From Whitmania pigra (Eukaryota; Annelida; Clitellata; Hirudinida; Haemopidae): DNA of 64,000 bases. The first letter of the stretch is position 1, and each line of letters starts with the position of its first letter. The translations under genes were made by a program, and so were the position numbers. The notes below the pieces were generated by a model. That model worked only from the letters and a program-made list of their open reading frames with translations. It made no database searches and had not been told where the DNA came from. The stretch is from assembly GCA_021613335.1 (NCBI GenBank), contig JAJTWR010000471.1, positions 62,001 to 126,000 on the forward strand, given 5' to 3'. Shown piece after piece: positions 1-64,000 of the stretch.

Positions 1-2102
1 GGTTATGCAACAGATTTTAATCAAATAAATAAATAAGTTATCAAAAAGACAGTTACATCAAGCTTAGCGCTAACATAAGGTGCAGCACTAAAGTTTAACG
101 AGATTTATGTTAATGAGGTTTGTGAAATGACGTTTGGCTTTCGAGATACTATGATTTTTTTGGTTTGGAATTGCTGCACTCAATAAAGAGAATTGCAAAA
201 TAAGCAAACTTTACAATAAAGAAAAAAAATCTAGGTACAATAATTTGGAAGTGAAAAGTTACTTTAAGGGGTCCCGGGCACGTGTAGATCTCTTAGTATT
301 AATTATTATAAGCATAATATTTATATTTAAATTACATCACAACGGGTTCCACGGGTTTTTATCAAGCAAATTCGAGTGCCACTGACGATGGGCAAGATCA
401 GCTGACGTTGCGGGTCGTAGTTTGGCCCATGGTCAAACTTAGGAGACTTCGCCTCTTGCTGTGGCAGTGCGGATTCCAATCATATTGCTGGTGCATCGTC
501 CTGATGGGCCAGCTATGTTATGCGCTATATAATGAATGTTAATAAACAACTAGGACGCCAGGCAAACGATATGATTGGTTTAATATTTGAAACAAACACC
601 AACAGAAGAATTTGTTACAAATCAGATCATGGTTGTTGTCATGGAGATGGAGAATTTGTACAACCTCGAACTTGCATCAGCAGCGAAGAATCTCCTTCAG
701 GAGCACGAATTAATGAACGTACATCGTCGAAGTATTATGACGACGACGACGATGCAGATGCGATTATGCAACCGTTGATATCGGTTGTTTCTCAACAAGC
801 AGATGATGATTATCTCTGAATGAGGATAAGGCACGATGACAATCCAGCACGTAATCCGAACAATTCTAAGGTGGATGAAAGAATGAAAGTTCAACTCAGT
901 TTGCAACACTCCGTTTGGCACTCCTTTCAATTAGTACAAACAGTAATTGGCACCAGAACGTCGACATGCCTGAGACTTCTAAACTAGAGGTCAATTGAGC
1001 TCAGCAAGCGCAAAAACAAGTCACAAACCGTCGGTGAGTTTGATGAAGACATCAATAGATATACAAATATCATTAAAAAAAGAAGAAGAATTATGAGACC
1101 ATATACAAACATTTGAATAGGTACAATATGCAGCTACGATAAAAGTCTACAGAGGCAAAAAGATTGAATTCGGTGAAAGTCATCAACGCGCAAGAGAAAC
1201 TCGTAACAACGTCACAAGGAAACAGCTTTGAAAGTTCGCTCAATAAAAAGAGAAACGAATTAATACACTTGAATTGCATATCAGTTAAAACGTCTTCCGC
1301 AACCATCATGCGTTAGCTTCAAGCCTGATAAAGCACATGTCATGGCTCTCAATTTCATGGTAAACGTGAAAGGTAAACAAGAAGGCACAAGCTTTAAATT
1401 CTAATGAACGCGACAAAATCTGTGATGGTTTGCCCCAATTAACTCAGTGTGCATCAATGTGTCAATCTTCATTCTTGCATAAGAACTGAGACACTTCGTA
1501 GGAGACAGATGAGAACGCAACAGGAAGGCATCAAACAGATACTCAACAACTTCCAGCCATCATAAGCTTTAAAACTCAACAAATTCAATAACTCACAACT
1601 TAAACGATATCAGCTGGTTCTGCATGCTGTAACTCAGATGGTTAGAGATACAGAGATAGGCAGAGAGAGAGAGAGAGAGACAAAGGATAAAACTCCGGAT
1701 GAGACACGAGAGAGAATAAATATTAATAAAGAACGAGCTTCAACTATTAATAACTTTGATAACTTGAGCGGTCACATAACATTTCCAGCTGTTTAATAAC
1801 AAGTGGTGAAACTTTTCCACGAGAATGAGACCAAGCGACCTTAAATGAGGACCTAAAACTCTCAGAGAAGCCTTCCAAGAAAACAATTCCATCAGAGTGA
1901 TTGACGAGTCTGAAAAGTAAACAAACATTTTGAAGCTGCTTCACAAATGAATATTTTGTCTTTTTCTCGCAAGTCAAGGTTCGAGTCAACAACAGCGACT
2001 TAAAGTGTCTGCAATCCTCCAGTTAAGAGTTCTTAACTTGGATTTCAAAAAACAAAAACAAAAATAAAACAACTCATTACTAACAAAAATAATTCACCGA
2101 CT
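1..2102. other. No gene recognised; probable 3' flank of the STAR gene
   Basis: I see no convincing coding exon here. Open frames at 520-819 and 587-778 are low complexity (an Asp run from GAC/GAT repeats) with no family resemblance. The first 40 bases, ending in an AAATAAATAAATAAG tail, resemble the reverse complement of a repeat tail seen at 17.04, 18.17 and 57.65 kb, so they are probably a LINE or SINE end. A short (GA)n tract lies at about 1655-1681. The part next to 2103 may be 3' UTR of the minus-strand quaking-like gene, but no polyadenylation site was assigned. Confidence 0.4.
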
Positions 2103-2894
2103 TTACAAGAGACCACTCCTTGAGTATGGATGCTCTCTGACGGCTAAAGATCGACGCAGTTGAATCTTTCCTGTGCAAAATGATTATAATTATTAACAAT
2201 TATTTCCAAACGAGAACTCCATTTCAACTACTCCAAAGTCGATTAGAAATATCCGTTTGCACTTACCACCGCTACCGGCATCGTATGCACCGTAGTCAAA
2301 GACGGTAGGTTGGAGGAAGGGATACTGATAGAATATGCCAGAATCACTAGGAGATACCAGGGTGGGCTGGTTGGGTGCTTGAAGGATGGTACATCTACCG
2401 TCTGTCACCTGAGAAGCGGCCACGGAAAGTGGCTGAGCGGACTGACGAGGAGCGAGAATGATTGGAGCACCCGTTGACAGCTGAGCGCTCAACATCTGAT
2501 GGGAAACTGATATCGGTGTGGCGATGATACGAGAACCTTCTGCAAACCATGCATCTAATTAATTCCAACTTGTCAGTCATTACGTGCATCAATCTATTTT
2601 CATGCATTACGTGACGTCCACGTGCTATTAAAGTTGTGATGACTATATTATCTCTTAAATACATTTTTATTATCAATATTATTGTTAATAATATTGCATT
2701 AGTAATAATAAATATGACATACTGCATCTCGAAGCAAGTACTAATGCTTCGCATGAATCAGGTCTTTGTCATGAGAATCGTACAGGAAAATAGAGATAAT
2801 AGGTGATAATTGATGATAAACAGTTATCATAAAGCTGAACATGAAACAAGTAAATCTATTCTTCCTGAGGATGATGATGATGATGATGATGATG

Positions 2895-2937
<43 letters not shown>

Positions 2938-3079
2938 TAAAACTAACGTTGTGAGGTTAGAACTGGCACAGAGTTTTCTCTGTAAGTTCCGTTTATGATG
3001 GCCAACTCCATCAACTGAAGCTTTTTCAGGTCATCTTCTCCATCAGCCTGAGCAACAATAAATGATGTGCTAAGCAAAA

Positions 3080-3111
<32 letters not shown>

Positions 3112-6100
3112 GAATGGCAATAATAACAAATAGCAACGGCAGCGACGAAACACGTTTGAACGCCTAAGTTGCACCGGATCGGACACTTGAAACTTGGAAA
3201 GTACTGAAAGGCCCAGAAATGAAACGAAAACAAAGGTGGTCGCTTCCCGAGGGTGTAAAGTTGAGAAGGTTTTATGAAAGAGAGGAGGAGGAGGAATAAG
3301 CAGAGGAGACGACAACGTAAACATTCCGTCAACTTGTTTAAAAGTATGAGTTTCCAGTTGTATAAACGGTGGCTCCACCTCGCCAAGCAACACAAAGTCG
3401 ATATCAGAACAGTCAACAACAACAACAACAACAACAACAAGGGAGAATAAGCATTCAACTGAAAAGTTAATGGTCTTTAAAAACACAAATAAAAATACCA
3501 CCCGACAATTTACGTCCTGGAGTATCTTCAGGAGTGCAAAATGAAGCTAATGGATAGCACGTGTTTTATTGGAAACATCCATTTGCATTGATTGAGAGGT
3601 GATTTCCAGAGAATTAAGTTTTCCTTTGAAGGGTTATAAAGTTATTATTCACATACAGTTATTTATAGTAGGAAGTTATTCCCAACAGCAGGGCGAAAAT
3701 AACTTGTTTCATTGAAAATACTTCACGAGCGGCTGAAAAGTGATGATTTTAACTGACTCAAGTATTAACTTAATCGGAGAGCCAAAAATATATAAAAAAT
3801 AACTCGACCGAAAAAAAGAGACGAGCATTGCAAGCCTTGTGAGAGAATGTGCGCATGTGTGCACATCCTTGGGAAATTGTTGAAGAATTTGTTTCGTCTG
3901 GGCAAGAAAATGTAAAAATACGCTTTACATTCTCGAACGTCGGTGATAGTAATGATGGTTTGAAAGAACGAAATGAGGTCTTTGAAGTGAGCAGTACTGA
4001 TTGGCTTTCAAGTTTGAAGAGACGATCAGCTTTAAATGGCATCTCCGATTACATCATTACACCCGAGTGAAGAGATAAGTTATTCGAATGTTCCGAACCG
4101 CGCGTCCGTGTAAACGGTAGAGAGTATTTCCAAAAGTAAGCGAAAGCACGCATTTCTCGCGCGCACGCAGTCACACGAGCGAGCGCACAACGATTTCCTG
4201 AAGCACGGATGGAATACTAACAGCAGGCACCAGCAGTTTCTTCACCTCTTCAACAGCTCTGGCCAGTTTTATTTTGGCTCTATTTTCTGTATCCTCAACT
4301 GTTAAAAGGACGTGAAGGTCCTCTTTCAGATGTTCCCAGTTGGGTTTGTCTCTGTTGTGTTCCTCCTGTCATATCATAGGGCATCATAGGCACAAGTAAT
4401 AACTAGTTATAGTCACTGAAAGACACGACATCACAAACAATCCACAACAATTAATAACATTGCAACAATAGCACTGCATGGTAACTAGGGCATTTATTTA
4501 TGTTTTAGACATTTATCTATTGCCTCGTTATCCCGCAATGCAGAATCTTCTATCAAATATAGTTAATTGCTGGAAAAAACATTAACAAATGTATTCAAGC
4601 TGCTACAACAATAAATTCACGACAATTCAACTTTCCATGTTGGAAAACATAATCATTTTAATTGCCAATAGAATTTTTTTATTTTGCCAATTTGCTTCAT
4701 GATGAAGAGACTTCTTACCTTAGTTTTGTCCCTCATAGATCCTTTGCCTCTGACCAGAATCTTGCAGCCTGTGTCCTGCTCCAACTGCTTAGCTGTCATG
4801 CCCCTTGGGCCAAGAATTCTGCCCACAAAGTTGAACTGCAACATGAAATATTGATTTGTAATGCAACTGCAGGCCGGTCGGTATTTCGTCATCGTCCTGG
4901 TTCTGTTGGGTTTAGTATTTCCACGTCCATCGGAAGTAAAGGTCATTAAACAAGCTTTTCCATGCATTAATTATTGATTTCAATTAATCAAGCAAATGAA
5001 TAAAAAGTTTGCCAGGTATCGGCATCATTCATGGAGGTGATGAATTAGATCAAGCTGTGCCAGCAAATGTTTAAGGGAAAACGAGCGATATGAAAACCAC
5101 TTGGTGAGTAATTTCGTTTCAAAGCACCAGCGGTAATCATGGCTTCAGGTTTCGGTATCCCCTTCACCGAAAGAACTGAAAAAGCACCAACAACTTCCAA
5201 GAATATAGTGGCCAGGAGAGGAATGATAAAAGATAGCACATGTGGCACTACTTGTGTTAACTTAAACATAACATCGGCAACAGCTGAGATTCTGTTTCAA
5301 GCAGCCTCTACTTCACTCTTCTTTTTAAATGTCTAGCTTAAGTAATAACACAGTACTTACAGTATGCATTAACTGAGGAAGCTTAATTAAATGCTTAATT
5401 AGATAAATGCATTAGTCCAGCTCCTACCCCTATTTCACTTAGCACAAAGTTTCAGACTTGGAGATACTTAAATGCACAAAGAAGAAAAATGGAGCAGCAA
5501 CTGTTAAAACAAATCATTTTAAGCATCAAAGTTGCCCTGGTGTGTCTGCACAGAAGTTGAAAACAACACCTTCGTGACCTTCGCAAGAGGTCGCAATGTA
5601 TTGACACGTCCACATATCATAAAAGGTTTCAGTAAATGCTATTGGCAGGATGCTCAGAGAAACTGAAACTTTTCAGAGTGCAGATTGCTGAGTGTCACCT
5701 CCAATACTAACACCAAATGTGGCAAAATAATAAATTAATGTTTTAAAAATAAGCTCATCTGTTTTGTAAGTAAGAATAATATAAACATTAAATGAGTTTG
5801 AGTAATGCATTTGTTCAGAACTTCTAAAAATAATCACAAACAAAGGCATTGAAAGTATGAGACCATAAATATGATGCAAGATGTGCTGATTAAAAACAGA
5901 TGCTGCTGTCACTGTGCAATCAGGGAAATTAAGTTTTCAATGAAGTTCCCAAAACATGATGCATAACTAATTATACGAATAACTTAAACTTTTGCAACAG
6001 AAACTTGACGGCATATCTTGTCGATTCCGAGTAATTTTAAAAAATACCGATAAAAAATGTAAAATTCTCAAGATCCTAAAAAGTTGTTCAAAGAAAACGG

Positions 6101-7311
6101 ACAGGTAACGAAAGATCAGGCTGCTATTTTTGAACAGTCAATAAATCAAACCAGAAGTAACCAGTATGCAAAGAACTGCTTTCTCAGTAAAGGTAAATTT
6201 TCTAAAGAATTTCTTACCTACTTCCTCAATAAAATAAAAAGTATTGTCTTTCTAATGAATACTAACGTCGTCGTTCGAAGCAACTATCTATCAAGCCAAT
6301 AAATTCATGCAAAATGAAAATTTATATGCAGATCCAAAAGCAAGGTATGTTTGAGTACAAAATCAACACTACACCAAGAGTTCAACTGGCTCCTTTACAT
6401 TCAAGCACTGAAGAACCAACATTACAAACTTAATGAATGTTAGCTGCCTATAGGCTCTGGCCAGCTTAACTGAGTTTCACATAACAAGATGATTAAGATC
6501 TTGTTAGATAATTATGAAAATTTGAGAAACTTGTTACAAAATGGGTTAAAACGATGTCCGTTTCAATTGCTGAGGCGTCGACTGATGCAGTTAATTCTGG
6601 ATTTCTTGATTTTAAGATTAAAATTCAAAATTAGCAGAAATGTTAACAAGAGAAGAGTTAACTTTTAAAACAAGTAGTGTAATTACATAATTTATTTGAC
6701 TATGTTAATGGCAGCAGCCTTATTACAAAAATCACAATAAAACTTGTCTTATACTTGCCCAATCACTGACTGCCATAAAGTTGCTGAAAATGCATACATT
6801 TTATTAATATTTCAAACACTCTGCAATTCTGAGAGTTGATTTGAACGATCATAATTCGCCTATCATTGTACAATGACATTCATAAATTGTAATTGTCTTA
6901 ATTTTGAAATTTTGTAAATATTCAAGAAACTAACATCTGGATATGTGTTTATTGGAACTAGTAACTTTTCTGTTAGAGTCACTACTGGACCTTCAGGTTC
7001 TGGTAAGTTCAAGACATCTTTGTTGGAGCTAACACTGAAGAGACTGCCCCGAACACGATTAATTTCTTGAGAATTAAATATAAGAATTAATCGATAAAGC
7101 TGAGATTTTGCACGAATTCTACAAGGTTAATGATCTCGAACATTAAAAAACAAAAAAGTATTTAACCTTCATCAAGAATTTTATCAAGGTGTTGGAATAC
7201 ATTCGGTAAAGCCAATAAAGCTTTTTTATCATTCAAAAGTTGAGCTAGATATTCGCTATTTTTGCGGTCCGTGATGCTATTCTCACTTCCAGACTTCTTC
7301 GGTACATACAT
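2103..7311 (-). CDS. qki/how: quaking/held-out-wings STAR-family RNA-binding protein, complete
   Basis: This protein binds ACUAAY-type RNA elements and controls splicing, stability and translation of target mRNAs. Seven exons join in frame to 325 codons plus stop: 7311-7167, 7065-6935, 4835-4719, 4365-4222, 3047-2948, 2539-2267, 2170-2103, all GT-AG. Exons 1-2 encode the Qua1 dimerisation region (ATG at 7311; [16 protein letters not shown]). Exons 3-4 encode the KH domain with the invariant [33 protein letters not shown] and [17 protein letters not shown]. Exon 5 is Qua2 ([18 protein letters not shown]). Exon 6 is a proline/glutamine/serine-rich linker. Exon 7 ends [13 protein letters not shown], the conserved STAR C-terminal tail. 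Phases agree at all six junctions. Length is close to vertebrate QKI (about 340 aa). The family assignment is secure; orthology to how versus qki is inferred. Confidence 0.95.
2868..2940. repeat. GAT/AAT trinucleotide microsatellite
   Basis: An imperfect (GAT)n run passing into (AAT)n, in the intron between exons 5 and 6 of the quaking-like gene and only a few bases from the exon 5 donor. It produces artefactual poly-Asp/poly-Asn frames. Confidence 0.9.
3077..3112. repeat. (TAA)n microsatellite
   Basis: About eleven TAA units in intron 4 of the quaking-like gene. A separate (AAC)n run lies at about 3415-3441. Confidence 0.85.
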
Positions 7312-7448
7312 TGCAAGGCATCAAATGATAAACAAAATTACAAAAGATAAAATTCAACGCAACAAGTCTCCTAAAAACTTATAATCCAGAATTTGGCGTC
7401 GCTACACGCACCGTTTCGAGTCTCTCATCAACACAACACCGGAGCGGT

Positions 7449-7458
7449 CTTATATTGT
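7449..7458 (-). promoter_or_regulatory. Candidate TATA element of the quaking-like gene
   Basis: Read on the minus strand, CAATATAAGACC lies about 140 bp upstream of the ATG and is followed by a GC-richer stretch that could hold the start site and 5' UTR. This is a motif match only. Confidence 0.25.
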
Positions 7459-8579
7459 CCAGTGAACTACCCTTTGAAAAGAGTCTCTGCGATCTGAACT
7501 AAATAACAAATTTTAGCTTAAAATTTTTGCTTAAAATATTAAACAAATTATTTTGCAGTTTTGGCAATTTCTTTATTTATTTCTATAGTGAAGTAAGAAA
7601 CAGACAACCGCATAATGACTTAACAATTTATAGTGAGAGAAGTTATTTTTGTAATTATTTTGCAAATTAATGTATTTTGAATACCTTTTCACTTTTTATA
7701 TTTAAGGTTCTTTTATGTGGTGGCAACTTTTTTAGAGTTAATTATTCAATTTTCATTCGACATAGCTAACTCGTTAATAATTAAAAAAGCAACCGATTTC
7801 ATGAAATTGTTGATGGCATGAATAAATTCTGACTATATCTACAGGTCAAAAAAGCTCAGATCAGTTACCACAAAACCCATTACCATAATGTTTCTAAAAT
7901 TATCTTGGCAGTTCATAAATTAAGTACAAATGTTTGAACCATTCAACTCTTCCTCAAAGCATCGAACATCAAATCATGACATAAGTGTTGTAGTGGTATA
8001 ATAATTAGGTTTATTATTATATAAGTAGGTTTATTTAATATTCAGTATCTTTTGGTGTTACCTCTAATATTAGGTTAGAGATCGCTCTCTCACTATTCTC
8101 ACATTCCACTCCAATCCCTCTCCCAGTTAGTCTCATACTTTTTAAAGTTTAGTTGCAACAATAAACGAACATAGTAGTAAAGATACAACTATAAGCATAG
8201 CATACAATTGTTTACACAACAAATGTTTAATTTTCCCATTGTGTACATCAACCAATCCAATGAATTTAGATTGAGGACGCTCAAAAACAAATACTTCAAA
8301 ACAAATAGTTGAGTGGTGGCGCCACCAAGTAACCTTAGACTAAATGTTTTGTTTTTTCTTTCTTTTTTTCATAAGAGAGTTTAAATCGGATAATAATTTA
8401 CAAATTATGTATATATTATTGATTAGATAAATCTCTGATGGCGAAGGAAAGTTCTAGCACCATAAAAGTACTCAAAATATTAGGACCCTGGGAATTCTGT
8501 TTGGCGATTCCCATATTTTCAAGGAATGGTTTTACGAAAGGCTCCGGATTTTTGTAGCACATCTCTGTCCATTAATCCA

Positions 8580-8870
8580 TCGATGATGCTGATAATGATA
8601 ATAATATCATCATTATTATTATATGTTATTGTTATATAATTTAATAATAATTATTATTATTTTTATTATTATTATAATTATTGTCATCATCATTATTATT
8701 TCAGAAGAGACTGAAAATAAATAATTCATAAATTTAGTACTAATGTTTGAACCATTCAACTCTCCTGCAATTAAAATACTGCAAAATAATAAATATTATT
8801 TTTATCATTATTACAATTATTATCATCATCGTTATTATTTCAGAAGAGACCGAAAATAAATAATTCGAAA
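8580..8870. repeat. ATT/ATC simple repeat with a local duplication
   Basis: ATT/ATC microsatellite runs at about 8580-8700 and 8800-8840. Each is followed by a near-identical block (TTATTTCAGAAGAGAC, then GAAAATAAATAATTC), giving two copies about 130 bp apart. A related block (ATGTTTGAACCATTCAACTC) also occurs near 7930. Confidence 0.6.
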
Positions 8871-10242
8871 CTAGTTATTGACGATTTGATAGTGGAAGCG
8901 ATATTTCTTCATTCGGCTAATTTCATGCGTTATGCAATTCCTCAGGCCCGTGGCCAGAAAATGATTTCGGGAGTTCATTTTTTTTTTCCAAATCAAACGC
9001 AAAATCAAATGATAATAATAATAATAAATAAAGATGGTTTAAAGATTTTATGATGTTACATAAATAAATAAAATTTACAATTAATGCCCCTCAAATACGG
9101 GAATGTAAATGCTAATATAATCTCAAAAGCTCAGTTGAATCCTAATGTCCAATCCTAAGCAAATTTCATGGTAGCATAAAATTCGTTGGAAAAGAGGCTT
9201 TCTTTTTAAATTAAAAAAGGTTCTAAATACTTCTAAATGGATTGTCCAGGTTCGTATCAACAGTTTATCTCCTCTAAAATAAAAGCTCAAACAAGTCCTC
9301 AAACAAGTCACAAAGGAAGAAAACACCCATTTAATGGATTATCTTTTAAAGCGTCTGAAGACCAATGAATAGAATAATGAATCAAATGCCATCACATCTA
9401 ACATAGATAATATATAGGTTCTATTGTCGAGGTAACAGAGCAGGAATGAGACAATATCTTTCAGACCAACAGGTAGATTACGACTTAACTGCAATATTTC
9501 GACGATACAAAACAGACGGATATTGATTAATAACAATAACAAATAATATTAAAGTATTTAAATCTGTTCAATCTGTAGCATCCGAATATTTGCATTTAAT
9601 TTTGATTCTTATTTTGTAAATTTATAGCGTGCAGTTTTTTGTCACAAGACATTCTAAAAACATTAAAGGATTAATTATCTGAAAGCTCACTTCGGAATGG
9701 CAACTTTTTTGTTAAATGCACCATCAGATTATAGGCCCTCGAATTGTAAGAATAGCTTAAATACCATCTGTCATTTGGAGCAATTTATTCTTAAACCGCT
9801 ATAAATAAATGTCATGCTGCAATGCTTATTTACAACCAAAGTTGTGTTCCCTCAAAGTTCTGCAGTTCAACAGACATCCTAGTCGAGTTTTGCTGATGAT
9901 TTTTATTTGCTACAAACAATGCATCGGTTTAAAGAGGTGTTGTTAATTTTCAAAAATGTTTCCGTTGTTAAATGGTCATCGGATGATGAGAAAGTGAGTG
10001 AAGGACGTTGCAATTGATAACCATTGGGGCAACACATTGCTTCTCCCAAGCGACTTGACAAAGATCTGGTTTAAAAAGACAACGCTGGTATAATCAAGAA
10101 ATATGAGATATGAATTAATGCTAACAAATCGTAATAGTTTTAACTTTCATTAATTTTAAACCGTGTTAACTAAAATTGCTTAATTAATTCTTGTTTACAT
10201 GCTTTGCAATAAAAAATGATACACCACAACCATAATTTATAT

Positions 10243-10945
10243 CAGGGGTACTCAAACGTTTTTGGCCGGGGTCCACATTACGTAATTTTCAGATAGGTGG
10301 CGGTCCACAAGGGTCAAAGTCATGCGGACCGGGGGGGTGAAGTAAAAAGTAATGAATTAATATTAAAATGCTGTCAGACTTTTTATTTAGTGTGATGCAT
10401 GGAACTGCTTGTCCTTCATGACTTCTATGATATTTGGAGAATAGCTAGTAATTGCAATTCTCAACCAATTTTCAAGATGTACATCAGTTAATTGACTTCG
10501 ATTTTTAGACTTGATAATGTTCATAGTTGAAAATGATGATTCATAGGTGTAAGTTGATCCATATATTGTCAGAACTGATAAAGCCAATTTCTTGGAGCAA
10601 GGGTATTGACCCTCAATTACAAACTTAGACCAGAATTCAGCAATAGTAACTTCTTCAAATTTCATTTTTAGGGCATCATCGCTCTGCATATCAATAGTTT
10701 CCCGCTGAAGTGATGCTCCGTTAATGCCTAATGAATTTTCAGCTTCCATTGTTCATGGACCATTTGGATGAACTGAGAATGGGTTTCTTAGAATTAATTA
10801 ACAAAATTGTATATTTCTAAAAAAAAAGTAAATTTTTTAACTTTTTAAATTTTTAAATTTATTTTTTTGGAAATAATTGGAGGTCCACTTAAAAGCTATC
10901 GGCGGTCCGGATTGTGGACCGCGGTCCGCAGTTTAAGTATCCCTG
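10243..10945 (-). mobile_element. hAT-type transposon remnant with perfect 8-bp TSD
   Basis: The left end reads CAGGGGTACTCAAACG; the right end, reverse-complemented, reads CAGGGATACTTAAACTGC, so the terminal inverted repeats are clear. Both sides carry the target-site duplication ATTTATAT (10235-10242 and 10946-10953). The homologous site in the other duplication copy (about 27090) lacks the element, so insertion followed the duplication. At 703 bp it keeps only the 3' part of a transposase gene. Confidence 0.9.
10387..10749 (-). pseudogene. hAT transposase C-terminal fragment
   Basis: A 120-codon frame ending in a typical hAT C-terminal dimerisation region (LSVLTIYGSTYTYESSFSTM, then IKSKNRSQLTDVHLENWLRI), as in GTF2IRD2/ZBED-like transposases. 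The DDE core and N-terminal zinc finger are missing, so it cannot be active. Confidence 0.85.
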
Positions 10946-11070
10946 ATTTATATCATCAAAAACGTCATCGTCATCATAATTTTATCATCAAATCTAACTC
11001 TTGGAGCTCTGTGCTGGTTGGACAAAATCCATTTGCGATCCACGAATTTTCGATTGAAACACATCTACAA

Positions 11071-11742
<672 letters not shown>

Positions 11743-11819
11743 AAATATTAGCAACAATAATCACAATAATAAATTAAAAAAATCATACTAACAAATATTA
11801 TTAATAAGCAAGTAAAGAT

Positions 11820-11965
11820 TCAATAATGGTGAGTGAGTCTATGCCTCTCTGAAGATCATAACCATACATTGACAGTGATTTGTAAAGTTTAATATCGTCA
11901 GCAAATAGTTTAATTGCAATCCTTAGGCAGAGAGTTTACTTCGTCCTTGATGTAGATTAGAAACA
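11820..11965 (-). mobile_element. LINE reverse-transcriptase fragment at the A0 deletion junction
   Basis: On the minus strand this reads IKLFADDIKLYKSLS followed by DLQRGIDSL. The first part is the FADD polymerase motif and flanking residues of CR1/Jockey-like reverse transcriptases. The fragment sits exactly where about 3 kb of A2-homologous exons is missing. Confidence 0.75.
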
Positions 11966-12077
11966 GTCATTAGTTATGGTTAATATTAAATGCAAATATG
12001 ATATAATAACTGCTTCACTATTTATAAATATTAATTAATTAATTTATTTATTTATTCATAAAAAGTTAACATCTCAC

Positions 12078-12718
12078 CGCAAGCAAGTTCGTGACGAATA
12101 TCCAAGTTGAAACTTTGAAGTTTTACCATGTCGTACCGATTTTGTGTATGGTCGAATGCATTGATCAGGTATATGGTATCATTCATTGATATAAAACCCC
12201 TTTCAATTACGTAATCCGCAATTATATATTTACACATTTGTAAATAATTATCATTAGCTTTGGTGCAACAATCGTCAAAAAGTTTACGTAAGTAAGACTT
12301 TAGTCTTTCATATGAAGTATTATGTTAAAGAATGTTTATATGATAATTTTATATGATAATTTATCTTCTTGTAATGTAAACCCAAATGCCACTTTATTCC
12401 ATTGCACAGACTGAGGGCAATAATTGACTGGAGATTTCTGAATATGGCCGTCATAGTAACAAGTTTTGACTTTCTACACCAAAGAAAGCAAAACGCAATG
12501 TTATATTACATAATAAGATTGCTTACTTATAATATTGGCAAGAAAATTGCACCTAAATTAGAAATCTAGGTAACTCAAGTGTCATAATAGCATCAATATT
12601 AACGATATAAATCCTTGTTGAACGAATAATGGTGGAAATTTCAAAATTATAAAAATGGTCTTGCCTTCCACATTGTCAACAAGAACGAAAATTGATCTAA
12701 TAAAATGTATCTCAACAT
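12078..12718 (-). pseudogene. ADAM pseudogene A0 (5' exons only)
   Basis: Three relic exons are homologous to A2: a start exon (ATG at 12718; reading frame broken by small indels after the sixth codon), a propeptide exon at 12473-12393 (starting KVKTCYYDGHIQKSP; a 2-bp deletion relative to A2 then shifts the frame), and propeptide exon 12199-12078 (GFISMNDTIYLINAF) with its GTGAGA donor. The A2-like exons between the first two, and everything after the third (catalytic, disintegrin, cysteine-rich, C-terminal), are absent. The CRE-like element present upstream of A2 is mutated here. This is a dead remnant of the gene that pairs with A1, as A2 pairs with A3. Confidence 0.88.
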
Positions 12719-12824
12719 TTGACTGCTGTTATAGTCACATTCATTGATGACTTCTTAACGCTGTGACGACGCTCTGTTATTTGTGTTTTAATTTCTTTGG
12801 GGCTTTTTAAAAGTAAATTGATTT

Positions 12825-15800
12825 TTAATGGAGGTAGAAAGAGAGAGCCAAAATGAAGACAATGACATCTTGAATGACAAAGTGAACACTCCCATTTCGC
12901 AAAGCCTGGTTGCAAGAATTCATTTGTAGAATATTTGCCAATCTAAATACATTGAAAGAGGAATGCTCACTTCAATATTTGGTCTAGCAAATCCAGAAAC
13001 CATAGCCTGGTCGTACATATTCAATAAGGTGTCAATTAATAGATATATACAGTAAAGAATTATTTCAGAATTATGCTCAACTTACAGATGTCCTTGCAAT
13101 AAATTCTTTTCTATCTAAGCATTCTTTGGCGAAACAGAGCTGAAAGGTTTTGAGAAGAAGGGAGAAATGTATTTAAAAAATATTTAAACAAAGTTACAAA
13201 CACACTTAATTACACACATAATCACAACTTTTATAAAAAGGTCAACCCGATGGGATATACTCCCGCTGATGGCTGGCTGTTCCAAAAATTTAGAGCATTA
13301 TTAACGTCACAAAAGAAAGGAATCATCAAGAAGTTCAAAAATAAGGTGGAAATTCAACAACAAAAGAAATAGGACTTCGCTCTTCAGAAAATCCACATGA
13401 GACGATTTTAATTAGTCAGAATATTTGATTTGTAATATATAATATGATTTGTAAGAACGTGTGAATATAGATATGGACTTAGAAGAAGTAATGGTAATAG
13501 GAATAGAAGAAAATATGCGAGGGCCAGAGCACTTCAAAGAAAATATTTTGGGCGTGGTTCTGGAAGCTTCAGGTCTATAAATGTCGACGGACTGAAAACT
13601 GTATGAGTGAATATACAAATATATGAATGAACGCTTGACAAATTTATTAAATGAATGAGGCAATAAATTGTTTGAGTATTTTTACATAAAGATAGCAATC
13701 AGAAAGTCTGCCTTCGTGAGTCTCATTAAAGGGTGGACAAATGAATCTACCTTGTCATCTCCACATTTGGAACCGTCTGGAACGTAATCGAGATGGCCGG
13801 AGTTGAGGTAAAAAAACATTGAACTGCAAGTTACGCTGCCAATACTTAACTGAAACCAATTCTTGAAAGGCCTAAAATTGTTGTTGGAAATTGCTCGTGG
13901 CACATTGCAAAGCAGCTTACCACATTCTACATTTCTGAAATATCCGGAGATAGGGATGTGACAGTCGATATGAAATTTGTAGAAAAACAATTACTTCTTA
14001 TCACACTTGTAGAACGACATAAATTTTCTGGGATCGTGTCCACAATTAAAATGGTTGTTGCCTTCTTGGTTTTTATTGTAACATTTAATGGGAGATGACG
14101 GAACGCGCGCTCCAAAAAGAAAAGAACAAGCTTTATCTCTCGAAACGCATTCTCCTTTGTAGCAATAATTACCGTCCTACAATAAAGTGTTTGCAATTAG
14201 AAAATTTTTAGAATGTGTTACAAGCGAAGCAATAAATGTCAAATCTCACCGTGCAGACTTTTGCGTTCGGAACCCATGAATCCTTGGGGCAGAGATTCGT
14301 AGTTCCATCACAATACTCTTGGATGTCACATTCTCCTTTCGAAGATCTGCAGACCACGCCATTTTTCTTGAACTGCTTGGACAAATAAAAATAAAAATAA
14401 AAAACCAACAGAATTAATCATAACGTCGCTTTTTCAAATGCATCGCTATTTGACAGACAGGGACCCGTCGTTTTTTTATGGCTTGCTCGAGTCTTAAAAA
14501 CTGTTTATCGCTTCTTCATTACTAAATTGACATAGCTGAGGGACCCACGTTCTGCCTAGTCTCGAAATTTCTGTCGGCGGCCTATTGACAGATACGAAAT
14601 ACACACACCTAGCTAATATTTAGTTATCGCTTTAATTTTTAATTAATCAGTTTTAAATTCCAGTTAAAATCCATATGAATTACTTTTACCTTACAGTTTG
14701 GAATATCACAGCATGAACCTTGGGCACATGACTTGTCACGTACGAGTTGACATGTCTGGTTATCGCAACAGTCTTCATTGCAGAGCTTGTGAAATAAATG
14801 AAATGCTTTCAAGTATTTAACTTATTTAATATGTAAATTTTAGTAATTAGTATCAATATTCAGAATGTGCAACGTTTATGATGATAATGATGATGACTGA
14901 AAATATTAACAAAAATAATAATTTTAATAATGGCCCAGCTATATAGACGTTCTAATCAAAATTAACTTTACTTCTTTAATAGCATTTAATAATTGATCAT
15001 GTTTTCAGACCTCGTCATTGGAATAAAGTACATTATTTATATATTGCATTATTGGTCAATAATGTAACAGTCTTGTTAGCTTTTTAATCTCGAACGAAGA
15101 GCAAGTTGGTCTGTCTGTTTTTTGTATCTTATTCTACAACACAGGAATTAGTTTGACGAAAGTTTTTAGAATGATACTTTGAGCATAAGATGTGGTCACA
15201 AATGTGGAGGAAAAGTACTTGAACTGCTTTTAAGATGTACTACTTTATCTTTTTATTAACTTCATACTTTAAAACTCTATTTCTAATATAAATAATATTC
15301 ATATGATTATATTTAATACATCCATAATAGTGATATCCGTGTGTCTCTCACATATGAAGGGAATCTTCCACAGTCGCATTGTTCCATTGGATCCAGGATT
15401 CCGTCTCCGCACATTGAATCAGTCATTCCGTTCCCTCCGTCATACAAACAAAGACTCATGCTTCTCACCGATGATCCAATGATATGTGCAATCGAACAAT
15501 CTGACCATGTATATGCATTTCCAGTTCTACAAGAAAAAAGATGAGAAAGAATTTGAGCATTTGACGTAAAGTTTGATATATAGTTTTGTGATTAATTAGG
15601 ATAATACATTATTAAATAATAATTTCTTATTGAACAAAAAGAAGAAAGTTTAAAAGACTCTAAAACAGCGAATCTCAACCTGGGGATCGCCTTACGTTTT
15701 TGCCAGGGGTTGCCTAGGACACTGAGAATTTAATAATTTTTTAAAATATTTTTAAAAGACAAAACCTTATCCTTAATCTTACTAGAATTTTGAGCAAGAT

Positions 15801-18800
15801 GCTTTTTATAGTGCAAGCATTTTTCGGCTATTATAACGCTCAATGTCGGCTGTCCTAATCATCTAAATATGCAACGGACGTTAATAAAACATATTTCGGG
15901 CCGTTTGTTGGCGATAATGTGACGTTTAGTGACTGGCTTGTAGGCTGGTTGGATACAAAGTAGCAACTGTGGTCGGAACTTGGTGCAGCCAACTACCGCA
16001 TTTTCACCCATATTACACGCGTGTTATGTTCTATTTTACTTACCGCGCACCCCCCTATAATCGTGCTATAATCGTATGCGTGTTATGCTAGATTAAATTT
16101 ACATGAATTTGATTTCCGACCAATAAAAAATAAAAACATTTAAATGATAGCACAGACTGCTGATTGTTTTTGTAAAAGCTTTAGACTATATTTTTAATTT
16201 TAAATAGTTTATAATTGATTGGGCGTTAGTGCATGTGACAAAATATTCACGCTAATCATTGCTTTGTCCAGCTCTCGAATTTATGACGTCAACTTGAATT
16301 TAACATAAATCAATTGATGGTAACTATAGGAAACTTGTAGGGTGTTGTACTATTTTATGAATTTTCATCATAATTTTTCAACTCTTTGTTACTCATAATT
16401 ATAATTGGAGCTAATGTTTTCAGTTTGTGTGACAATGTTTTGTTCAGCACTGGTGGTTCAGACAGCTTTGGCTGGTGCTGTTTAATATTTTAATAGTCAA
16501 ACATCACATGCATGGAGTTATTGTAGCAAATGTCTTCAATCTCTTAATGGTCTTGCTATAAAAACTCTTTGAACTTCTCAAAAGCATCGAATTATAAAGG
16601 TTATTGTACATGAGCTGCATTTCATGCTCAGATCAATGATCCATTTATGGTTCTTGAAAGGGAGACTTTAACCTTGAAATCTCATGAAATTTCATGTTTT
16701 AATTGATGTACGGTTTGGACCTCAACAATGCTATACTTTCCATTGAAGCTGTGTCTCACAGCATGATGCATCTGATTTACTTCATCATCTACTCCAAGAA
16801 TTGATCTCAAATATTCAAAAATGTCTCTTAAGATTTGTACATTTAAAATATGTGATTTCCATATTTAGGGAGTTATGGGACACAGAGACTTGTTAAGCGG
16901 ACTCTTTGCAGCGTGGAATTGGTTAACGAGTTCGTTACCGACCTTTGAAGTATTGCTTCACTTTTGTCTTACAAATTATTATGCGTAAACAATATGCATT
17001 CCAAAGTAGGAAGTTGATGCAAATCTTAAGATAAAAATAGTTTCGAAGAAGATTTATTTGATTAAAGTCCGTTGCATAAAGTACGAGGAAGAATTGAAGA
17101 GAGAATGCAATATCGAAGCGACCAATTTTGGTCAATTGCAGCGAGCTCATGAATCGTTAACCAGTTCTTTGAAGTTTTTAAACAATTTATTAACAGACAT
17201 TCAAAAAAACAATCATAAGACCAATAATTATTCCTCATCATCAGCTAAGCCTTCAAATCCTTCAAACGTCTAACAGTCTTCATATTCATTTTCGGCTCTT
17301 GCCGGATCACAGGCTAGTTCAAAGCCCGGGTGGTCACTTTACTCCTTTCCTGTAGACTTAATGCCAGCATTTCTAAAGCCACTCAGAATCAAATCTGGCG
17401 ACACTTTGTCCCATGCTCGTGCAACCCATTTGCACACCTCGGAATGCAAGGCCTTCCTGTCTCGTCCAGATGGTGTGTGAGTGTGTGTGCCATCCATGAA
17501 TGGATGCACCATTCCTTCCTCTCAGATCTGTCAATTTCTCAATGATTTGTAGTTGCAGTGTGGATGATAGACCTCCCGGAATGATTGCAATGTGACATCC
17601 GCTTAAGTTGAGCATCTTCTTAACTGACTCATCTTTATGAGCAGTCATTGCATTCATGATCAACCGCGAGCTCTTTCAAAAGAATCCCCTCTTTTGAGAA
17701 CATTTCTGAATCCTGAGCTTCATGCTAAAAATTTTTCGCATTGTCTCTTGAAAATCAATATTGGTTTTGACTTGGTTCCAGCCGCAGAGCATCCAAGTAT
17801 GACTGTGAAACATGTACGTTCGTAACCACTTGTTGTTATTGCCACAGTTCTGGCGCCAGATGCTTTCACTAGCGGGAATGTCAAAAGCTATCTCTTCCTT
17901 TGTTCCAAGACCCATAGCTTTAGATCAGACTCTAACTTTGCCATTTCGCATTTTGGCCAAGGTATGCACGTTTTCTCAGGTTCAGTTTCTCAAGCAATCA
18001 TTCCTTCTTTCTCCATTCGCGAACCGACACTTCATTAACGTTGAACTCCAGAGCAGCTGCTCTGTTACCTTTGTCTTTTGCTCTAGAAATGACTTGAAGC
18101 TTGTAGGCAACAGTGTACGAGTTACGTTTATCAGCCAATTTCTTATCGACGTCGATATTTCAATCTATTTATTTATTTGATTATAGTCCGTTGCATGACT
18201 AAGATGATTTTGACGTATATTTCAATCAAGAGCACTTCTACCTATATATCACTGTATTTATCACTTCAAGCATCAGCCGCTCAGCCAACGGAAGATTTTT
18301 TTACAACTTTTATATTTGATTGTTTTATATATTAAAAACTGCTTCAATTTAATATTTTAATATATATAATTTTAATTTAAATGTTAAATTATTTTAGCCA
18401 AAAGAAAAAAAAGGCGTCTATTGGTGCGTGTTATAATCATTTGGTGTTTTATAAGTGATTTTTTACATAAATTGGAAAAATTGCGTGTTATATTCGTCCG
18501 CGTGTTAAATTCGTCTGCGTGTTTATTCCGTGAAAATAAGGTAATTATGTTATTTGATAATGTCCATGATAAGGAAATGTTTACATCTCTTTTCGGTTAA
18601 GAGTTTGTTTGGTAGTGAACACGTTTTTTGGCTGTTACCATCTTGAATTTAGTAAACACCGCCATTTCCCTGAAACTATTGCAATGTCTGGAAACTCAAA
18701 TAATGTTACAAAATAAATATTTTAAAAACATGACAATATTTCTCATGTTTTGATCTGTGAAACTAACTAAATTTAATATTTAGAAATGAAAGGTAACAAC

Positions 18801-21800
18801 GACAATGATGCCTGAGTGAAAGGTAGCCCAAAATTTTGTTGTTGAGAAGTTGCCGCAGCACGGGGTGGCGGCATCTCAAACGTTGAGAACCGCTGCTCTA
18901 GACGTATTGAACTATCTGCATGAGAGCAATGGAAAATGGCCTTCAAACCTATGACGGAAATAAAATCTATAAAGATCGGAGTGCAGTTAGACTCAATGTA
19001 GAAAAACACCCAAATTGTCTGCTCACTTTTTTCTTAAAGCTCACTCCCAATATTCGACTAGTCGTGAATAAGGCTGCGATATAGCAGGTGAGCAAATACT
19101 CAACTCATCAGAAGAAACACTGAAACTTTTGTACAGGAGATTTGATGACCCTTCAGATACATTGACCAGTAAGTCCCAATACCAGAAACTAAAAAAACAA
19201 AAAGACAGGAAACAATTGGCGGAGCCTCGTGCGGTCACCGAAAGCTTACGAAATTGACCCGTTGACAGTAAAAGCATCGAAAAGGAAAAGATCAGCAGCT
19301 TAGCAAGAAGTTTTGGGATCAACGCCGGGAGTGCGTCAGACTGCTACTCGGATCCATAATCATAACAGGTCGAATAATTTATTTTGAAGTCAATAAGAAC
19401 CGAAGTCAGTTGATGTTCAACATCACGAGATATAAAAGTCAAAAGACAATTTGACCTTTGGAGAAATACGAAGAGGCTTGATCGAAATGTGATCAAAAAT
19501 ATTTAATAAATTTAATTGTTTGCCGAGATTACGACCTTGCTTTTGTTATTATTAATATTAGTGTTTTCGTTTTGTTAATCATATTTAAGAAATATAAATT
19601 TTTTGACATATGTGGATAAGTATTTACGAGACGTGGGCCCCCATTATGCACTGGACATTTTTTGGACATTTACATTCTTCGTAATCTTGATCATGATGAA
19701 GTCCGAAGACATGGCCGATTTCGTGAGCTGTAGTGACAGAAGCCTGAAATCCCACGGGAGACCCCTTCGATTAAAAATAATTTTAATTAAATAAAAAGTT
19801 TAGTATTAACTCGATTCATTAATGCTTAGCTAGATGGCGAGAACATGACTTCGAATATAATTCCACTTAAACAATAGTTTAATCAATAGTCTAAATGTAG
19901 TATTTCTTACCTGTATAACGGCAATGGAACTAAATGTATTGCACATGTTGCTAGCATAGGCCATTCCGAGAAATTGAAGATTTTTGGGATTCCACCTTTT
20001 AGATGAATCATCACCTTTATCAAATACGTTTTGGACATAATTCATAGGCTCAAACACCAAATTGTGACTCACATTACAAGAACGTCCACATCATGTCCAG
20101 TCCACTTGCCGTAAAAGTTATTTCTATAAATATTCCAGTTCGCCAAAAAGTTAGCAACTGTACCATTCGAAGGCAGCGTATTGTTTTCGAGTATTGTTAT
20201 ACCGGTAATCATCAAAACTATGTTGAGAGAATGGTACAACTGAAACAAAATTACTTATCTTTCATTTGTCCTATCGACTAATTTCTGTTTACTAAAAATA
20301 ATTATACAAGACTAGCTGCATTAACGATCTCTATGGCTCTTTGGATAGCCCTTTCTTTGTCGAAATTCATATTTGCAATCTGCAATTGTGTAAACGAACC
20401 AATGAGCGAACCTCTAAACATCACCATTTTTATAATAAAAAAATTCTTTAAAAAAATTCGACTGTCTAAATGAATTGGATGGTGATTGAAGATGGATGGA
20501 GTTCTCATTTCCAATAAATCAAACTCACGTATGTGGAGTCAAGAGCCAAAAATACTTCGACGATCTTCGTTTTTGTTTCGAATGTTTTAAAAACTCTCTA
20601 GAATAACGACACGTAAGGTCTAAATTTATTTCTATAATTCATCATTGGTTGCATCAAGTTCTGCTTTCCATAGTGGAAAATAAATACTCAATTTACTACA
20701 AAAACAACCTTCATTCTTGAAACTGGTTTCTTTAGTTTCTTTGGGGTACTTTCATTGTCTGAAACCAAATTATCATGATGATTCCCATGTTCGGCATGAA
20801 ACGAAACTTCAAACTATGTTGAATCAAATCAGTCACCACAGAAATACTTCCGTTCCGTCTCACTCCTTTCGATGTAAACATATTTCCACTTGTTATTCAA
20901 CTTCTCTGCTGGGTGGAGCTCAAACATGGAATTGTTCATCATAATTGATCCGCTACAGAATAAACACCAATTATGTACTTCATCGTTAAAAAAGTCATTA
21001 TACTGACTCTTGTTGAATATTTTGTAATAAATTGTATGACTTTAAGAAGCGAACCTCAATCCGTTGCAGAGACTAACTGCCACTTTTGAAGATTCATAGT
21101 TGATTACGTGACCGTAGTAATAGCACAGAAAATCGGTCTTCAAGTAAAAATTTCGATCAGGGTCCTAATCTCTTATCAACATTAATAACAATTTCATGGT
21201 TTCTAAATATAAATCAGTTTAACCAATTAGGTTTAATTTCAAATAAATTCAAGTGATTCAAGTGATGAATGTTTGTGAAATTGCTTAGCAATGAATGTTA
21301 TAATAAAAAAAGACGCTCATTAAATTAATTTAACTCATACCTTCTTGAATGTTCTCTGAATGACTTCATCTTCTGTGCCTTCAGTTTCCGTGTAATTGTC
21401 CGAAATCAGAAGCCTGTTAATTGGCGTTATGTTTTGGGTTAATTTCAAGTCGTGCGAAAGTAAAAGGTTGGAAACAAATTTTTGAATATAAAATTTATAC
21501 TATAATAATAGTAATCCATGTAGTTCGTTAGAACAAATATATTATGTGTCTTAGAACTGATTAACTTAAGTTAAGTGTTTAAAGGATTTGAGATACTTTA
21601 GGATGCAAATCTTCTGGGCTGTCTGGACTATGTCATTGTTCTATAATGTTATTAACTACTACGCAGAAAAAAAAACTGAATGTAAGCCTAATTATTTATT
21701 GCTTGGTTATTCTATACTTACATAGTAATTAGTCCTAAAACATTAATCTAATATAGTATATATAATTTTGTTTTATTATACTTCTATAATATAAATGATC

Positions 21801-22534
21801 TGCAAACTTATTTCTTTGCAGATCCAAAAGAATTAATCCGCCACTGAATTTCAGTTGAACAAGGATTTGTGGGTACATGACTCTCTGAAACATTTCCAGG
21901 TTATATTTCAATTGTTATTTTCATTTATTCATATTTAGGAAGGATGGAGTAAAACAATTTTATTAATTCATTTTTTAAAGTTTAATTGGCGTGTTGATGA
22001 TCTTACTCCAGGGTCAAGAGAATTTTCATCCTCCATAAGGAAATTGATCTGAGCTAAGGTGCGCCAGGCTTGTGTTTGTGCTTCGGATAAAAATTTGGAG
22101 ATATCTATACTATCTAATGCAAATGGCGGCACTAATAAAATCAAGATGTATTAAAATAATTAAAAAACGTAACGCAGTACATCACGTTGGCACCTAGTTG
22201 AATTAATGAATAGGAACCCATATTACTTTGGAAGGAAACAATGACCAAGATACGAAGGATGAGAAAAACAATCTTTAGAAATTATGTCTATCATTATAAT
22301 TTTGTCGTTCACATTTCTAATAACTTAACATTTGTTAGAAACAACTGTTTTCATTATCATCATCATTAACTCTATTCCGATATTTAAGTATATTTTGGCT
22401 AATTAGAAAGTAATTTATTAATAACGATATTAAATTAGGAATCTTTCATGAATACAAATACCTGAAGATATAAAGATTATTAAAAATAGAATGAAGAACC
22501 GTAAAGGCTCCTTGTTAATGTTCTTATGCATCAT
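12825..22534 (-). CDS. ADAM-family metalloproteinase-disintegrin A1, complete
   Basis: A zinc endopeptidase of the reprolysin/ADAM family, presumably acting at the cell surface or secreted. Twenty exons join in frame to 689 codons: 22534-22462, 22113-22007, 21884-21808, 21413-21341, 21164-21055, 20952-20837, 20758-20709, 20597-20529, 20379-20308, 20239-20073, 19995-19911, 19764-19628, 15526-15352, 14785-14690, 14375-14250, 14176-13995, 13934-13751, 13139-13086, 13006-12971, 12905-12825. Residues 1-24 are a signal peptide; 25-202 the propeptide with a late Cys (KYFC, a possible cysteine switch); 203 to about 400 the catalytic domain with HEIGHVFGLHHD at 347-358 and Met-turn CIMG. The disintegrin domain spans about 418-511 (CRSSKGECD lo op, CPKD), then the cysteine-rich domain to about 633. 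The C-terminus is hydrophobic (VIQDVIVFILALSFYLH) with no EGF or cytoplasmic tail. Some introns are only about 75-80 bp. Intron 12 carries a 3.2-kb transposon. Confidence 0.92.
13412..13663 (-). mobile_element. LINE ORF2 C-terminal fragment (A1 intron)
   Basis: An 83-codon frame with the pattern PKIFSLKCSGPRIFSSIPITI followed by a basic FTRSYKSY tail, as at the C-terminus of CR1/Jockey-like LINE polyproteins (FSLK.HGPKIWNSIP...FK..LK). An almost identical copy lies at 32126-32377 in the same intron of A3, so insertion preceded the duplication. Confidence 0.75.
15996..18541 (-). mobile_element. pogo/Tigger-type DNA transposon, nested and degenerate
   Basis: The terminal repeats are CCGCATTTTCACCCATATTA on the left and, reverse-complemented, CCTTATTTTCACGGAATAAA on the right. 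Both are flanked by TA dinucleotides, the usual Tc/mariner-pogo target duplication. Repeated ACACGCGTGTTA-type motifs follow each end. The transposase gene runs leftward from about 18.14 kb. Confidence 0.8.
17339..18145 (-). pseudogene. pogo/CENP-B-like transposase relic
   Basis: A helix-turn-helix segment (RNSYTVAYKLQVISRAKD, then NRAAALEFNVNEVSVREW) is followed by a stop-interrupted linker. A DDE-1 region follows (GTKEEIAFDIPASES, then NAMTAHKDESVKKML and IIPGGLSSTLQ, the usual PGG-x-Ts-x-LQ block). The C-terminus in a third frame reads WVARAWDKVSPDLILSGFRN. Frame changes and in-frame stops show it is dead. Confidence 0.85.
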
Positions 22535-22570
22535 GTTGCAGTTGTTGAGTTTTCAAAATTTTCATTTGTA

Positions 22571-22620
22571 TGACGTTCTTACAAAGGGTGGGTTTTTTAA
22601 ACTCTCAAGTGATGACGTCG
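22571..22620 (-). promoter_or_regulatory. Two CRE/ATF-like TGACGT sites upstream of A1
   Basis: TGACGTTC at 22571-22578 is 37 bp from the ATG (22534) and TGACGTCG at 22613-22620 is 79 bp from it. The same two sites at the same spacing lie upstream of A3 (45220 and 45262). A CRE-like role is inferred from the motif and its conserved position across paralogues. Confidence 0.5.
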
Positions 22621-23204
22621 CTCGAATTGAAATCATCCAGTCGATCTTAAATTGTTGTAAATGATTTTAGTATAAACTAGTCTCGAAGACATTAAAATTA
22701 AATAAACATCTAGAATATCGAAATTTTCTCCACGGTTCGGTTTGTATGCAGAGAAGGGAGCTAAAAACTTTGTAACATATTAAATTGCCTATCCACTGAA
22801 GTTGTTCCTTTTATGATACGTAGTAACTGTGCTAATTTTCATTTAAATATATTAATATTTATTGGTCGCTCAATGAGGTTAAAATTTTCAATATTTGAAT
22901 TTTTCGTAAAATTGAGATTTTTGCTCACACTTGCTTCAACGAATTAAATTGAATTGCTATTTAAGCATTTTTAGCACTCTATTTTTACATATCTGTATTG
23001 ATATATTTTGATGCTTATATTATCATAATAATTCGAGCCTCTTTGATCCAAGTTCACCAATAACAATGAACTGGGATGCAAAAGGTTGTTTGCTTAAAGA
23101 TACGAGTTCGTATTGCAATTCTGGTACCAGGAGATGTAACAGTGACACGTAGGCATCACGTAATGATTAACATTCATTGAGTATTGGAGTTCATTTGAAA
23201 AATC

Positions 23205-23475
23205 TAGGTTTGAAAATGGACTAGATGTTGATTTCATTGCATCTTCCCTCATGCCGGTTATGAGTGACCTTATTCGCTTTATTTGGCAACAATTAACAGA
23301 GTTTCAGCCCAGAGACGATTATTGTGAGCTTCTTAAGTCATCGCATTTATTTCTCGGAGCTGAGCTCAGTGGACACGTACACATTCAGGCTCCCAGGTCA
23401 TGCTATCAGGCATGTTGGATTGCAAAACTGACTTACAGCCTCAAAAGTTATGTGCTTCGCTGTGAAATGTGAGCT
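23205..23475 (+). pseudogene. Relic of a widespread invertebrate repetitive-ORF family
   Basis: The plus-strand frame contains FQPRDDYCELLKSSHLFLGA and then APRSCYQACWIAKLTYSLK. This resembles a repetitive protein family found in many copies in invertebrate genomes, with the pattern QPRDDYxELL...FLG...PGAxHQARWMAK...LK. I recall the family only by pattern and cannot name its element type. Only about 75-90 codons remain. Confidence 0.5.
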
Positions 23476-24159
23476 GACATCTCTTGGAAACATCACCACG
23501 TTTATAGTGAAAGCCTGGTTTATATTTCTATGTGTTTCAACTGTTCCACAGAATGGTATGCTTAGATTCTGTGAGTTAGAAAGCTGCAAACAAATAAATG
23601 AAGCTGTAGCTAATGTGTAATTAAGTCATTCTCTGGACATATGTGATATCTAAGTGAAGTCCTAGCCGGTTTAACATTCTCTGACTCAGATGAAGTCAGC
23701 CATGGTTGTGGCAGTGCAGCCGAAAAAAGAATGGCTTTAATTTAAAAGTTTTAACAACTCAAGAGGAACAGGAACAGTTCCTATTGCTAGCGATAGAGAA
23801 ACATTGCCATGACCGCAATTTCTAACAAGTCCGCCCTTATTGCTACAGCAATAGAGTCGGCAAGGATATTATATACTATATTTTCAGGACTACCAGACAC
23901 ACAATAAACATAAATAGATAATAAAATTTGTTCTAGCTTAAGTTCAAGTGCAGCTATAACTTAAAATAAAATTGATTGGGATTTCACTCAGTTAACTTCA
24001 TTACTGCTGTTATGCCTTTGACCTCTAAACATTAGAAAGATAACATTTAAAACGTTTATATTAGCGGTTAACGAAACTAGAGCAGTTATGAACGTGTTAT
24101 TATAATGATAAACAGCTAATAATATTTTTAAATGCGTCAACTATGACTAAATAAATCGA

Positions 24160-24265
24160 CGTGCACAAACTTGTTATAATGCTTTTGACTCCGTCTCACA
24201 TTGGTCCCTCATATCACATCTGTCGCTTATATCAAAACTGTAATTCATAAAGCATGGATTTGTCA
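24160..24265 (+). mobile_element. LINE reverse-transcriptase scrap
   Basis: A short frame reading NAFDSVSHWSLISHL resembles the (K)AFDSVxH motif of LINE reverse transcriptases. The following bases match the LINE relic near 49240-49300. The adjoining block 24290-24545 matches 49640-49890. Confidence 0.5.
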
Positions 24266-24469
24266 ATATCGAGCTTTTGAAATGCATTAAATTCTGAACA
24301 AAAATATCATTATCGTATAACACCTGGTCATACTTTCAAACTACGGACGGATATGTGTAAAATCGACGCTACAAAATTCTCATTTATTAATTATGTTACA
24401 TTTTCACGGTTTAAAAGTTTAGTATCGAATGCTGAACTCTCTTGCTTTGCGATTGTTGTTGACTAAGCT

Positions 24470-25490
24470 TCGAGAAATTCGATGATTTGCTCTGCTGTTT
24501 CATTTCTGCCGTTTCTTTTTTCTATCTTCGTCGCTTTTTTTCTTTCATTAGTGGAGTGGGGAGAGTATCGAAAGGAGATGACTTGTTGGGCAGTGAGTGA
24601 ATAAGCTTGAGAACTTCTTCCGCAAGATGGCAATCTTGGCTGTTTCCTTGGTGGACTTGTAGAGTTGCCTGGCGACGTCATTGCGTTGACGAAGATAGCG
24701 ACGTTCCAAGCGCCGGCCGTCTTTCTTTGCCTCGATTGCTTCATGAGAGAGCTGGTAATTAGGTTGATGACAGACTTGAATGGAAAACTTCCTGATTGGG
24801 GCATGTCTGTCGAGGAGCTCCTCTAGAGATTTATGGACCTGTGAGGTGAAGCCGTCAGTGTCGAGATCGCTGATTAGAAGTTCTTCAGAAAGGCGAAGAA
24901 GGTTTTCCTCAAAAACGTTCAAGTTGATTTTTCTGAGGCTGCGGCGATGAATGATACGAGTGGAGGGGGGAGGTTTGTCAACGGAGATATTGCAGGAGAT
25001 GAGGTGATCAGAGTAGGTGACTTCATTTATTTCTATACTGGAGACGAGGTTATCGTGTGATGATGGGGTGATGAGCAGACCTAGCGTGTGGTCTTTGGAG
25101 TGAGTTGGAGAAGTAACATGTTGGAGAAGTCCATGGGAGTCGATCAATTTTTCTAGATGTTCATCAATGATGGTACCTGAACCAGCGGCGTTGAAGTCTC
25201 CACAAATGATGAAGGGTAGGTTGTGGGAAGAAATAAACTCGATGAGGTCTTCAAACACTTTTAAGAAAGATGACTTGACGGACCAGGTGGACGATATAAG
25301 GATGATATGATGAAGGATGTCTTGCGGTTGTTGAACTTGAGGTGGAGGCTTTCTAATTCAGCATGAGCAGAAGATCCGATGTTGGTGGACTTCAATTCAT
25401 GACGGTGAATGACAGCTATGCCCTCTCCGCGCTTGTCACAAGCGGTTTTATCATTATCAGCAATTTTACGACTTTCATTCACCATGATGT
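24470..25490 (-). mobile_element. LINE endonuclease-domain fragment
   Basis: Two adjoining frames carry an APE-type endonuclease: GEGIAVIHRHELKST and IISSLYRPPGPSSHLS (25485-25261), then LPFIICGDFNAAGSGTII, TSPTHSKDHTLGLLI and TYSDHLIS (25258-24548). GDFN and SDH are catalytic motifs. The frame break at about 25260 and the missing reverse transcriptase make it non-functional. It lies downstream of A2. Confidence 0.85.
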
Positions 25491-25747
25491 CGGAATAGTA
25501 CTAACAACAACAATACAAATAAATAAAAGGAAGTTGCATCGATTATCAACTGATAATGTCATACATTAAAATATTTATATATTTAAAAAAAACAAAATTT
25601 TAAATTTTATGTGATTTCGTGATTTTCCCATAAGGAAAAAATCATCAATCATAATAAGTATGATTTAAAATAAAAATCAAAATCACGCAGAACACGATGA
25701 TTTTAAATCAAATCATAAAATTACAATACTGATTTTATTTCGTGACT

Positions 25748-28700
25748 TTAAATCATTTTATTTGAAATACTATCCATCACTGGTTTTACGACTAACATGT
25801 TGAGGCGTGATGCACCACATATGCAATAGATTTCTGTTCCAGTCCACATTAATCTCAACTGACTGTGATACAGATTATTTTCTAAAAGATCTATTGCAGG
25901 TTTTATAGAAAATTCCGGAATCATATGAAGCAGAAAATAAAAAAAAATGGCGATCATGGCTGTATCTATGTTTAACTGAATTGCTCTAGCAATTACGGCC
26001 TGATTATAAGAAGTGAGGTTAGAATATTTTGTAACTAAATGAACTCATCTAACGCTCTTCCTTCTGTTAGTTTGAATTATAAAATCTCTTTTTATGATGC
26101 ATTTTTTGTTAAGGCAGAGCTGTAACCGTTTAAATCTTTTAAATGTCTTACATCAAATTGAAATGTCAACTAAAATCTAGAAAAGAAGTTTATATGCCTA
26201 GGGTCGTAATAGGTAAGTAAAACTTTATAGACCTTTTTGATAATCATTTACATAGCAGTGCAAACTGGATTGCGAACACGACAGATTACGATTGTTATTA
26301 CCGCCGCTGACCGATAAAGATGAACTAATAAACCTACTAAAACAAACGGATATTAATACGCAAAGTATATTTTTAGTCAAATGGTTTTAAATTAATTATT
26401 CAATTATCATAATAATTTTTTGTTTAATTAAAATTGTGTTATTAGTAAAAGCTATTTAATATTCATGTCTTCTCTAATCGGATGCTATGCTTTAAAAATT
26501 ACCGAGCTCGAGATACTTGTTCAGACTATAGGCCTTAGAATTGTAAGAATAGCTTAAACAGTCCCCGTCAGTTAAACTTGGAAGTTTTTTTGACATTAGG
26601 CATCCAAGAGTTAAATACAATCTGTCATTTGGAGCAATTTATTCTTAAACCACTATAAATAAATGTCATGCTGCAATGCTTATTTACAACCTTGTGTTCC
26701 CTTAAAGTTCTGCAGTTCAACAGACATCCTAGTCGAGTTTTGCTGATGATTTTTATTTGCTACAAACAATGCATCGGTTTAAAGAGGTGTTGTTAATTTT
26801 CAAAAATGTTTCCGTTGTTAAATGGTCATCGGATGATGAGAAAGTGAGTGAAGGACGTTGCAATTGATAACCATTGGGGCAACACATTGCTTCTCCCAAG
26901 CGACTTGACATAGATCTGGTTTAAAAAGACAACGTTGGTATAATCAAGAAATATGAGACATGAAATAATGTTAACAAATCGTAATAGTTTTAACTTTCAT
27001 TAATTTTAAACCGTGTTAACTAAAATTGCTTAATTATTTCTTGTTTACATTCTTTGCAATTAAAACGACACACCACAATCATAATTTATGATTCTCGACC
27101 TATCCATCGACATCATCAAAAACGTCATCGTCATCATAATTTTATCATCAAATCTAACTCTTGGTGCTCTGTGCTGATTGGACAAAATCCATCTGCGATC
27201 CACGCATTTTCGATTGAAACACATCTAAAATGAATATTAATAATAAATAAAAGATCATATTAACAAATAATATTAATAAGCAAGAACAAATCCAATTTAA
27301 TTTACCCTATTTTGTCCGCATGCAGCACCGTTAGGTACATAGCCGGGATCTTCAGCCCCAAGGACGTTGTAATACAAAGCCGTGCAAGAATCGTTTTGAT
27401 AGCCAAGCCTGTGAGAGTAAGCCGCTGGGTAAAACCTCATATTGGACAGTTCAGGGTTAAAGTTGACCGAACTGTTTACGTTGCAGATGAGCAGGCCACA
27501 ATAAATATCCCTGAGATTAACATCAGTTAATTGGAATTATCATAAATACATCACTTCTGTGAGATTCATCGCTATAGTGAATGGTAACAGTCGTCAACAG
27601 TTTCTAACCTTTTCCTACACTTTTCGTAGCTGTGCTTCGATAGATCTTTCACTGCGCAGTTTCCGTAAAGAGATCCTTCGGCGTTGAATTCGAAGCAAGA
27701 ATTCGAGCCTAGTTTGGCACGTTTGCCCCAATTCTTGGAACAGATTTCATCCAGAATAATGCACTTGCTGTTGAAGCAATAGCTGCTTGACTGCAACAAC
27801 ATCTCGGTCGATAGTTATAACCATCGTTGTCATCAACATCAACATTGACATTAACAACCGTAATCATCAATCACTCACCCCACATTCCTGCCCATCGCGA
27901 AGTCCTCTGTCAGCTGGACAATCAGCAGACATTCCGTTGCATAATTCCTGGTAGTCGCATTCGTCATTCGATTGTCTGCATATTGTGTTGCTGCTCTTAA
28001 ACTAAAAAAAAGAAAGTTGCCATCTTCATTTCATCTTGAACCAAAAAAAAACTCCAGACATTTACCGTACACGTTTTCACATCGCAACATTGTCCCGATG
28101 AGCACTGCCAGTTGAATCTCAGAATGCATAGAGATTCGTCGCAGCAGGTTCTGTTGCAAATCTGTACATAAATTATTACCTTAACTTTGTATAAAACGCC
28201 TTGTTATTTGTTATCATTTCGACAAATCCGATACGGAAATAGTTATTGCTAAACAAATACACATTAATTCAAATTCTAGTCCTATCTCACATCTATCGGC
28301 AGCTTTCCACAATCGCAACCTTCTCCCAGCTCAACGATGCCGTTACCACAAACTGCGACTTTTCGAAGGTCAGTAAGGTAGTTCTCCAGACAGATATCAA
28401 TGCCGTTGTGGTAGCTGTTGAGCAAAGAATCTTCTGAGCAGGACGAAAACGCGTAGGTAGCTCTGAAACGAGGCAACTCGAAATTTTGATTATTAAATAT
28501 TATTTGTAGAAGGCATAGCAATGATTATTAAAAAAAGTAATTAAGTTAAAATTCTATGGATAATTCACTTCATTGAAAAGACATGACTCATCAAGCAGAC
28601 TCTCTGAGGACAGTCACAACTGCCAAATGGCGTGTAGGCCATGTCATGAGAAATCCCGAGAGTATGCGCCAACTCGTGAGCCAAAATAGGTCCAGCCAAA

Positions 28701-31425
28701 GCAGGGTACAAGTCCTAAAACAAGACAATATATTTTAAAAACTGCCTTTACCCTATGAACACAATTTAATAATTGTTTGATATTTTTTAATTTTACCGAA
28801 ATTATTCCTCCAGATCTTATCTTTTTGCACATCGAATTTGCTTGAGAAATTCCAAGTTTGTTAGCTTCAATCAGTTTGTTTCTGTTGTAATGTTCACTTT
28901 CTTTTAAATTTATTCTGAAAAATTATGAACTGCTCAAAATACATTTGAAATGTGATGTTTGTCTAACATGACGAGAAATGAGGAATCGTGATTGGGAAGA
29001 ATTCTGACGAGAAATTCATCCTTGTATTGGAGCCAGCTATTGAAGTATTGACTGAGCTTCGTCTCACTATCTTGGTTCCACCTGTGGAGCATCACGTCCA
29101 CACCGGCGAGAACGATGTAAATGTTTAAAGCTTGGAAAATCTGAATAAAACAACTGTCAGAAATAATATTTATTTTTATTAATTAAGTTAATAAGCTCTT
29201 GTTTTTCATTAACAGTTTATAAATCATTATTTTTTCTAAAACATTTTTGTAATTCAGTAATAAATGTTTGCAATAAGAAATGTTTGCATACAATGTTGGC
29301 GAAGTGTGCAATTTCTCTTGATCGTTCCAAAGTGTTTTCTATGTTGTTGTCATTGGCTACTAGCTGGATGAGTATAGTAACTATTACTGTCATGTCCAAT
29401 TTAGTAATATCGTATACTAATACCAGTAGTAATAATGTCATTTTATTAATAATTTTAAAATTATTATAATTATAATTATTAATATATAATAATATATAAT
29501 TAAGTTGATATTAGATTGTTTCATTATAAATAATTATAATGATTATTATTTTTATTATTATTACTGCAGTTCTTACCTGTGATATATCATTGATTAAGTA
29601 CAGCTCGAGAAACTTGACTTCTTTTTCAAAAACTTGTTTCGATTTTCCGGCATACTATATAAAAGCAATCAGTTTCAGCGCTTATTTGCGAGTTCAATTT
29701 ATTCCGACTAAATCATATAATCATTATTTTATAATAAACTAAATATCAGTTCAATTATAATTCATTTTCCAAAAAATTACAAATAAAACGGGGTTTGTTT
29801 ATTGGTTGGTCAGTTTATGATTAAAAATAATAATTAATGACTATGAAGAATTTCAAATATTATAAACCTTGGCCCAAGTATAAGTGTAATACCAATATCC
29901 CCACCATCATAATCATCTATTTATGAAATGGACGTTAATTAAGACACACACAATATCCCTCGCCGGAGGATCTATCACTTCTTGTAAATTGATAGATAGC
30001 TATCTATTTACAAGGGTTTGCGTTTAAATGTAGAATTAGTTTTTAAAAATTCATCTCACTCGTTTTCGGCGTTGATTGGGTGGCTGTTCGCTTGTTTTTG
30101 TTGAAGACGAATCAACATCTGCATGTACGAATGTTTATCATTAGGGTTTTAAGTGTTATTTAAAAGTTAACAGAAACAATTTAGCATCACTTTGATTAAC
30201 TGTTACTAAATATAATTTGTCAAGTAATCATATCTTGATTATTATCATAAGTTATGGTTAATATTAAATGCCAATATGATATAATATGTGCTTCACTATT
30301 TATTAATATTAATTTATTTATTTATTCATAAAAAGTTAACATCTCACCGCAAGCAAGTTCGTGACGAACATCCAAGTTGACACTTTGAAGTTTTACCATG
30401 TCGTACCGATTTTGTGTATGGTCGAATGCATTGATCAGGTACATGGTGTCATTCATTGATATAAAACCCCTTTTAATTACGTAATCCACAATTATATATT
30501 TACATATTTATAAATATTTATAATTAGCTTTGATGAAATAATCGTCAATTGTTTACGTAAGTTTAGTCTTTCATATGAAGTATTGTTAAAGAATGTTTAT
30601 ATGATAATTTTATAAGATAATTTATCTTCTTGTAATGTAAACTCAAATGTCACTTTATTCCATTGCACAGACTGAGGGCAATAATTGACTGTGGAGATTT
30701 CTGAATCTGGCCGTCATAGTAACAAGTTTTGACTTTCTACACCAAAGAAAGCAAAACGCAATGTTATATAGCCAAATAAGATTGCTTAATTATAACATTG
30801 GCAAGAAAATTGCACCTAAATTATAAATATAAGTAAATCAAGTATCGCAAATATTACCGGATTAGCTGGTCGAATGGTAAGACCACCACCATGAACCTCT
30901 CGTTCGATATAGTTGTCTGCTATGAAGTAGCTAGGAATGGTTTTCAAACACTAAATATTCACAAGCCGATGACGTTTTTGAAATTTGAAACCAGCTTATT
31001 TAATTAATGTAGAGTTTCGAAATAAGGATTATGCTGAACAAAAATTTTTAAGACCAACGTATTGAGGTGTACAACAGCTGACAACAAAATTCTTTTTTTG
31101 TACCAAAAGACAACTTCCAATCTTTTCACAATTGTTAACTGTAAATCATCCAAAAGTATTAATTCCCGTTGAACTGAATCTTACCATCCTCAAGCACACC
31201 GAAAGAGTCTCCATAGGAAGAATTTGACCTCTCAACGTCAGATAAGTAACTTCAACCGCAAACTCGGGTCCATATCTTATGTCTTTGAGCAATAACATCA
31301 ATAATAATGATATAAATCATTGTTGAACAATTATGGGTGGAAATTTCCAAATAATAAAGGTTCTTGCCTTCCACGTTGTCAACAAGAACGAATATTGATC
31401 CAATAAAGAAAATGTATCTCAACAT
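25748..31425 (-). CDS. ADAM-family metalloproteinase-disintegrin A2
   Basis: Nineteen predicted exons give 765 codons: 31425-31329, 31282-31185, 31121-31059, 30950-30858 (these four tentative), 30736-30654, 30469-30348, 30118-30060, 29654-29577, 29363-29292, 29140-28968, 28914-28797, 28714-28569, 28462-28291, 28161-28066, 28001-27879, 27790-27609, 27510-27306, 26119-26054, 25999-25748. The signal peptide is MLRYIFFIGSIFVLVDNVEG. The propeptide has CYYDGQI, GFISMND and a switch-like ELAC, and ends in a furin-type RRKR at about 202-205. The catalytic domain has HELAHTLGISHD (about 365-376) and CLMS. The disintegrin loop is CRQSNDECD, followed by the cysteine-rich domain. The last exon has a hydrophobic stretch (MIAIFFYFLLHMIPEF), then an extra tail of roughly 60 residues absent from A4 and A5. 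It begins 110 bp after the A3 stop. Confidence 0.86.
26225..26330 (-). repeat. SINE-like repeat in the last but one A2 intron
   Basis: On the minus strand it carries the CTGTCGTGTTCGCAATCC segment (tRNA B-box-like) followed by AGTTTGCACTGC. Clear relatives lie in the same intron of A4 (51215-51345) and A5 (61420-61550), so it was present in their common ancestor. Confidence 0.55.
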
Positions 31426-31535
31426 TTGACTGTTGTTATTATATTCACATACATCGATGACGTCATTAACGCTTTGACGACGCTCAGTTATTTGCGTTTT
31501 AATGTCTTTGGGATTTTTTTAAAGTAAATTGCTTT
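31426..31535 (-). promoter_or_regulatory. 110-bp spacer between A3 stop and A2 start, with perfect CRE
   Basis: Holds the palindrome TGACGTCA at 31458-31465, 33 bp upstream of the A2 ATG. I see no AATAAA signal for A3 in the spacer, so A3 transcripts may run into A2. The homologous A1-A0 spacer (12719-12824) has TGACTTCT in place of the CRE. Confidence 0.55.
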
Positions 31536-34500
31536 TCAATGGAGGTAGAAAGAGAGGACCAAAATGAAGACAATGACATCCTGAATGACAAAGTGAACAC
31601 TCCCATTTCGCAAAGCCTGGTTGCAAGAATTCACTTGTAGAATATTTACCAATCTAAATACATTTAAAGAGGAGTGCTCACTTCAACATTTGGTCTAGCA
31701 AATCCAGAAATCATAGTCTGGTAATAAATATTCAATAAGGCTTCAATTAACAGATATATACCATAAAGAAATATTTCAGAATTATGTTCAACTTACATTC
31801 TTCGTCCTTGCAATAAATTTTTTTCTATCTGAGCATTCTCTGGCAAGACAGATCTGTAAAGTTTTGAGAAGAAGGTATTTCTTAAACAAAAATATTTAAA
31901 GAAAGTTACAAACACACTTAATTACACAGATAATCACAACTTTTGAAAAAAAGGTCAACCCGATGGGATATACTCCCGCTGATGGGCTGGCTGTTCCAAA
32001 AATTTAGAGCATTACGAACGTCACAAAAGAAAGGAATCATCAAGAAGTTCAAAAATAAGGTGGAAATTCAACAACAAAAGAAATAGGACTTCGCTCTTCA
32101 GAAAATCCACATGAGACGATTTTAATTAGTCAGAATATTTGATTTGTAATATATAATATGATTTGTAAGAACGTGTGAATATAGATATGGACTTAGAAGA
32201 AGTAATGGTAATAGGAATAGAAGAAAATATGCGAGGGCCAGAGCACTTCAAAGAAAATATTTTGGGCGTGGTTCGGGAAGCTTCAGGTCTATAAATGTCG
32301 ACGGACTGCAAACTGTATGAGTGAATATACAAATATATGAATGAACGCTTAATAAATTTATTAAATGAATGAGGCAATAAATTGTTTGAGTATTTTTACA
32401 TAAAGATAGCAATCAGAAAGTCTGCCTTCGTGAGTCTCATTAAAGGGTGGACAAATAAATCTACCTTGTTATCTCCACATTTGGAACCGTCTGGGACGTA
32501 ATCGAGATGGCCGGAGTTGAGGTAAAAATATACTGATATGCAGTATACGCCGCCGACGCTTTCTTCGTACCAATTAATGTGAGGTCTAAACATGTTTTTG
32601 GCAATTTCAGAGGGCACATTGCAAAGCAGCTTACCACATTCTACATTTCTGAAATATCATGAGATAGGGATACGACAGTCTATATAAAATTCGATTAAAA
32701 GCAATTACTTCTTATCACACTTGTAGAACGAGTTCATTTTTCTGGGATCATATCCACAATTAAAATGGCGTGTGCCTTCTTGGTTTTTATTGTAACATTT
32801 AATGGGAGATGACGGAACGCGCGTTCCAAAAAGAAAAGAACAAGCTTTATCTCTCGAAACGCATTCTCCTTTGTAGCAATAATTACCGTCCTACAATAAA
32901 GTGTTTGCAATTAGAAAATTTTTAGAATGTGTTACAAGCGAAGCAATAAATGTCAAAACTCACCGTGCAGACTTTTGCGTTCGGAACCCATGAATCTTTG
33001 GGACAGAGATTGGAAATTCCGTCACAAACTTCTTGGATGTCACATTCTCCTCTTGAATGCCTGCAGACCGCGGTATTTTTCTTGAACTGCTTCGACAAAT
33101 TGAAAGAAAGACTAAAAACCAACAGAATTAATAATGACGTCGCTATTGCAAGTGCATCGCTATTTGACAGACAGGGTTAATGTCCAGGGACCCGGCGTTT
33201 TATTATGGCCTTCCCGAGTTTTAAAAACTGTTTATCGCTTCTTCATTACTCTATTGACGTAGCTGAGGGACCCATGCAACGTTCCCTCCAATGTTTTGCA
33301 GCGTACGCGGAAAAATGTAGCATCTGCGCGGCTCCATATTTTCATGCCTGCGCTGCACATTTTCATGTCTGAGCATCTAAAACTTTTTTAACATATCAAC
33401 CAAGATAACAGCGGAATTAGTGTTATTTGAAACTCATTGTTTTCTGTATTAAATGTACCCATTTATTTGAAATAAATATAAAAAAAAGTAGTCACTGAAA
33501 GTCATCATTTGTTCACGTCTATCTTTCTTTAGAGTCCATTCCAAGTACAGTTTGTCAAGATCAATGTAAATTTATAGTCATTTTGAAGATAAATTTCAGG
33601 ACCACATTAATATCTAGATATCGTAACAATCCCATGTTTTACAAACCCAATTACTAAAATTGTAGAAAGGTTATTATCTCCCCTTTCGAAATATGCCGCA
33701 TTTATATAATTTCTATGTTTACGAGACTCAAATTTTGCGAAAAACCAAACCCCCTCACCTCTACCGACCGCTGCCAGAGTCACCGACCACATCGGGAATG
33801 ATGCCCGCAAAATCCGCAACTAGACAGATACTTCAGCAGAATAAAGAGAAGCATCTGCCTAAGTCTAGAAAAATTAACAAAGATGCTAGGGAATTTAATA
33901 ATTCTAACAAAATTGTTAAACCTAGCGAGAAACCTTCAGAGATTCAATCGAGTCTGTCCTCAGTTTTCCTCGCTAAACTAATTCTTAAGATTGCAGAGGC
34001 AATGAACAAGAGGGTCTATGGAGTAAACCATGACCAGATGTTAGGTATTCTCAATCACGTCTGCCTCTTCTCCTTTGAATGCATGTATGAGGAACCCGTT
34101 CCTGGAGCAGTCAAATTTGCCACCAAAGCCAGTCTGGTCGTCCAATCAGTTCCATATGGATAATGCCATCAACATTGTCCAATGGAACTGCCAGGGAATC
34201 CGTCCAATAACCGGTGAACTCGTTTTTTTTGTAATTCCTTAAATAAATTGCATGATGTCATCTTGTTCCAAGAAACATTTCTAAAAATCAAGCATACTTC
34301 AGAATTTAAGGATATCAAATCGAACTATTTGATCGGCCAGATGATGTGCAACATGGGGGCATACTTACAAGCTTAAAGGAAGGTCTGTCGTACAGTTTCC
34401 TTATCGCACCCCAGGACCCCCAGTGTCTCTCGATCACAATCATTGCGAAGACAAGGGGGATCAAGACTGTCAACTTCTACGCGTCTCCTGGAAAATCTTT

Positions 34501-37500
34501 CTCAAGGGAGGAGTTGGAAAGAATCTTGATTCACCAAGACCATCATCTGTGGGGATGTGAATGCGTACTCTCCAGACTTCGGAGCTCGACACTCTGACGC
34601 GATAGATAGGATTGTGGAGGATATAATCCATGCTAACGATCTTGTCTCCGTAAACACAGGCGAGGCACTCATCTCACAAAAAGCGGTAAGTCAACCCCGA
34701 CAGACATCTTTCTGGCCTCTCCTAACCTTGCATGCAGATTATCGTGGAAGGTGTCCCCAGAAAATCTTGGAAGCGATCACTTCTTCATTCAGATCACAGT
34801 TGGTGCTCCACTGCTACATGAGGCCATCAGTGCGCCTCGCATTAACATGAAGAAGGTCAACTTGAATCTGTACCAGTTGACATGCCTAGCTTCTCTGGGT
34901 AAGGACCTTCCAACAGAAGATATCGAATAAAATGAGTCTTTCATTTCTCAGGACATCGTTCGAGCTGCAGAGGATTGTTCCCCAAAGCCAAAAAAAACGG
35001 CTGCAGAAGGCAACTACTGGAACGATGACTTCAGAATCGCAATTAAAGAAAGAAACCAGAAAAGAAACCGCTTTTTGAAGGTGAGGACAGACAAAGCATT
35101 CACAGAAAGCAAAGGGACGAGCACAATGGGTCGTCAGAAATGCCAAAAAGAACTGCTAAGATTCTGTGCCAGTTTCAACAAGTTCACGGACCTGGGTTCG
35201 TCGCCCAGAAGATTGAAGACAACTGGCAGAGAAGATGGGATTGCTTCTCTAGCAATCATCATCTTGAAGTGCAGAAACAGGCAACGACGAGGAGAGTCTT
35301 TCTATGCGGCTTGGAAGATGTCATCTGAACTGCTATCTATTCCAAATGATCAGGCACAACAGCAAACGCCAAACTTTTCCTCGGATTGAGGAGTCTACTA
35401 AGCATTTCCTACTGGAGTATCCTAGCCATAACCCCTCAGACAGAACATCAGGTCAAAGCTCAAAATACAGACACTGGATTTGAGAACTATGCTTAGCAAT
35501 TACGCTAGCATAGATCTTATCTCACGGTGGGTTCAAGAAAAGAGAAAAAATCTGATATGATGAAGACTTCTGACCGTACATAAACTATGTACATAACTTA
35601 TTATTATATTTACGAACATTATTTTTATTTTGTAGTCTGTCATCGATGTTTGTTGTCTTCTGTTGTTGTCCCCGTCCTAATCATCTAGTTATAAAATGGA
35701 CGTTAATAAAATACATACATACATACACATAAACACTGTTGCATGCGGTTTCCGCCTTAATTCTGGCCACTTGACACTCGCCAGATGTGCCATCCACTCT
35801 CCCATATCCAGACTAAAGTAAAAGCCCAGAAGCTTGATTTCCATTAAATGTAAGTCACGCTGTGACTTTAAAAATCACTGCGAGGCATTTGGAAACTGCT
35901 GAGCGGAGTTGTCTTGTCAAGTACGCGGCCCCGCAGCTTAGAGGGAACGTTGGACCCATGTCCTCTACCTCGAAATTTCCTATTGGCAGATACGAAATAC
36001 ACACATCAAGCTAATATTTAGCTATAGCCTTAACTTTTAATTAATCAGTTTTAAAATCCAGTTAAAATCCATATGATTACTTTTACCTTGCAGTTTGGAA
36101 TGTCACAGCATGAACCTTGGGCACATGACTTGTCACGTACGAGTTGACATGTCTGGTTATCGCAACAGACTTCATTACAGAGCTTGTGACATAAATGAAA
36201 TGCTTTCAAGTATTTAACTTATTTAATATGTAACTTTTAGTAATTAGTATCAATATTCAGAGTGTGCAACGTTTATGATGATAATGATGATGACTGAAAA
36301 TATTAGTAAAAATAGTAATTTTAATAATTCCCGCGATATAGACGTTCTAATCAAAATTAACTTTAATTCTTTAATAGCATTTAATAATTGATTATGTTTT
36401 CAGACCTCGTCATTGGAATAAAGTACATTATTTATATATTGCATTATTGGTCAATAATGTAACAGTCTTGTTAGCCTTTTAATCTCGAACGAAGAGCAAG
36501 TTGGTCTGTTTGTTTTTTGTATCTTATTCTACAACACAGGAATTAGTTTGACGAAAGTTTTTAGAATGATACTGTTGTAAACTTCTCAATAAATGTTTAA
36601 AATTATATTACCGAGAATAATTAGATTTAAATCTAATTATATTTGGGGTAATATTCATTATCTTTTTGTACGTAGTCGTATCTACTTTATGACACACACA
36701 GAGGCCATCAACATCTCAGTACAACTTTCAGTTCTAAAGTTCTTCATATCCTTGGCGCACTTACCTTCGATTATTCAGTTCAGTTAACTGAATACTTGCT
36801 TAATAAACTTACTAGTTCCCGGACCCCAGGTTATTTCATTGGTGTCAGGAGTGGGATTTCCAAGGGCCATTGTGATTGTCGAGAAACCTTTGGGATTCGT
36901 AATCTGGTAAAGTTAAGAGCGGTTAAGGTGAAAGCAAGTAAGATCGAAGGATAAGCTGAGTGAGATCAAAAATGTTCACTATCAAGGTATTGGAAGAGTT
37001 AAATGTTTACGAATTGAGGCGAGAACTCAGGGTAAGAAAGTTGGACCCTAAAGGGAAGACGGAAGAACTTATGGAACGGCTTGAGACTTGGATAATCGAC
37101 AATGGTTATGAGGTGGACGAATACGAATTTGAAGACCATGGCTATATACAATTGTTGGCCAAGCTTGGTGTCGACTTAAGCGAGCAACAGCAGCGAGTGA
37201 TGAATTTCTTGGCAGAGGAGGAAATTAGAATCAGGAAATTAAAAAGCGCCACAAGAAAACCTATCAAAGAACCTTCGATTCCTGATTCATTAACTGAGGT
37301 TTCCTTCGACAAGGCTGCCACTAGCTGTCAACCAGAGGAGACTCCAGCAGGCACCAGAAGCAACATGCCAGTTAAAACTTCAGCGATGCACCCGATTGCC
37401 ACACTGGTTTCGGTTGGGAAAGAGACCGAGGAAATTGTGGATGCAGGAACTTTGGGAAGCAAAGTGTTTCTTCCATGGAGTGAGGAGTCGGGGAAGGAGC

Positions 37501-40500
37501 TGAGGGAGGAGAACGGTGCTGAGGAGAGTGAGGGCAGTTTTGTGGTTGACGGGGGCAGTCCAATAGTGGAGCTACCCATAAATGTTGGGAATGAGGACAA
37601 CGGTGAGCTGAAGGAAATTTTGGCAAACTCCAAGGAAGTCACGTCAGTACCCGATGAACCAGTTCCGTGCACGATTGCCTCGTTGGTGTCGGTTGTGGAG
37701 AAAACCGAAGAAATAATTGGGGGAGGGCCTTTGGTAGAGACTAGAGTGGAGCCTCCTCGCGTTGAGGAATCAGTGGAGGGAATGGACCTGGAGAGCAGTG
37801 GCGATCGACTTGAGTTGGGGGTTTCCGAATTCGATTCAGCTGTGGATGTCGTGGAGGTTGGAGCTACGGATGTCATTGTAACTGAGAGTGGAGATGTTGG
37901 CGGTGAGGTACTCGGAGGTCGTGAGTACGTGGTTGATAAGGTTGGATCGATGTCTGAGGAGTTCATTTGTGGAGTTCTCAGTAAGGGCGGGCTTTCTGGC
38001 CTTCGGAGGTCGTCGAAGACTCAGGGCGAGCCTTTAGTACTGTTGTTCGTCTTGCTGATCTTTTTCATCAAGCGTTATTGTGTAGATACCGGAGGAGGAC
38101 GGGCTTGCATTGACACGATTATGGCAGTGCATAAACACCATGTGAGAGATTGTGTCCCGAGAGTAAAAATGAAGGTGGCAAACATCGCCGACAGGCGAAG
38201 TATCACGGGGAGCAGCTTGTTCGTGACGAACAAATTTAAGAAGGGTGCAATGTTGTAAACTTGGCAATAAATGTTTAAAATTATATTACCGAGAATAATT
38301 AGATTTAAATCTAATTATATTTGGGGTAATATTCATTATCTTTTTGTACGTAGTCGTATCTACTTTATGACACACAAAGAGGCCATCAACATCTCAGTAC
38401 AACTTTCAGTTCTAAAGTTCTTCATATCCTTGGCGCACTTACCTTCGATTATTCAGTTCAGTTAACTGAATACTTGCTTAATAAACTTACTAGTTCCCGG
38501 ACCCCAGGTTATTTCAATACTTTGAGCGTAAAATGTGGAGGAAAAGTACTTGAACTGCTTTTAAGATGTACTACTTTATCTTTTTATTAACTTCATACTT
38601 TAAAACTCTATTTCTAATATAATTAATATTCATATTGAAATAACCCGGGGGTCCGCAAATAAGTAAGTTAACTAATAAGTTTATTAGAGCAGGTATTCAG
38701 TTAACGGAACTGAATAATAGAAGTTAAGCGTTTAAGGAATGAGGTACTTAAGGATGCAAATGGTTATTTGGGCTTCTAAGTTGTCTTGATTCTCGTTGTT
38801 TGTCAGGTGATTATCGAGAATGCCTTTCTGTAGCAAAAATAGATCCCACGTGCCCGGAAAAGATGCCAAATATAATTAAGTACAAATTTAACTATATTAG
38901 CAATATAAACTTAATTAATTTCCAAAAATCTAAGTTTACAACATTACACTCTCCTTAAATCTGTTCGTCCCGAACAGACTGTTGCTCCCCGTGGTACTTC
39001 GCCAGTCGGCGAATGTGTGCCACCTTCATTTTTACTCTCGGGACACAATCTCTAACATGGTGCCCATGTATCACCATTGTTTCAATGCGAGCCCGTCCTC
39101 CTCCTGTATCTCTATAAAACGCTTGCTGAAAAAGATCAGCAAAACAAACAACAGCACTAAATGCTCTCCCCGAGTCTCCGACGACCTCCGAAGGTCAGAA
39201 AACCCGCCCTGGCTGAGAACTCCACAAATGAACTCCTCAGACATTGATCCAACCTTATGAACCACGTACTCACGACCGCCGAGTACTTCACCGCCAACAT
39301 CTCCACTTTCAGTTACAATGACATCCGCAGCTCCAACCTCCACAACATCCACAGCTGAATCGAATTCGGAAACCCCCAACTCAAATCGCTCGCCACTGCT
39401 CTCCAGGTCCAGTTCCTCCACTGATTCCTCAACGCGAGGAGGCTCCACTCTGGTCTCTACCAAAGTCCCTCCTTCAATTATTTTCTCGGTTTTCTCCACA
39501 ACCGACACCAACGAGGCAATCGTGCACGGAACTGGCTCATTGGGCACTGGCGCGACATCTTTGGGGTTTGCAAAACTCTCCCTCAGCTCACCGTTGTCCT
39601 CATTCCCAACATTTATTGGGAGCTCCACTATTGGACTGTCCCCGTCAACCACCAAACTAGCCTCACTCACCTCAGCAAAGGTCTCATCAGCACCGTTCTC
39701 CTCACCCAGCTCTTCCCTCAGCGCCTTTCCCGATTCCTCACTCCATGGAAGAAACACTTCGCTTCCCAAAGTTCTTCCATTTGTTCCGATAGTTGTCTAA
39801 CAAGTTGATTTTGTCCATCCTCGTATGCTTCGGTCCGCTTTACGTGTGAATTCTTTCTAACAGATGCTCTGGCTGCTTCAAATGACAAGGCAAAAGCAAG
39901 TGCCTCATGACTGGTTTGTTTACCGTTAATTCTGACTGATAATTTTAGTTCTTCATCCCGTATTCCGTCAATGAAAGCCGTATTTATAGTAGTTTCCAAG
40001 AACTCAGTAGACATACGTGGATAGGCTAAATATGCAAGTCGTCTGACATCGGCCTCCAATTCTTGAAGAGTTTCCCCAGGCTTCTGTACTCTGCTCATCA
40101 GCTCGCTGCGAAATACCTCTCCCAAGTGCATGTTACCAAATCTTCTTTCCATAGTCTCTACTAACTTTGAGTAATCCCGACAATCTAACATAGTCTGCAA
40201 AAGATCCGCCGCCTTTCCTTGGAGGGTCATGATCAGTTCTGTTGCTTTTTGTTCCTCTGACCAATCATTATGTCTAGCAGCTGTTTCGAACTGATGCTTA
40301 AATACCATCCATGGTACCTGACCATCGAATGTCGGAGGTGGTATTTTTTTTGATCTCTCGACTGTATTTGGTCTTACTTGTGTAGGGTAGTTTTGAGGTC
40401 TCTCCTGTTCAGGTATTTCCACCTGTTTGGCTTTCAATAGATTAATTTCTGCTTGTAAATCCTCAATCTTTACTTGAAAACCTTTTATCTTTCCTTCCAT

Positions 40501-43500
40501 TTTTACTTGAAAACTTTCCGTCTTTACTTGACAATCTTTCATCTTTTCTTGAAGACCTTCCATTCTTTCTTCAATCTTTTCCTGAAAACCTTCCACCTTT
40601 TCTTGAAAACTTCCCATCTTTTTATCCATCTTTTCCATCTCCCTTTTCACACCCGGATCAACAAATATATAAGCTTCTGGATCCTCACCCTGGTCTTCTA
40701 TCCACGACTGCAGACGATCTTGCAATTCTGCCCTGAGTCCTTTTGAATCCATGATTCTCGACTTAAGTTCACGTCTCATTTCAGCAACGGTTAAATCTTC
40801 TAAGGCCTTGCTCATAACTTACTTTTTGGGATCCCACTCCTGACACCAATGAAATAACCCGGGGGTCCGCAAATAAGTAAGTTAACTAATAAGTTTATTA
40901 GAGCAGGTATTCAGTTAACGGAACTGAATAATAGAAGTTAAGTGTTTAAGGAATGAGGTACTTAAGGATGCAAATGGTTATTTGGGCTTCTAAGTTGTCT
41001 TGATTCTCGTTGTTTGTCAGGTGATTATCGAGAATGCCTTTCTGTAGCAAAAATAGATCCCACGTGCCCGGAAAAGATGCCAAATATAATTAAGTACAAA
41101 TTTAACTATATTAGCAATATAAACTTAATTAATTTCCAAAAATCTAAGTTTACAACAATATGATTATATATAACACATCCATAATAGTGATATCCGTGTG
41201 TCTCTCACATATGAAGGGAATCTTCCACAGTCGCATTGTTCCATTGGATCCAGAATTCCGTCTCCGCACATTGAATCAGTCATTCCATTCCCTCCGTCGT
41301 ACAAACAAAGACTCATGCCCTTTTCAAAAAATCCAATGATTTCCGTAATCGAACAGTCTGACCATGAATAATCACGTGAACCGCTGCAAGAAAAAAGATT
41401 TGAACATTTAACGCAAAGTTTGATAATTAGTTAGTATAATACGTTATTAAATAATAATTTCTTATTGGTGATGAACAAAAAGCAGAAATTTAAAAAAAAC
41501 TCTAGACGTTTTGAACTATCTGCATGAGGGCAATGGGAAATTTTAAGGATTTCAAACCTATGACGTCTGGTTATAACACGAGACAAAAAACAGGGACGTA
41601 GCAGTTCTCGACTTAAAATCGAAATAATTGCTTTTTGTAGACTCAATGTAGAAAAACACCCAAGTTGTCTGCTCACTTTTTTCTTAAAGCTCACTCCTAA
41701 TATTCGACTAGTCGTGAATAAAGCCGCGACGTGGCAGGTGAGCAAATACTGAACTCATCAGAAGGAACACTGAAACATTTGTACAGGAGATTTGATGACC
41801 CTTCAGATACATTGACCAGTAAATCCCAATACCAGAAACTACAAAAAAAAAAGGACAGGAAACAATTGGCGGAGCCTCGTGCGGTCACCGAAAGCTTACG
41901 AAATTGACCCGTTGACTGTAAAAGCATCGAAAAGGAAAAAATCAGCAGCTTAGCAAGAAGTTTTGGGATCAACGCCGGGAGTGCGTCAGACTGCTACTCA
42001 GATACATAATCATAACAGATCGAATGATTCATTTTGAAGTCAATAAGAACCGAAGACAGTTGATGTTCAACATCACGAGATATAAAAGTCAAAAGACCAT
42101 TTGACCTTTGAAGAAATACGAAGAGGCTTGATCGAAATGTGATCAAAAATATTTAATAAATTTAATTGTTTGCCGAGATTACGACCTTGCTTTTGTTATT
42201 ATTAATAATAATTTTTGTGTGTTGTTATTCATATTTAGGAGATATAAATTCTTTGTCAAGTATGGAGAAGTTTTTACCCGACGGAGGCCTCCATTATGCA
42301 CTGCTTGGTAGGACATTTACAATCTTCGTATTCGTCGTCATGGTCAAGTCCGAAGATATGGCCGATTTCGTGGGTTACAGTGGTTGAAACATGAAATCCA
42401 CTGGAGGACCCCTTCGATTAAAAATATATTTAATTAATTAAAATGTCATTTAATATTAACGTCTTGAATCATTATTGCTCGACCAGATGGCGAGAACATG
42501 ACTTCGGATTTAATTCCACGTACACAATAGTTTAATTGTTAGTCTAAATGTAGTATTTCTTACCTGTATAACGGCAGAGGAATAATGTATACCGCACATG
42601 GTGCCAGTATAGCCCATTCCGAGTACTCCAAGATTTCTGGGGTTCCATCTTTTAAAAGAATCATCACTTTCATTAACTTACGGTTTGGACATATAATTCA
42701 TAGGCTCAAACACCAAATTGTGACTCACATTAAAAGAAGGTCTACATCACGCCCAGTCCACTTGCCGTAAAAGTTACTTCTATAATTATTCCAGTTCACC
42801 AAATAGTTAGCAACTGTACCATTCGAAGGCAGCGTATTGTTTTCGAGTATTGTTATACCGGTAATCATCAAAACTATGTTGAGAGAATGGTACAACTGCA
42901 ACAAAGTTACATATCTTGCGTTTGTTGTAACGATTAATTTTTATTTATTAATAATAATCATACAAGACTAGCTCCATTAATGATCTCTACTGCTCTTTGG
43001 ATGGCCCTTTCTTTGTCGAAATTCATATTTGCAATCTGCAAAGGTGTAAACGAACCAATGAGCGAACCTCAATACATTACGATTTTTATAATAAAAAATT
43101 CTTTAAAAAAATTCGACTGCCTAAATGAATTGGATGGTGATTGAAGACGGATGGAGTTCTCATTTCCAATAAATCGAACTTACGAATGTGGAGTCAAGAG
43201 CCAAAAATATTTCGATAATCTTCGTTTTTGTTTCATATGGTTTAAAACCTCTCTATAAAAACGACATATAATTTATCCAAAAGAAAACATTATTATTATA
43301 GACATGACCTAAAGACTTGAAGGTATAAATTTATTTCTGTAATTTATCATTGGTTGCATCAAGTTCTGCTTTCCATAGTGAAAAATAAATACTCAATTTA
43401 CTACAAAAACAACCTTTATTCTTGAAACTGGTTTCTTTAGTTTCTTTGGGGTACTTTCATTGTCTGAAACCAAATTATCATGATGATTTCCATGTTCGGC

Positions 43501-45179
43501 ATGAAACGAAACTTCAAACTATGTTGAATCAAATCAGTCACCACAGAAATACTTCTGTTCCATCTCACTCCTTTCGATGTAAACATATTTCCACTTGTTA
43601 TTCAACTTCTCTGCTGGGTAGAGCTCAAACATGGAATTGTTCATCATAATTGATCCGCTACAGAATAAAAACCAATTGTTTACTTCATCGTTAAAAAATC
43701 ATTATATTGATTCTTGTTGAATATTTTATAATAAATCGTATGACTTTAAGAAGCGAACCTCAATCCGTTGCAGAGACTAACTGCCACTTTTGAGGATTCA
43801 TAGTTGATTACGTGACCGTAGTAATAGCACAGAAAATCGGTCTTCAAGTAAAAATTTCGATCAGGGTCCTAATCTCTTATCAACATTAATAACAATTTCG
43901 TGGCTTCTAAATATAAATCAGTTTAACCAATTAGATTTTCTTTCTAATAAATTCAAGTAACGAATATTTGTAAAATTGCTTAACAATGAATGTCATAATA
44001 AATAAAAGATGCTCATTAAATTAATTTAACTCATACCTTCTTGAATGTTCTCTTAATGACTTCATCTTCTGTACCTTCAGTTTCCGTGTAATTGTCCGAA
44101 ATCAGAAGCCTGTTAATTGGCGTTATGTTTTGGGTTAATTTCAAGTCGTGCGAAAGTAAAAGATTGGAAATTAATGAATATTAATAGTATACCACGTGGT
44201 TCGTTTGAACAAATATATTATATGTCTTGGTACATTGAATTAGCTACATAATAATTAATTCTACAACATTAATCCAATATCATGAATTTTTTTTACTATA
44301 CTTCTGTAATTATAATAATGACTTATAATTTATCTGCTAACTTATTTCTCTGCAGATTCAAGATAATTAATCCGCCACTGAATTTCAATTGAACAAGGAT
44401 TTGTGGTTGCATGACTCTCTGAAACATTTCCATGTTTCAATTGTTGTATTTATTTATTGTTATTTTGGAAGGATGGGGTAAAATGAAGAGGTGGAGTAAA
44501 ATTTCATTGATGTATTGATGATCTTACTTCAGTTTCAAGGGGATTTCCATCCTCTATGAGGAAGTCGATCTGAGCTAAGGTGCGCCAGATCTTTGTTTGT
44601 GCTTTGAATAAACATGATATTACATTCAACATATCAAACTTATTTTCAGTGGAATATGCTTTTTTTTTTTTTTGATTTTCTACGATGACTTTTCATTGAA
44701 TTTTTTTCAGATTCAAATTTGGATTTGGACATGGATACTGTAATCGAAACTTTTGTATAAGCTGATGATACATTTTGGAAATATCTAGACAATTTAATGC
44801 CATTGGCGGCTAACAAAATCAAGATGTATTAAAATAATGGTAAAAGTGACACATTTTTTGTTTCCTTACTTTAGGAGGAACCTACGATAATGGGAAAAAG
44901 AATGGGAAAACAACCTCTAGAAATTATGTCGATCATTCAAAATTTCACAAAAAGTTCACATTTTTAATAACTTAACATTTATTATAAACAACTGTTCTAT
45001 TAACATCATCATTAACTCTAATCCGATATTAAGTATATTTTGGTTAATTAGACAGTAATTTATTAATAACATCATTAAATTAGGAACTGTTCATGAATAC
45101 AAATACCTGAAGATACAAAGATTAATAAAATTAGAAGGAAGCACCAAAAAGGCTCCTTGTTAATATTTTTATGCATCAT
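31536..45179 (-). CDS. ADAM-family metalloproteinase-disintegrin A3 (paralogue of A1)
   Basis: Twenty exons matching A1 give about 697 codons: 45179-45107, 44658-44528 (start tentative), 44418-44342, 44109-44037, 43868-43759, 43657-43542, 43463-43414, 43252-43184, 43035-42964, 42895-42729, 42648-42564, 42411-42278, 41383-41209, 36182-36087, 33089-32964, 32890-32709, 32648-32465, 31853-31797, 31717-31682, 31616-31536. Nearly all exon lengths equal those of A1. The active site is HEIGHIFGLDHD (about 355-366) with Met-turn CIME. The disintegrin loop is CRHSRGECD. The C-terminus is hydrophobic like A1. Introns 13 and 14 are swollen by two LTR elements and a hAT element. The exon 2 acceptor used by A1 is lost (TTAG to TTAA) beside a roughly 150-bp insertion, so exon 2 needs transcript support. 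Confidence 0.88.
32126..32377 (-). mobile_element. LINE ORF2 C-terminal fragment (A3 intron)
   Basis: Duplicate of the fragment at 13412-13663, differing at only a few residues, in the corresponding intron between the last cysteine-rich exon and the LC-exon. Confidence 0.75.
33277..35952. mobile_element. hAT-type element with perfect 8-bp TSD, in A3 intron 14
   Basis: The left terminus is CAACGTTCCCTCCAATGTTT; the right terminus, reverse-complemented, is CAACGTTCCCTCTAAGCTGC. The target-site duplication GACCCATG occurs at 33269-33276 and 35953-35960. The A1 intron has no such insertion. The 2676-bp interior shows no hAT transposase but holds a LINE copy, so the element is non-autonomous. Confidence 0.88.
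33693..35735 (+). mobile_element. Jockey/LOA-like LINE, degenerate, nested in the hAT element
   Basis: An ORF1-like frame (33693-34163) is followed by a start of endonuclease homology (INIVQWNCQGIRPI) and a broken endonuclease region, in the order HDVILFQETFLKI, IICGDVNAYSPDFGA, then VSVNTGEALIS. The 3' end reads CCTAATCATCTAGTTATAAA then ATGGACGTTAATAAA and an ATAC-rich tail. The same tail occurs at about 15855-15895 and 29895-29945. Stops and frameshifts throughout; no reverse transcriptase recognised. Confidence 0.8.
36573..36838 (+). repeat. 5' LTR of SAP-gag element 1
   Basis: 266 bp, TG...CA termini, paired with 38251-38516. It contains a palindromic AGATTTAAATCTAATTATAT-type segment and an AATAAA near its 5' side. 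Confidence 0.9.
36960..38258 (+). CDS. SAP-domain protein of LTR element 1
   Basis: A 432-codon ORF. Residues about 8-45 (LNVYELRRELRVRKLDPKG, then TEELMERLETW) form a SAP helix-extension-helix motif, a DNA-binding fold. A long acidic, low-complexity middle follows, then a hydrophobic stretch (LVLLFVLLIFFIKRY, about residues 360-375) and a basic C-terminus reaching into the 3' LTR. It lacks the capsid-like gag core found in the sister element, so it looks like an internal deletion joining the SAP start to the 3' portion. Function unknown; the hydrophobic segment could anchor in a membrane, which is inference. The start could also be the upstream ATG at 36960 or the one 12 bases later. Confidence 0.75.
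   Translation: MRSKMFTIKVLEELNVYELRRELRVRKLDPKGKTEELMERLETWIIDNGYEVDEYEFEDHGYIQLLAKLGVDLSEQQQRVMNFLAEEEIRIRKLKSATRKPIKEPSIPDSLTEVSFDKAATSCQPEETPAGTRSNMPVKTSAMHPIATLVSVGKETEEIVDAGTLGSKVFLPWSEESGKELREENGAEESEGSFVVDGGSPIVELPINVGNEDNGELKEILANSKEVTSVPDEPVPCTIASLVSVVEKTEEIIGGGPLVETRVEPPRVEESVEGMDLESSGDRLELGVSEFDSAVDVVEVGATDVIVTESGDVGGEVLGGREYVVDKVGSMSEEFICGVLSKGGLSGLRRSSKTQGEPLVLLFVLLIFFIKRYCVDTGGGRACIDTIMAVHKHHVRDCVPRVKMKVANIADRRSITGSSLFVTNKFKKGAML
38251..38516 (+). repeat. 3' LTR of SAP-gag element 1
   Basis: 266 bp, near-identical partner of 36573-36838. Confidence 0.9.
38636..38943 (-). repeat. 3' LTR of SAP-gag element 2 (minus orientation)
   Basis: 308 bp, paired with 40850-41157; on the plus strand it starts TGAAATAACCCGGGGG and ends GTTTACAACA. 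Confidence 0.9.
39071..39769 (-). CDS. Acidic/hydrophobic second ORF of LTR element 2
   Basis: 232 codons, overlapping the gag ORF by about 50 bases in a different frame. It aligns with the C-terminal half of the element 1 ORF (for example VFLPWSEESGK, SPIVELPINVGNEDNGEL and SMSEEFICGVLS) and has the same hydrophobic segment near its end. Conservation between copies with different internal structure suggests a real protein. Role unknown. Confidence 0.65.
   Translation of the reverse strand: MGSEVFLPWSEESGKALREELGEENGADETFAEVSEASLVVDGDSPIVELPINVGNEDNGELRESFANPKDVAPVPNEPVPCTIASLVSVVEKTEKIIEGGTLVETRVEPPRVEESVEELDLESSGERFELGVSEFDSAVDVVEVGAADVIVTESGDVGGEVLGGREYVVHKVGSMSEEFICGVLSQGGFSDLRRSSETRGEHLVLLFVLLIFFSKRFIEIQEEDGLALKQW
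39718..40815 (-). CDS. Gag-like protein with N-terminal SAP domain, LTR element 2
   Basis: 365 codons. It has a SAP motif at about 6-45 (LTVAEMRRELKSRIMDSKG), then coiled-coil heptads at about 58-125 (repeated Met/Lys/Glu with FQEK spacing), then a retrotransposon-gag core at about 150-320 (VPWMVFKHQFETAARHNDW, ATELIMTLQGKAADLLQTM and LMSRVQKPGETLQELEADV). That core is typical of Gypsy-like elements. No zinc knuckle is visible. It would package element RNA if a pol is supplied in trans. Confidence 0.85.
   Translation of the reverse strand: MSKALEDLTVAEMRRELKSRIMDSKGLRAELQDRLQSWIEDQGEDPEAYIFVDPGVKREMEKMDKKMGSFQEKVEGFQEKIEERMEGLQEKMKDCQVKTESFQVKMEGKIKGFQVKIEDLQAEINLLKAKQVEIPEQERPQNYPTQVRPNTVERSKKIPPPTFDGQVPWMVFKHQFETAARHNDWSEEQKATELIMTLQGKAADLLQTMLDCRDYSKLVETMERRFGNMHLGEVFRSELMSRVQKPGETLQELEADVRRLAYLAYPRMSTEFLETTINTAFIDGIRDEELKLSVRINGKQTSHEALAFALSFEAARASVRKNSHVKRTEAYEDGQNQLVRQLSEQMEELWEAKCFFHGVRNRERR
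40850..41157 (-). repeat. 5' LTR of SAP-gag element 2 (minus orientation)
   Basis: 308 bp, near-identical partner of 38636-38943. Confidence 0.9.
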
Positions 45180-45219
45180 GTTGTAGTTGTTGAGTTTTCA
45201 AAAAGAATTTTCATTTGTA

Positions 45220-45269
45220 TGACGTTCTTACAAAGGGTGGGTTTTTTAAACTCTCAAGTGATGACGTCG
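45220..45269 (-). promoter_or_regulatory. Two CRE/ATF-like TGACGT sites upstream of A3
   Basis: TGACGTTC at 45220-45227 and TGACGTCG at 45262-45269 lie 41 and 83 bp from the A3 ATG, matching the A1 arrangement. Confidence 0.5.
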
Positions 45270-45299
45270 CTCGAATTGAAATCATCCGGTCGATCTTAA

Positions 45300-46380
45300 A
45301 TTGCTGCAAATGTTTTCAGCTTAAACTAGTCTTAAAGACATTAAAATTGAATAAACATCTGGAACATCTAAATTTCCTTCCCAGTTCGGTTTATAGGCGG
45401 AGGTAATGCCATTACCCTTACAACGTCTCATGTTCAGGGACAGTACATAAATGGCCTTCACATTCTACGTGAATATAATTAAGGCACTAAAAAAATCGGA
45501 TAAATACAAATACTAATACTTAAATTGCAATTCGATCCATTTTTTGTAGATCTTTTTGATACAAATTAGGAATTAGCAAAGTGCTGCGAAATTGAAAAAT
45601 ATGGTAATTTCGGTCATGAACATTGGCACTTTAACTTTTTATTTACCTTAGCATTAGGAAATGGCTTAAGTTCTAGAGCAACGGTTCTCAGCCTGTCTGG
45701 TGCTGCTATCCGTCATCAACATGCTTTGGCGACCTTCAACAATAGAATTGATTGGGTTACCTGTTACTCAGTTAACTTCATTATTGCTGTTATGACTTTT
45801 ATTGCTTTGACTTCCAAATATTAGAAAGATATCACTTAAAACCTTTATATTACTAGTTAAGATGATTAGAGTACTTATGGACATGTTACTATAATGATGT
45901 ATGGCTAATGACTTCTTAGCAGTGTAAGTACTCCAAAAATGTACTTAAGTATAAGTACAAAGTATTTGGGGCTGAAGGTACCAGACCATGACAGTATAAA
46001 GAAATCGACAAATTATTACTGATTAAATAAGTTTAGTTTTCATAATATTTAATTTCAAAAAGTGAAATTTTCATAAAAAATTCTCGTTTTCTAAGCTCAT
46101 TTCTAAAAAAACCTTGAATCACAAAATATTAGCTTTTATATTTTTTAATAGGTTAGGCAAACAAATATCTTAAATGTTATCGCTCTATCTCATTTACAAC
46201 ATTAGTTATGACATATTATGTGCTGCCGATTTTCAAAAAAATAAAAATTTGAAAAATAGAGTAAAAATGTAAAAAATGGCAATATCTTTTAAAATATCGG
46301 TCATACCTAGTCAACATTTTGTATTTTCCCATGATATAGATCACTGTCTGTTGCATCAAAATATAATTTTTTTGAGATAC
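45300..46380. other. Spacer upstream of A3; no gene seen
   Basis: The beginning and about 45751-45900 match unit-1 sequence (22565-22640 and about 23990-24150). A hAT-like end (CAACGGTTCTCAGCCTGTC) lies at about 45679. The rest is AT-rich and unremarkable. Confidence 0.4.
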
Positions 46381-46384
46381 TTTG

Positions 46385-46790
46385 CTGAGTTCATTTGGTC
46401 TGATCCAATATCAAAAAGCATTTGACTCAGCATCCCATCTCAAGCTGTTGCAAAATATCCAATCACAACTAGCAATTATTTTTTCTGGCTTTCAGACTTC
46501 CTTATAAAAAGGACTCAAAAGGTTCAGGGTGAGACCTTGTAAAAATTCAAGCCTGTGCCACAGCGAAGCATTCTTGGACCGACGTTCTTCTTCATATTCA
46601 AAAATGACACAGTCGACAATATCACTAAAGTTAGTGCCTCCACAAAATTATTTGAAACGACTACATCAAGTTGTGTGCCTATTCTAAATCCAATCACCAT
46701 CTTCAGGATGCAATTACTGAACTTACCCATTGGAATGACAGATGGTAGCTAAGATTGGCACCGGATAAATGCTTCACATACTGTGTTCGC
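46385..46790 (+). mobile_element. LINE reverse-transcriptase relic, 5' part
   Basis: Reads KAFDSASHLKLLQNIQSQLA and, after frame changes, VPQRSILGPTFFFIFKND, which is the VPQGSVLGPxLFLIFINDL block of CR1/Jockey-like reverse transcriptases. The following FADD position is corrupted (ASTKLFE). The relic continues at about 49190-49580 after an inserted hAT element. Confidence 0.75.
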
Positions 46791-47177
46791 AGTCGTTCTA
46801 CACCATGCATGTCAAACGCAAATAGTATCGTGGGCCGCATAAGATAATTTCAGTTTTGAAATTTGGGCCGCGCCACCAAACCTAATGAACCAATATTGTA
46901 ATTTTATTGAATTAAATTTAATTAACAGAAATGTAAGCAACGCCAAATTTAGCAGTTGCAATCGAACATTTATTCAAGACGATTCAATCATCTTCAGTGT
47001 TTTTTCTTGAGACTTGATGAGACAATTTTTAGTATGCCTGGCTGAAATCTTTTTGCAGTTCCAGCTTTGATCCGGTATAACAAATGTTTATCAGTCAGCC
47101 TTGCTTTCTGAATCGTTTTAGTTGTTTTCCTGAACGAAAATAACTGTTCACACACATAAGTGGAACCGAACATGGCC

Positions 47178-47477
47178 TTATTTTCTGAAGTTTGTAAACT
47201 TTTCAGGAAAATATGAAAAGAAGCCAGGTATCACGACTTCCAGATATTTTGCTCTGAGTTTAGAATCCAACTGCATTTCTAATAGTTTTATCTGCAAGAT
47301 TTCTCCTGTCTTGACAACATCAGAGGTGATTGGTGCTGAGAATAATGCAAAGTAGTGTTCAAAAGATGAGAAGTCACAAAATCTTTCCTCAAGAAAGACG
47401 AATAGAGACTCAGTACTGGCAGGGTTTTTTCGTGTGACAACTGTTACTTCCACAAGACAAGTTTTGTAATGAAGCAC
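47178..47477 (-). pseudogene. hAT transposase fragment (GTF2IRD2/EPM2AIP1-like)
   Basis: The frame contains VFLEERFCDFSSFEHYFALF and EILQIKLLEMQLDSKLRAKY. The LQ-x-ELL-x-LQ-x-D-x-LRAKY pattern is typical of domesticated and active hAT transposases of this group. Neighbouring frames carry stops, and it lacks the C-terminal dimerisation block. Confidence 0.7.
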
Positions 47478-47739
47478 TTGATGTCGTCATACAACTAAGT
47501 GATGAGTTTGTAAACCAAAGCAAACGACAACCTGCAAAATATTTAACAAAATACAAAGAACATAAATTTTGGGCTAGCTAATCATCAAAGGTAATAACGA
47601 CCGTTTTTCCTCGAAAATACGCCCTAGCAGATTTTCAAGATACCTTTAAAATAATATAATTAACTATGATTATAATAAATAACAATATTTATTGAGTGAA
47701 AGTGTATAGCCTATGATTTTGTATATAACTACTTTCAGG

Positions 47740-47890
47740 GTCAGTCCGACAGCGGAAGTGTGTGCTTCCTTAAGGCTGGCCCTTTGGGTTTATTTGAATT
47801 TAATTGCTTTCGCTTTTTGTTTTTTCTGTATATAAAACGGCTTGTCTGTTTGTTTGATTCAATAAACTCATAAACCAAAAAAAAAATAAA
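47740..47890 (+). mobile_element. LINE/SINE 3' tail with poly(A), plus orientation
   Basis: TTTCAGGGTCAGTCCGACAG through TTCAATAAACTCATAAACC and an A-rich end. The reverse complement of about 53275-53390 is the same sequence, so two copies exist in opposite orientation. Confidence 0.7.
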
Positions 47891-48049
47891 ATAAAATAAG
47901 CACGATCTCGAAAAGTTAGGATCCTAAGCCGGAATTTAGGCCTGTTGCAACATTATAATTTGTTGAATTATAAGTTATTAATTTAATATCACTACAATTT
48001 TATCGAAATATTAATATAATAAAGTACCAATAATGAATGTTACAGTTAT

Positions 48050-48190
48050 AATTGGCATGCAGGTTGGCCAAATGCCTTCCTGCATGAGACAGCAGCCGTT
48101 ATGTGTTGTCTTCGTAACCCAGCTTGCAATGCCCGGGAGCGCCCTTAAGTTGGGACGCTATATAAATGGTGGATCGATTAAAAAGTGACT
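48050..48190 (+). repeat. tRNA-derived SINE copy
   Basis: Has an A-box-like TTGGCCAAATGCC, a B-box-like GTCTTCGTAACCC, then AGCTTGCAATGCCCGGGAGC and CGCTATATAAATGGTGGA. The layout (two pol III boxes plus a non-tRNA body) and several relatives in the window support a SINE. Confidence 0.65.
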
Positions 48191-49189
48191 TCACATCCTA
48201 CCCGGATACATTATAACGGGTTCATTATAGTATTTGTATGTAAAATAAGCGGGTAATGCAGATTCGGTGAACAGAGAACCAATTAAAAGCAGTTACATCG
48301 GGTCGTGTTTATGAATATTTTTAATTCAGCGCGTGGTATATGTAATAGATTTGTCATTAATAGTTATTTCAAAAAGATGATTGCAATAAGAAAAAACTAT
48401 TATCTCGAATACAAGAAAGTAATCATGAAAGACTCACTGGACAGGAATCTTACAGCTTTCTGTATTGAAGAAAATGAGTTGAATATCTGAATGACCCTCA
48501 AATGGCGAGCAGAATATGACCTCAGTTAACGGCTAAGTTAAATGCTAAGAAGTGCAGTATTAAGTGTTGATCAGAAACTATGTGATCCATAACCTGCGAA
48601 AGGTTGTGAGTTAGGTTAAGAATTCAGTGAGTAAAATCAATTTTTGCCAACACGAGAAGGTACATGAACAAGACATACTCGTTTAAGGAGAGTTTTCGCG
48701 CTAAATGTGAGAGATTGAAGTTCAGCGGGAAATGAATGAGCAGGATTTCAGAGTTCAGAGATGGTCAATGATGATCCAGAAGTTGATATGACTGTACTTG
48801 AATAAATTTAAAAAAAATTACTCTATTTGAAGGGTTTTCTAAAATTCTTGTAAAATATTACTTCTATTAATAAATGATTAACGTCATACTTATTAATTTG
48901 ATTAATATAACAACGTTCTGGTGAATTGTTGATAATGAAAATATAAGACACCCCCGAAAATAAGCCCTAGCGTGTCTTTTGAAGCAAACAATTTCGGGGA
49001 AACAAGGTAGAAGCGTTACAACTTTTTCATTTCAAACCGTAAAGTAAATTTTATAGGCATTTGTTGATTTTAACGTTTAAACTGCAATTATCGTCATTAA
49101 ATGAAACAATTACGGTAAACTATTTGAGGGCCGCATGTTTGACAAGCCTGTTCCTGACGACCCACCTCAGTAATTCATAAACAATCAGC

Positions 49190-49580
49190 AGTTAACACAA
49201 GTTCCTCTGATAAGAGATCTCGAAGTGCACATCGATGAAGGTCTCACATTTGTCCCTCATAACAAAACCAGTCATTCATATCAAAACTGTGATACAAAAA
49301 GCATCCGCAAAAGCCTCCTAAAGCTTACTAAGCCTAATAAACCATCATTTACGTCTAGAGATAAAACCATTCTTACAGAGTCATTCTGCATACATGTTCG
49401 CCCATTATTTGAATACTCACAAGTCTGGAATCCCCAACACAAATATCTGGCTGAAATTATCGAATCTGTGCAGAGAAGTTTTGCCAAATCCATTCCAGCA
49501 GTTCGAAATCACGAATAACTCATCAGTCTCAAACTTCTTTGACTCCCAACTCTTGAACGGCAACGCATTATTTTAGATTT
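49190..49580 (+). mobile_element. LINE reverse-transcriptase relic, 3' part
   Basis: The plus-strand frame at 49225-49518 contains HVRPLFEYSQVWNPQHKYLA and IIESVQRSFAKSIPAV, matching the LVRPxLEYASxVWSPH...IExVQRRFTKxIP block of CR1/Jockey-like polyproteins. It continues the relic at 46385-46790. Confidence 0.75.
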
Positions 49581-50039
49581 ATACCTCAAGTATCAATATA
49601 ATTTTACAAATATAAAATTTTATATGGATTTGTATTAAATTCTGAATAAAAATATCATTACCATATAACACCTGGTCATACTTTCAAACTACGGACGGAT
49701 ATGTGTAAAATCGACGCTACAAAATTCTCATTTATTATGTTACATTTTCACGGTTTAAAAGTTTAGTATCGAATGCTGAACTCTCTTGCTTTGCGATTGT
49801 TGTTGACTGAGCTTCGAGAAATTCGATGATTTGCTCTGCTGTTTCATTTCTGCCGTTTCTTTTTCTATCTTCGTCGCTTTTTTTTCTTTAGTAATTGTTT
49901 TTCTTTCCTTATTGGTCTTATTAGAGACGCTTTTAAAGTGTCCTTTTATTAAATTTTTGAAAATAAATAAAATCTAATTTTCTAAATAAAATATATGCAT
50001 TTCTTGAAAATGCACTCAAATGCACATCTCATAAGATGA

Positions 50040-50550
50040 TGTTATTTTCCTTATACTGCAAAAACGTTGGTAAAAATTTTCAAAACAGCATCAAAACTCT
50101 TGAAATATGCATTTTTTTATTCCTCTGACAAAGTCTGCACAATGATGCACAAATTTAAAAGTTAATAACCAATTTGAACCCAAGAAAGCAAAACTTATAG
50201 TTGATCTAAAATTCACTTTCTATAGGCTACGTAGGCTAACTCGAGAGACATTTAATGGAAGTGTCCATCATTTCTATGATGAGTTTGCTGCTCTTGCGAT
50301 GAAGGTCAAGTAGGCTCCGTTGTTAAACTAAGTCAAGCAGCTTAAATTCAGTTTAATTTAAATTCAAAATACGTTCTAAAACACAGAAATGTCTTCACGA
50401 AAACTATCAAATCCTGAAGCAATTTCAAAATTGGAGCGGCTTGCTTTTCTCTTTAAGCTTCATCATTGTAAATGTTTTGTTCTACAGTGATTCTAAATTC
50501 TGATAAAAATTCGGTAAGTAAGAATAAATTAAAAATGATTAACAATGCTG
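50040..50550. repeat. Block duplicated at 60.56-60.98 kb
   Basis: Shares long matches such as ATTCCTCTGAC...GATGCA, CCAATTTGAACCCAAGAAA and TTATAGTTGATCTAA with 60560-60980. It lies downstream of A4 as the other lies downstream of A5, so it is part of the A4/A5 duplication unit. Confidence 0.7.
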
Positions 50551-50584
50551 TCCTTTAACAAATATATAAGTAGAGAAAAACATA

Positions 50585-50720
50585 ATTCGGATTGAATATG
50601 GATAAAATGAAACGGTAAGACCGCCATCATTACTCTGTCATCATTGTCTGTTACGAAGTAGCCAGCAAAATTACAATTACTAAATATTCATAAGCCGATG
50701 ACTTTATAATTTGAAACCTA
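50585..50720 (-). pseudogene. Isolated ADAM propeptide exon relic
   Basis: Resembles A2 exon 4 and its flanks (GCCGATGAC...ATTCATAAG...TAGTAATT): the minus strand reads GYFVTDND where A2 has SYFIADNY. No other exons are attached. It lies just downstream of A4, as A0 lies just downstream of A1, hinting that a second gene once followed A4. Confidence 0.55.
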
Positions 50721-50925
50721 CTGATTTTATGATTGAATCTAAAACTGATTTAGTATGAGTATGGGAATATGGTTAAAATAATGCCATGTTATACGACTAA
50801 CATGTTGAGGCGTGATGCATCACATATGCAATAGAATTCTATTTCAGTCCACAATAATCTCGACTGACTGTGATACAGACTATTTCCTGAAAGTTCTATT
50901 GGAGTTTTTACAGAAAATTCCGGAA

Positions 50926-53900
50926 TCATAGGAAGCAGTAAATAAAATTCAAAAAGATGGCGATCATGACTGCATCTATGTTTAATTGAATTGCTCCAGC
51001 AATTACGGCCTGATTATGAGAAGTGAGGTTAGAATATTTTTGAGTAAAGAAACCAAATGAATCATCTTACGCTCTTCCTTCTGTTAGTTTGAATTATAAA
51101 ATCTCTTCTTTTGATGCATTGTTTGTTAAGGCAGAGCTGTAACCGTTTAAATCGTTTAAATGTCTTATCGAATTGAAATGTCAAATGAAATCTAGAAAGA
51201 AAGTTAATATGCATAGGGTCATAAGTCGCAATGTAAAGCATCGGACACCTTTATGACAATCAATTACATAGCAGTGCAAACTGGATCGCGAACATGACAG
51301 GTTGCGACTGTTGCCATTAGTGCCCCTTCTAGGTACGTAACCCTTTCAGCTAGCTGGAATAAAAAGATGAACTAATACACCTACCATGTTATCTCCACAT
51401 TTGGCACCGTCAGGGACATAACCGAGATCAGGGACTCCAGGAAAGAGGTCGTAATAAAATGAAGCACATACTCTATTTCCGCTCCAAATAACAATCCAGC
51501 CTTCCGCTCTTTTGTAAGAATTTTGTTGCGATTCAGAGAAAGCATGGCACAGCAGCGATCCGCACATAGAGTTACTGCAGTATCAACTTAAATTGGAATT
51601 TGACGATACAAATTCACAAATATTACTTACTTTTTATCGCACCTCACGAATGCTTTTACGTTATTTGGATCACGTCCGCAATTGTAATAATTGCTGCCGA
51701 GGGTATTTTTTTCATAACATTTATCTTCGGAAGCTCGGACACTAGTTCCATAAGCTAGAGAACAAGCTTTGTCTTTTGAAACGCAATCTCCTTTGAAGCA
51801 AAAATTGCCACCCTGCCATACATTATTTTCGAAATCTGTTTATTTATTTACAAGCAATGCTGGAATCTTAAAAAGAAAAATCACTATGCAAGCTGCTCCA
51901 TTGGGAATCCATAAATCTCCAGGGCATAGGTTGGAATATCCATTACAACTTTCCTTAACATCACAATCTCCTGTTGAAGGCCTGCAAATCTCACCGACAT
52001 TCTTTAGCTGTTGAATAAATACTTTGTCGCGATCACATCAATGATAGGTAATCACATTTTCGATATATCGATTTGTTAAATCCTCCAACAGAAAGTTTGG
52101 GTCTTTATGTTATATCAAACTCGTAATTTAAAATTAAATAGCAAATGTTTTAAATCCCGGGCATCTGAGTACCTGTTCCCCTTTGCCCTTCACCCTGCGG
52201 TCCAACTTCAGTCGTTCCAATGTTTATTAAACTAATATTGATATTAATTGTTTAGCAGCTGGAATTGTTACCACGCTACTAAATAGCTTCGAGACTGATA
52301 AAACAAACACTATGCCTGATACAACATCTATTTATTAAAAGTTATCATGCTAGTCCTATAATTTTATTTTTAATTTCTTTTAGTAATCGGTCATAATAAT
52401 GTTAAATCTACTCTCACCTTACAGTTAGCAACATCACAGCATAATCCTTGAGCACAGGACTTGCCAGACATAAGTGAGCATGTTTTTTTATCGCAGCATT
52501 TCTCATTACAGAGCTTGAAAAACCAACGAATATTTCTATAATTGTGTCCACCACAATAATTAGATAGATGAACATTCAAAACATTCAATATCCACAATTT
52601 TCATCACTATTAACTTACAAAACAATATATAATCGTTGCGCAACAGGCGCCTCTTACGCGATGGAGCTATATAAATGAAATACTTTCACATTTTTATCGG
52701 TTGGAAAGTCGAGAGGAATAGATAAAAATATAATAATACAAAATGTGGTGATAAATTATCCTTAAGAAATATCAATAAGTTTTAATCCTATTGGTTATCG
52801 AAATAAAATAAATATTAACAAAGAATAAAGGTCACATTATTTAAAGGTCTTACATGTGAAGGAAAGCCTCCACAATCGCATTGCTCAGCTGAATCTTGAA
52901 TTCCATCTCCGCACATTGGTCCAAATGTGCTATTTCCTCCATTGTACAAGCATATATCGGTGCCAATTTCATAAAATCCAACAATTACTGAAAGCGAGCA
53001 ATCGGACCAGCTGTAGCTCGCAGTATCTCTTCAATTGGATTGATAAACATGAGAATAGATAAAATCAACAATTATCTTTAATTATATTTAATCGCAATCG
53101 AGAAAGCGCGCATGCCGTAGCCCAAATGCGAAATGGACAAAATTAGAGTTTGACTTAAAGCTGGGGATCTTGGAACAAAGGAAGAAAAGCCGAGGAATGT
53201 CAACAAGCAACTAGCTACAAACCAGGATGGAGGCCCATGAGAGTGACATTAATGATTTTTTTTAATGTTTATGAGTTTATTGAACCAAACAAAGAAACAA
53301 GCCGTTATATATACAGAAAAAAACAAAAGGTGAAAGCGAATAAATTCAAATTAACCCTTCCGCTGCCGGACTGACCCTGAAAGTGCTAGAAAAAATGTTA
53401 CGACAGTCCCCATTTTTTGTAATAACTTAAGTTTAAATTATCGCACGAAGCTCAAATTTAGAAGAACTGTTTAAAATACTTAAAGAATATAACTCGAATA
53501 TTTTGTTTTTATGACGTTTTTATCCAAATTTCTCCAGGCACTCCAAATCGCTTCTTTTAAATCATTTTCTGTGTTATATTGCTGTCCATTGCCATAAACT
53601 GATCTTGAAAGAAGGCCCCAGACATTTTCAATCGAATTCAAGTTGGGTGAACATTCAGGCCAGTCCATAACTTGCATGTTGGACTCCTGGAAAAATTCTC
53701 TAGTTGCCTTAGAAATATGAATAGGAGCATTATCATGCTGAAATTCATGTTGTTTTGTTTCAGCAAAAGGAAGGAGATGATCTTTGAGCATTTTGATGTA
53801 TTTCAGAGAGTTCTGCCTCCCTTTCAAAATCACCAGTTCAGTCCTCCCAAATGCTGAAATTTCTCTCCAGACCATCACAAAACCTCCTCCATGTTTTCTG

Positions 53901-56900
53901 CTATAAAAAACATCTCTTTCTTTTCTGAGATCATGCCAGTAGTATTTATAGCCATCTGGACCATGAAGGTTGAATTTTTTTCATCTGTGAAAATTACGCG
54001 TTCCCATCTTTCGTTGTAGTTGAAACTCTCTTTGGCCCAAAGGAGGCGTTTTTTCTTGTGATGGACTTTCAACGCTGGAGCTCGCTTTCGCATTTCGTAT
54101 TTCAGCTGTTCACTTGAATTAAGAAAATTGCAGTCCTAATACGGAGATCCAAATCCAGCTTATCTTTTAGATGTTTACACGAATATTCTCCTTGTGAAGC
54201 CTCCCTGATGAGACTTCTCTGAATCTGATTCGAGAGTTTTTGCTGTTTTCCGCGCTTATACTTCTTCCCATATGAGTCTGGATTACCCAAAAAACATTTG
54301 ATGACAGCTCTTGACCTATTCAACTTATTTGCAATCTTTTTTATTGAATAGTTTGCCTTCCCAAAGGCCTTAACTTGTTCTCCTTCTGTCAAATTTGCTT
54401 TCTTCTCCATTATGAAAAGAATGTGAAAGGAAGTTTTGAATTTCTATATAATAGCCTTCTTAATGACAATTTAATGTTTGATCCTTCTAATAACGCCTTG
54501 AAATTGATGAAACGAACCCAAACCGGAAACTGTCGTAATAATATTTCTAGCACTGTAGTTATATATAAAATCATAAGCTATACACATCCACGCAATAAAT
54601 ATTGTTTGTACGACATTTTGAATAGTAAATAAAGTAATTTGAAAGGGCGTGTGTTTAACTGAGTTAGATCCTTGATAGATGAAGGTATGGAGGAGTAAAG
54701 TCTTGGGCCATAGCATTGAATTGAAAATAATTTAAGTGTAGATTTGGAGAAAGACGAACTATATTTATGTGTATTACTTAGAAAGTGTGAAGGATTATTG
54801 TAATTAATGTGATATGAAAAAACCAGAGAATATTTTGGGAAGAGATTTGAAATCACATGAAAACATGAAAAGAGCAATTTGTAAATTACGAATTTGTGAT
54901 ATATTTAACAGACTGTTGTTAGAAAAGACAGAAGCAGTTGATGATGAGGGTGATAATAAGAAAATTGTTCGTACAATCCGTTTTTGCAATATATTCAATT
55001 GATGTACATGTGTTATAAGTAGCTGCCCATATTATATTGCAGTACGTTAGATAAGGGTAAATAAGAAAGAAATATAACAATTATATATATATATATATAA
55101 TTTATATTTTATATAGAGCAACTTTTGCGTCAATAAATGGCCGAATTCTAGAAATTACACCAATGTTCTTAGAAACATGATTTTGAACATAAGAGATATG
55201 TTTGAGCCAAGATAAGTGCTCATCAATAAAAACCCCCAAATATACACGACACTCTGTCAAAATCTTAGCGATGATTTTAAGAGAGATTTCATTTCAAAGA
55301 GTTAGCTGGCGATCGTGGATACAATGACTGCTCATAAAGAGGAATGGTGCTCAGATGATGCTTTAAGATGGTGCTAATCTCAAGCCGATATGCATGTATT
55401 CCGAGGTTTGCACATGGGTTCCACGAGAATAGGACAAACGGTCATCAGATCCGATTCTGAGTGGCTTTAGAAAGACTGGCATTAAGTCCGCAGGAGAGGA
55501 GGATAATGTCCTCTGACAGATTGTTTGAATGTACATTATGCCGTGTTCGCAACCCACCTTGCACTTTCACAAAACGCCCCTTGGACGCAACGCTATACAA
55601 ATGGTGGAGCGTCCCTGACGCTTAGGCTAATGGCACTTTACCAATAAGCATATTATATTATTACATTATCAAAGGACTGTAAAGAAATTAAAGACCAAAT
55701 CCACGCTGTAATGGTTTCCGCTTAACATGTCTCTTTGTAACATAACTCTCTAATTATGTAAATCACATCTTTTAAATGTTAAAATCTTGGGATACATTTT
55801 TAAAAACAATTCGTGACCATCAATTAATTTTGGTTAAATACAAATTCGTGGCAATGATTGACAAGACAAGGATTAGCGTGACTATTTTGCTACGTGCTTT
55901 TGTAAGCATATATCGGTAGTTCTCTATGCTCAACAATTATAAACTAAGATTAAAAATACAAAGTCTAAATAATTAAAAAAAAACAATATTTGAATTATTA
56001 TATTATAACGCAATGTTTATATTATTAACAAAAGTCTGTTCTATCACTTATTTTTTTTGTTTATTTTTACTGGTTGGAAATCAAATTCATGTAAATTTTA
56101 CGAAACATGCATAAGCGGTGCATAGTAACGTGCATGTAATAAGAGTGAAAATGTGGTAATAATATTTTATGTTTCTATACGTTGTCAATAATTTGATTTA
56201 ATTATTTACATTAATTAAAAATTCTAGAGCCTTCTAACTGAATATAGGTTCCCATCAAACAGCCCGACGTTGAACATTTACAATCACTATACGACTCGTC
56301 GTGGTGAACCCCAAATGTGTGGGCAACTTCGTGTGCCAGGGTAACGGCGGCCAAGAAACCGTTAGGAATGTCCTTGCCGGAAAGAATTAGTTTTTAAAAA
56401 TAAATTTTCTTAGCGATGATTTCATAAGTACAGAAATCACAAGAAATCATTAAAAATAGATAATAGTCATTCAATTGTTATTCAAAGCATTCTTGCCACG
56501 ATGAAAGCCACAGAGTTTGACAATTTGCACATGACGCCTTCCAAGGCCACTCCAATTGTTTTTCCAAAATTATACTTCCTGTCAAAGAATCAACTCTTGA
56601 ACAAGAAAACATTTTAGATTTTATTTACTTATTACTTAAAGGTCAAACATAATACTCACGTCACCAGAATACCTAAATCGTGCGCAGGCCATTCTTTTAA
56701 CCGTTGACTTCTATAATCCTTCCACAGGTGAATAAATTCATGGGGCTTTGGATTGTAAGGCACTCCTTTGCCTCTTAATGCTGTGATACCGGTTATTACG
56801 AGGACAATGTTAATTTGATTGTATAACTGCAACAATAAATAAAGTTGCAGTTAAATTGATTTTGAGTGTTAAGTCACGTCATGTCACAACACTTAACAAT

Positions 56901-59783
56901 ATTCAACTAAATATCTTACAAGGCTTGCGGAATTTATGATCGCTTTACTTCTTTCAATGGTCTTGTCCGTATCATAGTTCATTGCTTTAAGCTGCGGTTC
57001 GTGAAAATATATCAAAAGAAACAAAAGAATTTTATAATTTTAATTAAATTATTAAGAAATTTATTCTACTGAGTTCTACCAAATAATTAGATTTTTTAGA
57101 GGATCGGAAGTTGAAGTGATCAAGTGGCATGAAAAACACTCACAAGGCTCTCGTCAAGGGCCATATATACTTCGACGTATTTTTTGCTTGAATCGAATAG
57201 ATTCGCATTTCTCTGAAAATTTAAAATAATTTTTTTTTGTATTGCAAATAATTTTGTTTGATATTAAATGTATCCCAAGTTAGCTATTGCCATCTTCCAA
57301 CATCAAATTCCCCTCAAAAATACAATAGCAATGCTGAATTATTTCACTTAAATTCCGACGTTAAGAAAAAGCACAGCACTGCATCAAATAGTAAATGATT
57401 ATTAAAAAATGACTTTCATTCTTTGGCGCAGTTTCTTCGGAAACCTTCTGGTGTTTTTAACGCCTGAAAGCAAAATAACATATAAACGATGATCGCAATG
57501 ATTGGTTGTTCGCGATGAAACTTCAAATTGTACTTCATTTATATAACGCCACATGCATAGCGTCAGAGGCGCTTCTAGAAAATATTTATATAGAGCTCAT
57601 TACCAAGGGCGCTTGTGTTTAAGTCCAAATCATCTTAGTTGTGCAACGGACTCTAATCAAATAAATAAATAATAAATAAGGGCAGAACAAGCTGAGTTTT
57701 GAACACGACACATTAAGTTGTTGTCATTGTGCCGTGTGCAGGCCTGTAACCCATTCGGCCAAGCTGCGCGCCGGGCGCTCAAACAAAGTTGAATCAAATC
57801 AGTCACCACAGATATACTTCCGTTGCATTTCACTCTTTTCAATGTAAACATATTTCCACTTGTTATTCAATTTCTCTGCTGGGTGGAGCTCAAACATGGA
57901 ATTGTTCATCATAATTGATCCGCTACATAATAAAAACCAATTCTTTATTTCATCGTTAAAAAATCATTATATTGATTCTTGTTGAATATTTCGTAATAAA
58001 TTGTATGACTTTAAGAAGCCAACCTCAACCCTTTGCAGAGACTAACTGCCACTTTTGAAGATTCATAGTTGATTACGTGACCGTGGTAATAGCACAGAAG
58101 ATCGTCCTTCAAGTAAAAATTTTGATCAAGTGAAGGTCACTAAACTCTTAACAACAATAATAACAATTTCGTGGCTTCTATATTTAAATATAAATCAGTT
58201 TGACCACTTAGGTATTTTTATAAATAAAAATGAATGTTTGGTGACCGTCAAAATAGCCCGGCGACAAAAAACCGCCCCGTCTAAGTAGCCCAGCGACAAA
58301 ATAGCCCGTGACAAATAGCTCAGTGTAACTTGGAAAAAATAATTTTTATGAGTTGAATACATTATTCGAAACTGATTCCAAATTTCATTCGATTTCAGTT
58401 GTTTGAATGCTTTTACGACCGTTTTGAGTTTAATCGGTGCCAGGAAATTTCATTAAGTGGAAAATTTATTGTTCTAATATTATTAGGATTCCAGCTAATC
58501 CTTCAGTTTCTGTTTTCCCGATCTATGCACTTTTAATATAACTTATCGATTGACAGCATATACGAACTGCACAAAAAAATCAGACACCGAATATTTAGCA
58601 GAAACTCATTAAGCCATGTCGGTTCCTTTTATTGATAAATTTCTTTTGATCCTTCTCTGAGTTCATGTTGCAATGTGCAAAATGAAGAGTTTGATTTGGA
58701 GTTGCACTTTAATATAGTTTATCGTAGGTTAAGTACGTGAAAAAAATAAAGCTGTGGCCGGGTACAGATGGTTTCAAATAAATCAAAAGTAATGTTTGTT
58801 TGAGTAAACAGTACAAAATAAAATAAATTGCAGCTAAGCATATTTAAGTAATTAACTCAAACCTTTTTAAATTTCCTATGAATGGTTTCGTTTTCTGTTG
58901 TTTCAGTTTCCAAGTAATTGCTCGAAAACAAGAAGCTGCGAAATCAGTCAATATAGAATTTATAAATGTTATTTTATTAGAACAACGTTATTAAATAGCA
59001 TGTTAAAAAGTGAAAGGAATTGTTTACTATTTTAAAACAAATTTCCTAAGTTATGCTTGTTTGTCGAAATTATTATTAAAAATGATCTGATTACATATGA
59101 GAAATTACAAATGGTATGCTAATATTATCTGTTATTATTTATTTTTATCACACTGTTATAACACAACATTATTTCTGTTTACATTTCTAATCCAAGATCG
59201 AAGTGAAAATTTTATCACAAACTGCTTAGACTACGGTCCGCAAAATTATGGTTCATGAATATTCAAATCTCTACGAAATGTCATAAAAATTACCCTTTTC
59301 TGCAATACTTCAATTATTTCAGTATTTATCAAAAGTGGTTGCTAACTTGTTCCTAATCAGATTTAATAACATGATTCCTCCGCTAAACTTTAGCTCAACA
59401 TGGAATTCCCAAGGCATGTCTCTCTGAAAGATTTCAATATTTCAATTTTTTAATGTATTTGACATGTTGATGGCATTTATGAAGCACCGATGGTCCTACT
59501 TTAGTGTCTAGAGGTCTTCCATCATCCGTGAAAAATTTAATCTGAGCTAAGGTGTGCCAGGATTTTGCTTCAAATGCAAATGAAATTATTTAACTGTTAA
59601 ATGATCAAAAACTTTATCTAACTGGAATGAATACTGCGTCTTGTATTTAGGCATTTGAGATTAATGTAGAACATTAAGAATGGTAAAATAGCGATGTTGT
59701 CATTAGTTATTTAAATTACCTGATGATATTAAAGATGTTACAAATAATATAATTATAAACTTAAAACGTTTCATGAGGAACAT
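50926..59783 (-). CDS. ADAM-family metalloproteinase-disintegrin A4, complete
   Basis: Nineteen exons join in frame to 656 codons: 59783-59720, 59567-59500, 59423-59347, 58935-58863, 58106-58024, 57922-57807, 57463-57414, 57212-57144, 56991-56920, 56826-56660, 56578-56497, 56372-56239, 53028-52854, 52513-52418, 52007-51885, 51812-51631, 51574-51385, 51136-51071, 51009-50926. It has a signal peptide (MFLMKRFKFIIILFVTSLIS), a propeptide with KYIC and a basic end (KKLRQRMK), and a catalytic domain with HEVAHTFGVHHD (about 321-332) and CLMG. The disintegrin loop is CRPSTGDCD, followed by the cysteine-rich domain and hydrophobic C-terminus MIAIFLNFIYCFL. Intron 11 starts with GC (GCAAGA). Exons 5-6 are nearly identical to A3 although the rest is diverged. 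Intron 12 holds nested pogo and Tc1 elements. Confidence 0.91.
51215..51345 (-). repeat. SINE-like repeat in A4 penultimate intron
   Basis: Homologous to 26225-26330 and 61420-61550; carries CTGTCATGTTCGCGATCCAG (B-box-like) and a tRNA-like upstream stretch GAAAGGGTTACGTACC. Confidence 0.55.
53100..53215 (+). mobile_element. pogo element fragment, 5' part (plus orientation)
   Basis: Matches the transposase linker of the 15996-18541 copy read in its coding direction (GCCCAAATGCGAAATGG... GGATCTTGGAACAAAGGAAG). The rest of this copy continues after a nested insertion at 55370-55500 and ends near 56156. Confidence 0.7.
53270..53392 (-). mobile_element. LINE/SINE 3' tail, minus orientation
   Basis: Reverse-complement copy of the tail at 47740-47890, inserted inside the interrupted pogo element. 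Confidence 0.65.
53401..54535 (-). mobile_element. Tc1-like DNA transposon, 1135 bp
   Basis: Both ends read CGACAGT (CGACAGTCCCC on the left; CGACAGTTTCC on the right after reverse-complementing). Each is flanked by a TA target duplication (53399-53400 and 54536-54537). It holds a single transposase gene. Termini are short or diverged beyond the first ten or so bases. Confidence 0.88.
53480..54410 (-). pseudogene. Tc1 transposase with two frameshifts
   Basis: Frame 1 (54410-54102) is the HTH region: KKANLTEGEQVKAFGKANYS and LNRSRAVIKCFLGNPDSYGK. Frame 2 (54093-53875) carries the first catalytic Asp in VIFTDEKNSTF. Frame 3 (53878-53480) has FQHDNAPIHISKATREFF and MDWPECSPNLNSIENVWG, giving a DD34E triad. 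Three different frames imply at least two frameshifts, so it is inactive though otherwise well preserved. Confidence 0.92.
54578..55000 (-). mobile_element. LINE ORF2 C-terminal fragment
   Basis: The minus strand reads MNILQKRIVRTIFLLSPSSS, LQIALFMFSCDF and then LFSIQCYGPRLYSSIPSSIK, the usual QKRxxRxI...LFxY...W.SIP end of CR1/Jockey-like LINEs. The tail overlaps the right flank of the Tc1 element. Confidence 0.75.
55370..55500 (+). mobile_element. pogo transposase C-terminal fragment
   Basis: The plus strand matches the C-terminal exon of the 17.3-kb copy (TTCCGAGGTTTGCACATGGG, then CCGATTCTGAGTGGCTTTAG and GGCATTAAGTC). It pairs with 53100-53215 and with the terminal repeat at 56040-56156 as one split plus-strand pogo copy. 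Confidence 0.75.
55500..55625 (+). repeat. SINE copy next to pogo fragment
   Basis: Contains the B-box-like CCGTGTTCGCAACCC and the body segment CGCTATACAAATGGTGGAGC shared with 48050-48190. Confidence 0.6.
56040..56156 (+). mobile_element. pogo 3' terminus
   Basis: Reverse-complemented, it reads CCACATTTTCACTCTTATTA ... ATTTACATGAATTTGATTTC, matching the left terminus of the copy at 15996, and is followed by TA. It is the distal end of the split plus-strand pogo copy. Confidence 0.7.
57560..57795 (-). repeat. tRNA-derived SINE copy in A4 intron 6
   Basis: The minus strand has GCTTGGCCGAATGGGTTACA (A-box-like) and TGTGTCGTGTTCAAAAC (decayed B-box), then an AT-rich (TTAT)n stretch and AGTCCGTTGCACAACTAAG, a 3' segment also present at 17.05 and 18.18 kb. 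It directly abuts the A3-like conversion tract. Confidence 0.65.
57788..58215 (-). other. A3-like tract inside A4 (exons 5-6 and their intron)
   Basis: Exons 5 and 6 and the intron between them match A3 43525-43930 and A1 nearly base for base, for example the coded NNSMFELHPAEKLNNKWKYV and GHVINYESSKVAVSLC. A4 exons 3, 4, 7 and 8 are strongly diverged from A1/A3. A gene-conversion or exon-copy tract is the simplest explanation. Confidence 0.75.
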
Positions 59784-59837
59784 ATTTTTGTTGTAATTGT
59801 GAAGGTGTTACGAAAATATTGCTATTTTTACGGTTTA

Positions 59838-59845
59838 TGACGTTT
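59838..59845 (-). promoter_or_regulatory. CRE/ATF-like TGACGT site upstream of A4
   Basis: TGACGTTT lies 55 bp upstream of the A4 ATG (59783), at a position like those of A1, A2 and A3. Confidence 0.4.
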
Positions 59846-59879
59846 ATTAGGATGGTAACGTTTTGTTGAAATTAATAAT

Positions 59880-60560
59880 CTTTGTTTGATTTCACATATT
59901 TATTATTTTCACCCATGGCCGAAAACTCAAGTTATGTAGTTTTAAAATTTTTTATTTTAGGGGCATCTTATTAAGAAACCGGATATTACCCGAAAGGTAA
60001 GGGCAAAAAAAATCTTTAATTTTACAGTTCTGAATTTATTTGAAAATTCATAGAAAATGTTACAATGAATTTGGTAAAAGTTAGACTTGGTTGAAGTTCA
60101 ATGAAAACCGTGAGAAAATGCACTCAGAGCTTTTTGATGAAGTTGTGAGAAGGACAGCTAATGAGCTTTGGTGGCTTATTGGCAGATCATCGGATTGTGC
60201 CATGGAAAGATTATATTGCCTTAAAATCAATTATCATTATAAAATTAAATTACGGAAATAATGAACAATTTTATACATATGGATTGCAATTTGTTTATTC
60301 ATCTGCTTTTGTAATTTTTGTTTTTTTATAGAGTCATTAGTATTGAACACACAGGCATTTTGAGTCACACAACTGATTACTATTGTACCTTTACTACTAT
60401 GTTTGTCTATTGCTACAACCAAACTATTGAAAGTATGAATGACCAATTTGGGATAGGCATAGGAACTTATGAACACATTGCCCTAACGATGCGAATGTAG
60501 AAACATCTTCGAATATGTCAATTATGACTAAATCTAAGTTTGATACCATTTTGTTAATAA
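59880..60560. other. Spacer upstream of A4; nothing recognised
   Basis: AT-rich sequence without exon homology to the paralogues. Short frames at 60237-60500 show no family signature. Confidence 0.4.
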
Positions 60561-61130
60561 ATCAAAAACATTTGGAAAAGTCTGAAAAATAGCATCAAAA
60601 CTTGGGAAATATGCAATTTTTTATTCCTCTGACGCTCTGCAAAGTGATGCAAACAATTAAAAGTTAACAACCAATTTGAACCCAAGAAACCAAAAATTAT
60701 AGTTGATCTAATAATGTAAGTTTCACTCTTCTATAGCTTACGTATTTTATTCAAAGTGTCCGGTATTTCTGATATGAGTTTGCTACGTTGTTGTGAATTT
60801 GCTAATTCACGGTTCTCTTGAGAAGAAGGTCAAGTAGGCTTCTATAAAAGTATTGTTATAAAACAAATTCAAATGGGAGCGACTTGCTTGTTTGTTTAAG
60901 CTTCATCCTTGTAAGTGTTTGTTCTGCAGTGATTCTAAATTATAACAATTAGTAAGTAAAACCAAAAAAGATTAATAATGCTGCCTTTTAACAAATTTAA
61001 AAGTATAATAAGTTGAGGCATGATGCCACATCTGCAATAGATTTCTGTTTTAGTCCACAATAACCCCAACTGATTATGATGCAGATCACTTCCTAAAAAG
61101 TTCTATTAGACAAAGTTTAATTTTCCGAAA

Positions 61131-63979
61131 TCATATATAGCGGAAAACAACGATCGCAAAAATGGCGATCCTTTTTGGATTTGTGTTCAGTCGAATTGCT
61201 CCAGTAATGGCCTGGTTAAAAAAAGTAACGTTTAGAATATTGTTAACTAAAGAAATCAAAGTCAATCATCTTACGCTCTTCCTTTCGTTAGTTTGAATTA
61301 TAAAATCTTTTCTGTCGATGCATTTTTTGTTAAGGCAGAGCTAAAACAGTTTAAATGTCTTATCGAAATGAAATGTCAAATAAATTATAGACACGTAGTT
61401 AATATGCATAAAATGACAAGCCTAAATGTAAAGCGTAAGATACGCTTTTGACAATCATTTACATTGCAGTGCAAACTGGAATGCGAACACGACAGGTCAT
61501 TTCTGTTGTCATTATCTCCGCTTGCACGTACGTAACCCCTTCAGCTTACTGACGAACAAAGAACTAGCAAACCTACCATGTTATCTCCACATTTGGCACC
61601 GTCAGGAACATAACCGAGATCAGGGACTCCAGGAAAAAGGTCGTAAAAAAATGAAGCGCATATAGTATTTCCGCTTGACATAACGTACCAGCCTTCCATT
61701 CTTTTGTAAGATTTTTGTTGTGAGGCTTGGAGAGCATGACACAAGAGCGATCCGCACATAAAGTTTCTGCATTATAAACTTAGAAATTGCCAATGCGCAT
61801 AGTCAAATTTTTAACTTGACGCGAAAAATTCACAGAACAATACTTACTTGTTATCACACCTCACGAATGCGTTTATGTTATTTGGATCACGTCCGCAATT
61901 GTAGAACTTGCTGCCGTTTGTATTTTTATTATAACATTTATCGTCAGAGGCTCGGACACTCGTACCGTATGCTAGAGAACAAGCTTTGTCTTTTGAAACG
62001 CATTCTCCTTTGAAGCAAAAATTGCCACCCTGCCATAAAATGTTTTCAGTTCATTTTCAAAATCTGTTGATTTGTTAAAGGGAATACGGGAATTATATAA
62101 AAAAGTCACTGTGCAGGCTGCTCCATTGGGAATCCATAAATCGTCAGGGCATAGGTTAGATCGTCCATCACAAATTTCCTCAACATCACAATGTTCTTTT
62201 GAAGGCCTGCAAATCTCACCGACATTCTTGAGCTGTTGAATTATAACGAATAGAATCCATCAAATAAAGTTAGGCATTCACAATTTCGATATATCGATCT
62301 ATTAAGTATATTTCAGTCAGTGCCGTCAACAAAAATTTCGGACATAGGAACAGCGGCGACGGACCCCTATGTTAAATTAAATCCCTGAAACCCGGGCAAT
62401 TGCTCCCCCTGCCACCCCTTCCCCGCAGCTCGAATTGTCCGCATGTTATCAAATAGCTTCGAGTCTGTAAAAAAAAAAGCCCTCTACAACGTGCTTTTTC
62501 TCGTCAAGTGCGCCGCGCAGCTTAGAAGGAATATTGGCCGACACTCGAGCCTTTCAAGCGTTAGCCGAAGACAAATTTCTTCAAGGAATTTATCCAAGAT
62601 TCAAGGATCGATGCTTAAAGCGATAAATTAAACTTTCAATTTATTTTGTTAATTGGTCCTAATAATGTTAAATCTCACCTTACAATTAGCAACATCACAG
62701 CATAATCCTTGGGCACAGGACTTGCCAGACATAAGTGAGCATGTTTTTTTATCGCAGCATTTCTCATTACAGAGCTTGAAAAACCAACGAATATTTCTAT
62801 AATTGTGTCTAGCACAGTTATTAGATGGATGGACATTCAATATCCACAATTTTCACCATCATTAAGTTAAAAATCAATATGTGGAGCTATATAAATGAAC
62901 TACATTCACATTTTTACCGGTTGGAAAGTCGAGAAATAGTCAATTCTGTTACAGTAAACATACATGTATGTGATGATAAATTGTCCTTAAGAAATAACAT
63001 TAAGTTTTAATACTAGCGACCATCGCAATAAAAACAAATTCACAAATTCAAAGGTCACATTATTTACAGGTCTTACATGTGAAGGAAAACCTCCACAATC
63101 GCATTGCTCAGCTGAATCTTGAATTCCATCTCCGCACATTGGTCCAGCTGTGTTATTTCCTCCATTGTACAAGCATATATCGGTGCCAGTTTCATAAAGT
63201 CCAACAATTACCGAAAGCGAGCAATCGGACCATCCGTAGTTCGTAGTATCCCTTCGATTGGATTGATAGACATGAGAATTGATAGAATCAGCATGAACAT
63301 TTTTCTTTAATTATATTTAATTGTTTTAAATAATAATTAATGTTCCTAATTATTATCAATTATTTCTACGTAATGGTTTACATTAAATAAAAATTCTACA
63401 GCCTTCTAACTGAATATAGGTTTCCATCAAACAGTTCGACATTGAACATTTACAACCACCGTACGTCTCGTCATGGAGAGCACCGAATGTGTGTCCGATT
63501 TCGTGTGCCAGTGTGGCAGCAGCCATTGCACCGTAAGGGACGTCCTTAGTTTTTTAAACATAAACCTTCTCAGCGAGGATTTCTTAAGTATAAAGATCTT
63601 AAGATATCAATAAAATTGCTTATTTACTAATTTGTTTGAGTCTTATATACCCGGATAATATGTCAAGGCAATTCTTGATCAAACTATTACTTATACTATT
63701 ACTTTACATATTTATATAACTTATAACTACGACGCTCCTGGCGGCGCTAGCTGCATTGCGAACACGTCGCATTACGACCGTTGACATTGACGCCGCGTGC
63801 AAGAGCGCAACCTATTCGGCCAACCAGCATCCTAAACTCTAAACTAAGCCGTTGCTTAATAAAAGATATATGTAATCGTCTTTCAAAGCCTTCTTGCCAC
63901 GATGAAAGCCACAGAGTTTGACAATTTGCACATGACGCCTTCCAAGGCCATTCCAATTGTTTTCCCAAAATCGTACTTC
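61131..63979 (-). CDS. ADAM-family metalloproteinase-disintegrin A5, 5' end outside window
   Basis: Nine exons from mid-catalytic domain to stop: 63979-63898, 63544-63411, 63251-63077, 62774-62679, 62232-62110, 62029-61848, 61766-61577, 61340-61275, 61211-61131. It is the closest paralogue of A4, with exon lengths almost all equal. The catalytic exon carries HEIGHTFGALHD and Met-turn CLME. The disintegrin domain has CRPSKEHCD in the loop; the cysteine-rich domain follows and the C-terminus ends RIAIFAIVVFRYI. The exon at 63898 is followed by a GC donor (GCAAGA), as in A4. The propeptide, signal peptide and N-terminal catalytic exons must lie beyond 64000. Frames are intact in all visible exons. 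Confidence 0.9.
61420..61550 (-). repeat. SINE-like repeat in A5 penultimate intron
   Basis: Same family and position as 51215-51345; contains GAAGGGGTTACGTACGTGC and CTGTCGTGTTCGCATTCCAG. Confidence 0.55.
62508..62548. mobile_element. hAT terminal-repeat fragment
   Basis: Reverse-complemented, it reads CCAATATTCCTTCTAAGCTG then CGCGGCGCACTTGAC, matching the right terminus of the 33277-35952 element. No partner end was found, so it is a solo end. Confidence 0.5.
63725..63840 (-). repeat. SINE copy in an A5 intron
   Basis: The minus strand has TGGTTGGCCGAATAGGTTGC (A-box-like), TTGCACGCGGCG and GACGTGTTCGCAATGC (B-box-like). Same family as 57560-57795. Confidence 0.65.
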
Positions 63980-64000
63980 CTGTCAAAGAATCAACTCTTG

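Follow-up and report, generated by a model that had tools for sequence, protein, structure and literature searches.

Does this stretch of leech DNA simply hold five tandem copies of one ADAM metalloproteinase-disintegrin gene, and how did copies so diverged in most of their length come to be so alike in one short part? Judged from its sequence, the window (the whole stretch analyzed, 64,000 nucleotides) quite likely covers the greater part of a hirudiniform leech's tandem array of ADAM genes (M12B, reprolysin type), in which six or more members seem able to make active enzyme. Its minus strand carries five ADAM-type genes, A1 to A5, with zinc-site exons at positions 19725, 28678, 42372, 56333, and 63505, and a truncated copy, A0, so the preliminary description was right to place five genes and a pseudogene on one strand and to let disintegrin and cysteine-rich exons follow every zinc-site exon. 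The array extends beyond the window end with the 5' half of A5 and then a sixth gene, A6, just upstream, and the HExxHxxGxxHD motif is present in all six genes. The five complete zinc-site exons first described are all present, but A5 runs past the window end, a sixth gene exists, and A2 is no close copy. To speak of five tandem copies is to simplify too far, since A2 is a distant ADAM paralogue and the others form two subfamilies, A1/A3 (X-type) and A4/A5/A6 (Y-type). The array ends given earlier fit, as 12078 adjoins the A0 e5 piece (12198-12082) and 63979 is the start of A5 e10. An Rfam scan of the window at gathering thresholds gave no match. The array is an already known kind of gene cluster, ordinary but well resolved.

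All gene models were predicted from splice-site choice and homology between the copies, and their least certain exons are the first coding exon, e4, and e18. A1, A3, A4, A5, and A6 each have 19 exons with common phases, 650 to 658 codons, and a sole, terminal stop. A1 spans 12825..22534 (minus strand, as are all the genes below), with its signal exon at 22462-22534, zinc exon e11 at 19628-19764, and last exon e18 at 12825-12905. A3 spans 31536..45179 (signal exon 45107-45179, e11 42278-42411, e18 31536-31616), and A4 spans 50926..59783 (signal exon 59720-59783, e11 56239-56372, e18 50926-51009). The part of A5 inside the window, e10 to e18, occupies 61131..63979 (e10 63901-63979, e11 63411-63544); its signal exon to e9 lie outside, at 64068-66900 in window numbering (contig 126068-128900). 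A2 was modeled over 27159..30730 as 14 chained exons (e4 to e17; e11 at 28569-28714) of 578 codons with no stops; its 5' exons would lie above 30730. Stop codons after splicing in most copies, named earlier as grounds for rejecting the array, were not found: none is internal in the five full models, and A2 is open from e4 to e17. Counting the stop, the 656 codons of A4 were reproduced, whereas A1 has 677 or 657 rather than 689, depending on acceptor choice at e1 and e4, and A3 has 667 or 658 rather than about 697; for A2, the earlier figure of about 765 compares with 578 codons in its modeled part, e4 to e17.

The array bears several marks of gain and loss. A0 (9757..12559, minus strand) is a pseudogene partner of A2 that retains prodomain exons and the 3' end, with 92% identity to A2 30822-30245, 92% to 27279-27112, and 96% to 27089-26611. 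Its e4 is split into two halves in different frames, e6 to e16 are missing, one e17 cysteine is lost, and the gap corresponding to A2 30245-27279 (e6 to e16) is filled by a 700-bp (AAT)n microsatellite (11073..11772, no strand assigned). A block duplication links A3 and A2 with A1 and A0, of which A0 was ruined, and the Y-type trio A4/A5/A6 are close copies of one another. Downstream of A2 lies a stray Y-type 3' end (e17/e18-like; 25783..26302, minus strand), 86% identical to A4 51312-50788, which possibly provides alternative terminal exons of A2. That conversion between A4 and A2 produced this similarity was considered but set aside, since A2 has an e17 of its own upstream of the shared block and a stray 3' end accounts for the block more simply. 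Together with the mosaic divergence described below, these features back the active turnover proposed at the outset. In a tree of 19 rows, A2 is no close copy of the other array genes; several rows are partial and pieced together from tblastn matches, the row for C211 lacks a zinc exon, and C211, A2, C349, C327a, and C100 have long branches. Left out of the tree were C31b (no zinc exon found), L109, L111, and L112 (near copies), L108 (e4 match only), and L105 (no match). The same genome holds other ADAM clusters, C31 and C332/C183.

What kind of enzyme do these genes encode? In Pfam scans of A1 to A5, with A1 entered without its signal exon and e18 and A2 as e4 to e17, Reprolysin (PF01421) scored 101.1, 77.4, 103.3, 101.1, and 93.8 bits for A1 to A5 in turn (cut-off 20.8), Disintegrin (PF00200) and ADAM_CR (PF08516) exceeded their cut-offs in all five, and the prodomain family PF01562 was at or over its cut-off in A1 (23.7 of 23.7), A3, A4, and A5. 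The zinc motif is accompanied by a Met-turn, C[IL]M, in A1, A3, A4, A5, and A6, and in A2 both were read from the sequence. All five full models have a signal-like N terminus, a prodomain KY[FI]C motif, and, between prodomain and protease, a furin-type R.[KR]R site in the form RMKR or RIKR. No EGF-like family was found in the scans of A1 to A5 (A1 and A2 without the last exon). Provided that e18 is the true last exon, a cytoplasmic part is practically absent, as the five full models stop in or just past the tail, and the models lack the combination of EGF-like module, transmembrane helix, and cytoplasmic tail of a classical membrane ADAM. The best 19-residue hydropathy mean over the last 80 residues is 2.08 in A1, 2.21 in A3, 2.08 in A4, 1.69 in A6, and 1.00 in A5, so that the tail is clearly hydrophobic in three of the five models, borderline in A6, and weakly hydrophobic in A5. 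Because a hydrophobic tail is combined with almost no cytoplasmic part, A1, A3, A4, and A6 are probably tethered, through either a GPI signal or a short anchor in the membrane; A5 may be secreted.

The closest solved structures to the protease-to-cysteine-rich part of A1 are snake venom metalloproteinases of class P-III, followed by ADAM22. Searched against a large protein set, spliced A1 had three matches (E values of 9.9e-23, 3.4e-10, and 8.8e-4), one fungal and two unnamed. The leech models share with the P-III enzymes (bothropasin, catrocollastatin, VAP1) the order of M12B protease, disintegrin-like, and cysteine-rich domains, an xCD loop in place of RGD, and no detected EGF module, but they add the hydrophobic C-terminal tail in three of five models, and their host is an invertebrate. 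With membrane-anchored ADAMs, such as the ADAM22 ectodomain, they share the M, D, and C domains, the signal-like N terminus, and the furin-type site; they differ in that A1 to A5 have no Pfam EGF-like family and the models have practically no cytoplasmic tail. Vertebrate tandem ADAM clusters (ADAM28/ADAM7/ADAMDEC1 and the testicular genes) likewise grew in tandem and have pseudogenes among the copies, according to PMC4550289 and PMC4963849, whereas the present array is found in an annelid.

These likenesses suggest two roles. It is possible, although tentative, that the array is a salivary feeding set, the leech counterpart of the P-III snake enzymes, acting on platelets, fibrinogen, or matrix. 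The best PDB matches, the growth of the array, and the diverging active site point this way, as does PMC7191736, which counts M12B proteases as major enzymes in the salivary secretion of Hirudo; these belong to the same peptidase family and probably come from a related host group. The earlier hint at blood feeding would also fit the leech host and these published salivary enzymes. However, three of the five models have a hydrophobic C-terminal tail, which speaks against free secretion, and the other clusters, C31 and C332/C183, could be the salivary ones. Alternatively, and more doubtfully, the array may serve reproduction or another internal tissue, like the testis-expressed tandem ADAMs of amniotes. 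Membrane-type tails on some copies agree with such a role, and the amniote testicular genes arose partly from tandem duplication according to PMC4550289; in that same account, however, the vertebrate testicular ADAMs cluster with ADAM9. The leech is most likely a jawed one, to judge from 58 antistasin matches in the assembly and one match to a hirudin-type gene, over 19 profile positions only (E value of 2.2e-4), with a second exon nearby. PF00379, sought as a marker of arthropods, had no match, a weak result because the controls were silent too. A COX1 search of the assembly returned four uninterrupted bacterial-type genes only, and the one examined is alphaproteobacterial and therefore uninformative about the host.

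Within the X-type pair, divergence is distributed as a patchwork, from 0 to 35% per 60 bp, with peaks in the cysteine-rich and active-site exons. The A1-A3 differences are clustered (variance/mean per 50 bp of 3.1 and 3.9; P of 0.0005, the floor of 2,000 shuffles). A1 e16, in the cysteine-rich domain (13751..13934, minus strand), diverges from A3 by up to 35% per 60 bp, while the adjoining intron is 96.6% identical, and A1 e10 and e11, which with their intron hold the active site (19628..19995, minus strand), each diverge by about 23%. For snake toxins, faster divergence of exons than of introns through positive selection has been described. The same explanation would suit the contrast between e16 (18.5% divergent) and its neighboring intron (3.4%; Fisher P of 2e-10) and the A1-A3 dN/dS values of 1.27 in e10-e11 and 1.50 in e15, but neither value is significant (P of 0.28 and 0.60), e16 has a dN/dS of 0.56, and the divergent tracts run past exon borders. 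Moreover, most of the divergent exons also have an elevated dS (0.22 in e10-e11, 0.29 in e12, 0.35 in e14, and 0.33 in e16), and we therefore set positive selection aside as their main driver and consider it unlikely. Over the whole coding region, dN/dS is 0.30 to 0.62, below 1 in all six pairs examined (10 possible). Older sequence left between converted tracts fits the divergent tracts better.

The reverse pattern is found in the prodomain. A 300- to 450-bp block is nearly identical in all five full genes, whose synonymous divergence elsewhere is near saturation; its A4 copy (e4, intron, e5, and flank; 57779..58228) is 89% identical to those of A3 (43951-43514) and A1 (21247-20809), all on the minus strand. 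The e4-e5 block has fixed differences between X- and Y-type genes in only 3 of its 293 columns, whereas e3 has them in 14 of 73 columns and e6 in 21 of 50. Synonymous differences number 4 to 6 of 35 to 36 sites (11 to 17%) in the block and 223 to 240 of 352 to 358 (63 to 68%) elsewhere, a contrast found in all six X-Y pairs (Fisher P of 4e-11 to 2e-7, in tests that assume independent sites and on pairs with a common history). The block intron is 69 to 93% identical over the six pairs, compared with 46.8 to 76.8% in six other introns; the likeness is clear in A4, fair in A6, and weak in A5, whose 69 to 79% identity to X-type genes lies inside the range of the other introns or barely exceeds it. 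Identity is 75 to 87% in the 90 bp before e4 and 52 to 63% in the first 60 bp downstream. Strong purifying selection without DNA exchange would explain why amino acid differences in the block are few (5 to 10 of 162 to 163 nonsynonymous sites), but it is very improbable, as the synonymous sites and the block intron, that of A4 above all, are alike too and identity falls abruptly downstream. Gene conversion would leave just such a trace, a block with abrupt edges in which synonymous sites and intron have diverged little although the paralogues differ widely elsewhere, and conversion is our best reading of both the block and the patchwork in A1/A3; another kind of exon exchange could also have homogenized the block. 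Columns that unite one Y-type gene with the X-type against its own group are few, two for A4 and five for A5, of 293, too few to give the exchange a direction. A special closeness of the A4 block to the X-type was dropped: that block is nearer to A3 and A1 than to A5, yet it is equally near to A6.

The five full models read as secretory zymogens composed of signal, prodomain, furin-type site, protease, disintegrin-like, and cysteine-rich domain, in which a prodomain cysteine is positioned to hold the zinc and furin-like cleavage would release the protease to cut proteins outside the cell or close to its surface. Tandem and block duplication would have enlarged the array while conversion kept the prodomain block alike and differences arose in the active-site exons and in a portion of the cysteine-rich domain, giving a set of enzymes with common activation and differing specificity. 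The sequence itself shows the gene anatomy, the open frames, the motifs, the duplication blocks, and the mosaic divergence; the leech host, activation, tethering, conversion as the cause, substrate differences, and any feeding role we infer. A stricter version, shared lock and different blades, seems quite improbable to us: conversion would maintain an interchangeable inhibitory prodomain block (e4-e5) in five proteases, and with it common activation control, while selection against conversion would hold apart the exons of the active site and one segment of the cysteine-rich domain and so widen the substrate range.

The array is a clear example of paralogous proteases whose prodomain block has a history of its own, apart from that of the regions that bear specificity. 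Its exact predicted gene models are a starting point for locating the source locus of leech salivary M12B enzymes, and orthologous arrays in blood-feeding and non-blood-feeding leeches would allow a direct test of how array size and conversion are linked with diet.

The ADAM array is real and well formed. The preliminary description gave five ADAM metalloproteinase-disintegrins plus a pseudogene, all with the same orientation. A six-frame scan found the five HExxHxxGxxHD zinc exons (window 19725, 28678, 42372, 56333, and 63505), all on the minus strand; loose zinc-pattern matches at window 4174 and 53749 were rejected as zinc exons of the ADAM kind. The window (G000:C380:62001-126000, in an assembly of 178 Mb and 381 contigs) was scanned together with its flanks, a stretch of 104 kb, using exon peptides from A1 and from A2, and the gene order by transcription is A6, A5, A4, A3, A2, A1, and the truncated pseudogene A0. 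A6 (70668-77434 in window numbering) lies entirely beyond the window, which contains A5 in part only. A 19-exon plan with identical intron phases and no internal stops is common to A1 and A3, here called X-type, and A4, A5, and A6, here called Y-type, whose spliced models have 657, 658, 656, 652, and 650 codons, respectively, including the stop. A longer exon e4 is possible in A1 and A3, as is a longer e1 in A1. Since the equivalent upstream e4 acceptor would put a stop in frame in A4 and A6, and A5 has no AG at this position in its DNA, the short e4 was taken for all models. The distant paralogue A2 has 578 open codons when exons e4 to e17 are chained.

In Pfam searches of A1 to A5, Reprolysin, Disintegrin, and ADAM_CR exceed the cut-off in all five proteins, the prodomain family attains it in A1, A3, A4, and A5 (the A2 query began at e4), and no EGF family gives a match. 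Each of the five full models (A1, A3, A4, A5, and A6) has a hydrophobic N terminus, a prodomain cysteine in KY[FI]C, a single R.[KR]R site N-terminal to the protease, the zinc motif with its Met-turn, and an [EDH]CD disintegrin loop. P-III snake venom enzymes are the nearest solved structures to the protease-to-cysteine-rich part of A1 (E 2.3e-48 for 3dsl); the ADAM22 structure ranks behind them (E 1.5e-33). The tail encoded by the last exon is short and hydrophobic, with a best 19-residue mean hydropathy of 2.08 in A1, 2.21 in A3, 2.08 in A4, 1.69 in A6, and 1.00 in A5, and it suggests a putative glycosylphosphatidylinositol (GPI) signal at the C terminus.

A 19-row tree, which carries long-branch warnings and has only a midpoint root, unites all X and Y genes in a single group (support 99/98), within which A1 pairs with A3 (100/98) and A4 to A6 group with weaker support (86/89); A2 pairs with a gene on contig C211 (95/88), subject to the same warnings. 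A further cluster lies on contig C31 (loci L101-L107, G000:C31:520001-590000, plus strand), with four zinc-site exons and one additional gene seen as disintegrin and cysteine-rich exons. Near copies lie on contigs C332 (L109, G000:C332:14001-24000) and C183 (L112, G000:C183:1-10000). Their zinc-exon peptides are identical, with HHIGHNFGLSHD replacing HEIGHNFGLSHD so that the catalytic glutamate is absent, and judging from these peptides both copies are probably inactive as proteases.

Other genes of the assembly were also noted. Antistasin has 58 matches, with many antistasin domains at L096-L099, and the hirudin family has one match (L100, G000:C1 near 784192), which scores 28.8 bits where the cut-off is 25 and spans 19 positions; a further exon nearby looks by eye to be of hirudin type. 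In keeping with these genes, the host is by far most likely a hirudiniform leech. PF00379, used to test for an arthropod, had no match, a result of little weight since the controls stayed silent as well. Four uninterrupted bacterial-type COX1 genes are present (L013-L015 and G000:C47), and the one on contig C115 shares up to 80% identity with alphaproteobacterial genes; the contigs bearing them come from a symbiont or a contaminant.

Within the array, A1 and A3 align in blocks across most of their length, with insertions in certain introns lying between the blocks. A2 follows A3, and its 5' part is 92% identical to A0, which lies behind A1. Thus, A3 plus A2 and A1 plus A0 are copies of one two-gene block, and the copying could have run either way. 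A0 lacks the stretch equivalent to A2 30245-27279, which carries e6-e16, and 700 bp of (AAT)n now occupies the gap; moreover, its e4 is divided between two frames and one cysteine is gone from its e17. A Y-type 3' end downstream of A2 is 86% identical to that of A4. The A3 introns between e12 and e14 measure 5026 and 2997 bp, compared to 566 and 317 bp in A1. Two long open reading frames (ORFs) lie there (window 39721-40818, minus strand, and 36960-38255, plus strand), both with a SAP-like domain, under the cut-off in the latter; the former looks by eye like a retroelement gag. Elsewhere, the window carries an ORF with a hAT dimerisation domain in the A0 region (window 10390-10752, minus strand), an endonuclease-reverse-transcriptase-like ORF between A2 and A1 (window 24551-25357, minus strand, under the Pfam cut-off), and Tc1/mariner-type transposase pieces (DDE_3 and HTH_Tnp_Tc3_1) in the A4 e11-e12 intron (window 53483-54443, minus strand).

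X and Y genes have probably exchanged sequence in a prodomain block of e4, e5, and the intron between them. Outside e4-e5, X-Y pairs differ at 223-240 of 352-358 synonymous sites (whole-gene dS is 1.33 for A1-A4 and 1.18 for A3-A5, the two pairs computed), whereas within e4-e5 the six pairs differ at only 4-6 of 35-36 (Fisher P 4e-11 to 2e-7). Of 293 columns in the block including its intron, 3 separate X from Y; sig-e2 has 85 such columns of 352, e3 has 14 of 73, e6 has 21 of 50, and e7-e9 have 129 of 505. X-Y identity is 69-93% in the block intron, compared to 46.8-76.8% for six other introns, and amounts to 75-87% in the 90 bp before e4 and 52-63% in the 60 bp after e5. Judged from this intron, A4 gives a clear case (91-93%), A6 a fair one (77-90%), and A5 a weak one (69-79%). 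Low divergence at synonymous sites and in the intron is what gene conversion would produce, but not purifying selection acting on the protein. The A4 block is 89% identical to A3 and A1 versus 83% to A5, yet it is equally near A6 (e4 94.0%, intron 83.2%, e5 99.1%), and few columns unite a single Y gene with X against the rest (two for A4, five for A5); thus, the block is common to all five genes, whichever of them acted as donor.

Tandem ADAM arrays are described in vertebrates (PMC4550289; PMC4963849) and M12B enzymes in leech saliva (PMC7191736), and leech genome papers, in the portions available, mention ADAMTS genes or one ADAM Pfam match (PMC10494388, PMC7303139, PMC10087013). The main texts of PMC10887747 and PMC11897028, searched by term, gave neither ADAM nor disintegrin, and no paper among the matches listed, from a coverage that leaves out most subscription journals, describes the array or gene conversion in leech ADAMs.

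A1 and A3 are themselves mosaic, with divergence ranging from 0 to 35% per 60 bp. Their differences are clustered (variance/mean per 50 bp of 3.1 and 3.9, each P 0.0005), and the longest identical run is 258 of 1958 (P 0.0005), or 105 of 2536 in the 5' part (P 0.023). Divergence is lowest in e3-e6 and over the greater part of the intron that follows e16, reaches about 20-22% in e14, before e17, in the e8-e9 intron, and before e3, rises to 25% in the active-site exons e10-e11, and peaks at 35% in e16, which encodes cysteine-rich sequence. The dN/dS ratio is 1.27 in e10-e11 (P 0.28) and 1.50 in e15 (P 0.60), neither significant, and 0.56 in e16. Since dS is also raised in the majority of the divergent exons, we read the divergent tracts as older sequence remaining between converted ones. 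The ADAM cysteine-rich domain is described, in the part of the source available, as having a hypervariable and perhaps exosite-bearing region (PMC4885070), and the divergent piece of e16, placed by position only, would fall in or just before it.
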